A stretch of DNA of 43,213 bases from a bacterium (GTDB lineage Bacteria; Oederibacteriota; CAKKQC01): contig CAKKQC010000010.1 in NCBI GenBank assembly GCA_919901855.1, forward strand, positions 1 to 43,213, read 5' to 3'. Under the pieces are notes generated by a model. It was given only the letters and a program-made list of their open reading frames with translations. It ran no database searches and had not been told where the DNA came from. Shown here in pieces: positions 1 through 43,213 of this stretch. Within the stretch, counting starts at the first letter, position 1; the number at the start of each line of letters is the position of its first letter. A program made the position numbers and the translations under genes.

Positions 1-2
1 GG

Positions 3-3000
3 ACCTATTCCGGCACCGTTGCGGGAGCGGTCACGCTCTCGACGACGGTGGCGGGAACGGACGCCAACTCGGGGGCGACGGTGACGGCCCCGTGCGCGGC
101 GGCCGCGGGAGCGGTCACGACGCCGGGAGCGTTCGCGGTGGCCGGTGCGGCGCCGGTCGCGGTTTCGGAGGGCCAGTGGTTCGCGGTCGCGCTCACGGTG
201 ACGAACACGGGCGGGACGGCGGTGACGGCTCTGTCGGCAACCGTGTACGCGGGCCCGGGCGGCGGGCTGGTGAGCGAGGCCGGAGGCCCAGTGCCCATCA
301 ACCTCGCTTCGCTGGCGGTCTCCGGGGCGACGACGTTCTACTTCAGCTTCACGGCGACTGGTACGGGGCCGGTCACGTTCACGGTGACGGTGGCGGGGAC
401 GACGCTGTGTGGCGGGGTGCCGGTGACGGTGGAGGCCGCCGGGTCGGTCACGGTGCAGGTCCAGGTGCCCGCGCAGTTGACCGCGCAGGCCGTCCAGTAC
501 GCGTCCACGATCTGCGCCGGCCAGCCGTACCTCGTCACGCTCACCGTGACGAATGTGGGTGAAGCCGATGCAACAGGGGTTGACGTCCAGTGGCCTTTGA
601 GCCCCTGGGCAGTCAGCGGCGGGGGTGGGGCGGTGTACGCCGCGGGGCCGGAGCCCGCGATGCCGGTGACGGTGGCGGGGAACACTTCGGTGACGTTCAC
701 GTGGACCTACTCCGGGTCACTCGCCGGGCTCGTGACCCTGACCACGACGGTGACGGGGACCGATGCGAACTCGGCCCAGGCGCTGGCTACCGCCCCCGTG
801 CCGGCGGGCGCGATCACGATCGCGGCGGCCGGGATCCTGGCGGCGCGCACAACGGTCTCGCCGGGGCAGGTGTCGACGGGGCAGTGGATCACGGTCGCCC
901 TCACGGTCACGAACGTCGGCGGCGCGGATGCGACGGCGGTGACGCCGGCGATCGACATCGGGCCGGGTGCGGTCGCCCTTGAGACGGGCCCGATCCCGGC
1001 GGGGCCGGTGACGCTGGTCGCGGGGGCGTCGCAGACGTTCGTGTGGACGTACTCGACGGCGGGGGCCGGGCTCGCGGTCTTCACGGCAACGGCGAACGGC
1101 ACCACGTGCGGTGGGACCGCGATCCTGGCCGCCTCGATCATCTCCGCCACGGTCCAGGCGCCCGCGCGGCTCGACGCGGTCGTGCACGTGACCGCTCCTG
1201 CGGCGTGCACGGGGCAGGCGTTCCTCGTGACGCTGACGGTGACGAATGCGGGAGAGGCGGACGCGACGGGGCTGACGGCGGCGGCGTGGGAGTTGAGCGG
1301 CGGCGGGGCGGCGACGGGGGTCGGGCCGAGTCCTTCATTCGGTGCGGCTCTCGCGGGCGCGGCCTCCCGGACGTTCACGTGGACGTTTACCGGGACCGTG
1401 GCCGGGCCCGTCACGTTCACGACGACCGTGACGGCGACCGACGCGAACGCGGGGACCGCGCTGACGGCCGGCCCGCTCGCGACGGGGCCGGTGGCCGTGG
1501 CGGCGCCGGGGGTGCTGGCGGCGGCGGCGAGCGCGCCTCCGGTCCTCTCGGTGGGGCAGTGGTTCCCGCTGGAACTCACGGTGACCAACACGGGTGGTGC
1601 GGATGTCACGGGGGTCACGGCGACCGCGTACGTGAACCCGGGAGCCGGGTTCGTGAGCGGGCTGTCGCCGGCGGACCCGGCGGGGCCGGTGACGCTGGTC
1701 GCGGGAGCGTCGCAGACGTTCGTCTTCGGAATGACGGCGACGGGGGCGGGAGTGGTGACGTTCACGGTGTCGGGCGCGGGGGCGACGTGCGGGGGAGGCA
1801 CGGCGCTGGTCGCGCAGTCGGGTGCCTCCGCCACGGTGCAGACGGCGGCAGCTCTGGTCGCCTCGATGCATCTCGTTCCGGGATCGGTCTGCACCGGGCA
1901 GGACGTACTCGTGACGCTGACGGTGACGAATACCGGCCAGGCCACCGCCTGGGGCCTGGATCTCGTGGCGCCGCCGTTGGTGATGACCGGGACGGGGAGC
2001 GTGAGCCCCGTCGCGGGGCCGGAGCCGGCCTTCCCCGTGTCGCTCGCGGGGGGGGTGGCGATGACGTTCACCTGGACCTACTCCGGCGCCGTCGCGGGGC
2101 CGGTCACGCTCTCGACGACGGTGGCGGGCACCGACACCAACTCGGGCGCGAGCCTCTCGACCGGGGTGGTGGCGGCCGCGGACACGATCACGACGCCGGG
2201 CGCATTCGCGGCCGCGATAGCCTCTCCGGCGATGGTGTCGACGGGGCAGTTGTACCGGGTCTGGTTGACGGTGACGAACACGGGCGGGACCGCCGTGACC
2301 GGGCTCTCGGCCACGATCTACGCGGGCCCGGGCGGCGGGCTCGTGAGCGGGCCGCAAGGACCGGTGCCCGTGGACCTCGGCTCCCTGGCCGCGGGGGCGG
2401 CGACGACGTTCGTCTTCAGCTATACGGCGACGGGGGCGGGGGCGGTCGCGTTCACGGTGACGGTGACGGGGTCGACGCTGTGCGGCGGAGTGGCCGTGCC
2501 GGTGCAGGCGGTGGAGACGGTGGCGGTGACGCAGCAGGCCGCGGTGGTGCTCGTGGCGTCCGCGGTCCAGTATGCTTCCGCGATCTGCGCCGGCCAGCCG
2601 TACCTGGTGACCGTCACGGTGACCAACACGGGTCAGGCGGACGCCACGGGCGTCGATCTCACTTCACCGTTCGCCGTGAGCGGCAGCGGGGTCACGGCGC
2701 CGTCGGCGGGGCCGAACCCGTCGCTGCCGTTCGTGCTGGCCGGCGGCGCCGCCGAGACGTTCACGTGGACGTTCTCGGGCTCGGTCGCGGGCCCGGTCGT
2801 GTTGACCGTCACCGTGGCGGGCACGGACGCGAACGGCGGCTGGCCGGTCGTTTCCGGCCCTGCGGTCACGAACTCCGTGGCCCTCCAGGCCGCCGGGATC
2901 CTGGCGGCGCGGACCAGCGTGTCACCCGGGCAGGTGTCGATTGGGCAGTGGATCACGGTCGTGCTCACGGTCACGAATACGGGCCAGGCAGACGTCACCG

Positions 3001-6000
3001 GGGTCGTGCCCGAGGTCGCCGTCGAGCCGGGCGGCGCACTCGTCGGACTCGAGGCGGGGCCGGTGCCCGCGGGTCCGCTCACGCTGACGGCGGGCGCATC
3101 GCAGGCCTTCGTCTGGACCTGGTCGGCGAACGGGGCCGGGCTCGCCGGGTTCACGGCGACCGCAACCGGGTCCACCTGCGGCGGCTCGCCGGTGCTGGCG
3201 GCTTCGAGCGTGTCGGCCACGATCCAGTCGCCCGCGCTCCTCGCGGCGTCGGTGGCGACCGGGCCCGGGGCGGCGTGCACGGGCGAGCCGATCATCGTCA
3301 CCCTCACGGTAACCAATACGGGGGGTGCGACGGCGTCCGGGCTGGCGGCGGCGCCGTGGTTCCTCGACGGCACGGGCGCGGTGGCGGGCGGGACCGGGCC
3401 GACGCCTGCGCTCGGCGGAGCGCTGGCCGGGGGCGCGTCGATGACCTTCACGTGGACGTACACGGGGTCGGCGGCGGGGCTCGTGACCTTCACCACGACG
3501 GTCACCGCCACGGACGCGAACAGCGGGCTCGCGGTCGGAGCCGGACCCGCGGCGTCGGCCCCGCAGTCCTTCGTGACGGCGGGCGCGCTCGTGGCGGCCG
3601 CGGCGGCGGGCCCGGTCACGGTCTCGGCGGGGCAGTGGGTGACGGTCGAGCTCACGGTCACGAATGCGGGCGGCGAGGACGTCTCCGGGATCACGGCGAC
3701 CGTCTACGTGGCCGGCTCCGCGTCCCTCGAGGCGGGCCCCGCGCCGGCCGGCCCCGTCACGCTGGCCGCGGGGGCGGCGCAGACGTTCGTCTGGACCTTC
3801 TCCACGGCGGGGTCGGGGGCGCTCGGGTTCACGATGACGGCCAATGGCATCACGCTGTGCGGAGGGACGCCGGTGCCGGTCCTCGGCGCCGCGACAGCCG
3901 CGGTCACGGTCCAGGCGCCGGCGGCGCTGGCCGCCCGGCTGGTCACGTTCCCGAGCCCGCGGACCGTGGGGCAGAACTTCCTCGTGACGCTGACGGTGAC
4001 CAACACGGGAGCCGCGGCTGCGCTCGTCGTGGACCCCGCGGCGTTCGAGCCTTCGGGTACCGGGACGGCCGGGCTCGTGGCGGGCCCCACCCCCTTGCCG
4101 CCGGTCACACTCGCGGGGGGCGCCTCCAGGACCTTCACCTGGACCTACACGGGCACGGTGGCCGGGACGGTGGTCTTCACGACTACGGTGACCGCCGTGG
4201 ACGCGAACAGCGGGCTGGGCGTGGCGTCCGGCCCGGTCGCCTCCGGCGGCGAGCTGATCCTGCCGCCCGCGCAGATCGACGTCGAGCTGCTCGCGCTGCC
4301 CGATCCGCGGAATGTGGGCCAGTCGTTCTTCCTGACGCTCACGATCACGAACACGGGCGCGACGCCCGTCACGGGCATCTCGTCCGGCGCGTTCGTGGTC
4401 TCCGGCTCGGGTGGCGCAGGCGGCGGCGTGGGGCCGACGCCGGCCCAGCCGCTCGCGTCGCTGGCGGCGGGCGCGTCCGTGACCTACACCTGGACGTACA
4501 CGGCGCTTTCGGTGGGGGTCGTGGACTTCACGACGACGGTCGTGGGGACGGACGCCGCGTTCAACCCCGTGACCGTCGGGCCCCTGGTCTCGAACCCGGT
4601 CGTCATCCAGGCGCCGGCCGGCCTCGCGGGGTCGCTCGTCATGGCCCCGGGCCAGGTCTCGACCGGGCAGTCGTTCCTCGTGATGCTGACGGTTACCAAC
4701 ACCGGTGGCGCCGCCGCGACCGGCGTGACGGCGAACGCGTTCCTGCGCACGGGGGCGGGGAACGCGGTGGCCATGGCCGGGCCCAATCCGTCCCTGCCGG
4801 CGACGCTCGCGGGCGGCGATAGCGTCGTCTTCACCTGGACGTACGCCGGGAGCGTGCCCGGGTCGTTCACTTTCACGACCACGGTCACGGGGACCGACGC
4901 GAACTCAGGCGCGGCGCTGACGACGGGCCCGCTCGTCTCGGGTCCCGAGGTCGTCCAGGCGCCCGCGGCGCTCGCCGCGTCGGCGGCCGCGTTCCCGTCC
5001 CCGGCGGCCAGCGGGGCGGGCTTCCTCGTGACGGTGACGGTCACCAATACGGGCGGAGCGGCGGCGACCGGGCTGACGCCGGCGGCGTTCGCGCCGTCGG
5101 GCACCGGGAGTGCGATCCTGGCGGCCGGGCCGCTGCCGGCGGCGCCGGTGGTCCTCGCAGGCGGGTCGTCCGTGACCTTCACATGGACGTACACGGCGGG
5201 GGCGACGGGGACGCTGGTACTGACGACGACGGTGACGGCCGCGGATGCCAACACGGGCGCGACGCTTTCCGCTCCTCCGGTCGTCGCCGGGCCGGTCACG
5301 ATCCAGACTCCCGCGATCCTGGCGGCGTCGCTGGCCGTGTCCCGCGCGACCTGCAACACCGGCCAGGACTTCCTCGTGATGCTGACCGTCACGAACACCG
5401 GCGGGGCTGTGGCGGCGGGCGTAACCGTGGCCGGCGCGCCCGTCCGGTCGGGGCCCGGGAACGCGACGGCGGGAGCCACCCCGGCCGGCCTCCCCGTCGT
5501 TCTCGGGATCGGCGCGTCGGCGACCTTCACCTGGACGTACACGGGCTCCGCCGCGGGGGCCGTCTGGTACACGATGACCGTGGGCGGAACCGACACGCTC
5601 CTGGGCGTACCCGTGGCGGCGCCTCCCGCCGTCTCGGGACCGGTCGTGATCCAGACGCCGGCCGCGCTCGTGGCGCGGACGACCGTGACCACGGCCGCCA
5701 CCTGCGTCGGCCAGCCCTTCCTGGTCATGGTCACCGTGACGAACACGGGCGGGGCGACGGCGGACCTCGCGGCGGCGCCGCTGCTGGAGACCGGCGGCGC
5801 CTCGACGCCCGCCGCCGGGCCGTCGCCGGCCGTGCCGCTCAGTCTGGCCGGGGGAATGACGGTTACCTTCACCTGGACCTACGCGGGGTCCGCCGGCGGC
5901 GCCTCGATCTTCACGGTCACGGTGGCGGGCACCGATGCGAACGCGGGCACGGCGGTGTCCGCCGGCCCGGCCGCGGCGGGGCCCGTGAGCGTCACGCCGC

Positions 6001-7670
6001 CTGGCGCGTTGGTGGCGGCAGTCTCGGCGCCGTCGTCGGTGACGGTGGGCCAGACCATCCAGGTCGTCCTGACGGCCACGAACTCAGGGATCGCGGCGGT
6101 GACGGGAGTCGTCCCCGCGGTCGCGATCGGGCCGGGCGGGGCCCAAGTCGTGCCCGCGGGCGGGCCGATCCCGGCCGGCCCGGTGTCCCTGGCGACGGGG
6201 GTGGGGCAGTCGTTCACCTGGCTCTACCTCGTGACGGGGGCGGGTCCCGTGGCCTTCAGCGCGACCGCCACGGGGAGCGACCTCTGCGCGGTCCGCGCGG
6301 CCGGCGCCACCGCTCCAATGGCCGCCCAGACGCCGGCTTCCCTCGCCGCGTCCCTCGCCATGCTCCCGCCCGCCACGAACGTGGGATCGGCTTTTCTACT
6401 CACGTTGACGGTGACGAACACGGGGTCGGCGGCGGTGAGCGGCTTCGCCGTCGAGCCCGTCTCGTTGGGCGGTTCCGGCGCCGTGACGCTCATCGCGGCG
6501 CCGGCGGTGCCGGCCTTCCTCGCGGGCGGCGCTTCCGTGACCTTCACGTGGACTTTAGCGGGGGCGTCGCTCGGCCCCGTGGACTTCACGACGACGGTGG
6601 CGGGGCTTGACGCGAACTCGGGGTGGGCCGCGGGCGGGGGCCGCGTGACGCTGGCGGCAACCGTGAACGCGAAAGCCGTGCTCGTGGCCGACGCCGCGCT
6701 CATGCCGGCCACCGTCTCGGTGGGCCAGACCATCACGGCGACGTTCACGGTGACCAACACGGGCACCAACCCCGCGCTGTTCGTGACACCCGTGGCCGTC
6801 AACGCATCCACGGCCGGGCTGGCTCAGTCCGCGCCCCTGCCGGGGGTGACGACGATCGCGGCGGGCGCGACCCGCACCTTCGTCTGGCAGTGGCAGGCCG
6901 TGTCGGCCGGGACGGTGGACCTGTCGCTCTCGGTGTCGGGACAGGATTCGGTCAGCGGGGAGATCACGTTCGCCACCCGCCAGCTCACGGGCGCGGTCCA
7001 GGTGCCCGGCTCGCTGGCGGCGTCCATCGCGCTCTCGGCCACCGACGTCATGGCCGGCGCGACCGTCTGGGTCTCGACCACGGTCACGAACACGGGCGGG
7101 GCGGCGGTGGCAGGCATCGTGCCGGTCCTCTCCATGATCGGCGGGGCGGTTGGTGTGCTCGCCGCGCCCCCGCCGGGGGCGATCACGCTCGCGGGCGGAA
7201 CGTCCGTCACGTGGACGTGGACGCTGACGGCCGCGGTGCCCGGGGTCGAGACGTTCACGGGGGCGGCCACGGGGACCGACGTCAACACCGGCGCGGCCGT
7301 CGGGACGGTCACGTCGACGCGGGGCCTGCGCATCGAGGGCACAGGGCTCTCGGTGGTGTCGTTCTCGGTGTCCGCCGGGCTCGCGGGGCTCGACGACCTC
7401 ATCCAGGTGCGGATGACGCTTTCTAACACGGGGACCGTTTCGGATCCCGCCGTGGCGCCCTCTACGCTCGCCGTGACCGGGGATGGCCGGGTGGCGCTGG
7501 TGTCGGGCCCCTCGCCGTCGACCACGACGCTCGGGGTCGGGCGGAGCGTTACCGTGATCTGGGTCTACCGGGCGGTCGGGGGTGGGACCGTGGCCTTCAC
7601 GGGATCGGCGTCGAGCGCGAACGGGGCGTCGACCGGGCCGGCGACTTCGGGGGCCGTCGTCATCCGCGAG
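3..7670 (+). repeat. Tandem array of about 22 Ig-like coding modules (period about 340-350 bp)
   Basis: The motif coding LTVTNTG recurs about every 345 bp through the gene. Two module kinds alternate in the first half. One has a GQW entry strand and a late CGG; the other has an early C.GQ and a TDANSG end. Later modules are mostly of the second kind. The array is already in progress at the left window edge. Confidence 0.9.
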
Positions 7671-7955
7671 GCCGGCGGCAGTCTCGCCGACGCCATCGTC
7701 TATCCCAACCCGTTCCGCCCGGCCGAGGCGGTGGGGGGGACGGTGAAGTTCCGCCGGATGCCGCCGAAGACGACGGTCATCCTCTACACGGTGGCGGGCG
7801 AGCGGGTCGGCAAGATGGAGGCCGACGCCAACGGGCTCGCGGAATGGAACGGGCGCAACCAGTGGGGAACCGCGGTGACGCCGGCCGTCTACTTCTACGT
7901 TCTCCAGGCGCCGGACGGTTCCCGCAGGATCGGGAAACTGCAGGTCACGCCCTAG
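3..7955 (+). CDS. Giant secreted Ig-like repeat protein with FlgD-like C-terminal domain (5' end outside window)
   Basis: The frame is open from base 3, so the true start lies upstream and more than 2,640 residues are visible. I count about 22 modules of roughly 115 residues, each carrying the strand motif LTVTNTGG.A.TG followed by a TFTWTYSG-type strand. This is the pattern of CARDB/DUF11-type Ig-fold repeats of surface proteins. The last 90 residues (from about base 7680) hold YPNPFRP, an ILYTVAGE strand, a WNGRNQWG turn and a YFYVLQ strand. That is a FlgD-Ig/CHU-like C-terminal domain, which in many phyla marks secreted or surface-sorted proteins. Composition is extreme: Ala, Gly, Thr, Val, Pro and Ser dominate, and I see only one lysine before the C-terminal domain. 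Tandem hairpins follow the stop. A role as surface stalk, adhesin or matrix protein is inference; no catalytic motif is visible. Confidence 0.9.
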   Translation, partial: TYSGTVAGAVTLSTTVAGTDANSGATVTAPCAAAAGAVTTPGAFAVAGAAPVAVSEGQWFAVALTVTNTGGTAVTALSATVYAGPGGGLVSEAGGPVPINLASLAVSGATTFYFSFTATGTGPVTFTVTVAGTTLCGGVPVTVEAAGSVTVQVQVPAQLTAQAVQYASTICAGQPYLVTLTVTNVGEADATGVDVQWPLSPWAVSGGGGAVYAAGPEPAMPVTVAGNTSVTFTWTYSGSLAGLVTLTTTVTGTDANSAQALATAPVPAGAITIAAAGILAARTTVSPGQVSTGQWITVALTVTNVGGADATAVTPAIDIGPGAVALETGPIPAGPVTLVAGASQTFVWTYSTAGAGLAVFTATANGTTCGGTAILAASIISATVQAPARLDAVVHVTAPAACTGQAFLVTLTVTNAGEADATGLTAAAWELSGGGAATGVGPSPSFGAALAGAASRTFTWTFTGTVAGPVTFTTTVTATDANAGTALTAGPLATGPVAVAAPGVLAAAASAPPVLSVGQWFPLELTVTNTGGADVTGVTATAYVNPGAGFVSGLSPADPAGPVTLVAGASQTFVFGMTATGAGVVTFTVSGAGATCGGGTALVAQSGASATVQTAAALVASMHLVPGSVCTGQDVLVTLTVTNTGQATAWGLDLVAPPLVMTGTGSVSPVAGPEPAFPVSLAGGVAMTFTWTYSGAVAGPVTLSTTVAGTDTNSGASLSTGVVAAADTITTPGAFAAAIASPAMVSTGQLYRVWLTVTNTGGTAVTGLSATIYAGPGGGLVSGPQGPVPVDLGSLAAGAATTFVFSYTATGAGAVAFTVTVTGSTLCGGVAVPVQAVETVAVTQQAAVVLVASAVQYASAICAGQPYLVTVTVTNTGQADATGVDLTSPFAVSGSGVTAPSAGPNPSLPFVLAGGAAETFTWTFSGSVAGPVVLTVTVAGTDANGGWPVVSGPAVTNSVALQAAGILAARTSVSPGQVSIGQWITVVLTVTNTGQADVTGVVPEVAVEPGGALVGLEAGPVPAGPLTLTAGASQAFVWTWSANGAGLAGFTATATGSTCGGSPVLAASSVSATIQSPALLAASVATGPGAACTGEPIIVTLTVTNTGGATASGLAAAPWFLDGTGAVAGGTGPTPALGGALAGGASMTFTWTYTGSAAGLVTFTTTVTATDANSGLAVGAGPAASAPQSFVTAGALVAAAAAGPVTVSAGQWVTVELTVTNAGGEDVSGITATVYVAGSASLEAGPAPAGPVTLAAGAAQTFVWTFSTAGSGALGFTMTANGITLCGGTPVPVLGAATAAVTVQAPAALAARLVTFPSPRTVGQNFLVTLTVTNTGAAAALVVDPAAFEPSGTGTAGLVAGPTPLPPVTLAGGASRTFTWTYTGTVAGTVVFTTTVTAVDANSGLGVASGPVASGGELILPPAQIDVELLALPDPRNVGQSFFLTLTITNTGATPVTGISSGAFVVSGSGGAGGGVGPTPAQPLASLAAGASVTYTWTYTALSVGVVDFTTTVVGTDAAFNPVTVGPLVSNPVVIQAPAGLAGSLVMAPGQVSTGQSFLVMLTVTNTGGAAATGVTANAFLRTGAGNAVAMAGPNPSLPATLAGGDSVVFTWTYAGSVPGSFTFTTTVTGTDANSGAALTTGPLVSGPEVVQAPAALAASAAAFPSPAASGAGFLVTVTVTNTGGAAATGLTPAAFAPSGTGSAILAAGPLPAAPVVLAGGSSVTFTWTYTAGATGTLVLTTTVTAADANTGATLSAPPVVAGPVTIQTPAILAASLAVSRATCNTGQDFLVMLTVTNTGGAVAAGVTVAGAPVRSGPGNATAGATPAGLPVVLGIGASATFTWTYTGSAAGAVWYTMTVGGTDTLLGVPVAAPPAVSGPVVIQTPAALVARTTVTTAATCVGQPFLVMVTVTNTGGATADLAAAPLLETGGASTPAAGPSPAVPLSLAGGMTVTFTWTYAGSAGGASIFTVTVAGTDANAGTAVSAGPAAAGPVSVTPPGALVAAVSAPSSVTVGQTIQVVLTATNSGIAAVTGVVPAVAIGPGGAQVVPAGGPIPAGPVSLATGVGQSFTWLYLVTGAGPVAFSATATGSDLCAVRAAGATAPMAAQTPASLAASLAMLPPATNVGSAFLLTLTVTNTGSAAVSGFAVEPVSLGGSGAVTLIAAPAVPAFLAGGASVTFTWTLAGASLGPVDFTTTVAGLDANSGWAAGGGRVTLAATVNAKAVLVADAALMPATVSVGQTITATFTVTNTGTNPALFVTPVAVNASTAGLAQSAPLPGVTTIAAGATRTFVWQWQAVSAGTVDLSLSVSGQDSVSGEITFATRQLTGAVQVPGSLAASIALSATDVMAGATVWVSTTVTNTGGAAVAGIVPVLSMIGGAVGVLAAPPPGAITLAGGTSVTWTWTLTAAVPGVETFTGAATGTDVNTGAAVGTVTSTRGLRIEGTGLSVVSFSVSAGLAGLDDLIQVRMTLSNTGTVSDPAVAPSTLAVTGDGRVALVSGPSPSTTTLGVGRSVTVIWVYRAVGGGTVAFTGSASSANGASTGPATSGAVVIREAGGSLADAIVYPNPFRPAEAVGGTVKFRRMPPKTTVILYTVAGERVGKMEADANGLAEWNGRNQWGTAVTPAVYFYVLQAPDGSRRIGKLQVTP
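160..4290 (+). repeat. Higher-order duplication: two six-module blocks of about 2.07 kb
   Basis: Modules 1-6 (about 160-2230) match modules 7-12 (about 2230-4290) in order and in idiosyncratic residues. Examples are YAGPGGGLVS at both ~247 and ~2320, VQYAS.ICAGQPYLVT at ~493 and ~2566, and GILAART.VSPGQVS at ~831 and ~2895. Offsets are 2064-2073 bp. The first bases of the window match base ~2076 onward at the same offset, so a further block probably lies upstream. Confidence 0.75.
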
Positions 7956-7973
7956 GCCGCGTGACTCTTGGAG

Positions 7974-8021
7974 CGGTGCCGGTGGCACCGCGACCGCGCA
8001 GTCCCCAGGCTGTGCCTGGGG
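7974..8021 (+). terminator. Tandem hairpins after the giant gene (possible terminator, no T-run)
   Basis: Two perfect inverted repeats follow the stop codon. CGGTGCC/GGCACCG (7974-7980 with 7984-7990) has a 3-nt loop, and CCCCAGGC/GCCTGGGG (8003-8010 with 8014-8021) has a TGT loop. Neither is followed by a T-tract, so they may be mRNA 3'-end stabilisers or factor-dependent termination points. Confidence 0.4.
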
Positions 8022-8044
8022 CGGAGCGGCAGTGCCTGAGGCCT

Positions 8045-8053
8045 TGCTAACAT
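8045..8053 (+). promoter_or_regulatory. Extended -10 promoter of the FN3-like gene
   Basis: TGC followed by TAACAT forms an extended -10. It ends 6 nt before the ATG at 8060, so transcription would start at or next to that codon. No convincing -35 is visible. Confidence 0.45.
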
Positions 8054-8059
8054 ATGCCC

Positions 8060-8902
8060 ATGAGACCCGCCGCCCGCCCGAGCCTGATTCTCCTGCTGTG
8101 CACCGCTTCCCTCACCGCTTCCGCCGCCGAGGCGCCTACCGGCCTCACGGGCTGGAGATCGGCCCGCGGGATAACGCTCTCCTGGTCGCAGTCGCCGGCG
8201 GGCGGGTTCACGATCTGGCGGGGGACCGTGTCCGGCTCCCTGCGGACGCTCGCGTCCCTGCCGCCCGGCCAGGGCGGGTTCTGGGACACGTCCGCCGCGC
8301 GGCTGCAGGGGTACGTCTACGCGCTCGGCGATTCCCGGTCGCACGGCCCCGAGCTCGTCCTGGCGGGGGCGCCGCCGCCGGTCCGGATCATGGCCGGGCA
8401 GGTCACGACGTGCAGTGGGCTGAGGCGGGACGCCGTGTACCCCGCGGACACGCAGGCGTTCTTCACTCCTTCCCGGGACGCGTTCGTCGAGTACTTCGGG
8501 TATTTCCTCATGCGGCCGTTCGATCCGACCGTGCGGGAAGCCCGGATCGTGTGGCGCGACCCGAAGGGAGGGGTGTTCGCCGAGTACTCGCACCCGATCA
8601 CGCCCCGGCGCGTCGAGCTCCCGGAGGGGCCCGTCGGCCAGATCGTGCTGCCCCTGTCCATCGGTCTGCGGCAGGTCGTCGCGCAGAACGGGCAGACCCG
8701 GGTGCCCACCGAACCCGGGACCTACACGGTAGAGGCGTTCGTGGACGACGTGCCCGTGTCGCTCACGGTGTGGTACCTGCGGGAGGAGGCGTCGAAGAAG
8801 GCGGCCCCTCCAACAGGTGCTTCTGCACCTGGGGGCGCCCTGGAGCCGTCGCTTCCCGGCACCATGCCGCGCACCCCTCTGCCGGGCACCGCCCTCCCGT
8901 GA
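8060..8902 (+). CDS. Secreted protein with N-terminal fibronectin type III-like domain
   Basis: The protein has 280 residues. A signal peptide covers about residues 1-22: a basic start, then an LILLLCTASLTA-type core, then ASAAEAP. Residues 24-95 look like an FN3 domain: TGLTGW, then an ITLSWS strand, a FTIWRGT strand and a GYVYALG strand. The rest (about 100-250) is beta-rich, ending in a VEAFVDD and LTVWYL strand pair and a Pro/Gly-rich tail. I do not recognise a family for that part. I prefer ATG 8060 over ATG 8054 because 8054 directly abuts the -10; both give the same mature protein. The stop overlaps the GTG of holA as GTGA. It follows the giant repeat protein, so a shared surface role is possible but unproven. 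Confidence 0.8.
   Translation: MRPAARPSLILLLCTASLTASAAEAPTGLTGWRSARGITLSWSQSPAGGFTIWRGTVSGSLRTLASLPPGQGGFWDTSAARLQGYVYALGDSRSHGPELVLAGAPPPVRIMAGQVTTCSGLRRDAVYPADTQAFFTPSRDAFVEYFGYFLMRPFDPTVREARIVWRDPKGGVFAEYSHPITPRRVELPEGPVGQIVLPLSIGLRQVVAQNGQTRVPTEPGTYTVEAFVDDVPVSLTVWYLREEASKKAAPPTGASAPGGALEPSLPGTMPRTPLPGTALP
8814..8831 (+). repeat. Perfect hairpin with TTCT loop inside the FN3-like gene
   Basis: CAGGTGC (8814-8820), loop TTCT (8821-8824), GCACCTG (8825-8831). It falls in the Pro/Gly-rich tail coding region. It has the same loop and the same GC loop-closing bases as the larger hairpin in holA at 9637-9662. Confidence 0.5.
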
Positions 8903-10095
8903 GCCCGCCCCGCGCGGGGTGGACATCCGCCCCGCCTGACGGCATCCCGACCGCCGAGACCGCCCTGCGGTCCCTCTCCGCGAAGACCATCCGGCCCGTC
9001 TACTTCCTCGTGGGCGACCAACCGTGGATTCAGGCCCGCCTGGCGGCGAGGATCCGGGAGCTCACGGTGCCGGAAGACTGGCGGTCCATGAACGCGGAGA
9101 CGGTCTGGGCCGACGAGGTGCCCGAGGGACGCGTCGCGGACGCCGCGTCGACCCCGCCGTTCGGGAGTCCGCGGCGGTTCGTGCTGTGTCGGGGGGTCGA
9201 GGCCTACCGGGGGGGCGCGCCTTCCGGTACCGGTTCCTCCGCCGCGGACGATGCCGACGAGGAGGCGCCGGCGGCCGCGCCGCGCAAGCGCCGGTCGAAG
9301 GCGAGCAAGTCCGAGGCGACCCCCCTGGTCGACTACGTGTCCCGGCCGTCTCCGGACACGGTCCTCGTCCTGACCTCGGAGAAGCGCGACCTCAAGTGGT
9401 GGGCCGGCGACGCCCTCTTCGAGGCCGCGGAGGCGGCGGGGGCCGTGGTCGCGTGCCTGCCGCCGGCGGACCTGCGGGGCTGGCTGGCGGAGCAGGCGGC
9501 GGGGCTGGGGGCGAAGCTCGAGCCCGCCGCCGCGGAGGAACTCGTGGAGAGGGCCGGGGCGGACCCGCTTCTCCTGCTACGGGAGCTCGAGAAGTTGTCC
9601 GCCTACGTGGGCGGGCCGGGAATCGCGTCGCCACACGGGGTTTCGGCTTCTGCCGAAACCCCGAGAGCTGCTCTTGCAGCTCCAATCACCGTCGAGCACG
9701 TGCAGGCGCTGACGGGCGAGACGGCTCCGCCGTCGGTGTTCGCGTACCTCGACGCGCTCTTCGTCGAACGCCAGCCCGCCCGGGCGCTGAGCCTGCTGGC
9801 CCGCCTGCTGGAGGAATCGCACCCGCTCGCGCTGCACGCCATGCTGCTCGGCCAGCTGCGCAAGCTCGTGGCCCTCAAGGGGGCGCTGGCCGCCGGGCTC
9901 ACGGACTGGCAGATCGTGGGCAAGATCCGCCTGCCGTTCGCGCTCGTGGGGTCGCTCAAGATGATGGTGGGGCGCACGAGGCCCGAGCGGTTCGCGGCGC
10001 TCCTGCGGGCGCTGGCCCAGGCCGAGCGGGAGTTAAAGCGCGGCCGCGAGGGCCGCGCGGTCCTCGAGGACCTGACGATCGAATGCTGCCGGTGA
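8899..10095 (+). CDS. holA: DNA polymerase III subunit delta
   Basis: The 398-residue protein matches the clamp-loader delta subunit, which opens the beta clamp. Visible landmarks are PVYFLVGDQPWIQ near residue 33, RRFVLCRGVEAY at 92-103, TVLVLTSEKRDLKWW near 154-168, and LLLRELEKLSAYVGG near 225-240. The C-terminal part has LSLLARLLEESHPLALH and LLGQLRKLVALK. Delta normally lacks a working Walker A, and none is seen. The start is GTG at 8899, giving a GTGA overlap with the upstream stop; the frame is open further upstream but reads as non-coding. Two insertions are odd. A charged low-complexity linker covers residues ~104-141 (DDADEEA then RKRRSKASK). A hairpin-encoded insert covers ~240-262, between YVGG and ITVEHVQALTGE. 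The hydrolase gene downstream overlaps by 13 bp. Confidence 0.9.
   Translation: MSPPRAGWTSAPPDGIPTAETALRSLSAKTIRPVYFLVGDQPWIQARLAARIRELTVPEDWRSMNAETVWADEVPEGRVADAASTPPFGSPRRFVLCRGVEAYRGGAPSGTGSSAADDADEEAPAAAPRKRRSKASKSEATPLVDYVSRPSPDTVLVLTSEKRDLKWWAGDALFEAAEAAGAVVACLPPADLRGWLAEQAAGLGAKLEPAAAEELVERAGADPLLLLRELEKLSAYVGGPGIASPHGVSASAETPRAALAAPITVEHVQALTGETAPPSVFAYLDALFVERQPARALSLLARLLEESHPLALHAMLLGQLRKLVALKGALAAGLTDWQIVGKIRLPFALVGSLKMMVGRTRPERFAALLRALAQAERELKRGREGRAVLEDLTIECCR
9637..9682 (+). repeat. Double-hairpin palindromic insertion inside holA
   Basis: Two adjacent perfect inverted repeats are present. GGGGTTTCGGC (9637-9647), loop TTCT, GCCGAAACCCC (9652-9662); then GAGCTGC (9665-9671), loop TCTT, GCAGCTC (9676-9682). 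They lie within a stretch of about 70 bp (about 9617-9687) that codes extra residues absent from ordinary delta subunits. The reading frame is preserved. Confidence 0.7.
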
Positions 10096-10925
10096 CGACG
10101 GGGCTCCGCCTCCTGGCGGTGGCCGTCCTCGCCTACACGGCCCTCATGGTCGTCGTCGCCGTCTTTCAGCGCCGCCTCCTCTACATCCCCTCGCGCGGCT
10201 ACCCCGTCACGCCCGCCGCGATCCGCCTGCCATTCGAGGCGTCCCTCCTCACCGCGTCGGATGGCGTGCGGCTTGCTGCCTGGTGGATTCCGGGGATGCG
10301 GAAGGACGCTCCCGTCATCCTGTACTTCCACGGGAACGCGGCGACCCTCTCGAGCCTCGTCGAGCTCGCCGGCGCTTTCCGGTCGGCGGGGTTCGCGTTC
10401 GCGGCCGTGGACTACCGGGGGTACGGGGAGAGCGGCGGATCCCCGACGGAGGCCGGGCTCTACCGCGACGCCGAGGCGGCGTGGAGCTGGGTCACGGGCC
10501 GGGGTGCGGCCCCTGGCGCGGCCCCGGGCCGAGTCCTCGTCTGGGGGCAGTCGCTCGGCGCGGGCCCGGCGTCGTGGCTGGCGTCGCGGGTGCCGTGCGC
10601 CGGGATCGTGCTCGAGGGCGCCTTCCCGTCGGTGTACGCCTCGGCGCGCCTGCACTACCCGGCGATGTGGCTCCCGCCGTTCGCGATTCTCGACCGGTAT
10701 CCGGTCACGGCGCACGTGGCGAAGGTCGCGTGTCCCGTCCTCGTGCTGCACGGGGAACTGGACCGGATCGCGCCGCCCGCGTTCGGCGGCGCGGTCTTCG
10801 AAGCGGCGCGGGAGCCGAAGCGGCTCGTGATCATACCCGGCGCCGACCACAACTCGATCACGCCGGACCTTCCGGTCGTGCGCGCCGCGCTCGACGGGTT
10901 CCGAATGGTCTGCCTGAAGGACTGA
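10083..10925 (+). CDS. Membrane-anchored alpha/beta hydrolase (BEM46/YqkD-like serine hydrolase)
   Basis: The protein has 280 residues. Residues 5-26 form one membrane anchor (LLAVAVLAYTALMVVVAVF), followed by RRLLYIPSRGYP, typical of the BEM46/ABHD13 type. The fold landmarks are in order: an oxyanion HGNA segment (ILYFHGNAATLSSL), a DYRGYGESGG strand, the nucleophile elbow GQSLGAG, then HGELDRIAP with the acid and PGADHN with the catalytic His. The substrate cannot be read from sequence. ATG 10083 overlaps the holA end by 13 bp, so the genes are probably co-transcribed. The 3' end overlaps the convergent YfhO-like gene by 68 bp. Confidence 0.85.
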   Translation: MLPVTTGLRLLAVAVLAYTALMVVVAVFQRRLLYIPSRGYPVTPAAIRLPFEASLLTASDGVRLAAWWIPGMRKDAPVILYFHGNAATLSSLVELAGAFRSAGFAFAAVDYRGYGESGGSPTEAGLYRDAEAAWSWVTGRGAAPGAAPGRVLVWGQSLGAGPASWLASRVPCAGIVLEGAFPSVYASARLHYPAMWLPPFAILDRYPVTAHVAKVACPVLVLHGELDRIAPPAFGGAVFEAAREPKRLVIIPGADHNSITPDLPVVRAALDGFRMVCLKD

Positions 10926-12867
10926 GCGGGCGAGGCCGGCGCCGGGCCGGAGCCCGGAAGCCGGCCGCCAGGAGGGCGACCGAGGCGAGCAGGCCCAGGC
11001 AGAGACCGGCTCGGGCCTGCCAGGGATCGTATCGGATCCGCACGGCATGGTCGCCCGGGGGGAGCGAGACGCCGAGCAGCGCGCCGCGCACGATCGCGAG
11101 CCGGGCGGTCGCGGGCGCCTCCATCCGCCAGCCGCGCAGGGCGCTCTCCGCGACGACGGCCGTGCAGGGCCGGGTGGTGCGCACCCGGAAGCTCCACCGT
11201 CCCGGCTCGAAGCGCTCCGGCGGATCGAGAATGCCGGCTCCGGCCGGTTCGAGCCACACCGGGCCGCGGCTTCCCGCGAGGGCGTAGATGGCGACGTGGC
11301 CGCGGAACACCGGTTGGTCGGGGGCGCGCGCGATGGGACCACGCGCGATCAGGTGCCGGACGCCGAGGTCGGCGAAGACGGCGGCGGCGGCGGGGGTCCA
11401 CGGCGAGGGCGAGGTCTTCGCCGCCGCGAGGCGGCTGGCCGTGCCGGCGGGCACGATCGGGTTGTCGGCGTCGGCGTCCCGGAGGCCGGCGACCGCGGTG
11501 AGGTTCGACCGCAGCGATGCCCGGAGGAGGCGCGCGGCCTCGTCCGCGCCGGCCGCGGGCTCGTCGCTCTCCTGGAGCCGGGGGGCGACGAAGACGCGGT
11601 GCCAGCCGGCGCCGGCGGGGCCCGCCAGGAACCGCTCGGTCGTGCCCGGGGTCATCGCGGCTCCGGCGCGGGCCGTGAGCTGGATCCGGTTTCGCACGAG
11701 GGCGAGATCGACCCAAGTGAGGGCCGCGAGGGAAACCAGGATCGCGGGCGCGTGGCGGAGCCGCGAGCGGGCGGCGAGGGCGTCGGCTCCGGTGGCGGCG
11801 AGCCATGCCAGGCCGAACCCGCCCAGACTCATCCACATGGCGGGGTGCCGCAGGCGATCGAGCGGGGGCAGACGGAGCAGAAGTTCTCCCAGCCCCGGCA
11901 CGGACGGTCCCACCGCCAGGACGAGGCCAGCCGCCAGAATGGCGGCGGCTGCTCTCACGGATGGATCGCGCCGGAGGGCGACCAGGGCTCCGGCCGCGAG
12001 GAGGGCGGGGATGACGCCCAGGTAATGGAGGGAGGGCCACAGCCCGACGGCGGCGGCGCCGGGCCCGGCAGGGATGACGGCGGCAGGCCAGACCAGCCCG
12101 AGTAGGCCGGCAGGGCGCATCGCGTCCAGCCCGGCGGCGCCGGGCGTCAGCGGGGCGGCGCGGATGGACTCGCCGAGATAGCCCGCGAAGGGGAGCAGGA
12201 CGCCGGCCGCGAGCGCGAGCCCCAGGGCGCCCGCCGCCGTCGCGCCTCCCAGTCGGGCGACACTCCGACCGCCAGGCACGGCGAGGAGGATCGCGGCCAG
12301 CGCGCATCCGTAGACCGCGTAGGGGGGGGAACCCGCGAGAAAGAGCCAGCCGAGCGCGATGGCGAGTCCGGCGGTCTCACGGGCGCAGGGCCGGTCCGTC
12401 ACGCGGGCCGCGGCGGCGGCAACCCATGGAAGCCACGCGTACCCGCACAGCGCCGGCGGCACGGCCAGCAGGAACGACGGGTGCGCTCCGAGCCCGAATC
12501 CGACGGCCCCGACCGCGGCGGCCGCGGGGGTGAGGCCCCGTCCACGCAGGAAAACGGCCATGCCGGTCGTGGCCAGGATGGCGTGGAGCGCGAGGAACCA
12601 GCCGAACGCTTCGGGGAACGGAAGGAACCGGAAGAGAAGCGCGGGCGGGTACAGGACGTGTGCCTGCGGGTCGGCGAGGAGCGGCAGGCCGCATGCGAGG
12701 TACGGGTTCCACAGCGGGATCCGTCCCGGCGCGTCGGCGAGCACGCGCGAGAGCGAGACCTGAGCGGGGTAGTACTGGTGGAACGCGTCGACGAGGAAGA
12801 CGATCCTGCGGCCGGTAAGAAGCGGCAGGAACGGGACGCTCGCGGCGGCCAGCAGGCCCGCGAGCAG
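10858..12867 (-). CDS. YfhO-like multi-pass membrane protein; probable CTG start
   Basis: The protein has about 669 residues with many membrane segments, and it matches the YfhO family (GT-C-like, linked in Gram-positives to lipoteichoic-acid glycosylation). Landmarks are an early loop with DAFHQYYPAQ, WNPYLACGLPLLADPQ, later AESALRGWRM, then GDHAVRIRYDPW before a final membrane helix and a basic tail. The first GTG is at 12744, but the family-typical loop and a preceding hydrophobic helix are coded upstream of it. That upstream frame shows no ATG or GTG. The best candidate I see is CTG 12867, two bases after the rpsT stop, which implies translational coupling. The start is therefore uncertain and coding may extend slightly further. 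The 3' end overlaps the convergent hydrolase by 68 bp. Confidence 0.8.
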   Translation of the reverse strand: MLAGLLAAASVPFLPLLTGRRIVFLVDAFHQYYPAQVSLSRVLADAPGRIPLWNPYLACGLPLLADPQAHVLYPPALLFRFLPFPEAFGWFLALHAILATTGMAVFLRGRGLTPAAAAVGAVGFGLGAHPSFLLAVPPALCGYAWLPWVAAAAARVTDRPCARETAGLAIALGWLFLAGSPPYAVYGCALAAILLAVPGGRSVARLGGATAAGALGLALAAGVLLPFAGYLGESIRAAPLTPGAAGLDAMRPAGLLGLVWPAAVIPAGPGAAAVGLWPSLHYLGVIPALLAAGALVALRRDPSVRAAAAILAAGLVLAVGPSVPGLGELLLRLPPLDRLRHPAMWMSLGGFGLAWLAATGADALAARSRLRHAPAILVSLAALTWVDLALVRNRIQLTARAGAAMTPGTTERFLAGPAGAGWHRVFVAPRLQESDEPAAGADEAARLLRASLRSNLTAVAGLRDADADNPIVPAGTASRLAAAKTSPSPWTPAAAAVFADLGVRHLIARGPIARAPDQPVFRGHVAIYALAGSRGPVWLEPAGAGILDPPERFEPGRWSFRVRTTRPCTAVVAESALRGWRMEAPATARLAIVRGALLGVSLPPGDHAVRIRYDPWQARAGLCLGLLASVALLAAGFRAPARRRPRPLSPSGRPFGTRRARRARPEGPA

Positions 12868-12869
12868 TC

Positions 12870-13139
12870 CTATTTCTTGCTGGCGGGGAACTTCCGGTTG
12901 ACGAACTCGGCCAGCCTCGACTTGTGCCGCGCGGCCGTCCGCCAGTGCACGAGATCCTTGTGCGCGCCGCGGTCCAGCAGGCCGCTTGCCGTCTTCAGGG
13001 CCGCCAGCGCGGCATCCCGGGTGGCGGCCGCCTGCACGGCATGGATGGCGGTCGACAGCCGCGTGTCCCGGGCCTGATTGCGGCCGGTCCGGCGGGCCGT
13101 GCGGCGGATATCCTTGATCGATGACTTCAGGTTCGCCAT
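12870..13139 (-). CDS. rpsT: 30S ribosomal protein S20
   Basis: The 89-residue basic protein has the S20 signature: MANLKSSIKDIRRTAR at the start, then an R-rich helix, a segment ending SGLLDRGAHKDLVHWRTAARHKSRL, and a lysine-ending tail. It binds 16S rRNA early in small-subunit assembly. The length fits the family. No SD is visible. A -10 lies 8 nt before the ATG, so the transcript appears leaderless. The stop TAG is followed two bases later by the presumed CTG start of the YfhO-like gene. Confidence 0.95.
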   Translation of the reverse strand: MANLKSSIKDIRRTARRTGRNQARDTRLSTAIHAVQAAATRDAALAALKTASGLLDRGAHKDLVHWRTAARHKSRLAEFVNRKFPASKK

Positions 13140-13147
13140 GGGTCTCT

Positions 13148-13177
13148 AAGGTAGCAATGGAGCGCGGCGCCTGTCAA
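13148..13177 (-). promoter_or_regulatory. rpsT promoter (-35 TTGACA, 18 nt, -10 TACCTT), leaderless
   Basis: Read on the minus strand, TTGACA (13177-13172) is a perfect -35. After an 18-nt spacer comes TACCTT (13153-13148), with 8 nt to the ATG at 13139. The expected transcription start is within one or two bases of the start codon. Confidence 0.6.
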
Positions 13178-13235
13178 ACCGCGCGGGGGGGGTGCGGAGG
13201 CCTCCCGGCAGGACCGGGGCTCCCGGAAAACGAAC

Positions 13236-13259
13236 GGGGGATCCCTTTCGGGATCCCCC
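13236..13259 (-). terminator. Hairpin terminator of the pilin gene
   Basis: A perfect 10-bp stem, GGGGGATCCC/GGGATCCCCC, closes on a GAAA tetraloop (minus strand). It lies about 35 nt after the pilin stop and is followed by a short T-containing stretch (GTTCGTTTTCC). Confidence 0.7.
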
Positions 13260-13294
13260 ATTCACATTGCCTTCAGAGCCGGTTCAGTTCGTGC

Positions 13295-13762
13295 TCAGTA
13301 CCCGTAAGTCGAGTACGCAACCGACTTCGAGTCGGTCGCCGAGCTGTTCACGAACACGTGCCCGTTGAGAGAGTTGTACCGCCACCCCGTGCTGACCGCC
13401 GTGATGGCCTCGTCGGTCGAGTGGAGGACGGACGTTCCGGACGGAGTCTCTTGGATCCCGCTCCCGATTCCCGAATGCGTGGCCTTGACCGGGGGCACGT
13501 TCTCCAGATACTTGGAGAAGGAATACCCCACCGAGCAATAGAGCCACGTGGGATACACGCCCTCGTTGTCCCCGTAATAGATGGACACCGCGGAAGTCAT
13601 CGAGTTCAGGTTGCCCTTCGTCGCCGCCTCGCGAGACTTCTCGACGAGGGACGCGAACTTCGGCAGGGCCAGGGCGGCCAGAATGCCGATAATGGCCACG
13701 ACGATCATGAGCTCGATCAGCGTGAACCCGTGTTCCTTGCGGCCCTTTCTCATCTTTGTCAT
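13295..13762 (-). CDS. pilA: Type IV pilin-like protein (major pilin or pseudopilin)
   Basis: The 155-residue precursor has a short basic leader (MTKMRKGRKEHG) and a classic class III signal: prepilin peptidase cleaves after G, and the mature protein starts FTLIELMIVVAIIGILAALALP with E at position 5. The N-terminal helix continues with KFASLVEKSREAATKGNL, then a YYGDNEGVYP loop and a short beta-rich head ending YSTYGY. No C-terminal disulfide pair is present; the single Cys is in the head. ATG 13762 was chosen over an upstream start because a strong SD (GGAGGTG) lies 6 nt before it. A sigma-54 promoter lies upstream, and the divergent neighbours are a PilS-like kinase and PilR-like activator, so this is probably their target. 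The precise role (major pilin, minor pilin or type II pseudopilin) is open. Confidence 0.88.
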   Translation of the reverse strand: MTKMRKGRKEHGFTLIELMIVVAIIGILAALALPKFASLVEKSREAATKGNLNSMTSAVSIYYGDNEGVYPTWLYCSVGYSFSKYLENVPPVKATHSGIGSGIQETPSGTSVLHSTDEAITAVSTGWRYNSLNGHVFVNSSATDSKSVAYSTYGY

Positions 13763-13812
13763 ATATCTCACCTCCAGTAGCAATCCAGTTGATGCAGTCT
13801 ACCACAAGTAGA

Positions 13813-13828
13813 TGCAAGAACCGTGTCA
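13813..13828 (-). promoter_or_regulatory. Sigma-54 (RpoN) promoter of the pilin gene
   Basis: The minus strand reads TGACACGGTTCTTGCA, against the sigma-54 consensus TGGCACG-N4-TTGCA; only one base of the -24 element differs. It lies about 50 nt before the pilin ATG and SD, which leaves a normal leader. The neighbouring NtrC-type activator is the likely partner. Confidence 0.75.
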
Positions 13829-13901
13829 GAGGGGAATTCGGCTGCAGGCCAGCGTATTCGCAATGCCTGGGCCTGTTGGGATGTCAGGAAACCATGCTAG
13901 C

Positions 13902-13916
13902 GTCCGGAATCCGGAC
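13902..13916. promoter_or_regulatory. Palindromic operator candidate between pilin and kinase genes
   Basis: GTCCGGA and TCCGGAC form a perfect inverted repeat around one central base. It lies about 75 bp upstream of the pilin -24 element and directly upstream of the kinase -10. This is a plausible site for the PilR-like activator or for autoregulation, but no binding consensus is known to me for it. Confidence 0.4.
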
Positions 13917-13931
13917 TGGTGCTATCCGGGG

Positions 13932-13937
13932 TAGAAT
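13932..13937 (+). promoter_or_regulatory. -10 element of the pilS-like operon
   Basis: TAGAAT lies 5 nt before the GTG at 13943, so the mRNA would be leaderless. No SD precedes the start. Confidence 0.4.
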
Positions 13938-13942
13938 AGGCC

Positions 13943-15223
13943 GTGCTCACCTGGCTCCGGAGCCGCAAGGGTTATGTCGTCTCGCTCCAGTGGCTACTCA
14001 CAGTCGTGGTCGCGATCTGGGGCGCCACAACGGGGGCGTGGCGGGAGTCACCGACCGTATTCTGGGCGCTCGTGGCCCTCTCGGCCATCGGGAACATTGC
14101 CCTCACCCGGCTGCCCCTGCCGTCGTTCTACCGGCCCGTCAACTGGATGTACATCTTCGTGGGGGACACGGTCTTCGTTGGGGCCGCCCTCTACTGCATG
14201 CGGGGTTTCGACACCGGGCTGTACCTGCCGTATTTCCTCATCATCCTGACGGCGGCTCTCACCCGCAGCATGGCCCGGGGGATGCTCGTTGCGGCCTTCG
14301 TCAGCGGGCTCTACGTGTTCCTGGTCTGGCGCGAGGGCGATGCCGCGGGCCTCCTCGATCCCGGATTGCTGATCCGCCTCCCCTTCTTCTTCATCATCGC
14401 GATCTTCACCGGCTACCTCGCCCAGAGCGCGCGTCTGCAGCAGGAGGCGCTCGAGGCCTCGCAGTCGCTGGCCGCGCGGGTCCACGAACTGCAGCAGCTC
14501 GCGGCCGGGATCGCGCACGAGGTGCGCAACCCGCTCACCGCGATCAACAATGACCTGCAGGCGATGCAGGCCCGGCTGCCGGCCGACGGCACGGAACGGG
14601 CCCTGGTCCGGGACGCGCTGGACCAGGTGAGCCGCGTCACCCGGATCGTGCAGGAGACGCTGGACCTGGCCCGCCCCGCGGTCGTGAGCGCCGGCTGGCT
14701 GGATGCGAACGTCCTGCTCGAGCGGGCGATGGCCGACGCCCTGCGACTGCCCGGGGCGTCCGGGATCGAGGTGCGGCGCCGGCTCGTCCCGCGGCCGCTC
14801 CAGTTCTGGGGCGACGCGCGCCTGCTCGAGCTGGCGCTCGCGAATATCATCCGGAACGCGGTGGAGGCGATGCCCGGGGGCGGCCTGCTCGAGGTGGAGA
14901 CGGCTCCGGACCTCTGGGGCGGACGGGAGGTCGTGGCGTTGCGGATCGCGGACAACGGCCCGGGCATTCCGCCGCACCAGCTAGCCAGACTCTACCAGCC
15001 CTTCTACACGACGAAGGCCCACGGCACGGGGCTGGGCCTGTCCCTCGCGCGCAAGTACGTGAGCGCGCACGGCGGCGAGCTTCGCGTGACGAGCCCGTCG
15101 GGGCGCGGTCCGGACGGGCAGGCCCGGGGCACGACGATCCGGATCGTGCTCCCGGTGGAGGGCGCCACCGCGGCGGCGGCGGCGCTGGCGGCGGCCGCGG
15201 ACGCGGGGAAGGGCCGTGGCTAA
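13943..15223 (+). CDS. pilS: PilS-like membrane sensor histidine kinase
   Basis: The 426-residue protein has about six N-terminal membrane segments (residues 12-160), as in PilS. A short linker follows, then the HisKA H-box AAGIAHEVRNPLTAI with phospho-acceptor H192. The ATPase domain shows the N box (NIIRNAVEAMPGGG), G1 (IADNGPGIP) and G2 (GTGLGLSLARKYV). It should phosphorylate the response regulator encoded next; the two genes overlap by 8 bp. The divergent pilin gene with a sigma-54 promoter supports a PilS role in pilin control. No periplasmic sensor domain is seen, so sensing is probably within the membrane. Start GTG 13943 lacks an SD and has a -10 just upstream. The Ala-rich tail after about residue 405 is non-conserved. 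Confidence 0.85.
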   Translation: MLTWLRSRKGYVVSLQWLLTVVVAIWGATTGAWRESPTVFWALVALSAIGNIALTRLPLPSFYRPVNWMYIFVGDTVFVGAALYCMRGFDTGLYLPYFLIILTAALTRSMARGMLVAAFVSGLYVFLVWREGDAAGLLDPGLLIRLPFFFIIAIFTGYLAQSARLQQEALEASQSLAARVHELQQLAAGIAHEVRNPLTAINNDLQAMQARLPADGTERALVRDALDQVSRVTRIVQETLDLARPAVVSAGWLDANVLLERAMADALRLPGASGIEVRRRLVPRPLQFWGDARLLELALANIIRNAVEAMPGGGLLEVETAPDLWGGREVVALRIADNGPGIPPHQLARLYQPFYTTKAHGTGLGLSLARKYVSAHGGELRVTSPSGRGPDGQARGTTIRIVLPVEGATAAAAALAAAADAGKGRG

Positions 15224-16556
15224 GCACCTGCTCGTCATCGACGACGATCCCGCCGTCCGGCGGTCGCTCGCGGCCGCGCTCGAAGGAGACGGGCTCCGCG
15301 TCACGCTCGCGGCCACGGCGGCGGAGGGGCAGGCCCTCTACCTCCGGGAGACGCCGGACGTCGTGGTCCTCGACCTCTTCCTGCCGGACCGGCACGGTCT
15401 CGAGGTTCTCAAGACCCTGCGGGCGGGGGATCCCGAGGCGGCCGTGATCGTGGTGACGGCGTCCGACGACGTCCGGGACGGCGTCGAGGCGATGAAGCTC
15501 GGGGCGCTCGAGTACCTCGTTAAGCCCTACGACCTCGACGCGCTCCGGGTGTTGATCGGACGCACCGTGAGCCGCCAGCGCGAGGTGCAGGAACTCGGAG
15601 CGCATCGCCGCCAGCAGAGCCAGCGGTACACTTTCGAGGCGCTGGCCAGCGAGAACCCGGCGTGCGCGGCCATGGTGGCCACCGCCCGCAAGCTCGCGAC
15701 CTCGCCGACCGTGACCCTCCTGCTCGAGGGCGAGACCGGGGTGGGGAAGGAGTTCATGGCGCGGGCCGTGCACCACGCGAGTCCCCGCGCCGCCGGGCCC
15801 TTCACCGCGATATCGTGCGCCGCGATCCCCGAGACCCTGCTCGAGAGCGAGCTTTTCGGCCACGAGGCCGGAGCGTTCACGGATGCCCGGTCGCGCAAGC
15901 GGGGCCTTTTCGAGCTCGCGGAAGGGGGCACCCTGCTCCTGGACGAGGTGGCCGAGATGGTGCCGGCCACGCAGGCCAAGTTCCTGCGCGTGATCGAGGC
16001 CAGGTCCTTCCGGCGGGTCGGGGGGACCGAGGACCTGACCGTGGATACGCGCATCATCGCGGCGACGAACGCCGTGCTCGAGCGGGCCGTCGAGGCCAAG
16101 CGGTTCCGCGAGGATCTCTACTACCGGCTCAAGGTCGGGCACCTCGTGATCCCGCCGCTCCGGGACCGGCCGGAGGACCTCCTGCCCCTTGCCGGCCGCC
16201 TGCTCGCGGACATCTGCCGGGAACTGCGCCGGCCGGTGCCCGCGTTGTCGCCGGCGGTGCAGGAGGCGTTCCGGGCCTACCATTGGCCCGGCAACGTGCG
16301 CGAACTGCGGAACGTACTGGAGCGGGCCGTCATCCTCCACGAGGGTACGGGGTCGATCGAGCCCGCGCACCTGCCCCCGCTGTCCGGGCCCGCCACCGCG
16401 GGTTCGGCCACGCTCACGGACATCGAGCGCGAGCACATCTTGCGCGTGCTGGAGCATCACGGAGGCAACCAGACGAAGGCAGCGAAAGCGCTCGGGATTT
16501 CGCGCAACACGCTTTGGGAGAAGCTCAAGCAGTACCGGTCGGGGGGAAATCGATGA
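15216..16556 (+). CDS. pilR: PilR-like NtrC-family sigma-54 response regulator
   Basis: The protein has 446 residues. The receiver domain (1-120) has acidic DDD near residue 10, phospho-acceptor D53 in VVLDLFLPD, and K in the LVKPYD loop. The AAA+ domain has Walker A GETGVGKE, a Walker B GTLLLDEV and RVGG near the sensor region. The sigma-54 contact loop reads GAFTDA (residues 219-224), not GAFTGA. A FIS-type HTH ends the protein (NQTKAAKALGISRNTLWEKL). It should activate RpoN-dependent promoters such as the one before the divergent pilin gene. GTG 15216 overlaps the kinase end by 8 bp, and the stop overlaps the murJ ATG as ATGA. So kinase, regulator, murJ and the alkyltransferase look like one operon. 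Confidence 0.88.
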   Translation: MAKHLLVIDDDPAVRRSLAAALEGDGLRVTLAATAAEGQALYLRETPDVVVLDLFLPDRHGLEVLKTLRAGDPEAAVIVVTASDDVRDGVEAMKLGALEYLVKPYDLDALRVLIGRTVSRQREVQELGAHRRQQSQRYTFEALASENPACAAMVATARKLATSPTVTLLLEGETGVGKEFMARAVHHASPRAAGPFTAISCAAIPETLLESELFGHEAGAFTDARSRKRGLFELAEGGTLLLDEVAEMVPATQAKFLRVIEARSFRRVGGTEDLTVDTRIIAATNAVLERAVEAKRFREDLYYRLKVGHLVIPPLRDRPEDLLPLAGRLLADICRELRRPVPALSPAVQEAFRAYHWPGNVRELRNVLERAVILHEGTGSIEPAHLPPLSGPATAGSATLTDIEREHILRVLEHHGGNQTKAAKALGISRNTLWEKLKQYRSGGNR

Positions 16557-18214
16557 CGGCGCCTCACGCGCGCGTCGCGGACGACGGACACGCGAACCGG
16601 CCGGTTCGCGCGGGCGAGCGCCGGGCCTTCGTGCGATCCGCGTCAGTGCTCGGGAGCTGGACCCTCGTTTCCCGGGTCCTCGGGTACGTCAGGGATTCGC
16701 TGAACGCCGCGCTCTTCGGGGCCGGGGCGGTCGCGGACGCCTACTTCGTCGCGTTCCGCATCCCGAACCTGCTCCGGGACCTCGTGGGGGAGGGCGCGTT
16801 CTCGGCGGCGGTCGTGCCGACGGTCGTCTCGACGCTCCAGAAGGGGGGGCCGAGGGAGGTGCATCGCCTGCTGGCCGCCCTTCTGACCGTCGTCGCGCTG
16901 GGCGGCGCGGTCGTGGCCGCGGTCGGGGTCCTCATCGCCCCGTGGCTCGTTTCCCTGCTGGCGCCCGGGTTCGCGGCGTCGCCGGCGAAGTTCGCCCTCA
17001 CGGTCACGCTCACGCGCTGGCTTTTCCCGTTCATCGCGTTCATGAGCCTGGCGGCTTCGGTGATGGGCTACCTGAACGCGCGGGAGCGGTTCGGCCCGGG
17101 CGCCTTCGCCCCGGTGGCCCTCAACCTGTGCATAATCGCGGGCGGGGTTCTGCTCTGTCCGCTCTTCGGGACGGGACCGGAGACCCGGATCTACGGCTGG
17201 ACGCTCGGCGTGCTCCTGGGCGGACTGGCGCAGTGGCTGGTGCAGTTGCCGGCCGCCCGCTCGCTCGGGTTCCGGTACGAATGGCGGCTCTGGCACCCGG
17301 GCCTCCGCGCGATCGGGGTGCTCATGGTGCCGGCGCTCGTCGGGTTCTCGGTCAGCCAGATCTACCTGCTGGTGAACACGATCCTGGCCTCGCTCCTCGC
17401 CGAAGGGAGCGTCGCCTACCTCTACTACGGCAACCGGCTTATGCAGTTGCCGCTGGGGGTCATGGGGGTCGCGCTCTCGACGGCGGCGTACCCCGTGGTC
17501 GCGCGTGCGCTCGCGAAGGGGCGTCCAGGGGACGCAGCCGTCCCCCTGAACCACGCGCTTGCGCTGACCGCGTTCTCGGTCCTGCCGGCGTCCGCGGGCC
17601 TGATCGCGCTCTCGCCCTGGATCAACCGCCTCCTCTTCCGGTACGGCCGGTTTGGCGCCGAGGACGCGGCCGTGACGGCGGCGGTGGCGTCCGCATACGC
17701 GATCGGGATCGTCGGTCACGCGTGCGGCCGGGTCCTGACCCCGCCGTTCTACGCGGCGGGCCGGCCGTCCGTGCCGGTCGCCGTCGCCGTCGCCGGCGTC
17801 ACCTGCAACATCCTGCTTTCGGTCGTGCTCATGTTCCCGCTCGGCGCGGCCGGCCTGCCGCTCTCGACGAGCGTGGTCGCCATCGTGACGGCGGTCTGGC
17901 TGGGCTGGCGCTTGCGCGGGATCGTGCCCGGACTGGGGGGGCTGCGGCTGGCCGGCGCCTTCGCGGGGTCGCTCGCCGCTTCGGCCGCCATGGGGCTGGC
18001 CGTCTGGGCGGGGGCCCGCTGGGGCGACCAGGCGCTCGCCGCGGCGGGATGGGGGATGCGCGCGCGCGACGCGGCCGTGACCGTCGGGGGGATCGCGATG
18101 GGGCTGTCGGTCTACGCCGCGTTTACGTGGACGCTGGGTCTCCGCGAGTTCGAGGATGCGCGCGACGGGCTTGCGCATCTGACGACGCGGGCGCGGCGGA
18201 CGACGCGCCCGTGA
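16553..18214 (+). CDS. murJ: Lipid II flippase MurJ
   Basis: The 553-residue polytopic protein has about 14 membrane helices, slightly longer than the usual 510-530. It moves lipid II across the inner membrane for peptidoglycan synthesis. Family landmarks are SRVLGYVRDSLNAALFGAG near the N-terminus, then ADAYFVAFRIPNLLRDL, GEGAFSAAVVP and a YGNRLMQLPLGVMGVALSTA segment in the second half, all typical of MurJ/MviN. The first ~25 residues before RRAFVRSASVLGSWTLVSR are hydrophilic and poorly conserved. The start ATG 16553 overlaps the regulator stop (ATGA) and the end overlaps the next gene (GTGA), so translation is probably coupled. Confidence 0.93.
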   Translation: MTAPHARVADDGHANRPVRAGERRAFVRSASVLGSWTLVSRVLGYVRDSLNAALFGAGAVADAYFVAFRIPNLLRDLVGEGAFSAAVVPTVVSTLQKGGPREVHRLLAALLTVVALGGAVVAAVGVLIAPWLVSLLAPGFAASPAKFALTVTLTRWLFPFIAFMSLAASVMGYLNARERFGPGAFAPVALNLCIIAGGVLLCPLFGTGPETRIYGWTLGVLLGGLAQWLVQLPAARSLGFRYEWRLWHPGLRAIGVLMVPALVGFSVSQIYLLVNTILASLLAEGSVAYLYYGNRLMQLPLGVMGVALSTAAYPVVARALAKGRPGDAAVPLNHALALTAFSVLPASAGLIALSPWINRLLFRYGRFGAEDAAVTAAVASAYAIGIVGHACGRVLTPPFYAAGRPSVPVAVAVAGVTCNILLSVVLMFPLGAAGLPLSTSVVAIVTAVWLGWRLRGIVPGLGGLRLAGAFAGSLAASAAMGLAVWAGARWGDQALAAAGWGMRARDAAVTVGGIAMGLSVYAAFTWTLGLREFEDARDGLAHLTTRARRTTRP

Positions 18215-18504
18215 CGGCCTTCCGCCTGCCCGCGGGAACGGGTACGCCGTTCCAGCGCCGGGTCTGGACGCTCGCTCTCACGATCCCGCGCGGCCGCGTC
18301 CGGACCTACGGGTGGATGGCGGCGCGGCTGCACTCGTCGCCGCGCGCGGTCGGCCAGGCGCTCAAGGCGAATCCGTTCGCGCCCCGGGTGCCGTGCCACC
18401 GGATCGTTGCGGCGGACGGGATCGGCGGCTACGGGGGCCGCTGGAACTCGGAGAAGAAGCGGCGCCTGCTCGCGCGCGAGGGCGTGGTGGTCCCGCGCCC
18501 GTGA
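18211..18504 (+). CDS. Short methylated-DNA-[protein]-cysteine S-methyltransferase domain protein
   Basis: The 97-residue protein consists only of the C-terminal DNA-binding/active-site domain of the Ogt/MGMT family. It starts near FQRRVWTLALTIPRGRVRTYGW, continues with the recognition helix SPRAVGQALKANPFAP, and has the active-site motif PCHRIV followed by IGGYGGRWNSEKKRRLL. The cysteine is retained, so it is not an ATL protein (those have Trp there). The usual N-terminal domain is missing. It should repair O6-alkylguanine by suicidal alkyl transfer, or act as a damage sensor. GTG 18211 overlaps the murJ stop as GTGA, which decides the start. Confidence 0.85.
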   Translation: MTAFRLPAGTGTPFQRRVWTLALTIPRGRVRTYGWMAARLHSSPRAVGQALKANPFAPRVPCHRIVAADGIGGYGGRWNSEKKRRLLAREGVVVPRP

Positions 18505-18525
18505 GGGCGCTCGTCCAGCGGGGCC

Positions 18526-18554
18526 TTGACTGGTACCCGGGTTTCTGGTCTCAT
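18526..18554 (+). promoter_or_regulatory. Ferredoxin promoter (TTGACT, 17 nt, TCTCAT)
   Basis: -35 TTGACT (18526-18531), a 17-nt spacer and -10 TCTCAT (18549-18554). It gives a leader of about 50 nt with a strong SD (GAGGAGGAGGA) before the ATG at 18611. This differs from the leaderless starts elsewhere. Confidence 0.55.
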
Positions 18555-18610
18555 TGTCCTGTCTTCAATATTGTTTGACCCGCAAGACAAAGACGAGGAG
18601 GAGGACCGAC

Positions 18611-18928
18611 ATGGCGTATGTGGTTGGGGAGAAGTGCCTGGGTGAGCAGTACGCACAGTGCGTTTCCGCGTGCCCGGTCGAGTGCATGTATCCGGGCGAG
18701 CACAACGGCGAGAAGTTCCTCGTGATCGACCCCGAGCTGTGCATCAACTGCGGGGCGTGCCAGCCGCAGTGCCCGATCCTGGCGATCTTCGACAGCGAGG
18801 ACAGCGCCGGGCCGCAGTGGACGGCGGTCAACAAGGACCTCGCACCGAAGTTCAAGGCCAACGCCAAGGTGGAGCCGCGCGCGGCGAACGATCCGCCGAA
18901 GAAGCCGGGGCACAAGCTCGGCGGCTGA
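18611..18928 (+). CDS. fdxA: Seven-iron ferredoxin (FdxA-type, [3Fe-4S][4Fe-4S])
   Basis: The 105-residue soluble electron carrier has cysteines at 9, 17, 21 and 25, then 44, 47, 50 and 54. The first group is C-x7-C-x3-CP-x2-C and the second CINCGACQPQCP. This is the arrangement of Azotobacter-type 7Fe ferredoxins: the wide x7 gap favours a [3Fe-4S] cluster, with C25 probably not a ligand. The C-terminal extension (residues 65-105) is Lys/Pro-rich and ends KPGHKLGG. The start is fixed by the SD GAGGAGGAGGA a few bases upstream. The gene is monocistronic, with its own promoter and a strong hairpin after the stop. Confidence 0.9.
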   Translation: MAYVVGEKCLGEQYAQCVSACPVECMYPGEHNGEKFLVIDPELCINCGACQPQCPILAIFDSEDSAGPQWTAVNKDLAPKFKANAKVEPRAANDPPKKPGHKLGG

Positions 18929-18953
18929 CGCCCAATAGGCGGTTCCTGCAAGA

Positions 18954-18987
18954 CGGGCGGGCTCGCCGGTAGCGGAGAGCCCGCCCG
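18954..18987 (+). terminator. Hairpin terminator after the ferredoxin gene
   Basis: A perfect 11-bp stem, CGGGCGGGCTC (18954-18964) with GAGCCCGCCCG (18977-18987), has a 12-nt loop. It is followed by a short TTT. It lies 25 nt after the stop. Confidence 0.65.
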
Positions 18988-19018
18988 GTGCGTTTCCGGG
19001 GCCCTGCCTGCGGGTCCC

Positions 19019-19048
19019 TTGACCGGCTGGGACCCGCGTGCGGAGAAT
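19019..19048 (+). promoter_or_regulatory. Possible promoter of the GGDEF-EAL gene (TTGACC, 18 nt, GAGAAT)
   Basis: -35 TTGACC (19019-19024), an 18-nt spacer and GAGAAT (19043-19048). If real, the transcript begins near 19055, and the annotated GTG 19038 and ATG 19047 could not be the starts. Translation would then begin at a later codon such as GTG 19092. Confidence 0.3.
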
Positions 19049-21254
19049 GATCCTGGCGGGCAATAGCCCCGGGAGGGCCGATCTGCCGAACGTGTGGGAC
19101 AACCTCTGGGCCGCGATCGCGGGAAGGCCGGGCGCTTCCCCGGCGGCGAACGATGCATGGTCGCACGAAGTCTTCCGGCACCATCCCCTGCCCATGTGGA
19201 TTACGGACGTGGAGACGGGGGAGTTCGTCGAGGTGAACGCGTCGGCCCTCCGCCACTACGGTTACACTCGGGCCGAGTTCCTGCGGTTGACCCTCAACGA
19301 TCTGCGCCTCCCCGAGGACATCCCGCGCGTCAAGGCGTATCTCGAGAGCCTGGGTCCCCTGACCGGCCCGGTGGACGTCGGAGTCTGGCGGCATCTTCGC
19401 AAGACCGGGGAGTCCGTCGAGATGCACGTCACGCTGATGCCGGTCGAGTTCGCGGGGCGTCCTTCCCGCGCGGTCATGGCCTCCGATGTGACGCCCCAGC
19501 GGGTAGCCCAGGACGCTCTCGCCGAGATCCGCCAGCAGTTCGGATCGCTCCTGGATATCGTGCCAAATCCGATCACGATGACCGACCTCGAGGGCCGCGT
19601 GGTCCTCGTCAACCAGAAGGCCAAGGAGCGCTGGGGTGTCACGGATGAGAAGCAGTTGCTTGGTCTCAACGCCTTCGACTTCATCGCGCCCGAGGACCGG
19701 GAGCGGGCGAAGGAGAACATGGCGGCCACCATGCGCGACGGGGCCATTCGCGAGGTCGAATACACGATCCTGCGGCGGGACGGCTCGTCGTACCCGGGCG
19801 AGCTCTCGGCCTCCCTCGTCCGCGACGCGCAGGGAAACCCGAAGTGGTTCCTCGGCGTCATCCGCGACCTCTCGGAGCGCAAGATGGCCGAAGCCCAGCT
19901 CAAGCACTACGCTCTCCACGACGCGCTCACGACCCTGCCGAACCCCGAGCTCTTCCGTGAGCATGTGGCCCGGTCCGTGGACCGCGCGGTCCGGCAGGAC
20001 GGGTGGCAGTACGCCGTGCTCCTGCTCGACCTCGACCGGTTCAAGACCGCGAACGAGAGTCTGGGCCACCACGCCGGCGACCAGCTCCTCATGGGCGTGA
20101 CCGGCCGGCTCAAGGACTGCGTTCGGCCGGGCGACATCCTCGCCCGGTACGGCGGCGACGAGTTCGCCGTCCTGCTCAACGCCCTCAAGGACCGGCACGA
20201 CGCGATCGCGGTCGCGGACCGGATCCAGCAGGCGCTCAAGGAGCCGTTCCGAATCCAGGGGCAGGAAGTGCACATCTCGGCCTCGGTGGGCATCGCCCAC
20301 GGCCAGCCCGTTCACGCCAAGGCCGAGGACGTGCTCCGCGACGCCGCGGCGGCGCTGACGCGGGCGAAGGGTATGGGGAAGGCCCGGTTCGTCGTGTTCG
20401 CGGACGGGATGCAGTATCCCGCGATCAAGCTCGTCCAGCTCGAGAACGAGCTGCGGCACGCCGTGGACCGGCTCGAATTCGAGGTCCACTACCAGCCGCT
20501 GGTGTCCCTGAAGGACGGCGGGATCACGGCGCTCGAGGCCCTCGTGCGCTGGCGCCATCCGACGCGGGACCTGGTCCTGCCGGCCGAGTTCATCCCGATG
20601 GCCGAGGACACGGGGCTGATCGAGCCGATCGGGGAATGGGTGCTGCGGACCGCGTGCGCGCACCGGCGCGAGTGGCGGGCCCCCGGCGGCCGGCCCCTGC
20701 GCGTGAGCGTGAACGTGTCGGCCCGCCAATTCCAGCGCCAGAACCTGCCCGAGCTCCTGCGCCAGGTGCTCAAGGACGAGGCCGTGCCGGCCTCCGCCCT
20801 GGCGCTCGAGATCACGGAGTCCGTGGCGATGGAAAACCTCGCCTACAGCGTGTCGGTGCTGACCGAGCTGGCGCGGATGGGCATCGAGGTCATGATCGAC
20901 GACTTCGGGATCGGCTACTCCTCCCTGAACTACCTCAAGCGGTTCCCGATTCGGACGATCAAGGTGGACCGGTCGTTCATCCACGACGTCGCCACGAGCC
21001 CGGACGACGCCGCGATCACGCGTGCGATCGTGGCCATGGCGCACAGCCTGAATCTCGTCGTCGTGGCGGAGGGGGTGGAGACGGCGACCCAGCTCGCCCT
21101 CGTCCGCAAGTTCCGGTGCGACCAGGCGCAGGGCTTTCTCCTCAGCCGGCCGGTCCCGGCATCGACCGTGGCCGCCCTGCTCGCGAAGAAGCACCCCTTC
21201 GAATCGTTCCGCGCCGGGCGCGGGACGAGCGGCGGGCCGAAGAAGAAGGGTTGA
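19038..21254 (+). CDS. PAS-PAS-GGDEF-EAL cyclic-di-GMP signalling protein
   Basis: The protein has up to 738 residues and no membrane segment, so it is cytosolic. PAS 1 covers about 42-155 (PMWITDVETGEFVEVN) and PAS 2 about 165-290 (PNPITMTDLEGRVVLVNQ). The GGDEF domain (about 292-455) has an intact GGDEF in ARYGGDEFAVLL, with an RxxD inhibitory site (RPGD) five residues before it. The EAL domain (about 465-725) has ALEALVRW, VNVSARQF, LEITES, IDDFGIGYSSL, IKVDRSFI and VVAEGVET, so the phosphodiesterase ligands look complete. Both synthesis and hydrolysis of c-di-GMP are therefore possible; in such fusions one activity often dominates. The start is uncertain: GTG 19038, ATG 19047 or a later GTG 19092. 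The pilin system nearby is a plausible output, by inference only. Confidence 0.9.
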   Translation: MRRMILAGNSPGRADLPNVWDNLWAAIAGRPGASPAANDAWSHEVFRHHPLPMWITDVETGEFVEVNASALRHYGYTRAEFLRLTLNDLRLPEDIPRVKAYLESLGPLTGPVDVGVWRHLRKTGESVEMHVTLMPVEFAGRPSRAVMASDVTPQRVAQDALAEIRQQFGSLLDIVPNPITMTDLEGRVVLVNQKAKERWGVTDEKQLLGLNAFDFIAPEDRERAKENMAATMRDGAIREVEYTILRRDGSSYPGELSASLVRDAQGNPKWFLGVIRDLSERKMAEAQLKHYALHDALTTLPNPELFREHVARSVDRAVRQDGWQYAVLLLDLDRFKTANESLGHHAGDQLLMGVTGRLKDCVRPGDILARYGGDEFAVLLNALKDRHDAIAVADRIQQALKEPFRIQGQEVHISASVGIAHGQPVHAKAEDVLRDAAAALTRAKGMGKARFVVFADGMQYPAIKLVQLENELRHAVDRLEFEVHYQPLVSLKDGGITALEALVRWRHPTRDLVLPAEFIPMAEDTGLIEPIGEWVLRTACAHRREWRAPGGRPLRVSVNVSARQFQRQNLPELLRQVLKDEAVPASALALEITESVAMENLAYSVSVLTELARMGIEVMIDDFGIGYSSLNYLKRFPIRTIKVDRSFIHDVATSPDDAAITRAIVAMAHSLNLVVVAEGVETATQLALVRKFRCDQAQGFLLSRPVPASTVAALLAKKHPFESFRAGRGTSGGPKKKG

Positions 21255-21261
21255 CCCGGCG

Positions 21262-22827
21262 CTACCTTCGCAAGTCGAGGACGACGGCCAGCGGCACGCC
21301 CATCCGCGATACCGTGATGACTTCCTTCCCTCCCCGGGGAGGCACGCATTCGCCCCAGGCAGCGGTCATGCCCAGGTAGAAATCGGCCCGCGCACCCCCG
21401 GTGGCGCGCACGAACCGGGGCCCCAGGGCCTCCGAGGCGGGCGCCCAGTCGCCGCACAACCGTACCCGCCATGTCCCGGTCCGCGGCTCCGCGGCCACGC
21501 GCGATGACAACCCGGCCGCCGCTTCCGTAATCGCGGTGCCCCAGTACTCGGTGTCGAACCGCCCCGCGGCGCCCCGGAGCCCCCCGGCGAAGGCGTTGAA
21601 CGACGCGTACTCGTACGGAAACAGCCGGGCGGTTAGAACGACCTGGCGGGCCGCGGCCACGACGAGAACAGCCGCGAGGACGGCGCTGCTCCGGTGGGAC
21701 AGGTGCGCCAGCAGGCGCTCCAGCGCGACCGCGGCGAGACAGGCGAGCGCGGGGAGGATGAAGAGCGTGTGGCGAATGCCGTTGTACATGGGCGTCCGGC
21801 GGGCGACGGCGTAGAGCAGCGGGAAGGCCGCACAGAGGCACACCGTCGCGACGGCGAGCACGGCGGGGTCGCGCCGCCATTCCCGGCGCCGCCGGCCCAG
21901 GCGCCGGAGCCGCGCCACCGCGAGCCCCGCCCCGGCCGCGAGCAGCAGGAGCAGGGGCTCGGGGAGGGTGAGGCCCAGCAGCACGGGTAGGTACGACCGC
22001 GGCAGCCGGGTCGCGACCTCGAGCCGGCCGTCGAAGAGGACGGGGAACGGGGTCGGGAACCGGTCGAAGACCCGCAGGGCGTCGAAGAGCCCGGTGACCG
22101 GGTGCGCGAGCGCGTATGGCCACGCCGCGAGCATGACGAGCCAGGCAATGCACGTCGTCAGCAGAAGGGTCCGCGCATACGGCCACACCCCCGGACGCCC
22201 CGGCGCGATCGCGGCGTGGGTGGCCAGCAAGGCGGCCAGACAGGCGAGGTAGATGACGCCTCCCGCCCGGACGCCGAGCGCGGCGCCGATGGCCACACCC
22301 GTCAAGGCCGCGAGGCCGGGCGGCGGGGCGCCGCCCGCCCGCGCCATCCGGACCAGCCCCGAAAGCGCCCACGCGCCGGCCGCCGCGAAGGGGATGTCCT
22401 TGGAGTTGATGAACATCTGGCCCCACCAGCCCGGGATGAGCGCGAGCAGGAGGGCCGCCACGAAGGCCGCGCGGGGTCCCCCGAGCGCGAGGGCGGCGTG
22501 CCAGCATCCCGCGATCCCGGCCAGTCCGGCGACGGCGCCCGCCAGCGACCGGGTTGCGTGGACGCCGAGGGCAGAGCGCGACGCCAGCCACGAGACCGGG
22601 GTCTCGAAGAGGCCGCCGTAGTAGCGCCAGTCCCAACTGAAGTTGCAGCGGACGTCACGTCCTCCCGTGGCGTAAAACCGTCCGAGGAGCGTTCCGTAGG
22701 CCTGCTGGGTCGGCTCGTCCGCCGCTACGCCGTAAGAGCGGAACGTGGCCAGCGCGACGCCCGCCAGGACGGCGAACAGGACGAGCGTGGCGAGGTGCCA
22801 GCGGGCGCCGGACCCGGGGGGAGCCAT
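21262..22827 (-). CDS. GT39/PMT-type GT-C glycosyltransferase-like membrane protein
   Basis: The 521-residue protein has about ten or more membrane helices. After the first helix the outer loop reads YGVAADEPTQQAYG. The DE pair here is the hallmark of GT-C transferases (PMT/GT39), which use polyprenyl-phosphate sugars. The next segment, NSKDIPFAAAGAWAL, resembles the family's second conserved region. The C-terminal ~110 residues are a soluble domain (FDTEYWGTAITEAAAG onward). Donor and acceptor are unknown. ATG 22827 was chosen because a -10-like TATGAT lies 7 nt upstream and the residues before it look non-coding. The gene is divergent from the next GT-C gene, with start codons about 20 bp apart. 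It converges with the GGDEF-EAL gene, 7 bp away. Confidence 0.75.
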   Translation of the reverse strand: MAPPGSGARWHLATLVLFAVLAGVALATFRSYGVAADEPTQQAYGTLLGRFYATGGRDVRCNFSWDWRYYGGLFETPVSWLASRSALGVHATRSLAGAVAGLAGIAGCWHAALALGGPRAAFVAALLLALIPGWWGQMFINSKDIPFAAAGAWALSGLVRMARAGGAPPPGLAALTGVAIGAALGVRAGGVIYLACLAALLATHAAIAPGRPGVWPYARTLLLTTCIAWLVMLAAWPYALAHPVTGLFDALRVFDRFPTPFPVLFDGRLEVATRLPRSYLPVLLGLTLPEPLLLLLAAGAGLAVARLRRLGRRRREWRRDPAVLAVATVCLCAAFPLLYAVARRTPMYNGIRHTLFILPALACLAAVALERLLAHLSHRSSAVLAAVLVVAAARQVVLTARLFPYEYASFNAFAGGLRGAAGRFDTEYWGTAITEAAAGLSSRVAAEPRTGTWRVRLCGDWAPASEALGPRFVRATGGARADFYLGMTAAWGECVPPRGGKEVITVSRMGVPLAVVLDLRR

Positions 22828-22833
22828 GGACCG

Positions 22834-22840
22834 TATCATA
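22834..22840. promoter_or_regulatory. Shared bidirectional -10 element for two divergent leaderless genes
   Basis: The 7-bp TATCATA reads TATCAT on the plus strand, 7 nt before ATG 22847. It reads TATGAT on the minus strand, 7 nt before ATG 22827. Each gene thus has a TANNNT hexamer at the leaderless distance within the same bases. Confidence 0.55.
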
Positions 22841-22846
22841 GAAGGA

Positions 22847-25450
22847 ATGCACGCACTCTTCGTGGTCTGGGCAGTCGTGATCCTCGTCCAGCTCGCCCGG
22901 CCGCTCTCGGGCGCGTGGGCCGGGGCCATGGTCCAGCTCGGGACGGGCTGGGCCGCGCCGTCGGCCGCCGGCGTCCTCGCCGCCGCGACGGCCCACGCCT
23001 CGGTCCTCCTCGCGGCGGGCGGGATCGCGGGGGTCCTGTGGCTCGCGGGGCTCGCCGTTCTGCCGTGGAGCCGCTCCCCGCGCGGGCTCTCGGCGTTCGC
23101 CGCGTTCCCCGCCGGCTACGCGGGGGTGAGTCTCGGGTATCTCGGCCTCGCGCTGACGGGGCTCTGGTTCCCGCGCGTGCTCCTCCCGGTCCTGGTCCTG
23201 CCCGGGCTGGTCGCCGTGCTCGTCCGCGGGCGCCGGCTGCTCCCGCGCGGGACGGCGTGGCCGGCGGCGGACGGCCCGGGTGTGCTTGCGCTGGCGGTCC
23301 TCACGTGCGTCGTGCCGTGGGCGCTCGCGCCCGAGACGCACCCCGACGGCTGGGAGTACTTCCTCGCCGGGCCCGCGCGGTGGCTCGCGGCGCACCGGTT
23401 CTCGGTCCGGGGCGGGACGCCGCCCCTGCACTATCCCGACATCGCCGAGATGCTCTACGTCCTCCCGGTGTGGCTGGGGCTGGATGCGGTCGCGAAGTGG
23501 CTGAACGCGCTCGCCATGCTCTGCGGCGCGCTCTCCGTGGCCTCGCTCCTCCCGCGGGAATCGCGGAGCATGGGGTTGCTCCTGTTCGTGACCGCCGCGA
23601 CGCCGTTGTTCCTCATGACGACGGGGAAGAACGAGGGCTTCGCGGCGGGGTTCGTCCTCCTCGCGGTCGCGTGCGCGTGGCGGAATGCCTGGACGGCGGG
23701 CGGGTTCTTCGCCGGGCTCGCGCTCTCGACGAAATACCTCTCGGTGCTCAACCTCGCCTGGCTGCCGCTCCTCATGACGCCGGGGCGCCGCCGCGCCCAG
23801 TTCACGCGGTGGGCCGCGCTCGCGGCGGGCACGACGGCGGCGTGGTGGGTGAAGGCGTGGCTGCTGACCGGCGATCCCGCGTACCCGGTGGCGTCCGGGT
23901 TCCTGCCCGGTCTGGTGGACGGCTGGGACGCCCGCAACGCCCGCGTCTGGCACCTGTGCACGGCCGTCGACCGCCCGGCCGGATCCTGGCCGGTCCGGGC
24001 CGTGCAGGGGTTGACACTGGAGAACGCGGCGCTCGCGCTGTGCCTCCCCGCCCTGCTCTGGGAGAAGGGGCGGGCGCGGCTCGCGGTCGCGGGCTCCGTG
24101 GCCGTCTACGCCGCCTGGCAGATCGGGTTCCCGGGACCCCAGACCGTGCGATGGGCGTTCCCCGGCGTGGCGGCGGCGCTCGTGCTCTCCGGCGGGCCGG
24201 CCCGCCGGTGGCTGGCGGGCCCGAAATATCTGCGCACGGCGTTGCTGGCCGTCTGCGTCGCGGGCGGCGTGCACGCATTCCTGCGGCTGGCCGGGAACGG
24301 CATGAACCCCCTGCCCTATCTCGCCGGAGCCGAATCCCGGGCGGGCTATCTCGCGCGGGCCTTTACGACCCTGGTTCCGGCGTCCGACGCGGTCCGCCGG
24401 GGCTTTTCCGGCGGCGCCCTGCTCCTCGTCGGCGAGGTGCGCGAGTACGGCCTGCCCTTCCCCTGCCGGCTCGCGAGCGCGCATGCGAGCGGGGAGGCTC
24501 CGCTCCTGTGGCGGCTCGTGCACGCGAGCGCGACCGAGCGCGACCTCGAGGTCCGGTTCCGCCAGCTCGGCATCCGCCGCGCACTGTACAACTACGTCAC
24601 GGTCAAGAACGTCCAGTTCTGCCACGCGCCGTTCCGGTGGGACGACCGGATGCTCAGGCTATACGCTGGGTTCGTCCTCCGGCACTTCAAGCCCCTCCGC
24701 GTCTCCGACGTCGCGGATTTCTCCAACGGCGGGTTCATTGTCTACGGCGTGACCGCCCGGGCGATCCCGAACCCTCCGAAGACGGCGCCGTACCTCCCGG
24801 GCGCGGAGGCCTACTGCCACACGGCGGTGCCGCTGCGGAACGCCGGGCGTATGCCGGAGGCCCTGCGCGCGTACGAGGCGCTCGCCGGGCTCTGTCCCGA
24901 GGTCCTGTCGTTCCAGGCGGAGTGGGGGCACACCCTCGAAATGGCCGGCGACTGGCCGGGGTCGTTCCGCCTCCTCGGGGCCGCGGTGCGCGCCGGATTC
25001 GCGGAGCCCTTTCACCTCGTGAACTTCGGGCTCGCCGCCCTCCAGATGGATCGCTACGCCGAGGCCGACGCCGTCCTCACGCGGTGCCTGGCCGGCGCGC
25101 CGTCGCATGCGGGCGCGGTTCGCGTCTCGCTGGGCTGGGCCCGCTACGGGCTGGCGCTGGAGGCGGGGAAGAAGCGGAATCTGGCGGTCGCGGAGGTGCG
25201 ACTGGCGGAGGCCGAGGGGCTCCTGGGCCTCCCGGCGGGCCCCCCGGGCGACCGGATCGAAAACGAGCGTCGGCGGCGGCTCGCGTACGTGCGCGGCCTG
25301 CAGGGCGACCTCGCGCGCGCCCGCCGCGAGTTCCCCCGCGCCGTCGAGCGATACCGCGCGGCGGCCGCGCTCGTGCCGGGGACCAACGAGGGGAACGTCT
25401 GGTCGGAACTGGCGTCCCGCCTCGCCAACCGCGGTATCACGGGTCCCTGA
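22847..25450 (+). CDS. GT-C-like membrane protein with C-terminal TPR-like domain (paralogue A)
   Basis: The 867-residue protein has about ten membrane helices (residues 1-450) followed by a soluble half. The first large loop has HPDGWEYFLAGPARWLAAHRF, comparable to the catalytic loop of GT-C transferases. A later loop has TTGKNEGFAAGFVLLAV. The C-terminal ~250 residues look like TPR helices (EALRAYEALAGLCPEVLSFQAEWGH, then FGLAALQMDRYAEADAVL). It is homologous along its length to the protein at 30264-32873, sharing KN-x-AAGF.LLAV, YNYV-type and SNGGF/PNGGF landmarks. The function is unproven; transfer of a sugar or other polyprenyl-linked group is inferred from the fold. ATG 22847 is preferred over ATG 22826 because the -10 lies between them, 7 nt before 22847. 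Confidence 0.75.
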   Translation: MHALFVVWAVVILVQLARPLSGAWAGAMVQLGTGWAAPSAAGVLAAATAHASVLLAAGGIAGVLWLAGLAVLPWSRSPRGLSAFAAFPAGYAGVSLGYLGLALTGLWFPRVLLPVLVLPGLVAVLVRGRRLLPRGTAWPAADGPGVLALAVLTCVVPWALAPETHPDGWEYFLAGPARWLAAHRFSVRGGTPPLHYPDIAEMLYVLPVWLGLDAVAKWLNALAMLCGALSVASLLPRESRSMGLLLFVTAATPLFLMTTGKNEGFAAGFVLLAVACAWRNAWTAGGFFAGLALSTKYLSVLNLAWLPLLMTPGRRRAQFTRWAALAAGTTAAWWVKAWLLTGDPAYPVASGFLPGLVDGWDARNARVWHLCTAVDRPAGSWPVRAVQGLTLENAALALCLPALLWEKGRARLAVAGSVAVYAAWQIGFPGPQTVRWAFPGVAAALVLSGGPARRWLAGPKYLRTALLAVCVAGGVHAFLRLAGNGMNPLPYLAGAESRAGYLARAFTTLVPASDAVRRGFSGGALLLVGEVREYGLPFPCRLASAHASGEAPLLWRLVHASATERDLEVRFRQLGIRRALYNYVTVKNVQFCHAPFRWDDRMLRLYAGFVLRHFKPLRVSDVADFSNGGFIVYGVTARAIPNPPKTAPYLPGAEAYCHTAVPLRNAGRMPEALRAYEALAGLCPEVLSFQAEWGHTLEMAGDWPGSFRLLGAAVRAGFAEPFHLVNFGLAALQMDRYAEADAVLTRCLAGAPSHAGAVRVSLGWARYGLALEAGKKRNLAVAEVRLAEAEGLLGLPAGPPGDRIENERRRRLAYVRGLQGDLARARREFPRAVERYRAAAALVPGTNEGNVWSELASRLANRGITGP

Positions 25451-25453
25451 TCC

Positions 25454-25470
25454 GCCGGGAACCGGCCTTT
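25454..25470 (+). terminator. Short hairpin between convergent genes
   Basis: GCCGG, a 3-nt GAA loop, CCGGC and then CTTT follow the stop of the plus-strand gene. The 5-bp stem is short, so activity is uncertain. Confidence 0.3.
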
Positions 25471-27739
25471 AGGGCAAGGAGCCGCGCCAGACGCCGCCGC
25501 CGCAGGTCGTGACCCAAAGTGTTCCGGCGTTCACGGGATCGAACGCCACGCGCTGACATCCCGCGAACGGAATCCCCGCCACCTCGGTCCACGTCTTCCC
25601 GGCGTTCCTGGTCGCGAACAACCCGTGCGTCGGGATCCCGGCGTACACGGTGTCGGGCGCCTGGGAGTCCAGCGAGAGGAACAGCGCGTGCGCAGTCGAC
25701 GATATCTCCTGCGGGAGGGTCTCCTCCCCGAGGACCTTCTTCCAGCTCTTGCCCCCGTCGGCGGTCCGGTAGACGCCGCCGTCACCGCGGCCGGGAACGG
25801 ACGCGAGGGCGAGGTAGATGACATTGGGATCGACCGGGTGGACGGCGGCGTCGCCGGGCCACCGGGGCAGGAGGGTCGCGGTGAGATCGTCCCAGGTGGC
25901 GCCCCGGTCGCGCGACCGCCAGAGTCCGCCGGGCACGGGGAAGGCGTCGCCCGCGCGGCGGCCCGTGACGACGCAGAAGACCGACCCGCCGGGGTGGACG
26001 ACGAGCCGGAAGAAGTGGCGGTTGCCCTCGCGGCCCGGCTGGGCCGGCGTCGCGCCCCAAGTGCGGCCGCCGTCGTCGCTCCGGTGAACGCCCTTTCCAT
26101 ATGAAGAGGCGAAGAGGACGCGGGCGGCCTTCGGACTGCGGGGATCCATGACCACCGAGGTCACGGGCGATTCCGGCAGGCCCCGGCCGGACGGCGTCCA
26201 GGTCACCCCGAAGTCGCGGCTGACGACCACGCCGCCGGAGCCCGTGGGCCCTTCGAGGCTCGACCAGTGGGGGATATCGGGCTGGTCGGACGCCGCGGCC
26301 CAGACCAGCCCCGGGATGCCGGGGTCGAACGCGAGCTGGTAGAACGTGTTGCGCCAGGGGGAGCCGCCGGCGGCCCAACGCCACGTGGCGCCGCCGTCGT
26401 CGCTGGCTTCCAGTCCGGCACCGGACGATCCGACCAGGACTCGGCCCGGCCGGTGGGGGTCGAAGACGATGTCGCAGCCGGAGGTGCCGTCGAGCCCGGT
26501 CGAGGTCCACCGGGCGCCCTCCTTCCAGGGGGGCCCCGGTTCGGCGGGGCGGCTGTAGGTTTGGGTCCAGATCCCGCCGCCGTCCCGGGTCTGGTAGAGC
26601 TCGCCGCCGTCGGTGAAGACGGCATGATCGGGATACCGGTCGTCGGCTGCGATTCCGCCCCCCGCGCCGTTCCACCAGCCGAGGACGTGGTCGGCCGTCA
26701 GCCAGCCCGGCACGAGGTTGGCGCGGATGCCCGAAGCCTCGCCCCGGGGGTCGCCGAAGACGACCGCGCGCCACGTCGCCCCGCCGTCGTCGGTGCGATA
26801 GATGGTCGTGTGGTTCGGGGGCCAGTAGCCGGTGCCGTCCGCGGTGACCCAGACCGTGTACGGCGCCGCCCGCGGGACCGCGAGCCGGCCGTACTGGGCG
26901 GTCTCGCCCGGTCCCCAGGCGTCGGCGCGGGTGACCTCCACGTTGATCCCGGCCCCCATCGCCGTCTGCCAGGTGGCGCCGTGGTCGAGCGACCGCCAGA
27001 CGCCGCCCTCGAGGCGGCCCTGGACGGCACGGCTCGGGAGGGTCACATAGCATGCGATCTTGCCGGACTTCGCGTCCCCGGCGCCGCGGAACGCGCGCAG
27101 GTCCCGGGCGGGCAGTCCGCCGTTCGAGTCGTGCCACCGGGAACCCGAGTCGCCGGACCGGAAGATCCCGGCGGTCGTGCCGATCACGACGATCCGGTTG
27201 CCCGGCGGCGTCGTGGGGTCGATGAGGATGCCGATAGTGCGGCCGCGCACCCCGACGCAGATCCCCCAGGTCTTTCCGCCGTCGAGACTGCGGAACGCTC
27301 CGTACGAAGTCCCGGCGAGCATCATCTTCGCGTCCGGCTCGTCCACGGCCAGCGCGGTCAGCGCCTCTCCGCCCCAGGGCTGGTTGAGGCATAGCGGCTT
27401 CCACGTGACGCCGGCGTCCTTCGACATCCTGAGCGACCCGGCCCCGCTCGCGTAGATCCATCCGCCGTAGACCGGGTGCCACACCATGGGGGCCGCGGCG
27501 GCGTCCCGGAGCTGGCGCTTGTCGATCAGGTTCCAGCTCGCGCCGCCGTCGCCGCTCCGGAAGACCCCGCCCTTCTCTGAGGCCACGAACAACAGGTTCG
27601 GGTCGTGGGGCGAGATCGAGGGCACGACGAGCGCTCCGCCGCCGCCGGGGCCGACCGGGAGGAACGTCGCTACGGCGGGGGCGGCACCGGCCTCGCGCGT
27701 GAGGCACGCGCAGGCCAGAAGCCATGCAGCGGGGCGCAT
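25469..27739 (-). CDS. Secreted beta-propeller protein with Asp-box/BNR repeats (sortilin/YCF48-like)
   Basis: The 756-residue protein starts with MRPAAWLLACACLT, a short signal sequence; cleavage by signal peptidase I near AGAAPA is likely, though the cysteines leave a lipoprotein possible. The body carries many Asp-box motifs of the form S.DGG.TW: FRSGDGGASW, MSKDAGVTW, FRSLDGGKTW, YRTDDGGATW, SRDFGVTW, HRSDDGGRTW, YRTADGGKSW and TRNAGKTW. This spacing is typical of the 10-bladed VPS10/sortilin-like or YCF48-like propellers often annotated as exo-sialidase-like. I see no sialidase active-site arginine triad, so an enzymatic role is not supported. ATG 27739 has a perfect TATAAT 6 nt upstream. 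Confidence 0.82.
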   Translation of the reverse strand: MRPAAWLLACACLTREAGAAPAVATFLPVGPGGGGALVVPSISPHDPNLLFVASEKGGVFRSGDGGASWNLIDKRQLRDAAAAPMVWHPVYGGWIYASGAGSLRMSKDAGVTWKPLCLNQPWGGEALTALAVDEPDAKMMLAGTSYGAFRSLDGGKTWGICVGVRGRTIGILIDPTTPPGNRIVVIGTTAGIFRSGDSGSRWHDSNGGLPARDLRAFRGAGDAKSGKIACYVTLPSRAVQGRLEGGVWRSLDHGATWQTAMGAGINVEVTRADAWGPGETAQYGRLAVPRAAPYTVWVTADGTGYWPPNHTTIYRTDDGGATWRAVVFGDPRGEASGIRANLVPGWLTADHVLGWWNGAGGGIAADDRYPDHAVFTDGGELYQTRDGGGIWTQTYSRPAEPGPPWKEGARWTSTGLDGTSGCDIVFDPHRPGRVLVGSSGAGLEASDDGGATWRWAAGGSPWRNTFYQLAFDPGIPGLVWAAASDQPDIPHWSSLEGPTGSGGVVVSRDFGVTWTPSGRGLPESPVTSVVMDPRSPKAARVLFASSYGKGVHRSDDGGRTWGATPAQPGREGNRHFFRLVVHPGGSVFCVVTGRRAGDAFPVPGGLWRSRDRGATWDDLTATLLPRWPGDAAVHPVDPNVIYLALASVPGRGDGGVYRTADGGKSWKKVLGEETLPQEISSTAHALFLSLDSQAPDTVYAGIPTHGLFATRNAGKTWTEVAGIPFAGCQRVAFDPVNAGTLWVTTCGGGVWRGSLP

Positions 27740-27745
27740 GTGCGG

Positions 27746-27751
27746 ATTATA
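27746..27751 (-). promoter_or_regulatory. Perfect TATAAT -10 of the beta-propeller gene, leaderless
   Basis: TATAAT on the minus strand ends 6 nt before ATG 27739. No clear -35 is seen. It is divergent from the SPT-like gene promoter about 55 bp away. Confidence 0.55.
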
Positions 27752-27805
27752 TGTGAAGAAAGTGCATTCTGGACGGACGAGGCGGGGCTTGGTCACGCGG
27801 GTGTG

Positions 27806-27814
27806 TGGTATGGT
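27806..27814 (+). promoter_or_regulatory. Extended -10 promoter of the SPT-like gene, leaderless
   Basis: TGG followed by TATGGT (27809-27814) forms an extended -10 that ends 8 nt before the ATG at 27823. No SD is present. Confidence 0.5.
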
Positions 27815-27822
27815 ATTCCGCG

Positions 27823-29070
27823 ATGCCAGTACACAAATCCGACGACCACACGGCCACGGCGCACGGCGCCGCCAAGCCGGTGGATCTCTTCACCAAGTGC
27901 TATGAATGGCCCGTAGTCAAGAAGGCGATGGCGGAGGGCTACTACCCGTATTTCACTCCGATCACGGGGGAGCAGGGCGAAGAGGTCGTCATCCGGGGCA
28001 AGCGGTTCATCATGCTGGGCTCGAACAACTACCTCGGGCTCACGAACGACCCCCGGGTGAAGGAGGCCGCCCGCGAGGCCATCCTCAAGTACGGCGTCGG
28101 GTGCACGGGGTCCCGGTTCTTGAACGGCACCCTCGACCTCCACCTCAAGCTCGAGGCGGAGCTCGCGGCGTTCCTGAAGAAGCCCGCCGCCCTCGTCTTC
28201 TCGACCGGCTACCAGACCAACCTCGGAATCATCGCCTCCCTCGTCGGCAAGGACGACGTCGTCATCAGCGACCGGCTCAACCACGCCTCGATTTTCGACG
28301 GGTGCCGGATGGCCTACGGCAAGACCCTCAAGTACCGGCACGACGATCTCGCGGACCTCGAGCGCCTGCTCAAGGGCGCGCCCGCGCGGGCGGGCAAGCT
28401 CGTGGTCGTGGACGGCGTCTTCAGCATGGAAGGCACGTGCCCCAACCTCAAGCGGATCGTCGAGCTGTGCCACCAGTACACGGCGCGGCTGATGGTCGAC
28501 GAGGCGCACGGCCTCGGCGTGCTGGGCGAGGGCGGCCGGGGAGCCTGCGAGGAGCAGGGGGTCCTCCCGCAGGTGGATGTCATCATGGGGACCTTCTCGA
28601 AGTCGTTCGCCTCGATCGGGGGCGTGGCGGCGGGCGACCAGGACGTCATCGTCTACATCAAGCACCTGGCGCGGGCCATGATCTTCTCGGCGGCCCTGCC
28701 GCCGCCCGCCATCGCGACCGTGCTCAAGTGTCTCGAGATCCTCAAGGCCGAGCCCGACCGGCGCAAGCGCCTGCTCGCGAACGCGGACCTGCTGCGGAAC
28801 GGGCTGCGCGGCATAGGGTTCAACGTCGGCAACTCGGTGACCCCGATCGTCCCCGTGCTCGTCGGCCGGGACGACCTCTGCTTCGCGCTGTGGAAGGGCC
28901 TCTTCGAGGAGGGCATCTTCGTGAACCCGGTCGTCGCGCCCGCGACGCCGCCGGGCCACGCGCTTCTCCGGGTTTCTACCATGGCGACGCACACGCCCGC
29001 GATCCTGAACCGCGCGCTCGAGAAGTTCAAGGCGGTGGGGACGCGCCTCGGAGTCCTGGGCGGGCGCTAG
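27823..29070 (+). CDS. spt: Alpha-oxoamine synthase, serine palmitoyltransferase-like (PLP-dependent)
   Basis: The 415-residue protein is a fold-type I aminotransferase of the alpha-oxoamine synthase family (SPT, KBL, BioF, HemA). Landmarks are MLGSNNYLGLTNDP, GVGCTGSRFLNGT, H154 in DRLNHASIFDG (stacks on PLP), VDEAHGLG with D226 and H229, and the PLP lysine K260 in GTFSKSFASIGG. The GTFSKSFASIGG form is the one seen in many bacterial SPT-like enzymes rather than BioF or KBL. SPT condenses serine with an acyl thioester to 3-ketosphinganine. A GNAT gene follows after 4 bp; that pairing resembles bacterial ceramide synthesis loci and supports the SPT call. No acyl-carrier protein or ketosphinganine reductase gene is in the window. 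The alternatives KBL or a different acyl/amino-acid pair cannot be excluded. Confidence 0.75.
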   Translation: MPVHKSDDHTATAHGAAKPVDLFTKCYEWPVVKKAMAEGYYPYFTPITGEQGEEVVIRGKRFIMLGSNNYLGLTNDPRVKEAAREAILKYGVGCTGSRFLNGTLDLHLKLEAELAAFLKKPAALVFSTGYQTNLGIIASLVGKDDVVISDRLNHASIFDGCRMAYGKTLKYRHDDLADLERLLKGAPARAGKLVVVDGVFSMEGTCPNLKRIVELCHQYTARLMVDEAHGLGVLGEGGRGACEEQGVLPQVDVIMGTFSKSFASIGGVAAGDQDVIVYIKHLARAMIFSAALPPPAIATVLKCLEILKAEPDRRKRLLANADLLRNGLRGIGFNVGNSVTPIVPVLVGRDDLCFALWKGLFEEGIFVNPVVAPATPPGHALLRVSTMATHTPAILNRALEKFKAVGTRLGVLGGR

Positions 29071-29074
29071 TCGC

Positions 29075-30214
29075 ATGCTCAGGCTGGTCGAGGTCGGGGT
29101 CCAGGACAAGGCCCAGCGTCTCCGGTTCGTGAAAATGCCATGGGTCGTCTACCGCGGAAATCCGTACTGGGTCCCTCCCATCATCCACGACGACATGCAC
29201 CTCCTCGACCGGGAGCACCACCCGTTCTGGACGGACAGCGGCAAGGGCCGGTTCTGGGTCGCCGAGCGCGACGGTAAGGACGTCGGCCGGATCGCGGCGA
29301 TCCGGAACTTCCCCCACGAGAAACGCTGGAAGGAATCCGCCGGGTTCTTCGGGTTCTTCGAGTGCGCGGAGCAGGGCGCGGCCGGGCTCGAGGTCACGAA
29401 GATGCTCCACGAGGCGGTCCGCGAGGCCGTCAAGGGCTGGGGCCTGACCCACTACTACGGCCCCGCGAACCCGTCCTCGAACTACGCCTTCGGGGCCCTG
29501 ATCGAGGGATTCGACCTCACGCCCCGGATCATGATGACCTATAACCCGTCCTATTACGACGGACTGATGAAGGAGGCCGGGCTCGCGAAAGCCAAGGACC
29601 TCCTGGCCTGGGACCTGTCGCCCAAGTCCGACTTTTCCCGGATCAGGAGGATCGCGGACCGGATCGAGTCCCGTCACCGGGTCCGCATCCGCGACATCAA
29701 CATGAAGAAGTACAAGGAAGAGATCGCGATCATCAAGAGTATCTACACCGACGCCTGGTCCGACAACTGGTGCTCGTGCGAGATGTCCGACGGCGAGTTC
29801 GACGCGATGGCCAAGGAGATGCTCCCGATCGTGGACCCGGACTTCGTGTACATCGCCGAGATCGAGGGCCAGCCGGTCGGATTCTCGCTCTCCCTGCCCG
29901 ACGCGAACCCGGCGGTCAAGGAGATCAACGGACGGCTCTGGCCGTTCGGCGTGCCCCGCCTCCTGTTCCACACGAAGGTGTGGCCGAAGCTCAGGGGCAT
30001 CCGGATCCTTACGCTCGGCATCCGCAGGAAGTACTGGACGCTGGGGATCGGCACGTCGTTCTACATCCGGTCCCACGATCGGGTCGGAGCCAAGGGCCTT
30101 ACCTACGGCGAGGCGTCCTGGATCCTCGAGGACAACAACCTCATGAACCACGCGCTCGAGGCCATGTCGGGCAAGGTCACCCGCAGGTACCGCGTGTACC
30201 GCGGAGAAGCCTGA
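29075..30214 (+). CDS. GNAT-fold N-acyltransferase, YghO-like / candidate bacterial ceramide synthase
   Basis: The protein has 379 residues. The N-terminus has RFVKMPWVVYRGNPYWVPPII, then FWVAERDGKDVGRIAAIRN, GFFGFFEC, a GPANPSSNYAFGALIEGF segment and YNPSYYDGLMKEAGL. These are landmarks of the large GNAT-like family that includes E. coli YghO. In Caulobacter-type bacteria a GNAT protein with SPT makes ceramide by N-acylating the long-chain base. I assign that role by context (4 bp after the SPT-like gene), not by a diagnostic residue. A second GNAT-like half appears near residues 200-300 (FVYIAEIEGQPVGFSLSLPD). The start ATG 29075 has no evident SD and probably depends on coupling. The stop lies inside a composite hairpin. 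Confidence 0.72.
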   Translation: MLRLVEVGVQDKAQRLRFVKMPWVVYRGNPYWVPPIIHDDMHLLDREHHPFWTDSGKGRFWVAERDGKDVGRIAAIRNFPHEKRWKESAGFFGFFECAEQGAAGLEVTKMLHEAVREAVKGWGLTHYYGPANPSSNYAFGALIEGFDLTPRIMMTYNPSYYDGLMKEAGLAKAKDLLAWDLSPKSDFSRIRRIADRIESRHRVRIRDINMKKYKEEIAIIKSIYTDAWSDNWCSCEMSDGEFDAMAKEMLPIVDPDFVYIAEIEGQPVGFSLSLPDANPAVKEINGRLWPFGVPRLLFHTKVWPKLRGIRILTLGIRRKYWTLGIGTSFYIRSHDRVGAKGLTYGEASWILEDNNLMNHALEAMSGKVTRRYRVYRGEA

Positions 30215-30259
30215 CGGGAGCCCTACCGGTCGCAATCTGCGACCGGTTCCCGGCTTCTC
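30204..30259 (+). repeat. Composite 56-bp hairpin spanning stop and intergenic gap
   Basis: Three nested arms are present. Outer: GAGAAGCC (30204-30211) with GGCTTCTC (30252-30259). Middle: GGGA (30216-30219) with TCCC (30248-30251). Inner: ACCGGTCGCA (30225-30234) with TGCGACCGGT (30238-30247), loop ATC. It contains the stop of the GNAT gene and ends 4 nt before the ATG at 30264. No T-run follows. Confidence 0.65.
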
Positions 30260-30263
30260 TCCG

Positions 30264-32873
30264 ATGACGACGGCGCTCGCGTTGGGGTGGGCAGCCGTCG
30301 TGATCCGCTCCGCCCGCGGCGACGGGGCCGCCTGGCTCGACCGGCTCCGCGACGCCATCCGGCATCCGCCGCAGATCCCGGCGCTTTCCGGCCTGGCCGT
30401 CGCGTGCGGGCGCCACTCGGTCACGGTCCTCGTGCTCGCCTCCCTTGCCGCGTTGGCGTGGCTCGCAGGCCGCCGCGTCGCCGCCCTCGTGCGGGCCCCG
30501 CGTGTCCCGCCGGCCGCGGGGTTCGGGTTCGCCGTCGCGTCCGGGTGGGGCCTGCTCGGGTTCCTCCTCCTTGGGCTGGCGCTGACCGGGCTCTTCCAGC
30601 CTGCCGTGGTGCTCTCCGCTATCGCGGTTGCCGGGGCCGCCGGCATCGGGGCGCCGGGACGGCTCCCCGTTCTCCCGCGGCTCGACCGGGGCACGGCCGC
30701 GATCCTGGCCGTCGTGGGCCTCCCGGGAGTCGTGCTGGGCGTCGCGGCGCTCCTGCCCGACGTCTTCTACGACACCTACGCGAACCACCTCGCGGCGCCC
30801 GCCCACGTCCTCGGGCTCCACCGGCTCGTGACCGCCGGCCAGCACTACACGATCAACTACCAGCTTGCCTCCGAGCTCCTGAACGCGCTAGCCATTGTCT
30901 TCCGGCGGGATGAAATCGCGCACGGGGTCTCCCTGATCCCGTTCCTGGCGGGGCTGGGCGTGGCCGCGGCGTGGACGGCCCGGGTCGCGGGTCCGCGGGC
31001 GGCCGCACTCGGGGCCGCGCTGGCCCTCGACCTCGGCGGGTTCTGGTGGGTGGTGCTCCGGGGCAAGAACGATCCCGCGGCGGCCGGGTTCATTCTGCTC
31101 GCCGTCGTGTTTTCCGTGGACCGGCGGTGGATCCTCTCCTCCCTGTGCTGGGGGTTCGCGCTGGCGGCCAAGCTCAACGCGTACATGCTCGCGATGCCGG
31201 CGGCCGCGCTCGCGGCGTTCGTGATCCTGCGGGCGCCCGCCGGCCGCCGCGGCCGTACGCTCGCGTGGTCCGCGGGGCTCGCCGCCATCCCCGCCCTGCC
31301 CTGGATGGTCCGGTCATGGCTCGACCGCGGGACACCATGGTGGCCGCTCCTCTCCGCCCGGTTCCACGGCGTGCCGTGGGAACCCGACACCGTGGTCGCG
31401 CTCGCCCAGTACCACACCGGGCCGTCGTTCGTGACCGAGTCGCTCTCGAGCTTCGTGCCAACGTGGCTGGCGGACAACCCCATCCTGCTCTGGGCCCTGC
31501 CCGTCGCGGCGTGGCAGCTGCGACGCGCGCCTGCGGCGCTCCGGCGGATGGGGGGATGGGCCGCGATGCTGTTCCTGTTCCTCTTTGGCGTCATCCATAT
31601 GGAGTACGGCCGGTACTCCCTGCCCATCCTCGTCCTGCTCGGGTTCGCGTGCGCGCCCGCGATCCTGTCGATGATCCCGTCCGGCCGGGGCCGGTGGATC
31701 GGGTGGGCGGCCGTCGTCGCGCTCGCGTGGGCCCCCGCGGCGGGCGCGCTCCGGGAGATGGGGCTCGGCGCCCGGGAGATCGCCGGGTACGCCTCCGGGG
31801 CGATCACGAACGGAGAGTGGATGGACCGGGTCCTGACCACGCGCCGCGCCGCCCAGCAGGCGGTGGCCGCGATGCCGGGAGTCCGCGGCGTCGTCCTCGT
31901 GGACGAGGTGTACGCCTACGGGTGGCCGGGCCGCGTCCGAACCGACGAGATCCCCGGCCGGGCGATCCCGTGGGTGCTCACCCACGAAGCGTCGACCCCG
32001 GCGCGGGTTCGCGTCGGGCTCCGGCAGTTGCGCGCCAGCCACCTCGTCCTGAACTACGTGAGCGAGGGCCACCCCTACAACGCGAGCATCTACGAATGGT
32101 CCGACCGCCAGCTCGAACTCTGGCGCGCGTTCCTGAAGCGGCACGCCGAACGCGTCGCGATCGACCTGCCATGCGACGTGCCCAATGGCGGGTTCTGCCT
32201 CTGGAGGCTCGTGGCCTCAGCTCCGCCGGAGCCGTTGTTCTACCTGCTCGGGATCAAGCCCCTGCGGGTCTGGATCCGGAAGCCGTACCTCGACGCCGGG
32301 GACGCCCCGGCCTCGGCCGCCCGCGCGCTCGCCGTGAGTGCGCGGTTTCCCGACGTGCTCGTCTTCAAAGCCGATGCCGGGCTCTTTCTGGCCGGGTCGG
32401 GCGAGTGGGCCAGGGGCTACCCGCTGCTGCGTGAGTGCGCGGCGGCGGGGATGGTGGGGGAGGCGCTCCACACGTACCTCGGGTCGGCGGCCATGCACCT
32501 GAACCGGTACGACGAGGCCCTGCGCCACCTGGCGACGGCCGGGCGGCTCTACCCCGGCGCAAGAGCCGATATCGAGGCGAGGACGGGGGAAGTGCTGGCG
32601 CGGAAGGCCCGGGCCGAACTCCGCGCCGGTCTCTACGGGCGCGCGCTCGACCTCGCGATCGAGGCGGTGCGCCTCGCGCCCGCATCTTCGTTTTCCCTCG
32701 TGACGCTGGCTGACGTGCGGATGGTGCGTGGAGAGACCGCGGAGGCGCTTGCCGGCTACCTCCGGCTCGCGTCGCTCGCGGGCGTCCCGGACGGAATCCG
32801 GCGGCACGCGGACGAGATGATCGCGAGGTGCCGGGCTACGCCCAGCGGTTCGCCCGGTACCAGTCCCAGGTGA
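30264..32873 (+). CDS. GT-C-like membrane protein with C-terminal TPR-like domain (paralogue B)
   Basis: The 869-residue protein has about ten membrane helices, then a soluble region from about residue 480. The first large loop has DVFYDTYANHLAAPAHVLGLHR; a later loop has LRGKNDPAAAGFILLAVVF. The C-terminal ~200 residues are TPR-like (AMHLNRYDEALRHLATAGRLYP, then YGRALDLAIEAVRLAPASSF). It shares order, length and landmarks with the protein at 22847-25450, so the two are paralogues. Sugar-lipid transfer is inferred from GT-C resemblance only. No SD precedes ATG 30264, and the start sits just after a 56-bp hairpin that may block read-through or ribosome access. The 3' end overlaps the convergent SDR gene by 38 bp. 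Confidence 0.75.
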   Translation: MTTALALGWAAVVIRSARGDGAAWLDRLRDAIRHPPQIPALSGLAVACGRHSVTVLVLASLAALAWLAGRRVAALVRAPRVPPAAGFGFAVASGWGLLGFLLLGLALTGLFQPAVVLSAIAVAGAAGIGAPGRLPVLPRLDRGTAAILAVVGLPGVVLGVAALLPDVFYDTYANHLAAPAHVLGLHRLVTAGQHYTINYQLASELLNALAIVFRRDEIAHGVSLIPFLAGLGVAAAWTARVAGPRAAALGAALALDLGGFWWVVLRGKNDPAAAGFILLAVVFSVDRRWILSSLCWGFALAAKLNAYMLAMPAAALAAFVILRAPAGRRGRTLAWSAGLAAIPALPWMVRSWLDRGTPWWPLLSARFHGVPWEPDTVVALAQYHTGPSFVTESLSSFVPTWLADNPILLWALPVAAWQLRRAPAALRRMGGWAAMLFLFLFGVIHMEYGRYSLPILVLLGFACAPAILSMIPSGRGRWIGWAAVVALAWAPAAGALREMGLGAREIAGYASGAITNGEWMDRVLTTRRAAQQAVAAMPGVRGVVLVDEVYAYGWPGRVRTDEIPGRAIPWVLTHEASTPARVRVGLRQLRASHLVLNYVSEGHPYNASIYEWSDRQLELWRAFLKRHAERVAIDLPCDVPNGGFCLWRLVASAPPEPLFYLLGIKPLRVWIRKPYLDAGDAPASAARALAVSARFPDVLVFKADAGLFLAGSGEWARGYPLLRECAAAGMVGEALHTYLGSAAMHLNRYDEALRHLATAGRLYPGARADIEARTGEVLARKARAELRAGLYGRALDLAIEAVRLAPASSFSLVTLADVRMVRGETAEALAGYLRLASLAGVPDGIRRHADEMIARCRATPSGSPGTSPR

Positions 32874-33816
32874 GCTTGAGGCCGGACTCCAGCGGCGTGG
32901 ATGCCGTCCAGCCCAGCTCCTCGCGCGCGCGCGACGGATCGGAGTGCCAGCGCAGGGCGTGGAAGTCGTGGAACCGGTCGGCAACCGCCGCTAGCCCGGG
33001 GATCCGGGCCAGCCGGTCGGGATGGAGCAGGAAGGCCGGAGCCCGGACCGTCAGCGCCCGGCGGCCCATCGCCCGCTCGATCGCGGCCCCGAACGAGCGG
33101 TAGGTCTCCGGCTCCGGCGGCACGATGTAGTAGGCCCGCGGTTCGCCCGCGGGGGCGCGCAGGGCGCAGAGCGCGGCGTCGGCGACATCGGGGCCGTACA
33201 GGATCTGGAACCGGCGGAGGCCGTCGCCGAGCTGGGGCTTGAGCCGCAGCCGCACGAGCTTGAAGTAGGCGAGGAAGGCCCGGTCGGCGGGCCCGTAGAG
33301 CGCGCCGGGACGCAGGAACACCCGCCGCGTTATGGCGCCGCCGTCCGCGATGATCGCGAGCTCGCCCTCGCGCTTGGACTTCCCGTACCACGACCGCGGA
33401 TCGGGGGGGTCGTCCTCGCGCCGGGCGGGCGCGCCCTCGGCCACGGGGCCGGTGGCGGCCTGGCTCGAGATGTAGATGAACGTCTCGACGCCCGCCGCCC
33501 CGGCGGCTCGCGCCGCGGCGGCGGTTCCATCGCGGTTCACGCGGAGATAGGTCTCGAAGTCCGGGGCCTGGACGACGCCCGCGTTGTGGACGAAGATCCG
33601 GGCACCGCGGGCGAGGGCGGCGAGCGCGGCCTCGTCGGCGAGCGAGCCGCGCACGATGTTGGGGCGGAGCCCCTCGATCCGGGAGAGGTCGCTCGCGGGG
33701 CGGGCCAGGACCGCGAGCGACGCGCCCGCGCGCGCGAAGGCGGCGGCCAGGTGCCCGCCGAGAAACCCGGTCGCCCCCGTGAGCGCGACCCGGACGCCCG
33801 CGAGATCGGGCGTCAC
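32836..33816 (-). CDS. NAD(P)-dependent epimerase/dehydratase (extended SDR)
   Basis: The 326-residue Rossmann protein has the TGATGFLGGHLA cofactor loop near the N-terminus, an FVHNAGVV strand, YISSQAATG with the catalytic Ser region, and YGKSK giving the Tyr-x3-Lys pair. LRPGALYGP follows. These mark extended SDRs acting on nucleotide sugars, sterols or dihydroflavonol-like substrates; the exact substrate cannot be read. The start is GTG 33816, which forms a GTGA overlap with the upstream CoA-binding gene. The frame is open further upstream but that part reads as the other gene's shadow. The 3' end overlaps the convergent GT-C gene by 38 bp. Confidence 0.85.
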   Translation of the reverse strand: MTPDLAGVRVALTGATGFLGGHLAAAFARAGASLAVLARPASDLSRIEGLRPNIVRGSLADEAALAALARGARIFVHNAGVVQAPDFETYLRVNRDGTAAAARAAGAAGVETFIYISSQAATGPVAEGAPARREDDPPDPRSWYGKSKREGELAIIADGGAITRRVFLRPGALYGPADRAFLAYFKLVRLRLKPQLGDGLRRFQILYGPDVADAALCALRAPAGEPRAYYIVPPEPETYRSFGAAIERAMGRRALTVRAPAFLLHPDRLARIPGLAAVADRFHDFHALRWHSDPSRAREELGWTASTPLESGLKLTWDWYRANRWA

Positions 33817-34262
33817 GGCCGGCCCACGATCAGGCGCCCGTGTTCGATCTTCGTGCACCGGTTCATGACGACCGTGATCCCGGCCGCCCGCGCCTGCGCG
33901 GCAGCGCCGGCATGGACGATGCCCAGCTGCATCCAGACGCAGTTCACGCCCTTGCGGATGGCGGCGTCCACTACCGGGGGGATATGCTCGGGCTTGAGGA
34001 AGAGGTTGGCCATGTCCACGCGCTCCGGGATGTCATCCAGGCTGGCGTAGCACTTCTCCCCCAGAATCCCGGTCTGCCCCGGATTGACGGGGATGATCCG
34101 GTAACCGGCTTCCTGGAGGTACCGGGCGACGCCGTGGCTGGGCCGGTCGGGATTAGATGAGAGCCCGACGACCGCGATCGTCTTCGCCTGCCGCAGGACG
34201 CGTTCGAGGTCGGGGTCGGGCGGGTTGTCCCTCGTGATCGGGCAGTCGGTGTGGGTCGCCAC
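33813..34262 (-). CDS. CoA-binding domain protein (YccU/COG1832-like)
   Basis: The 149-residue protein is a stand-alone Rossmann-like CoA-binding domain, the length usual for this family. It shows TIAVVGLSSNPDRPSHGVARYL, then GYRIIPVNPG, the segment ILGEKCYASLDDIPE, and VWMQLGI near a late strand. The cellular role of the family is poorly known; CoA binding is the only property supported. Start GTG 34262 has a GGGGGAG 9 nt upstream, which could be an SD. The same bases could be part of a TTGCGA-18-GAGAAT promoter giving a leaderless start, and I cannot decide between them. Divergent from rmuC by 62 bp. Co-transcribed with the SDR gene through a GTGA overlap. Confidence 0.85.
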   Translation of the reverse strand: MATHTDCPITRDNPPDPDLERVLRQAKTIAVVGLSSNPDRPSHGVARYLQEAGYRIIPVNPGQTGILGEKCYASLDDIPERVDMANLFLKPEHIPPVVDAAIRKGVNCVWMQLGIVHAGAAAQARAAGITVVMNRCTKIEHGRLIVGRP

Positions 34263-34308
34263 CCTGCGATTCTCCCCCGCGACGGCGTCACGTCGCAACT
34301 CGCTGGTG

Positions 34309-34317
34309 TGGTAGCGT
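34309..34317 (+). promoter_or_regulatory. Extended -10 promoter of rmuC, leaderless
   Basis: TGG then TAGCGT (34312-34317) ends 7 nt before ATG 34325. The hexamer is weak but the TG extension and distance match other starts in the window. Confidence 0.35.
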
Positions 34318-34324
34318 AACGGCG

Positions 34325-35494
34325 ATGGGCTGGATGGCCGGATTCGCGGTCGCGGTCGTGGCGGCGCTCGCACTGGGCGTCCTGTGGTGGCGCACGGAAG
34401 GCGCCGCAGCGGCGCTGCGCGCCGAGCACGAGGCGCTCAAGGCGCACCGCGAGGCCGACGCCGACAAGCTCGCCTGGATCGACCGGGCCCAGGCCGAACT
34501 GCGGGAAGCCTTCGAAGCGCTCGCGGCGCGCGCGATTCGCGAGAACGGGGCCCAGATGGTCGGGGACGCGGAGAGGGTCGTCAAGCCGCTGAAAGAGACC
34601 CTCGACCGGCTCGAGGGCCACGTCCGGGACCTCGAGACGAAGCGGGCGGGCGCGTACGGGGAGCTGCTGAACCAGCTCGGGAGCCTCCAGTCGGCGAACG
34701 CCGAGTTGACGCGCACGACGGCGACCCTGTCGCAGTCCCTGCGCTCTTCGGGCGTCCGGGGCCGGTGGGGCGAGCTGCAACTCAAGCGGGTGGTCGAGCT
34801 GGCCGGGTTGCAGGTGCACGTGGACTTCGTCGAACAGGAGGCCCGGGGCGAGGGGCGGCCCGACATGATCGTCAAGCTGCCGGGCGGCGGCGAGCTCCCC
34901 GTGGACGCGAAGGCCCCGATGGACGCCTACCTCGACGCGCTGGCGGCGACCGACGACGCCGCGCGGAGCGCCAAGCTCGACGCCCACGCCGAGGCGATCC
35001 GGCGGCGGCTCAAGGAACTGGGGGACAAGGTCTACTGGAAGCAGTTCCGGCAGGCCCCGGAGTTCGTGGCCATGTTCGTCCCCGTCGAATCCTGCCTCTC
35101 GGCCGCCTTCGAGCGCGACCCCGGCCTGCTCGAGTTCGCCATGTCCCGCCAGGTGCTCCTCGTGACCCCCGTTACCCTCCTGGCACTCCTCAAGACCGTC
35201 GCCTGGGGATGGCAGCAACAACACGTCGCCGCGAACGTTCTGCAGATCGAGGAGCTGTGCCGCGAGTTCTACGGCCGGCTCCAGCCGTTCTTGGCCAGGT
35301 TCGCGGAAACGGGGAAGAAGCTCGATCAGGCCGTGGAATCCTACAATGCCACGGTCGGGTCGGTGACCGACCGGGTGCTCCCTGCGGTGCGACGGCTCAA
35401 GGAGTTGGGCGCCGGCGCGGAGGAGCCCCCGGAGGCGAAGACGATCGAGCACCGCCCCCGCAGGGCCGAGGGGACCGGGGACAGCCGGGGCTGA
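34325..35494 (+). CDS. rmuC: DNA recombination protein RmuC homologue
   Basis: The 389-residue protein has one N-terminal membrane helix (residues 4-22), a long charged coiled coil (about 25-130) and the RmuC core domain. The core shows RGRWGELQLKRVVELAGL, then RPDMIVKLPGGGELPVDAKAPMDAYL (a PD-(D/E)xK-like D...VDAK pattern), FVPVESCLSAAF, and LLVTPVTLLALLKTVAWGWQQQ. RmuC is implicated in limiting inversions at short inverted repeats and more recently in phage restriction in E. coli; the biochemical activity is presumed nucleolytic. It appears to have its own leaderless promoter. The gene is followed 61 bp later by tRNA-Glu. Confidence 0.9.
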   Translation: MGWMAGFAVAVVAALALGVLWWRTEGAAAALRAEHEALKAHREADADKLAWIDRAQAELREAFEALAARAIRENGAQMVGDAERVVKPLKETLDRLEGHVRDLETKRAGAYGELLNQLGSLQSANAELTRTTATLSQSLRSSGVRGRWGELQLKRVVELAGLQVHVDFVEQEARGEGRPDMIVKLPGGGELPVDAKAPMDAYLDALAATDDAARSAKLDAHAEAIRRRLKELGDKVYWKQFRQAPEFVAMFVPVESCLSAAFERDPGLLEFAMSRQVLLVTPVTLLALLKTVAWGWQQQHVAANVLQIEELCREFYGRLQPFLARFAETGKKLDQAVESYNATVGSVTDRVLPAVRRLKELGAGAEEPPEAKTIEHRPRRAEGTGDSRG

Positions 35495-35505
35495 CGATTG
35501 CCGAG

Positions 35506-35535
35506 GTGACGGGGCACGAGCCGTTCGGTTACAAT
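35506..35535 (+). promoter_or_regulatory. tRNA-Glu promoter (GTGACG, 18 nt, TACAAT)
   Basis: -35 GTGACG (35506-35511), an 18-nt spacer and -10 TACAAT (35530-35535), ending 20 nt before the tRNA 5' base. Confidence 0.6.
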
Positions 35536-35555
35536 GTCCGTGTCCGCTTTTAGAC

Positions 35556-35628
35556 GCCCCCATCGTCTAGTGGCCCAGGACATCTGGTTCTCAGCCAGGA
35601 GACCGGGGTTCGACTCCCCGTGGGGGTA
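35556..35628 (+). tRNA. tRNA-Glu (anticodon CTC)
   Basis: The 73-nt cloverleaf has acceptor arms GCCCCCA (35556-35562) and TGGGGGT (35621-35627), with one G-U pair at the end. The D arm is GTC/GAC. The anticodon stem TCTGG/CCAGG holds loop TTCTCAG, so the anticodon is CTC. The T arm is CGGGG/CCCCG with loop TTCGACT. Discriminator A; CCA is not encoded. Confidence 0.95.
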
Positions 35629-35671
35629 GGCTTGCGTGATGTGATTTTTTTTCGGGATTGAGGTGGCCCAC

Positions 35672-36400
35672 ATGAGCCAGGTGACAATCGCGAAGTACGC
35701 GTACCGGGGGATGGACGTCGAGATCAGCTCCGGCGTATTCCAGCCCAACCGTACCACGGAACTCCTGCTGGACGCCGTTCTGGGGGAGGATCTCTCGGGC
35801 AAGAGCGTGCTCGACCTCGGGTGCGGGTCCGGCGTGGTCGGCCTCGCCGTGCGCAGCTTTTCGAAGGCCCGCGATGTCGCGGGGTCCGACATCTCGGTCA
35901 AGGCGGTCGAATGCGCCAAGGCGAACGCCAGGCGCCTCGGGCTCGAGATCGACCACCGGGAGGGGAGCATGTTCGATCCCTGGGCCGGCCGGATGTTCGA
36001 CGTGATCGCCGACGACGTGTCGGGCGTCGCGGAGCCGATCGCGCGCATCACGCCCTGGTATCCGCCCGAGATCGTGTGCGACGCGGGCCTGGACGGCACC
36101 ATCAACTCGATAAGGATGCTCGAGGCGGCCCGGTCGCATCTCAAGCCCGGCGGCGTCATCTTCCTGCCGACCGTGTCCCTGTCCAACGAGGCCAAGATCC
36201 TCGAGGTGGCGCGGAAGCTCTACCATCAGGTCCAACTCCTGCTGAAGAAGAGCTGGCCGTTCCGGGAGGACATCTGGCAGAAGGTCGCCGCGAACGGGGC
36301 GTGCAAGCGGCTGATCGAAGAGGGCATCATCAAGGTCGTGCCGCGGGGGAGCCGGATGCTCTGGGACACGAGCGTCTACAAGGTCTGCCTGAACCCGTGA
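35672..36400 (+). CDS. Class I SAM-dependent methyltransferase (HemK/PrmC-like fold, substrate unknown)
   Basis: The 242-residue protein has GVFQPNRTTELLLDAVL, a segment resembling the lead-in of PrmC/HemK enzymes. The SAM-binding motif I is VLDLGCGSGVVGLAV (about residues 47-61), followed by GSDISVKAVECAKANARRLG. Where N5-glutamine and adenine methyltransferases have NPPY, this protein reads IADDVSG, so glutamine or adenine methylation is unlikely. I do not know the substrate. A start at ATG 35672 is favoured by GAGGTGG 5 nt before it, over GTG 35663, which lies inside that SD. The stop overlaps the asd start as GTGA, so asd translation is coupled. A run of eight T (35645-35652) lies between the tRNA and this gene, without a hairpin. 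Confidence 0.8.
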   Translation: MSQVTIAKYAYRGMDVEISSGVFQPNRTTELLLDAVLGEDLSGKSVLDLGCGSGVVGLAVRSFSKARDVAGSDISVKAVECAKANARRLGLEIDHREGSMFDPWAGRMFDVIADDVSGVAEPIARITPWYPPEIVCDAGLDGTINSIRMLEAARSHLKPGGVIFLPTVSLSNEAKILEVARKLYHQVQLLLKKSWPFREDIWQKVAANGACKRLIEEGIIKVVPRGSRMLWDTSVYKVCLNP

Positions 36401-37440
36401 GTTCGCCGCGGCCGGTCCGTGTCGCCGTCCTCGGCGCCACGGGCGCCGTGGGAACCGAGATGCTCCGCGTCCTGGAGCAGCGCAAGTTCCCCGTCGCCTC
36501 GTTGCGCGCGCTCGCGTCCGAGCGCTCCGCCGGCCGCCGTCTGCCGTTCGCGGGTGGCGAGGTGACCGTCGAACCCGTCGGTCCCGCCTCTTTCCAGGGC
36601 ATCGACCTCGCGATCTTCTCCGCGGGCGCCACCGCGAGCAAGCAGTGGGCGCCGATCGCGGTGCGTTCCGGCGCCACCGTCGTGGACAACTCCAGCGGGT
36701 GGCGGACCGACCCCAAGGTGCCGCTCGTAGTGCCCGAGGTGAACGCGCGCGCCCTGGAATGGCACGGAGGGATCATCGCCAACCCCAACTGCTCGACCAT
36801 CCAGATGGTCGTCGCGCTCAAGCCCCTGCACGACGCGGCGAAGATCCGGCGCGTGATCGTTTCGACCTACCAGGCGGTTTCGGGCAAGAGCGGCCGCGCG
36901 ATGGCGGAGCTGACCGAGGCCACCCGGGCCGTGCTGGACGGCAGGACGCCGCCCGCCGTGCTCTTCCCGAAACCCATGGGATTCAACGTCTCCTTCGACT
37001 GGCCGTTCGCCGAGAACGGGTTCACCGAGGAGGAGATGAAGATGACCAAGGAGACGGTCAAGATCATGGAGGACACCTCCATCAAGGTGACCGCGACCAC
37101 CGCGCGCGTGCCCGTCTACCGGGGCCACGCCGAGGCCGTCTACATCGAGACCGAACGACGGCTGTCGGCGGCGGCGGCGCGCGAGCTCCTGGCGAAGGCG
37201 CCGGGCGTCGTCGTCCAGGACGACCCCGCGACCAAGACCTGGCCGTCCCCGCGCGAGGCGGAGGGCCGGGGCGAGGTCTTCGTGGGGCGCATCCGCGAGG
37301 ACCACGCGCAGGACCGGGCGCTGTGGCTCTGGGTCGTCTCCGACAACCTGCTCAAGGGCGCGGCCCTGAACGCCGTCCAGATCGGCGAGATCCTGCTGGC
37401 GAAGGGCATGTTCAAGCCGAAACAGCCTCTGTTCGTCTAG
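36397..37440 (+). CDS. asd: Aspartate-semialdehyde dehydrogenase
   Basis: The 347-residue protein reduces aspartyl-4-phosphate to aspartate semialdehyde for lysine/diaminopimelate, threonine and methionine synthesis. The N-terminal NADP loop is VLGATGAVGTEMLRVLEQR. The catalytic cysteine is C132 in ANPNCSTIQM, the catalytic histidine sits in PVYRGHAEA, and the C-terminal helix has LWVVSDNLLKGAALNAVQI. All are standard for the family. The start is GTG 36397, overlapping the methyltransferase stop (GTGA). thrS follows after 4 bp, so the two threonine-related genes are probably co-transcribed. Confidence 0.95.
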   Translation: MSSPRPVRVAVLGATGAVGTEMLRVLEQRKFPVASLRALASERSAGRRLPFAGGEVTVEPVGPASFQGIDLAIFSAGATASKQWAPIAVRSGATVVDNSSGWRTDPKVPLVVPEVNARALEWHGGIIANPNCSTIQMVVALKPLHDAAKIRRVIVSTYQAVSGKSGRAMAELTEATRAVLDGRTPPAVLFPKPMGFNVSFDWPFAENGFTEEEMKMTKETVKIMEDTSIKVTATTARVPVYRGHAEAVYIETERRLSAAAARELLAKAPGVVVQDDPATKTWPSPREAEGRGEVFVGRIREDHAQDRALWLWVVSDNLLKGAALNAVQIGEILLAKGMFKPKQPLFV

Positions 37441-37444
37441 CGAC

Positions 37445-39208
37445 ATGGCCGACCAGGTAGTTCCGTTCTCGAATCCAGCGGGCCGGGAGCTCTTCTGGCA
37501 CAGCGCCTCCCACCTCATGGCGCAGGCGGTCAAGGAGCTCTGGCCCGGGGCGTTCCTGACCATCGGCCCGGCGGTCGATGACGGGTTCTACTACGACGTC
37601 GATTTCCCCGCGCCCATCACGGAGGCGGACTTGCCGCGGATCGAGGCCCGGATGCACGAGATCGTGGACCGCGACAGCCCCATCGTGCGGCGCGAGATGC
37701 CGAAGTCGGAAGCCCTCGAGTTCTTCCGGGCGCGCGGCGACACCTACAAGGTCGAGATCCTGAACGAGATCCCGGACGCGACCGTGAGCCTCTACGAGCA
37801 GGGCGGGTTCGTCGACCTCTGCCGCGGCCCGCACGTGCCTTCGACCGGCGCGCTCAAGGCGTTCAAGATCACGTCGATCGCGGGCGCGTACTGGCGCGGC
37901 GACGAGCACAACAAGATGCTGACGCGGCTCTACGGCGTCGCGTTCCCGACGCAGGCCCAGCTCGACGAGCACCTGAAGCTCCTGGAAGAGGCGAAGAAGC
38001 GCGACCACCGCGTCCTGGGCCGCGACCTCGACCTGTTCTCGTTCCACGAGGAGATGGGGCCGGGCTTGCCGGTTCTGCACCCGAAGGGGGCGATCATCCG
38101 GCGGGTGATCGAGGACTTCTGGCGCGAAGAGCACGCCAGGAACGGGTACGAGACGATCTTCTCGCCGCACATCGGAAAGGCCACGCTCTGGGAGACCTCG
38201 GGGCACCTCGGGTTCTACAAGGACTCCATGTACGCGCCGCTCGAGATCGAGGGGCAGAAGTACTACCTCAAGCCCATGAACTGCCCGTTCCACATGCTCG
38301 CCTACAACAACCGGCAGCATTCGTACCGGGAACTCCCCATCAGGTACTGCGAGCTCGGGACCGTGTATCGCTACGAGCGCAGCGGCGTCCTGCACGGCCT
38401 CCTGCGCGTGCGCGGGTTCACCCAGGACGACGCCCACATCTTCATGCGGCCCGACCAGGTCGACGCGGAGGTGACCCAGGTCCTGAAGTTCGTCCTGTTC
38501 ATGCTCCGCACGTTCGGGTTCGCCGAATTCGACGTCTATCTCTCGACCCGGCCCGAAGGGCGCGTCGGGACCGAGGCGATGTGGGACACCGCGGAGGGCG
38601 TCCTCCTCCACGCGCTCGACGAGGCCCGGAAGGCCGGGCTCATCTCGTCGTTCACCGAGGACAAGGGGGGCGGGGTGTTCTACGGCCCCAAGATCGACGT
38701 CAAGGTCAAGGACGCGCTTGGCCATGCGTGGCAGTGCTCGACGATCCAGGTGGACTTCAACCTGCCCGAGCGGTTCGACCTGACCTACATCGCCGAGGAC
38801 GGGAGCAAGCAGCGGCTGGTCATGGTCCACCGGGCCCTCCTGGGCTCGATCGACCGGTTCATGGGCGCCCTGATCGAGCACTATGCCGGCGCCTTCCCGC
38901 TCTGGCTGGCGCCCGTGCAGGCCCGCGTTCTCACCATCACGTCGGACCTCGAGGCGTACGGTCGCGGGATCGTGGACCAGCTCAAAGCCGCGGGGATCCG
39001 GGCGGAGGGGAACTACTCGCCGGAGAAGATCGGACACAAGATCCGGGCCGCCGAGCTCGAGAAGGTCCCCTACATGCTCGTCGTGGGGAAGCGCGAGGCC
39101 GCCGACGGCAAGGTCGCCGTCCGGAAGAAGGGCAAGGGGGACGAGGGAGTGGCCGTGGTGGCCGACGTCGTCGCCCGGCTGGCCGGGGAGGCGCGGGAAC
39201 GCCGCTGA
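37445..39208 (+). CDS. thrS: Threonyl-tRNA synthetase lacking the N-terminal TGS domain
   Basis: The 587-residue protein is shorter than the usual ~640 because the ~60-residue TGS domain is absent. It starts directly with the editing domain, whose metal-site motif HSASH is at residues 19-23, followed by FYYDVDFP and later LCRGPHVP. The class II catalytic core has PMNCPFHMLAY (zinc ligand C), YRYERSGVLHGLLRVRGFTQDDAHIF (motif 2 region), and a motif 3 region with MVHRALLGSIDRF. The anticodon-binding domain ends the protein (PVQARVLTITSDLEAYG onward). Start ATG 37445 lies 4 bp after asd. No start upstream could restore a TGS domain, since that region codes Asd. The stop overlaps the presumed CTG start of nfo. 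Confidence 0.95.
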   Translation: MADQVVPFSNPAGRELFWHSASHLMAQAVKELWPGAFLTIGPAVDDGFYYDVDFPAPITEADLPRIEARMHEIVDRDSPIVRREMPKSEALEFFRARGDTYKVEILNEIPDATVSLYEQGGFVDLCRGPHVPSTGALKAFKITSIAGAYWRGDEHNKMLTRLYGVAFPTQAQLDEHLKLLEEAKKRDHRVLGRDLDLFSFHEEMGPGLPVLHPKGAIIRRVIEDFWREEHARNGYETIFSPHIGKATLWETSGHLGFYKDSMYAPLEIEGQKYYLKPMNCPFHMLAYNNRQHSYRELPIRYCELGTVYRYERSGVLHGLLRVRGFTQDDAHIFMRPDQVDAEVTQVLKFVLFMLRTFGFAEFDVYLSTRPEGRVGTEAMWDTAEGVLLHALDEARKAGLISSFTEDKGGGVFYGPKIDVKVKDALGHAWQCSTIQVDFNLPERFDLTYIAEDGSKQRLVMVHRALLGSIDRFMGALIEHYAGAFPLWLAPVQARVLTITSDLEAYGRGIVDQLKAAGIRAEGNYSPEKIGHKIRAAELEKVPYMLVVGKREAADGKVAVRKKGKGDEGVAVVADVVARLAGEARERR

Positions 39209-40065
39209 CCCCCCCCCGCATCGGCTGTCATGTCTCGATCGCGGAAGGCGTCTCGAAGGCGATCGAGCGGGCCGAGGCGCGCGAGTGCGAGTGCATCCAG
39301 ATCTTCACCACCTCGCCGCGCGTGTGGGCGCACGCCACGCACGCCGCGGAAGAGGTCGCGGGGTTCCGCGCCGGCGTGGCCCGCCTCGGGCTCGTGCCGA
39401 TCGTCGTGCACGCGAGCTATCTCCTGAACATGGCGTCGCCGGACGAGGGTCTCCGCGCGAGGAGCGTGGCCCTCCTGAGCGCGACCGCGCGGTGGTCGGC
39501 CGAGCTCGGCGCGTCCGCGGTCGTGATCCATCCCGGCTCGTGCGCCGATTTCGACGGCGGCGGGTGCGTGTCGCGGGTGGCGGAGACGCTCCGCGCGGCG
39601 TTTGCCGAGTGGCCCGCGGGCGTCGCGCTCGCGCTCGAGCAGTCCGCGGGCGGTCCCACCACGGTCGGGGGCCGGTTCGAGCACCTCATGGACATCATCG
39701 CCGCGCTCGGCGGCGACGCCCGGCTCCGGGTCTGGCTCGACACCGCGCACGCGTTCAGCGCGGGGTACGATCTCGCGCACCCCGAGGGGATCGACCGGCT
39801 GGTCGCGGACGTCCGGCGGACGGCGGGCTGGGACCGCGTCGCCGGCGTCCACGCGAACGACTCGAAGGAGCCCCTGGGCTCTCGCCGGGACCGCCACGAG
39901 AACATCGGCGAGGGGCTGATCGGGCGCGAGGGGTTCCGGCTCCTGCTGCGGCACGAGGCCTTCCGGGGCCTGCCGTTCCTGCTCGAGACGCCCGGATTCG
40001 ACGGGGAAGGGCCGGATCTCGAGAACATGACCCGGCTCAAGCAGTTGAGGGACGCAACAGGTTAA
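39205..40065 (+). CDS. nfo: Endonuclease IV (AP endonuclease), probable CTG start
   Basis: The protein has about 286 residues, normal for the family. It cuts DNA at abasic sites in base-excision repair. The three-metal ligands are all visible: VVHASYL (His), VIHPGS (His), LALEQSAG (Glu), WLDTAHAFSAGYD (Asp and His), GVHANDSKEP (His), RRDRHENIGEG (Asp and His) and LLETPG (Glu). The family N-terminus (MKIGAHVSIAGG in relatives) corresponds here to RIGCHVSIAEG at residues 5-15. No ATG, GTG or TTG lies nearby upstream in frame. CTG 39205 forms a CTGA overlap with the thrS stop, mirroring the ATGA/GTGA overlaps elsewhere in the window. A nine-C run follows, so a sequencing indel should be considered, but the other frames offer no start either. 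Confidence 0.88.
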   Translation: MTPPRIGCHVSIAEGVSKAIERAEARECECIQIFTTSPRVWAHATHAAEEVAGFRAGVARLGLVPIVVHASYLLNMASPDEGLRARSVALLSATARWSAELGASAVVIHPGSCADFDGGGCVSRVAETLRAAFAEWPAGVALALEQSAGGPTTVGGRFEHLMDIIAALGGDARLRVWLDTAHAFSAGYDLAHPEGIDRLVADVRRTAGWDRVAGVHANDSKEPLGSRRDRHENIGEGLIGREGFRLLLRHEAFRGLPFLLETPGFDGEGPDLENMTRLKQLRDATG

Positions 40066-40068
40066 TAT
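40063..40068 (+). promoter_or_regulatory. -10 element of the beta-helix gene, leaderless
   Basis: TAATAT, overlapping the nfo stop codon, ends 9 nt before ATG 40078. Confidence 0.4.
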
Positions 40069-40077
40069 GGGGCAACC

Positions 40078-42288
40078 ATGAACCTACGATTTGCGGTGTC
40101 CGCCTGCCTGCTCATCGCCTCCACCGCCCACGCCGCCCCGGTTGCGGACGCAACTGCCCGCGCGGTCGTCACCGGCACCACGCTTCCGCTGATCACCGAC
40201 GGCGCGACCGTGAAGGCCGGGGACAAGAAACAGGAGGCGCTCGAGATTCCGTTCAACCTTCCGACGCGCGGGGTCTGGTACCTCTGGTTGCGCGTCACCG
40301 CGAAGTCGGGGAGCAACAGCGTGCTCACCTACGCGCTCGACGGGAAGGGCTACCGGAGCGCCCGGGGCCGGATCACGGTCCAGCCTTCGGCGAAGTCCCA
40401 GTGGCTCTCGCATTCGGACTACCGGGAGTTCAACGCCGAGGTGCACGCGGACGCGCCCGGCGAGCACGTGCTCCGGATCCGGGCCGAGTACGGCGAGGTC
40501 TCAATCGAGAAGGTCGCGCTCACGCTCTACTTCTCCGCGAAGCCGGCCGGCGACACGCTGGACCATGCCGGCGACCCGGGCGAAGGCCAGGCGGTCTTCC
40601 CCGATGCTCCCAAGCGCGTGGACGGGTTCCGGCCGGACTGGGTTTCGCCGCCGGTCAAGGCCGAGCGCACGTACTACGTCGACGCGGCTGCCGGCGACGA
40701 TGCCCGGGACGGGTTGACGGCGGCGACGGCGTGGAAGTCCTTCCGGAACGTGAACGGCCGCGCATTCCAGCCGGGCGACGCGATCCTCCTCAAGCGCGGG
40801 AGTACCTGGGAAGAGGGACTCTCTCCGGGCGGCTCCGGCACACCGGAGAAGGTGATCACGATTGGGGCGTACGGCGACGGGCCGCGGCCCGTCATCGACG
40901 GCATCAACCGCGATGCGGTCCACCTCGAGGAGCAGTCGTACTGGACGATCCAGGATCTCGAGCTCACGACCGATCCGGCGCATCACCGGTGCGGACTCCG
41001 GGTCGAGACCACGGCGGGCCATCCCCAACCGAAGGGAATCCGGGTCTACAACGTGATCGCGTACGACAACGGCCCGTCCGGCATCTCCGTCGGGAGCAGT
41101 CACGGCGAGGGCAACGGGTACGACGGGGTGGTCATCGAGAACTGCCTCGCCTACGCGAACGACTCGGACGGCATCGTGACATCCGGGAGCGACCAGAACG
41201 GGTGCCGCAACACGGTCATCCGGTACTGCACCGCGTATTCGAACCTCTACGCGGCGGGCATCTGGATCACCTCGGGCGAGAACGGGCTGATCGAGCACTG
41301 CCTCGCCTACAACAACGCCTGCATCAATATCTGGGCCTGGAACGCGATCAACATCACGATGCGGCACTGCGAGGCCTTTCGGGGCCGGACGCCCCGGGAC
41401 GCGGGCGGGTTCGACATCGACTGGAGCGTCGAGGCGAGCACACTCGAGTACTGCTACTCGCACCACAACGAGGGCGTCGGCATCCTGCTCATGGGCGGCG
41501 GCACCGGTACCTACCGCAAGTTCCCGATGGCGAGCCGGTACAACCTCGCCCGGTACAACATTTCGGAGAACGACAACCCCGGCATCGGCATGGTCGAGAC
41601 GTTCGAGGACGGGAAGGTGGTCCACAATCTCGCCATCGCGTCGGGGGCCGGCCGCGACGGGAAGCCGAGGACGGCGATCGACATCTCGGGCTGGCCGGTC
41701 CAGCCCGACTGGGGGTCGGAGGAGCGGCACGGCGGCTGGCCGGCCCGCACCGAGTACTTCGACAACATCTTCATAGGCCGGCACGGGGCCCTGCCCGCGG
41801 CGGTCGACGACTGGGCCGCGACCAGGAAGCACGCAAACGTCTTCGACGCGAACCTGTACTGGCGCGATACGCCGGGAGCGCTGATCCGGTGGGACGGCCG
41901 GCGGAACGGCAATGGGTTCTGGATGGGGACGGAGTCGACCGACCTCAAGCCGGCGGAAGAGTTCGCGTCCCTCGAGGCGTTCCGGAAGAAGACCGGCCAC
42001 GAGCGCCACGGACTCAACGCGGACCCGGGGTTCGCGAACCCGTACCGGGGCGAGTATGGCCGGCTGCCGATGGATTCGTATCGCCTCGCGGCCGGTTCCC
42101 CGGCGGCGAAGGCGGGACGCCCGGTCACGCTCTCGAAGGCGTGGCTGAAGGGACGCGCGAAGTACCTGACGAACACGGGGGCGGAGGCGTACGGCATCCC
42201 GATGGCGCCCGCCGAGGCCGTCGAGGACTTCTGGGGCGAGCCCCTGACGCCGGGATCGTCTCCCGCGATCGGACCCTCCGGCCGATAA
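40078..42288 (+). CDS. Secreted right-handed parallel beta-helix protein
   Basis: The 736-residue protein starts with a signal peptide (MNLRFAVSACLLIASTAHA, cleavage before AP). Residues ~25-160 form a beta-sandwich-like domain (VWYLWLRVTAKSG, HVLRIRAEYGEVSIEKVAL) resembling a carbohydrate-binding module. From about residue 198 the pectate-lyase-like superfamily begins with TYYVDAAAGDDARDGLTAATAW. It continues with beta-helix rungs such as VVIENCLAYANDSDGI, VIRYCTAYSNLYAAGI, LIEHCLAYNNACINI and MRHCEAFRGRT. Cys recurs at the same place in successive rungs and would form an internal ladder. The C-terminal cap has LNADPGFANPYRGEYGRLP. This architecture is common in polysaccharide lyases and epimerases. 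The family cannot be fixed from sequence alone, so the enzyme activity is unproven. Confidence 0.85.
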   Translation: MNLRFAVSACLLIASTAHAAPVADATARAVVTGTTLPLITDGATVKAGDKKQEALEIPFNLPTRGVWYLWLRVTAKSGSNSVLTYALDGKGYRSARGRITVQPSAKSQWLSHSDYREFNAEVHADAPGEHVLRIRAEYGEVSIEKVALTLYFSAKPAGDTLDHAGDPGEGQAVFPDAPKRVDGFRPDWVSPPVKAERTYYVDAAAGDDARDGLTAATAWKSFRNVNGRAFQPGDAILLKRGSTWEEGLSPGGSGTPEKVITIGAYGDGPRPVIDGINRDAVHLEEQSYWTIQDLELTTDPAHHRCGLRVETTAGHPQPKGIRVYNVIAYDNGPSGISVGSSHGEGNGYDGVVIENCLAYANDSDGIVTSGSDQNGCRNTVIRYCTAYSNLYAAGIWITSGENGLIEHCLAYNNACINIWAWNAINITMRHCEAFRGRTPRDAGGFDIDWSVEASTLEYCYSHHNEGVGILLMGGGTGTYRKFPMASRYNLARYNISENDNPGIGMVETFEDGKVVHNLAIASGAGRDGKPRTAIDISGWPVQPDWGSEERHGGWPARTEYFDNIFIGRHGALPAAVDDWAATRKHANVFDANLYWRDTPGALIRWDGRRNGNGFWMGTESTDLKPAEEFASLEAFRKKTGHERHGLNADPGFANPYRGEYGRLPMDSYRLAAGSPAAKAGRPVTLSKAWLKGRAKYLTNTGAEAYGIPMAPAEAVEDFWGEPLTPGSSPAIGPSGR

Positions 42289-42292
42289 CGCG

Positions 42293-42298
42293 TATCAT
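42293..42298 (+). promoter_or_regulatory. -10 element of the TldD/PmbA-like gene, leaderless
   Basis: TATCAT ends 9 nt before GTG 42308. The surrounding GTATCATAG is the same as at 22833-22841. Confidence 0.4.
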
Positions 42299-42307
42299 AG
42301 GGAGTCC

Positions 42308-43213
42308 GTGAAGCGCCTCTACGCCGGACTCGCCTGGCTCGTTCTCCTTGCCGCGCCCGCGCGCGCCGAAGGGCCCGGGGTGCTCGGGGCGCTGCGCGGG
42401 GAAGTGGACCGGCTCTTCGCGAGGTTCTCGGCGCTGCCGGAGCACCCCGTCTACTACCTGTCGACCGGGGTCTTCGACACCCGGTACGTGCGCATCTCCG
42501 CGGCGTGGGGCGGCGTGCTCGAGCACAAGCGCGACGCGGACCGGGTTCTCGACCTCGAGATGCGCATCGGCACCCCCGCGCTCGACAACACGCACCACGC
42601 CTGGGGCGAGGGCGGTCCCGGCCTTCCCGTTACCGTGGACGACGACGCCGGCGCGCTGGCCGCCGACCTCTGGATCGAGGCCGAGCGCCGGTACCGGGAC
42701 GCCGCCGAGAAATACGTCAAGGTCGTCGCGGACCGGGCGGTCAAGGTCAAGGAGGAGGACCCCTCGCCCGACTTCTGTCCCGCCCCCAGGGTCTCGTTCT
42801 CGGAGGCCCCGGCCGCCCTGGTCGTGGACGAGGACGCCCGCGAGGCCGAGGTGCGCCGCGTCTCCGCCGTGTTCCGCCGGTTCCCGGAGGTCCTCGAGTC
42901 TTCGTGCACCTTCTCCGCCCAGGTCCAGACGCGCTACTTCGTCAACAGCGAAGGGTCGGCCATCGCGCAGGTCCGGCCCCTGCACGAGATCCGGCTCCTG
43001 GCCAGTTCCAGGGCGGACGACGGGATGGAGTTCACGCTATACCGGCACTGGGTCGCGAGGGACACCGCGTCGCTCGTGGGCGAGGCCGAGGTCACGGCGG
43101 AGGCCGAGTCGATCGGGCGGACCCTGACGGAGCTCAAGGCCGCGCCGCTCGTGGACCCGTTCATCGGGCCGGCCCTGCTCTCGGGGCGCGCGGCGGCCGT
43201 GCTGTTCCACGAG
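42308..43213 (+). CDS. TldD/PmbA-type metallopeptidase, N-terminal part (runs off the window)
   Basis: The frame from GTG 42308 is open to the last base (302 codons). Residues 1-21 form a signal peptide (VKRLYAGLAWLVLLAAPARA). The body has DLEMRIGTPALDNTHHAW, a Glu/Arg-rich helix with ERRYRDAAEKYVKVV, then TRYFVNSEGSAIAQ and finally PFIGPALLSGRAAAVLFHE. The final HE, preceded by GPALLSGRAAAVLF, fits the HExxxH zinc motif of TldD/PmbA proteases, which continues past the window. TldD/PmbA proteins are usually cytosolic and process modified peptides; the predicted signal peptide suggests an exported member. A longer Arg/Ser-rich open frame overlaps from 42348, but its composition is that of a GC-driven shadow. 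Confidence 0.8.
   Translation, partial: MKRLYAGLAWLVLLAAPARAEGPGVLGALRGEVDRLFARFSALPEHPVYYLSTGVFDTRYVRISAAWGGVLEHKRDADRVLDLEMRIGTPALDNTHHAWGEGGPGLPVTVDDDAGALAADLWIEAERRYRDAAEKYVKVVADRAVKVKEEDPSPDFCPAPRVSFSEAPAALVVDEDAREAEVRRVSAVFRRFPEVLESSCTFSAQVQTRYFVNSEGSAIAQVRPLHEIRLLASSRADDGMEFTLYRHWVARDTASLVGEAEVTAEAESIGRTLTELKAAPLVDPFIGPALLSGRAAAVLFHE

Follow-up and report, generated by a model that had tools for sequence, protein, structure and literature searches.

-10-like boxes at start codons suggest leaderless transcription of operon-heading genes in one bacterial family

In genome G000, genes that head transcription units often have a TANNNT hexamer that ends 5-9 nt upstream of the start codon (TA-led genes). 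Leaderless transcription, to which we assign a probability of about 0.93, appears to be the best explanation of these boxes and of the TA-led genes among operon heads. Roughly 20-40% of the genes heading transcription units, and 13-20% of all genes, would be leaderless. In the proposed mechanism, housekeeping sigma-70-type -10 elements would be so placed that transcription starts on the start codon or 1-3 nt before it, and ribosomes would engage the resulting messages directly at the 5' start codon. Many of the remaining genes, above all those internal to operons, would use Shine-Dalgarno (SD) sites pairing with an intact anti-SD. Promoter recognition seems to be based on the -10 box, with a TGn extension probably helping in a third of cases and a good -35 element in a minority. 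We infer both the position of the mRNA 5' ends at the codon and the mode of translation from the geometry of the box.

Boxes in the window

The window is a stretch of 43,213 nucleotides of G000. A sequence-only reading had reported ten TANNNT hexamers in it, and all ten are present as described, each 5-9 nt upstream of a usable start codon (Table 1), though nine of them are independent. The boxes assigned to the GT39 and GT-C A genes are a single 7-bp TATCATA, which reads TATGAT on the minus strand (22835-22840) for the GT39-like gene starting at ATG 22827, and TATCAT on the plus strand (22834-22839) for the GT-C/TPR gene starting at ATG 22847. At the FN3-like gene, a second in-frame ATG at 8054 abuts TAACAT with a gap of 0, and the 6-nt gap is that to ATG 8060.

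Table 1. Promoter-like elements upstream of gene starts in the window
Element	Position	Strand	Context
-10-like box TAACAT	8048..8053	+	6 nt before ATG 8060, FN3-like gene 8060-8902
-10-like box TACCTT	13148..13153	-	8 nt before rpsT ATG (13139)
-35-like TTGACA of rpsT	13172..13177	-	18-bp spacer to TACCTT
-10-like box TAGAAT	13932..13937	+	5 nt before GTG 13943, sensor histidine kinase, pilS-like
Symmetric box TATCATA	22834..22840	both	7 nt to each of two divergent starts
-10-like box TATAAT	27746..27751	-	6 nt before ATG 27739, BNR/sortilin-type propeller
-10-like box TATGGT with TGn extension	27809..27814	+	8 nt before ATG 27823
-10-like box TAGCGT with TGn extension	34312..34317	+	7 nt before rmuC ATG 34325
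-10-like box TAATAT	40063..40068	+	9 nt before ATG 40078, right-handed beta-helix protein
-10-like box TATCAT	42293..42298	+	9 nt before GTG 42308, putative TldD-like gene

Several of the genes concerned could be identified by their domains. The rpsT gene (12870-13139) matches Pfam PF01649, the pilS-like gene at 13943 encodes HisKA and HATPase_c domains, and the gene at ATG 27823 is a class I/II aminotransferase, SPT-like. The first 302 residues of the putative TldD-like protein gave no Pfam match. The TTGACA previously noted 18 bp from the rpsT box is indeed there, and with the arrangement TTGACA-18-TACCTT-8-ATG this ribosomal protein gene looks leaderless.

In the window alone, 9 of the 29 called starts carry a box at a chance rate of 3.3% (p ~3e-7). 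These cases were hand-picked in the first reading, so the genome-wide test described below is the fair one.

The window has other features of note. A 38-bp promoter region (TGGGGCGGAGCGG...CTTGCTAACATA) at 8017-8054 has a copy, identical at 34 of 38 positions, on the minus strand of another G000 contig (C30:13546-13583). The gene behind this copy is prepilin-like (MGRFRRGGPGTRGERGFTLVEMMVV), and its ATG lies 8 nt downstream of the TAACAT. The region common to the FN3-like and prepilin-like genes is perhaps a shared activator site. A tRNA-Glu (CTC) lies at 35556-35628, between rmuC and a methyltransferase gene. The long GT-C-type membrane proteins with TPR-like C-termini form a large family, encoded at 22847-25450 and 30264-32873 of the window and at more than 20 other places in G000; it counts 23 matches in G000, 17 in its relative G001 and almost none across the rest of the phylum.

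Enrichment at the heads of transcription units

Enrichment was measured in about 1.4 Mb of the 4.68-Mb G000 genome, a fragmented assembly of 70% GC in 91 contigs from which the window comes. Genes were called by codon usage only with a home-made script, giving 1086 genes and 90% coding sequence. Because the caller sees codon usage alone, it is blind to upstream signals and its choice of starts could not be steered by them. Dinucleotide shuffles of the same 40 bp upstream and slid windows served as controls.

Among divergent genes, 62 of 212 (29.2%) have TANNNT at 5-9 nt, against 7.1 expected in the shuffles (3.3%; z 21). Co-directional genes have the box in 41 of 299 cases (13.7%; z 12) if their upstream spacing is 40 bp or more, and in 15 of 153 if it is 10-39 bp; operon-internal genes have it in 9 of 341 (2.6%). 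It is restricted to genes heading transcription units. TANNNT ranks first among all motifs with three fixed positions in six (103 genes versus 14 in shuffles; z 26). The leaderless signature that had been proposed from the window alone therefore survives the shuffled controls strongly, as a positional enrichment that is genome-wide (29.2% versus 3.3%) and recurs in G001, which favors the leaderless reading.

The exact share depends on the start calls. If the start may be any in-frame start codon between 120 nt upstream and 60 nt downstream, 42% of divergent genes and 20% of all genes are TA-led, figures that include chance hits. Upstream alternative starts are TA-led as well in 56 of 856 cases, so that some start calls and the exact percentage are uncertain. 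Start calling is imperfect, and annotation errors of this kind are known in Deinococcus (PMC12340547) and Mycobacterium (PMC3898074). The boxes could accordingly be real promoters assigned to the wrong codons, with the true starts lying downstream behind ordinary SD-bearing leaders. However, the signal is strongest, at 40 of 95 (42%), in operon-heading genes without a nearby in-frame alternative start. Start codons inside the same genes are preceded by TANNNT in only 0.68% of cases in frame, and in 0.55% out of frame. Moreover, wrong codons would not produce the sharp mode in box-to-codon distance described in the next section. We regard misassigned starts as extremely improbable.

Directly upstream of the start codon, half of the called G000 genes have a C and only a fifth have an A or T; within the 1.4-Mb sample this bias toward C is present at operon-internal genes too.

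Anatomy of the box and use of Shine-Dalgarno sites

Aligned TA-led boxes share features beyond those fixed by the search. Position 5 of the hexamer, which the search did not force, is A in 68%. At the TGn extension, T occurs in 37% three bases ahead of the box and G in 62% two bases ahead of it, and both occur together in 38 of 120 boxes. The gap between box and codon has its mode at 6 nt (41 cases) and drops sharply below it, with 7 cases at gap 5. The usual spacing from a -10 box to the transcription start site is six bases, so that with a 6-nt gap transcription would begin at the first base of the codon, and a cut-off below 6 nt is what one expects if transcription may not begin within the gene. 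Of the 120 cases, 8 have a -35 element with at least five matches at a spacing of 15-19 bp; other spacings yield about 2. The unforced features, namely A at position 5, the TG extension and the 6-nt mode, match a sigma-70 -10 box.

SD four-mers peak 5-8 nt before operon-internal genes in G000, and the G000 sample has no such peak at 5-8 nt before TA-led genes. The earlier statement that SD sequences are mostly missing at these starts holds across the sample and is weaker at two starts of the window, where purine-rich, SD-like letters lie between box and codon (AGAAGGA in GT-C A and AGGGAG in the TldD-like gene). The 3' end of the 16S rRNA reads GGATCACCTCCTTTCT, with the anti-SD GGATCACCTCC intact. 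G000 has a full-length rpsA, the gene for ribosomal protein S1, which occurs across the phylum; the fragmented G001 assembly gave only a weak match. We therefore rejected loss or change of S1 as the cause of the leaderless habit.

A hexamer at the distance of a ribosome-binding site, at starts where SD is missing and in a genome with a full-length S1 gene, might also be a translational signal and no promoter at all. It would then be an S1 site or an AT-rich non-SD ribosome site, as has been proposed for Bacteroidetes. However, a ribosome site should be present at operon-internal genes too, yet the hexamer occurs at 2.6% of those against 29% of divergent genes. The T1 A2 A5 T6 pattern with its TGn extension, together with the weak -35 element at 15-19 bp, are likewise features of promoters, and we consider a translational signal very unlikely.

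One family among 45 genomes

The phylum comparison comprised 45 genomes including G000 and G001. G001, also a fragmented assembly, represents a sister genus and is the only other member of the family among them. In G001, 12 of 30 divergent genes are TA-led, against 1.6 in shuffles, as are 19% of all genes, and SD is found at 21% of starts. Samples from three other families of the phylum (G016, G002 and G006) show no clear TANNNT excess and have SD at 45-67% of starts. As a positive control we used Cellulomonas and related actinobacteria, which are known to have leaderless genes; there 17 of 94 divergent genes are TA-led versus 0.6 in shuffles.

Whole genomes were compared by counting TANNATN(6-7)ATG against the same box with N(16-17). 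G000 yields 341/75 and G001 yields 183/61. In the remaining 43 genomes the ratio has a median of 0.92 and reaches at most 1.45, with a weak excess in two families (f7 and f4). The strong leaderless signature is confined to one family among the 45 genomes.

These counts also bear on base composition. AT content is raised upstream of starts, and AT-richer start regions in a 70% GC genome might simply collect AT-rich hexamers. However, both controls, the dinucleotide shuffles and the slid windows, yield only 3-4%. In addition, two presumably equally GC-rich genomes of the phylum, G004 and G010, have 12-14 chance matches per Mb versus 16 in G000, and by pattern counts alone they show only 41/29 and 41/35. 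Since they have as few chance matches as G000 and no comparable signal, high GC by itself is not the cause. The shuffles, the slid windows and these counts refute a composition artefact, to which we give next to no probability.

Between the two genera of the family, 23 N-terminally aligned orthologue pairs were compared. Both members are TA-led in 5 pairs, one in 7 and neither in 11 (p 0.06), which is only suggestive of a conserved leaderless state. Two G000 genes (C7:45352-46392 and C6:293739-294842) differ from their G001 orthologues (57-69% identity) in the start signal: one genus has an SD where the other has a -10 box at the codon. Such swaps suggest that initiation mode may change from one gene to the next.

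The 16S identity of the lineage is 79.5% to a genome of the same phylum, 79.7% to Thermoanaerobaculia, and 77% each to a gamma-proteobacterium and an actinobacterium, values too close together to settle its affiliation. RmuC has only distant matches in named genomes, the best at 43% identity in a 'Deltaproteobacteria' assembly, with others in Cellulomonas and in Thermoanaerobaculia (40%).

Compact divergent pairs and a shared symmetric box

TA-led starts are frequent in compact divergent regions. Where divergent genes are separated by no more than 80 bp, the TA-led share of starts (gap 5-10) is 37 of 68; in wider pairs it is 29 of 154. A single TATNATA is common to both genes in called divergent pairs at 19, 20 and 23 bp. 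The strict pattern of start codon, 6-10, TATNATA, 6-10, start codon occurs at five places in the genome, and its reversed control occurs at none. At three of the five, the flanking genes are a called divergent pair with the expected spacing. With codons about 18 bp apart at a shared box, both messages would lack leaders. A shared symmetric -10 box with two leaderless mRNAs is thus predicted for a handful of cases.

The looser TANNNTA between divergent start codons occurs 21 times in the genome versus 23 for the reversed control. A general excess of symmetric boxes is therefore rejected, and only the stricter TATNATA stands above its control. The distances of 111 divergent pairs show no visible peak near 20 bp.

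It remains a tentative proposal, at odds somewhat short of even, that genome-wide leaderless expression, unexplained by composition, was switched on in one family of a diderm phylum that mostly uses SD, and that this family employs it for compact divergent regions in which one symmetric -10 box starts two opposite leaderless mRNAs. If this is true, the shared symmetric -10 box would be a minimal two-gene switch, with one box, two genes, no leaders and a built-in competition between polymerases.

Implications and comparison with known systems

Leaderless expression is unevenly spread across bacteria. A strongly leaderless family with SD-using related families offers a natural comparison, as S1 and the anti-SD are kept within the same phylum and initiation differs. 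For assemblies of this kind, start calling is best done with a promoter model in addition to a model of the ribosome-binding site.

Leaderless genes were already known, including in diderms; what is new here is the lineage, the sharp contrast within the phylum and the coupling to compact divergent regions. The sequence-only reading had called the signature notable for a diderm. That part is weakened by the survey of 953 bacterial genomes by Zheng et al. 2011 (PMC3160421), which found TA-led genes in Acidobacteria (3/3 genomes, mean 13.3%), delta-Proteobacteria (8/33, 15.8%) and Aquificae, as well as in Actinobacteria, Deinococcus-Thermus and others. According to a later survey, cited in PMC9581028, 21.6% of bacterial species are predicted to have leaderless transcription.

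As in the G000 genes, TANNNT in the TA-led genes of PMC3160421 lies about 12 bp before the start, counted from the first T. Unlike the groups surveyed there, the present lineage is a deep branch of its phylum, represented by assemblies. With 68% A at position 5, its box is also more TANNAT-like than the TAnnnT of high-GC Actinobacteria and Deinococcus (PMC3160421), and in our actinobacterial control TANNAT is found in only 3 of 40 TA-led genes.

Experiments support the geometry of the box in M. tuberculosis (PMC3898074) and D. radiodurans (PMC12340547). D. radiodurans, of Deinococcus-Thermus, resembles the present case in having TANNNT 6-7 bp before the ORF and a GGAG ribosome-binding motif in other genes (PMC12340547). 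Nearly a third of its genes carry the TANNNT (PMC12340547), whereas here the estimate is about 13-20%, at operon heads only and with TGn in a third. Mycobacterium tuberculosis likewise has a TANNNT -10 box and no clear -35 element, and 26% of its genes with a primary start site are leaderless by experiment (PMC3898074). It differs in its TGn extension, found in 7% versus 32% here, and in having no leaderless ribosomal protein genes (PMC3898074), whereas rpsT appears to be one here.

Bidirectional promoters (PMC12825309 and earlier work cited there) also have a shared symmetric -10 element with divergent transcription, and in E. coli their commonest start-site distance is 18 bp (PMC12825309). 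In the papers searched we found no report of a symmetric shared -10 box with both mRNAs leaderless. Unlike the promoters of PMC12825309, here the divergent start codons themselves lie 20-24 bp apart, and both mRNAs are predicted to be leaderless.

Follow-up and report, generated by a model that had tools for sequence, protein, structure and literature searches.

A probable −10 element shared by two divergent, putatively leaderless genes for GT-C-like membrane proteins in an Oederibacteriota genome

Known bidirectional and leaderless promoters

Bacterial promoters that are read in both directions have been described by Warman, Grainger and colleagues, in which a near-symmetric −10 element is read both ways and the divergent transcription start sites (TSSs) lie about 10, 18 or 23 bp apart, with 18 bp being the ideal spacing (PMC12825309, PMC10268837). 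The commonest arrangement among the known bidirectional promoters is the TANNNTA register (PMC12825309, PMC10268837). In five E. coli bidirectional promoters that were tested, the basal activity was too low for the two directions to affect each other, and competition was seen only once one direction was strongly activated (PMC12825309). Separately, leaderless genes preceded by TANNNT have been reported (PMC3160421), e.g., in Deinococcus-Thermus (PMC12340547) and in M. tuberculosis (PMC3898074), and represent a common mode of expression in high-GC genomes.

The site described here lies in the window (i.e., the whole stretch of 43,213 nucleotides that was analysed, with a GC content of about 67–75%, from a 4.68-Mb genome), where the sequence TATCATA at 22834–22840 separates two divergent genes. 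This site resembles the Warman/Grainger promoters in its near-symmetric −10, its TANNNTA register, its predicted TSSs about 18–20 bp apart and the steric exclusion of two polymerases. However, TSSs have been mapped for those promoters, in E. coli and in Salmonella, whereas at the window site both products are predicted to be leaderless, which would place the start codons at the TSSs, and no −35 is recognisable. As in known leaderless genes, TANNNT stands about 12 nt before each start, with no predicted leader and no properly spaced Shine–Dalgarno sequence, but the known reports describe one gene per −10, whereas the window element would provide one −10 for two genes. The M. tuberculosis lysG/lysE pair is similar in that the genes are divergent, their promoters overlap and one lysE transcript is leaderless (PMC5648196). 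It differs in its 108-bp intergenic region, in its regulation by LysG via an inverted repeat, and in having a further promoter of its own for the leaderless transcript (PMC5648196). No description of leaderless bidirectional promoters was found in the open-licence papers searched; shared −10 elements and leaderless genes are each known, and their combination looks little described.

The two genes and their start codons

A motif-blind gene caller, for which 437 kb of this genome served as training data, delimited the plus-strand gene (22847–25450, 867 aa) and the minus-strand gene (21262–22827, 521 aa). Each stands alone, with a convergent neighbour that ends at 21254 on the minus-gene side and one at 25469–27739 on the plus-gene side. 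As neither gene follows another in an operon, neither can be transcribed from an operon promoter further upstream, and the promoter of each must sit either in the 19-bp gap between the start codons (22828–22846) or inside the opposite gene. Elsewhere in the window, 48–7955 is a very long gene of about 2635 codons, where many antisense frames score as coding.

The AlphaFold model of the minus protein (mean pLDDT 87.8) gave a best Foldseek match to ArnT (5f15, E 9.6e-8), with further matches to AglB, PglB, OST, ALG9 and PMT structures, which supports a GT-C fold for this predicted glycosyltransferase-like membrane protein. The model of the plus protein (mean pLDDT 82.7) matched AftA and ArnT (TMt 0.53–0.54) on its membrane part, ALG9, and TPR proteins on its C-terminal part, with Foldseek scores weaker than those of the minus protein and with weak TPR matches in Pfam, so that it is likely a GT-C-like membrane protein with a C-terminal TPR-like region. 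The initial annotation of this DNA had called both genes GT-C-type, which the models bear out for the minus protein and leave at lower scores for the plus protein. Paralogues of the plus gene are numerous: its own genome contains 20 or more matches (on contigs C1, C12, C27 and others, and in the window at 30273–32864), several of them in tandem, and 15 matches occur in a genome of another genus of the same family, the nearest sequenced relative. For the minus gene, no match was found in that one same-family genome, and no usable orthologue of the window's gene pair was found in the relatives.

The starts picked by the gene caller as best-coding are ATG 22847 (plus strand) and ATG 22827 (minus strand), with small margins. 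Alternative in-frame ATGs at 22826–22828 (plus strand) and 22837–22839 (minus strand) are disfavoured only weakly by the coding score, with extension scores of −0.91 and −0.22 log units, respectively. Because these scores barely differ, coding potential alone cannot settle the starts, and a comparison of the N-termini of paralogues, made to fix them, gave no decision.

The probable shared −10 element

The letters of the window confirm that TATCATA occupies 22834–22840. On the plus strand, the hexamer TATCAT (22834–22839) is followed by 7 nt, AGAAGGA, and then by ATG 22847–22849. On the minus strand, the hexamer TATGAT (22840–22835) is followed by 7 nt, ACGGTCC, and then by ATG 22827–22825, giving an offset of −13 from the start codon for both genes. 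The two 7-nt distances and the separation of about 20 bp between the start codons, as claimed in the initial annotation, thus hold, the measured gap being 19 bp. The symmetry is confined to the 7-mer.

The motif TATSATA is found twice in the window, compared with 0.16 copies expected from dinucleotide shuffles, of which 1 in 100 reached two copies. Both copies directly precede a start codon. An arrangement of this kind arising by chance is very unlikely. The other copy, also TATCATA (42293–42299), lies 9 nt upstream of GTG 42308, and the region 42293–42310 is itself a candidate leaderless or near-leaderless promoter.

On inspection of the 19-bp gap, neither TATCAT nor TATGAT is preceded by TGn, and no −35 is recognisable. 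Within about 400 bp, TATCAT 22834–22839 is the sole TANNNT on the plus strand, and the minus strand holds TATGAT and TACGGT alone, the latter too near a start. A properly spaced Shine–Dalgarno sequence is absent on both sides, since GAAGGA abuts ATG 22847 and none stands ahead of ATG 22827.

Predicted leaderless promoters across the genome

The offset seen at the window element was compared with 437 kb of stretches from the same genome, in which the count covered 150 genes that either are divergent or are separated from the upstream same-strand gene by more than 30 nt. A TANNNT hexamer starting 11–15 nt before a possible start was found for 51 of the 150 genes, compared with 10–26 in the other 5-nt bins (12 at −10 to −6), and when only the best-coding start was considered, the −15 to −11 bin held 33 genes compared with 4–12 in the other bins. 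The 51 genes also show features that were not imposed by the search: the fifth letter of the hexamer is A in 36 cases, and G occurs at −2 in 69% and T at −3 in 43%, the last two being the extended −10 signature (TGnTANNNT). Genes at most 20 nt behind a same-strand upstream gene showed no TANNNT signal and carried Shine–Dalgarno-like motifs instead. The enrichment at 11–15 nt before starts indicates that predicted leaderless or near-leaderless promoters are normal in this genome. The window element matches the hexamer and the offset of these genes, but without TGn on either side. The offset distribution is bimodal, with peaks at −15 and at −13/−12, which suggests that some of these genes are leaderless in the strict sense and that others carry a 2–3-nt leader.

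Recurrence of the arrangement

The pattern CAT-N5–9-TANNNTA-N5–9-ATG gave 16 matches in the genome, compared with 4 for a core of the same composition, AANNNTT. A first filter, which asked for a coding frame on either flank, left 10 pairs (GTG forms among them); on its own, this filter was dropped as lax, as 157 pairs pass it in 437 kb, mostly through antisense frames of real genes. With the motif-blind gene caller, seven distinct sites (L062, L066, L068, L073, L074, L083 and L091), the window's included, were located between close divergent genes. None of the 4 AANNNTT matches lay between such genes. A second permuted core, ATNNNAT, was not a clean control: it gave 17 matches, and of 14 loci, three fell between close divergent genes. 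Two of these three (L108 and L110) have, on inspection, a −10 hexamer for each direction, in overlap registers other than TANNNTA.

In the recurrent pairs, both starts lie near the element. The hexamers of these pairs vary (TATCAT, TATTGT, TAGGAT and others), with TATCAT and TATGAT being the commonest and only the −10 positions in common. At one site (L083), the genes for ObgE (obgE) and an aspartase/fumarase start 20 bp apart around TATGATA, and the first residues of both proteins align to positions 1–3 of full-length curated profiles, which fixes both starts. A paralogue of the minus gene with 42% identity (L003 3040–3057, on contig C14 of the same genome) stands head to head with a gene for a TPR protein, with the overlapping −10s ACTATAAT between them. 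A separate observation concerns a 23-bp perfect palindrome, CATGGTCATATNATATGACCATG, which occurs in near-identical form at L075 1501–1523 (contig C62 of this genome) and at L161 1501–1523 (contig C587 of the same-family relative). In this genome, it directly precedes a Phd/YefM-like antitoxin gene, and it looks like an autoregulatory operator that would also contain the start codon and the −10.

In the same-family relative, 11 pattern matches were found compared with 2 in a reversed-pattern control, a weak control that reverses the start codons too (hence the core-permuted controls described above), and at least 5 close divergent pairs are present. For two orthologous pairs (L091/L158 and L108/L144), the genes stand head to head with a shared −10 in both genera, the overlap register being different in the L108 pair. 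Thus, the initial annotation's description of the site as very compact stands, but "unusually" compact does not, given the seven sites in this genome and at least 5 pairs in its relative.

Outside the phylum, a genome that appears Thermus-like by its best PDB matches (G063) gave 11 pattern matches compared with 0 in the reversed-pattern control; 5 have both flanks coding under the lax filter, and 4 lie between close divergent genes under the stricter one, scored with the codon model of the window's genome. These matches suggest that the shared −10 arrangement arises generally, as a by-product, in genomes with leaderless, TANNNT-driven genes, and is not peculiar to a single organism. Among the low-GC relatives (G016, G024 and G028), 0 of 11 loci lay between close divergent genes under the same codon model, which is poorly suited to them; in G024, the pattern gave 16 matches compared with 3 in its control.

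Proposed mechanism and alternatives

The letters, the shuffles, the recurrence elsewhere in the genome and the two orthologous pairs with a shared −10 in the relative point to TATCATA being a bidirectional sigma-70-type −10 that drives both genes as leaderless or near-leaderless mRNAs, and we put the probability of this reading at roughly 0.8. The gap of 22828–22846 would then hold the whole core promoter. RNA polymerase would bind TATCATA in either orientation, because in the TANNNTA register the key bases of one direction, −11A and −7T, are base-paired with those of the other. Rightward, transcription would start at A22847 or A22846 and yield the plus-gene mRNA with a leader of 0–1 nt; leftward, it would start at or beside 22827 and yield a leaderless minus-gene mRNA. 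The initial annotation had proposed one −10 for two divergent leaderless genes; the shared −10 is retained here, and "leaderless" is widened to leaderless or near-leaderless, with two-way transcription and the exact 5′ ends being predictions from the sequence. Counting against the reading are the absence of TGn and of a −35 at this site, even though many of the genome's predicted leaderless promoters have TGn; the alternative in-frame starts, which the coding score disfavours only weakly; and the predicted TSS separation of 18–20 bp, which is 20 bp if the TSSs fall exactly on both ATGs, versus the class ideal of 18 bp.

Only one polymerase at a time would fit the element. It had been concluded from this that the two genes would be expressed in competition or alternation; the exclusion of a second polymerase holds, but the coupling is not established, considering the basal independence of the two directions in E. 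coli (PMC12825309). Without TGn or a −35, the window site is probably weak, with low basal activity, and its two directions are therefore probably nearly independent at ordinary occupancy.

A one-way promoter, with fortuitous symmetry and with the other gene either barely transcribed or served by a promoter at another place, is unlikely. A TATNAT −10 is nearly symmetric by nature, so that a one-way element often looks two-way, and bidirectional promoters serving two mRNAs amount to 24% in E. coli (PMC12825309). However, a search of about 400 bp showed no further −10 candidate for either gene, both 7-nt distances fall inside the genome's leaderless peak, and the recurrent pairs have both starts near the element, with those of the obgE pair fixed.

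It is highly improbable that TATCATA is incidental and that two leadered promoters lie inside the opposite genes, serving starts at ATG 22826 (plus strand) and ATG 22839 (minus strand). Both of these ATGs are in frame with little difference in coding score, and GGAG stands 2 nt before ATG 22826, although this is too close for a normal Shine–Dalgarno sequence. Over about 400 bp upstream, neither ATG has a TANNNT on the strand that would serve it, and a two-hexamer sigma-70 scan of 21000–25600 gave no match, such a scan being uninformative where −35s are absent. Either N-terminal extension would include an ATA codon, which is used about once per 1000 codons in the genome, and the extension of the plus gene would read through the −10. 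TANNNTA is moreover rare in coding sequence, with 25 occurrences in about 405 kb compared with 37 in 32 kb of intergenic sequence.

That TATCATA is a regulator's operator and no promoter element has a negligible chance of being correct: AT-rich palindromes between divergent genes can be operators, and the longer palindrome before the antitoxin-like gene recurs in the relative, but the symmetry here stops at the 7-mer, and the recurrent hexamers, which share only the −10 positions, are unlike the sites of one regulator.

Implications

A broader proposal builds on the bidirectional, leaderless reading of TATCATA: divergent leaderless pairs with one −10 may be a recurrent, selectively kept regulatory unit, both in this lineage and, by independent origin, in Thermus-like bacteria. 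The binding of one polymerase at a time would then couple both outputs, here two GT-C-like membrane proteins. This extension is tentative and, at present, doubtful.

If 5′ ends confirm the window site, it would be a near-smallest possible divergent promoter, i.e., a 7-bp element and two start codons within 25 bp, with no space for leaders or ribosome sites. It would unite two phenomena that have been studied separately, bidirectional −10s and leaderless genes, and the recurrent pairs, in some of which conserved N-termini fix the starts, would offer natural material for testing the coupling of two genes through one polymerase site.
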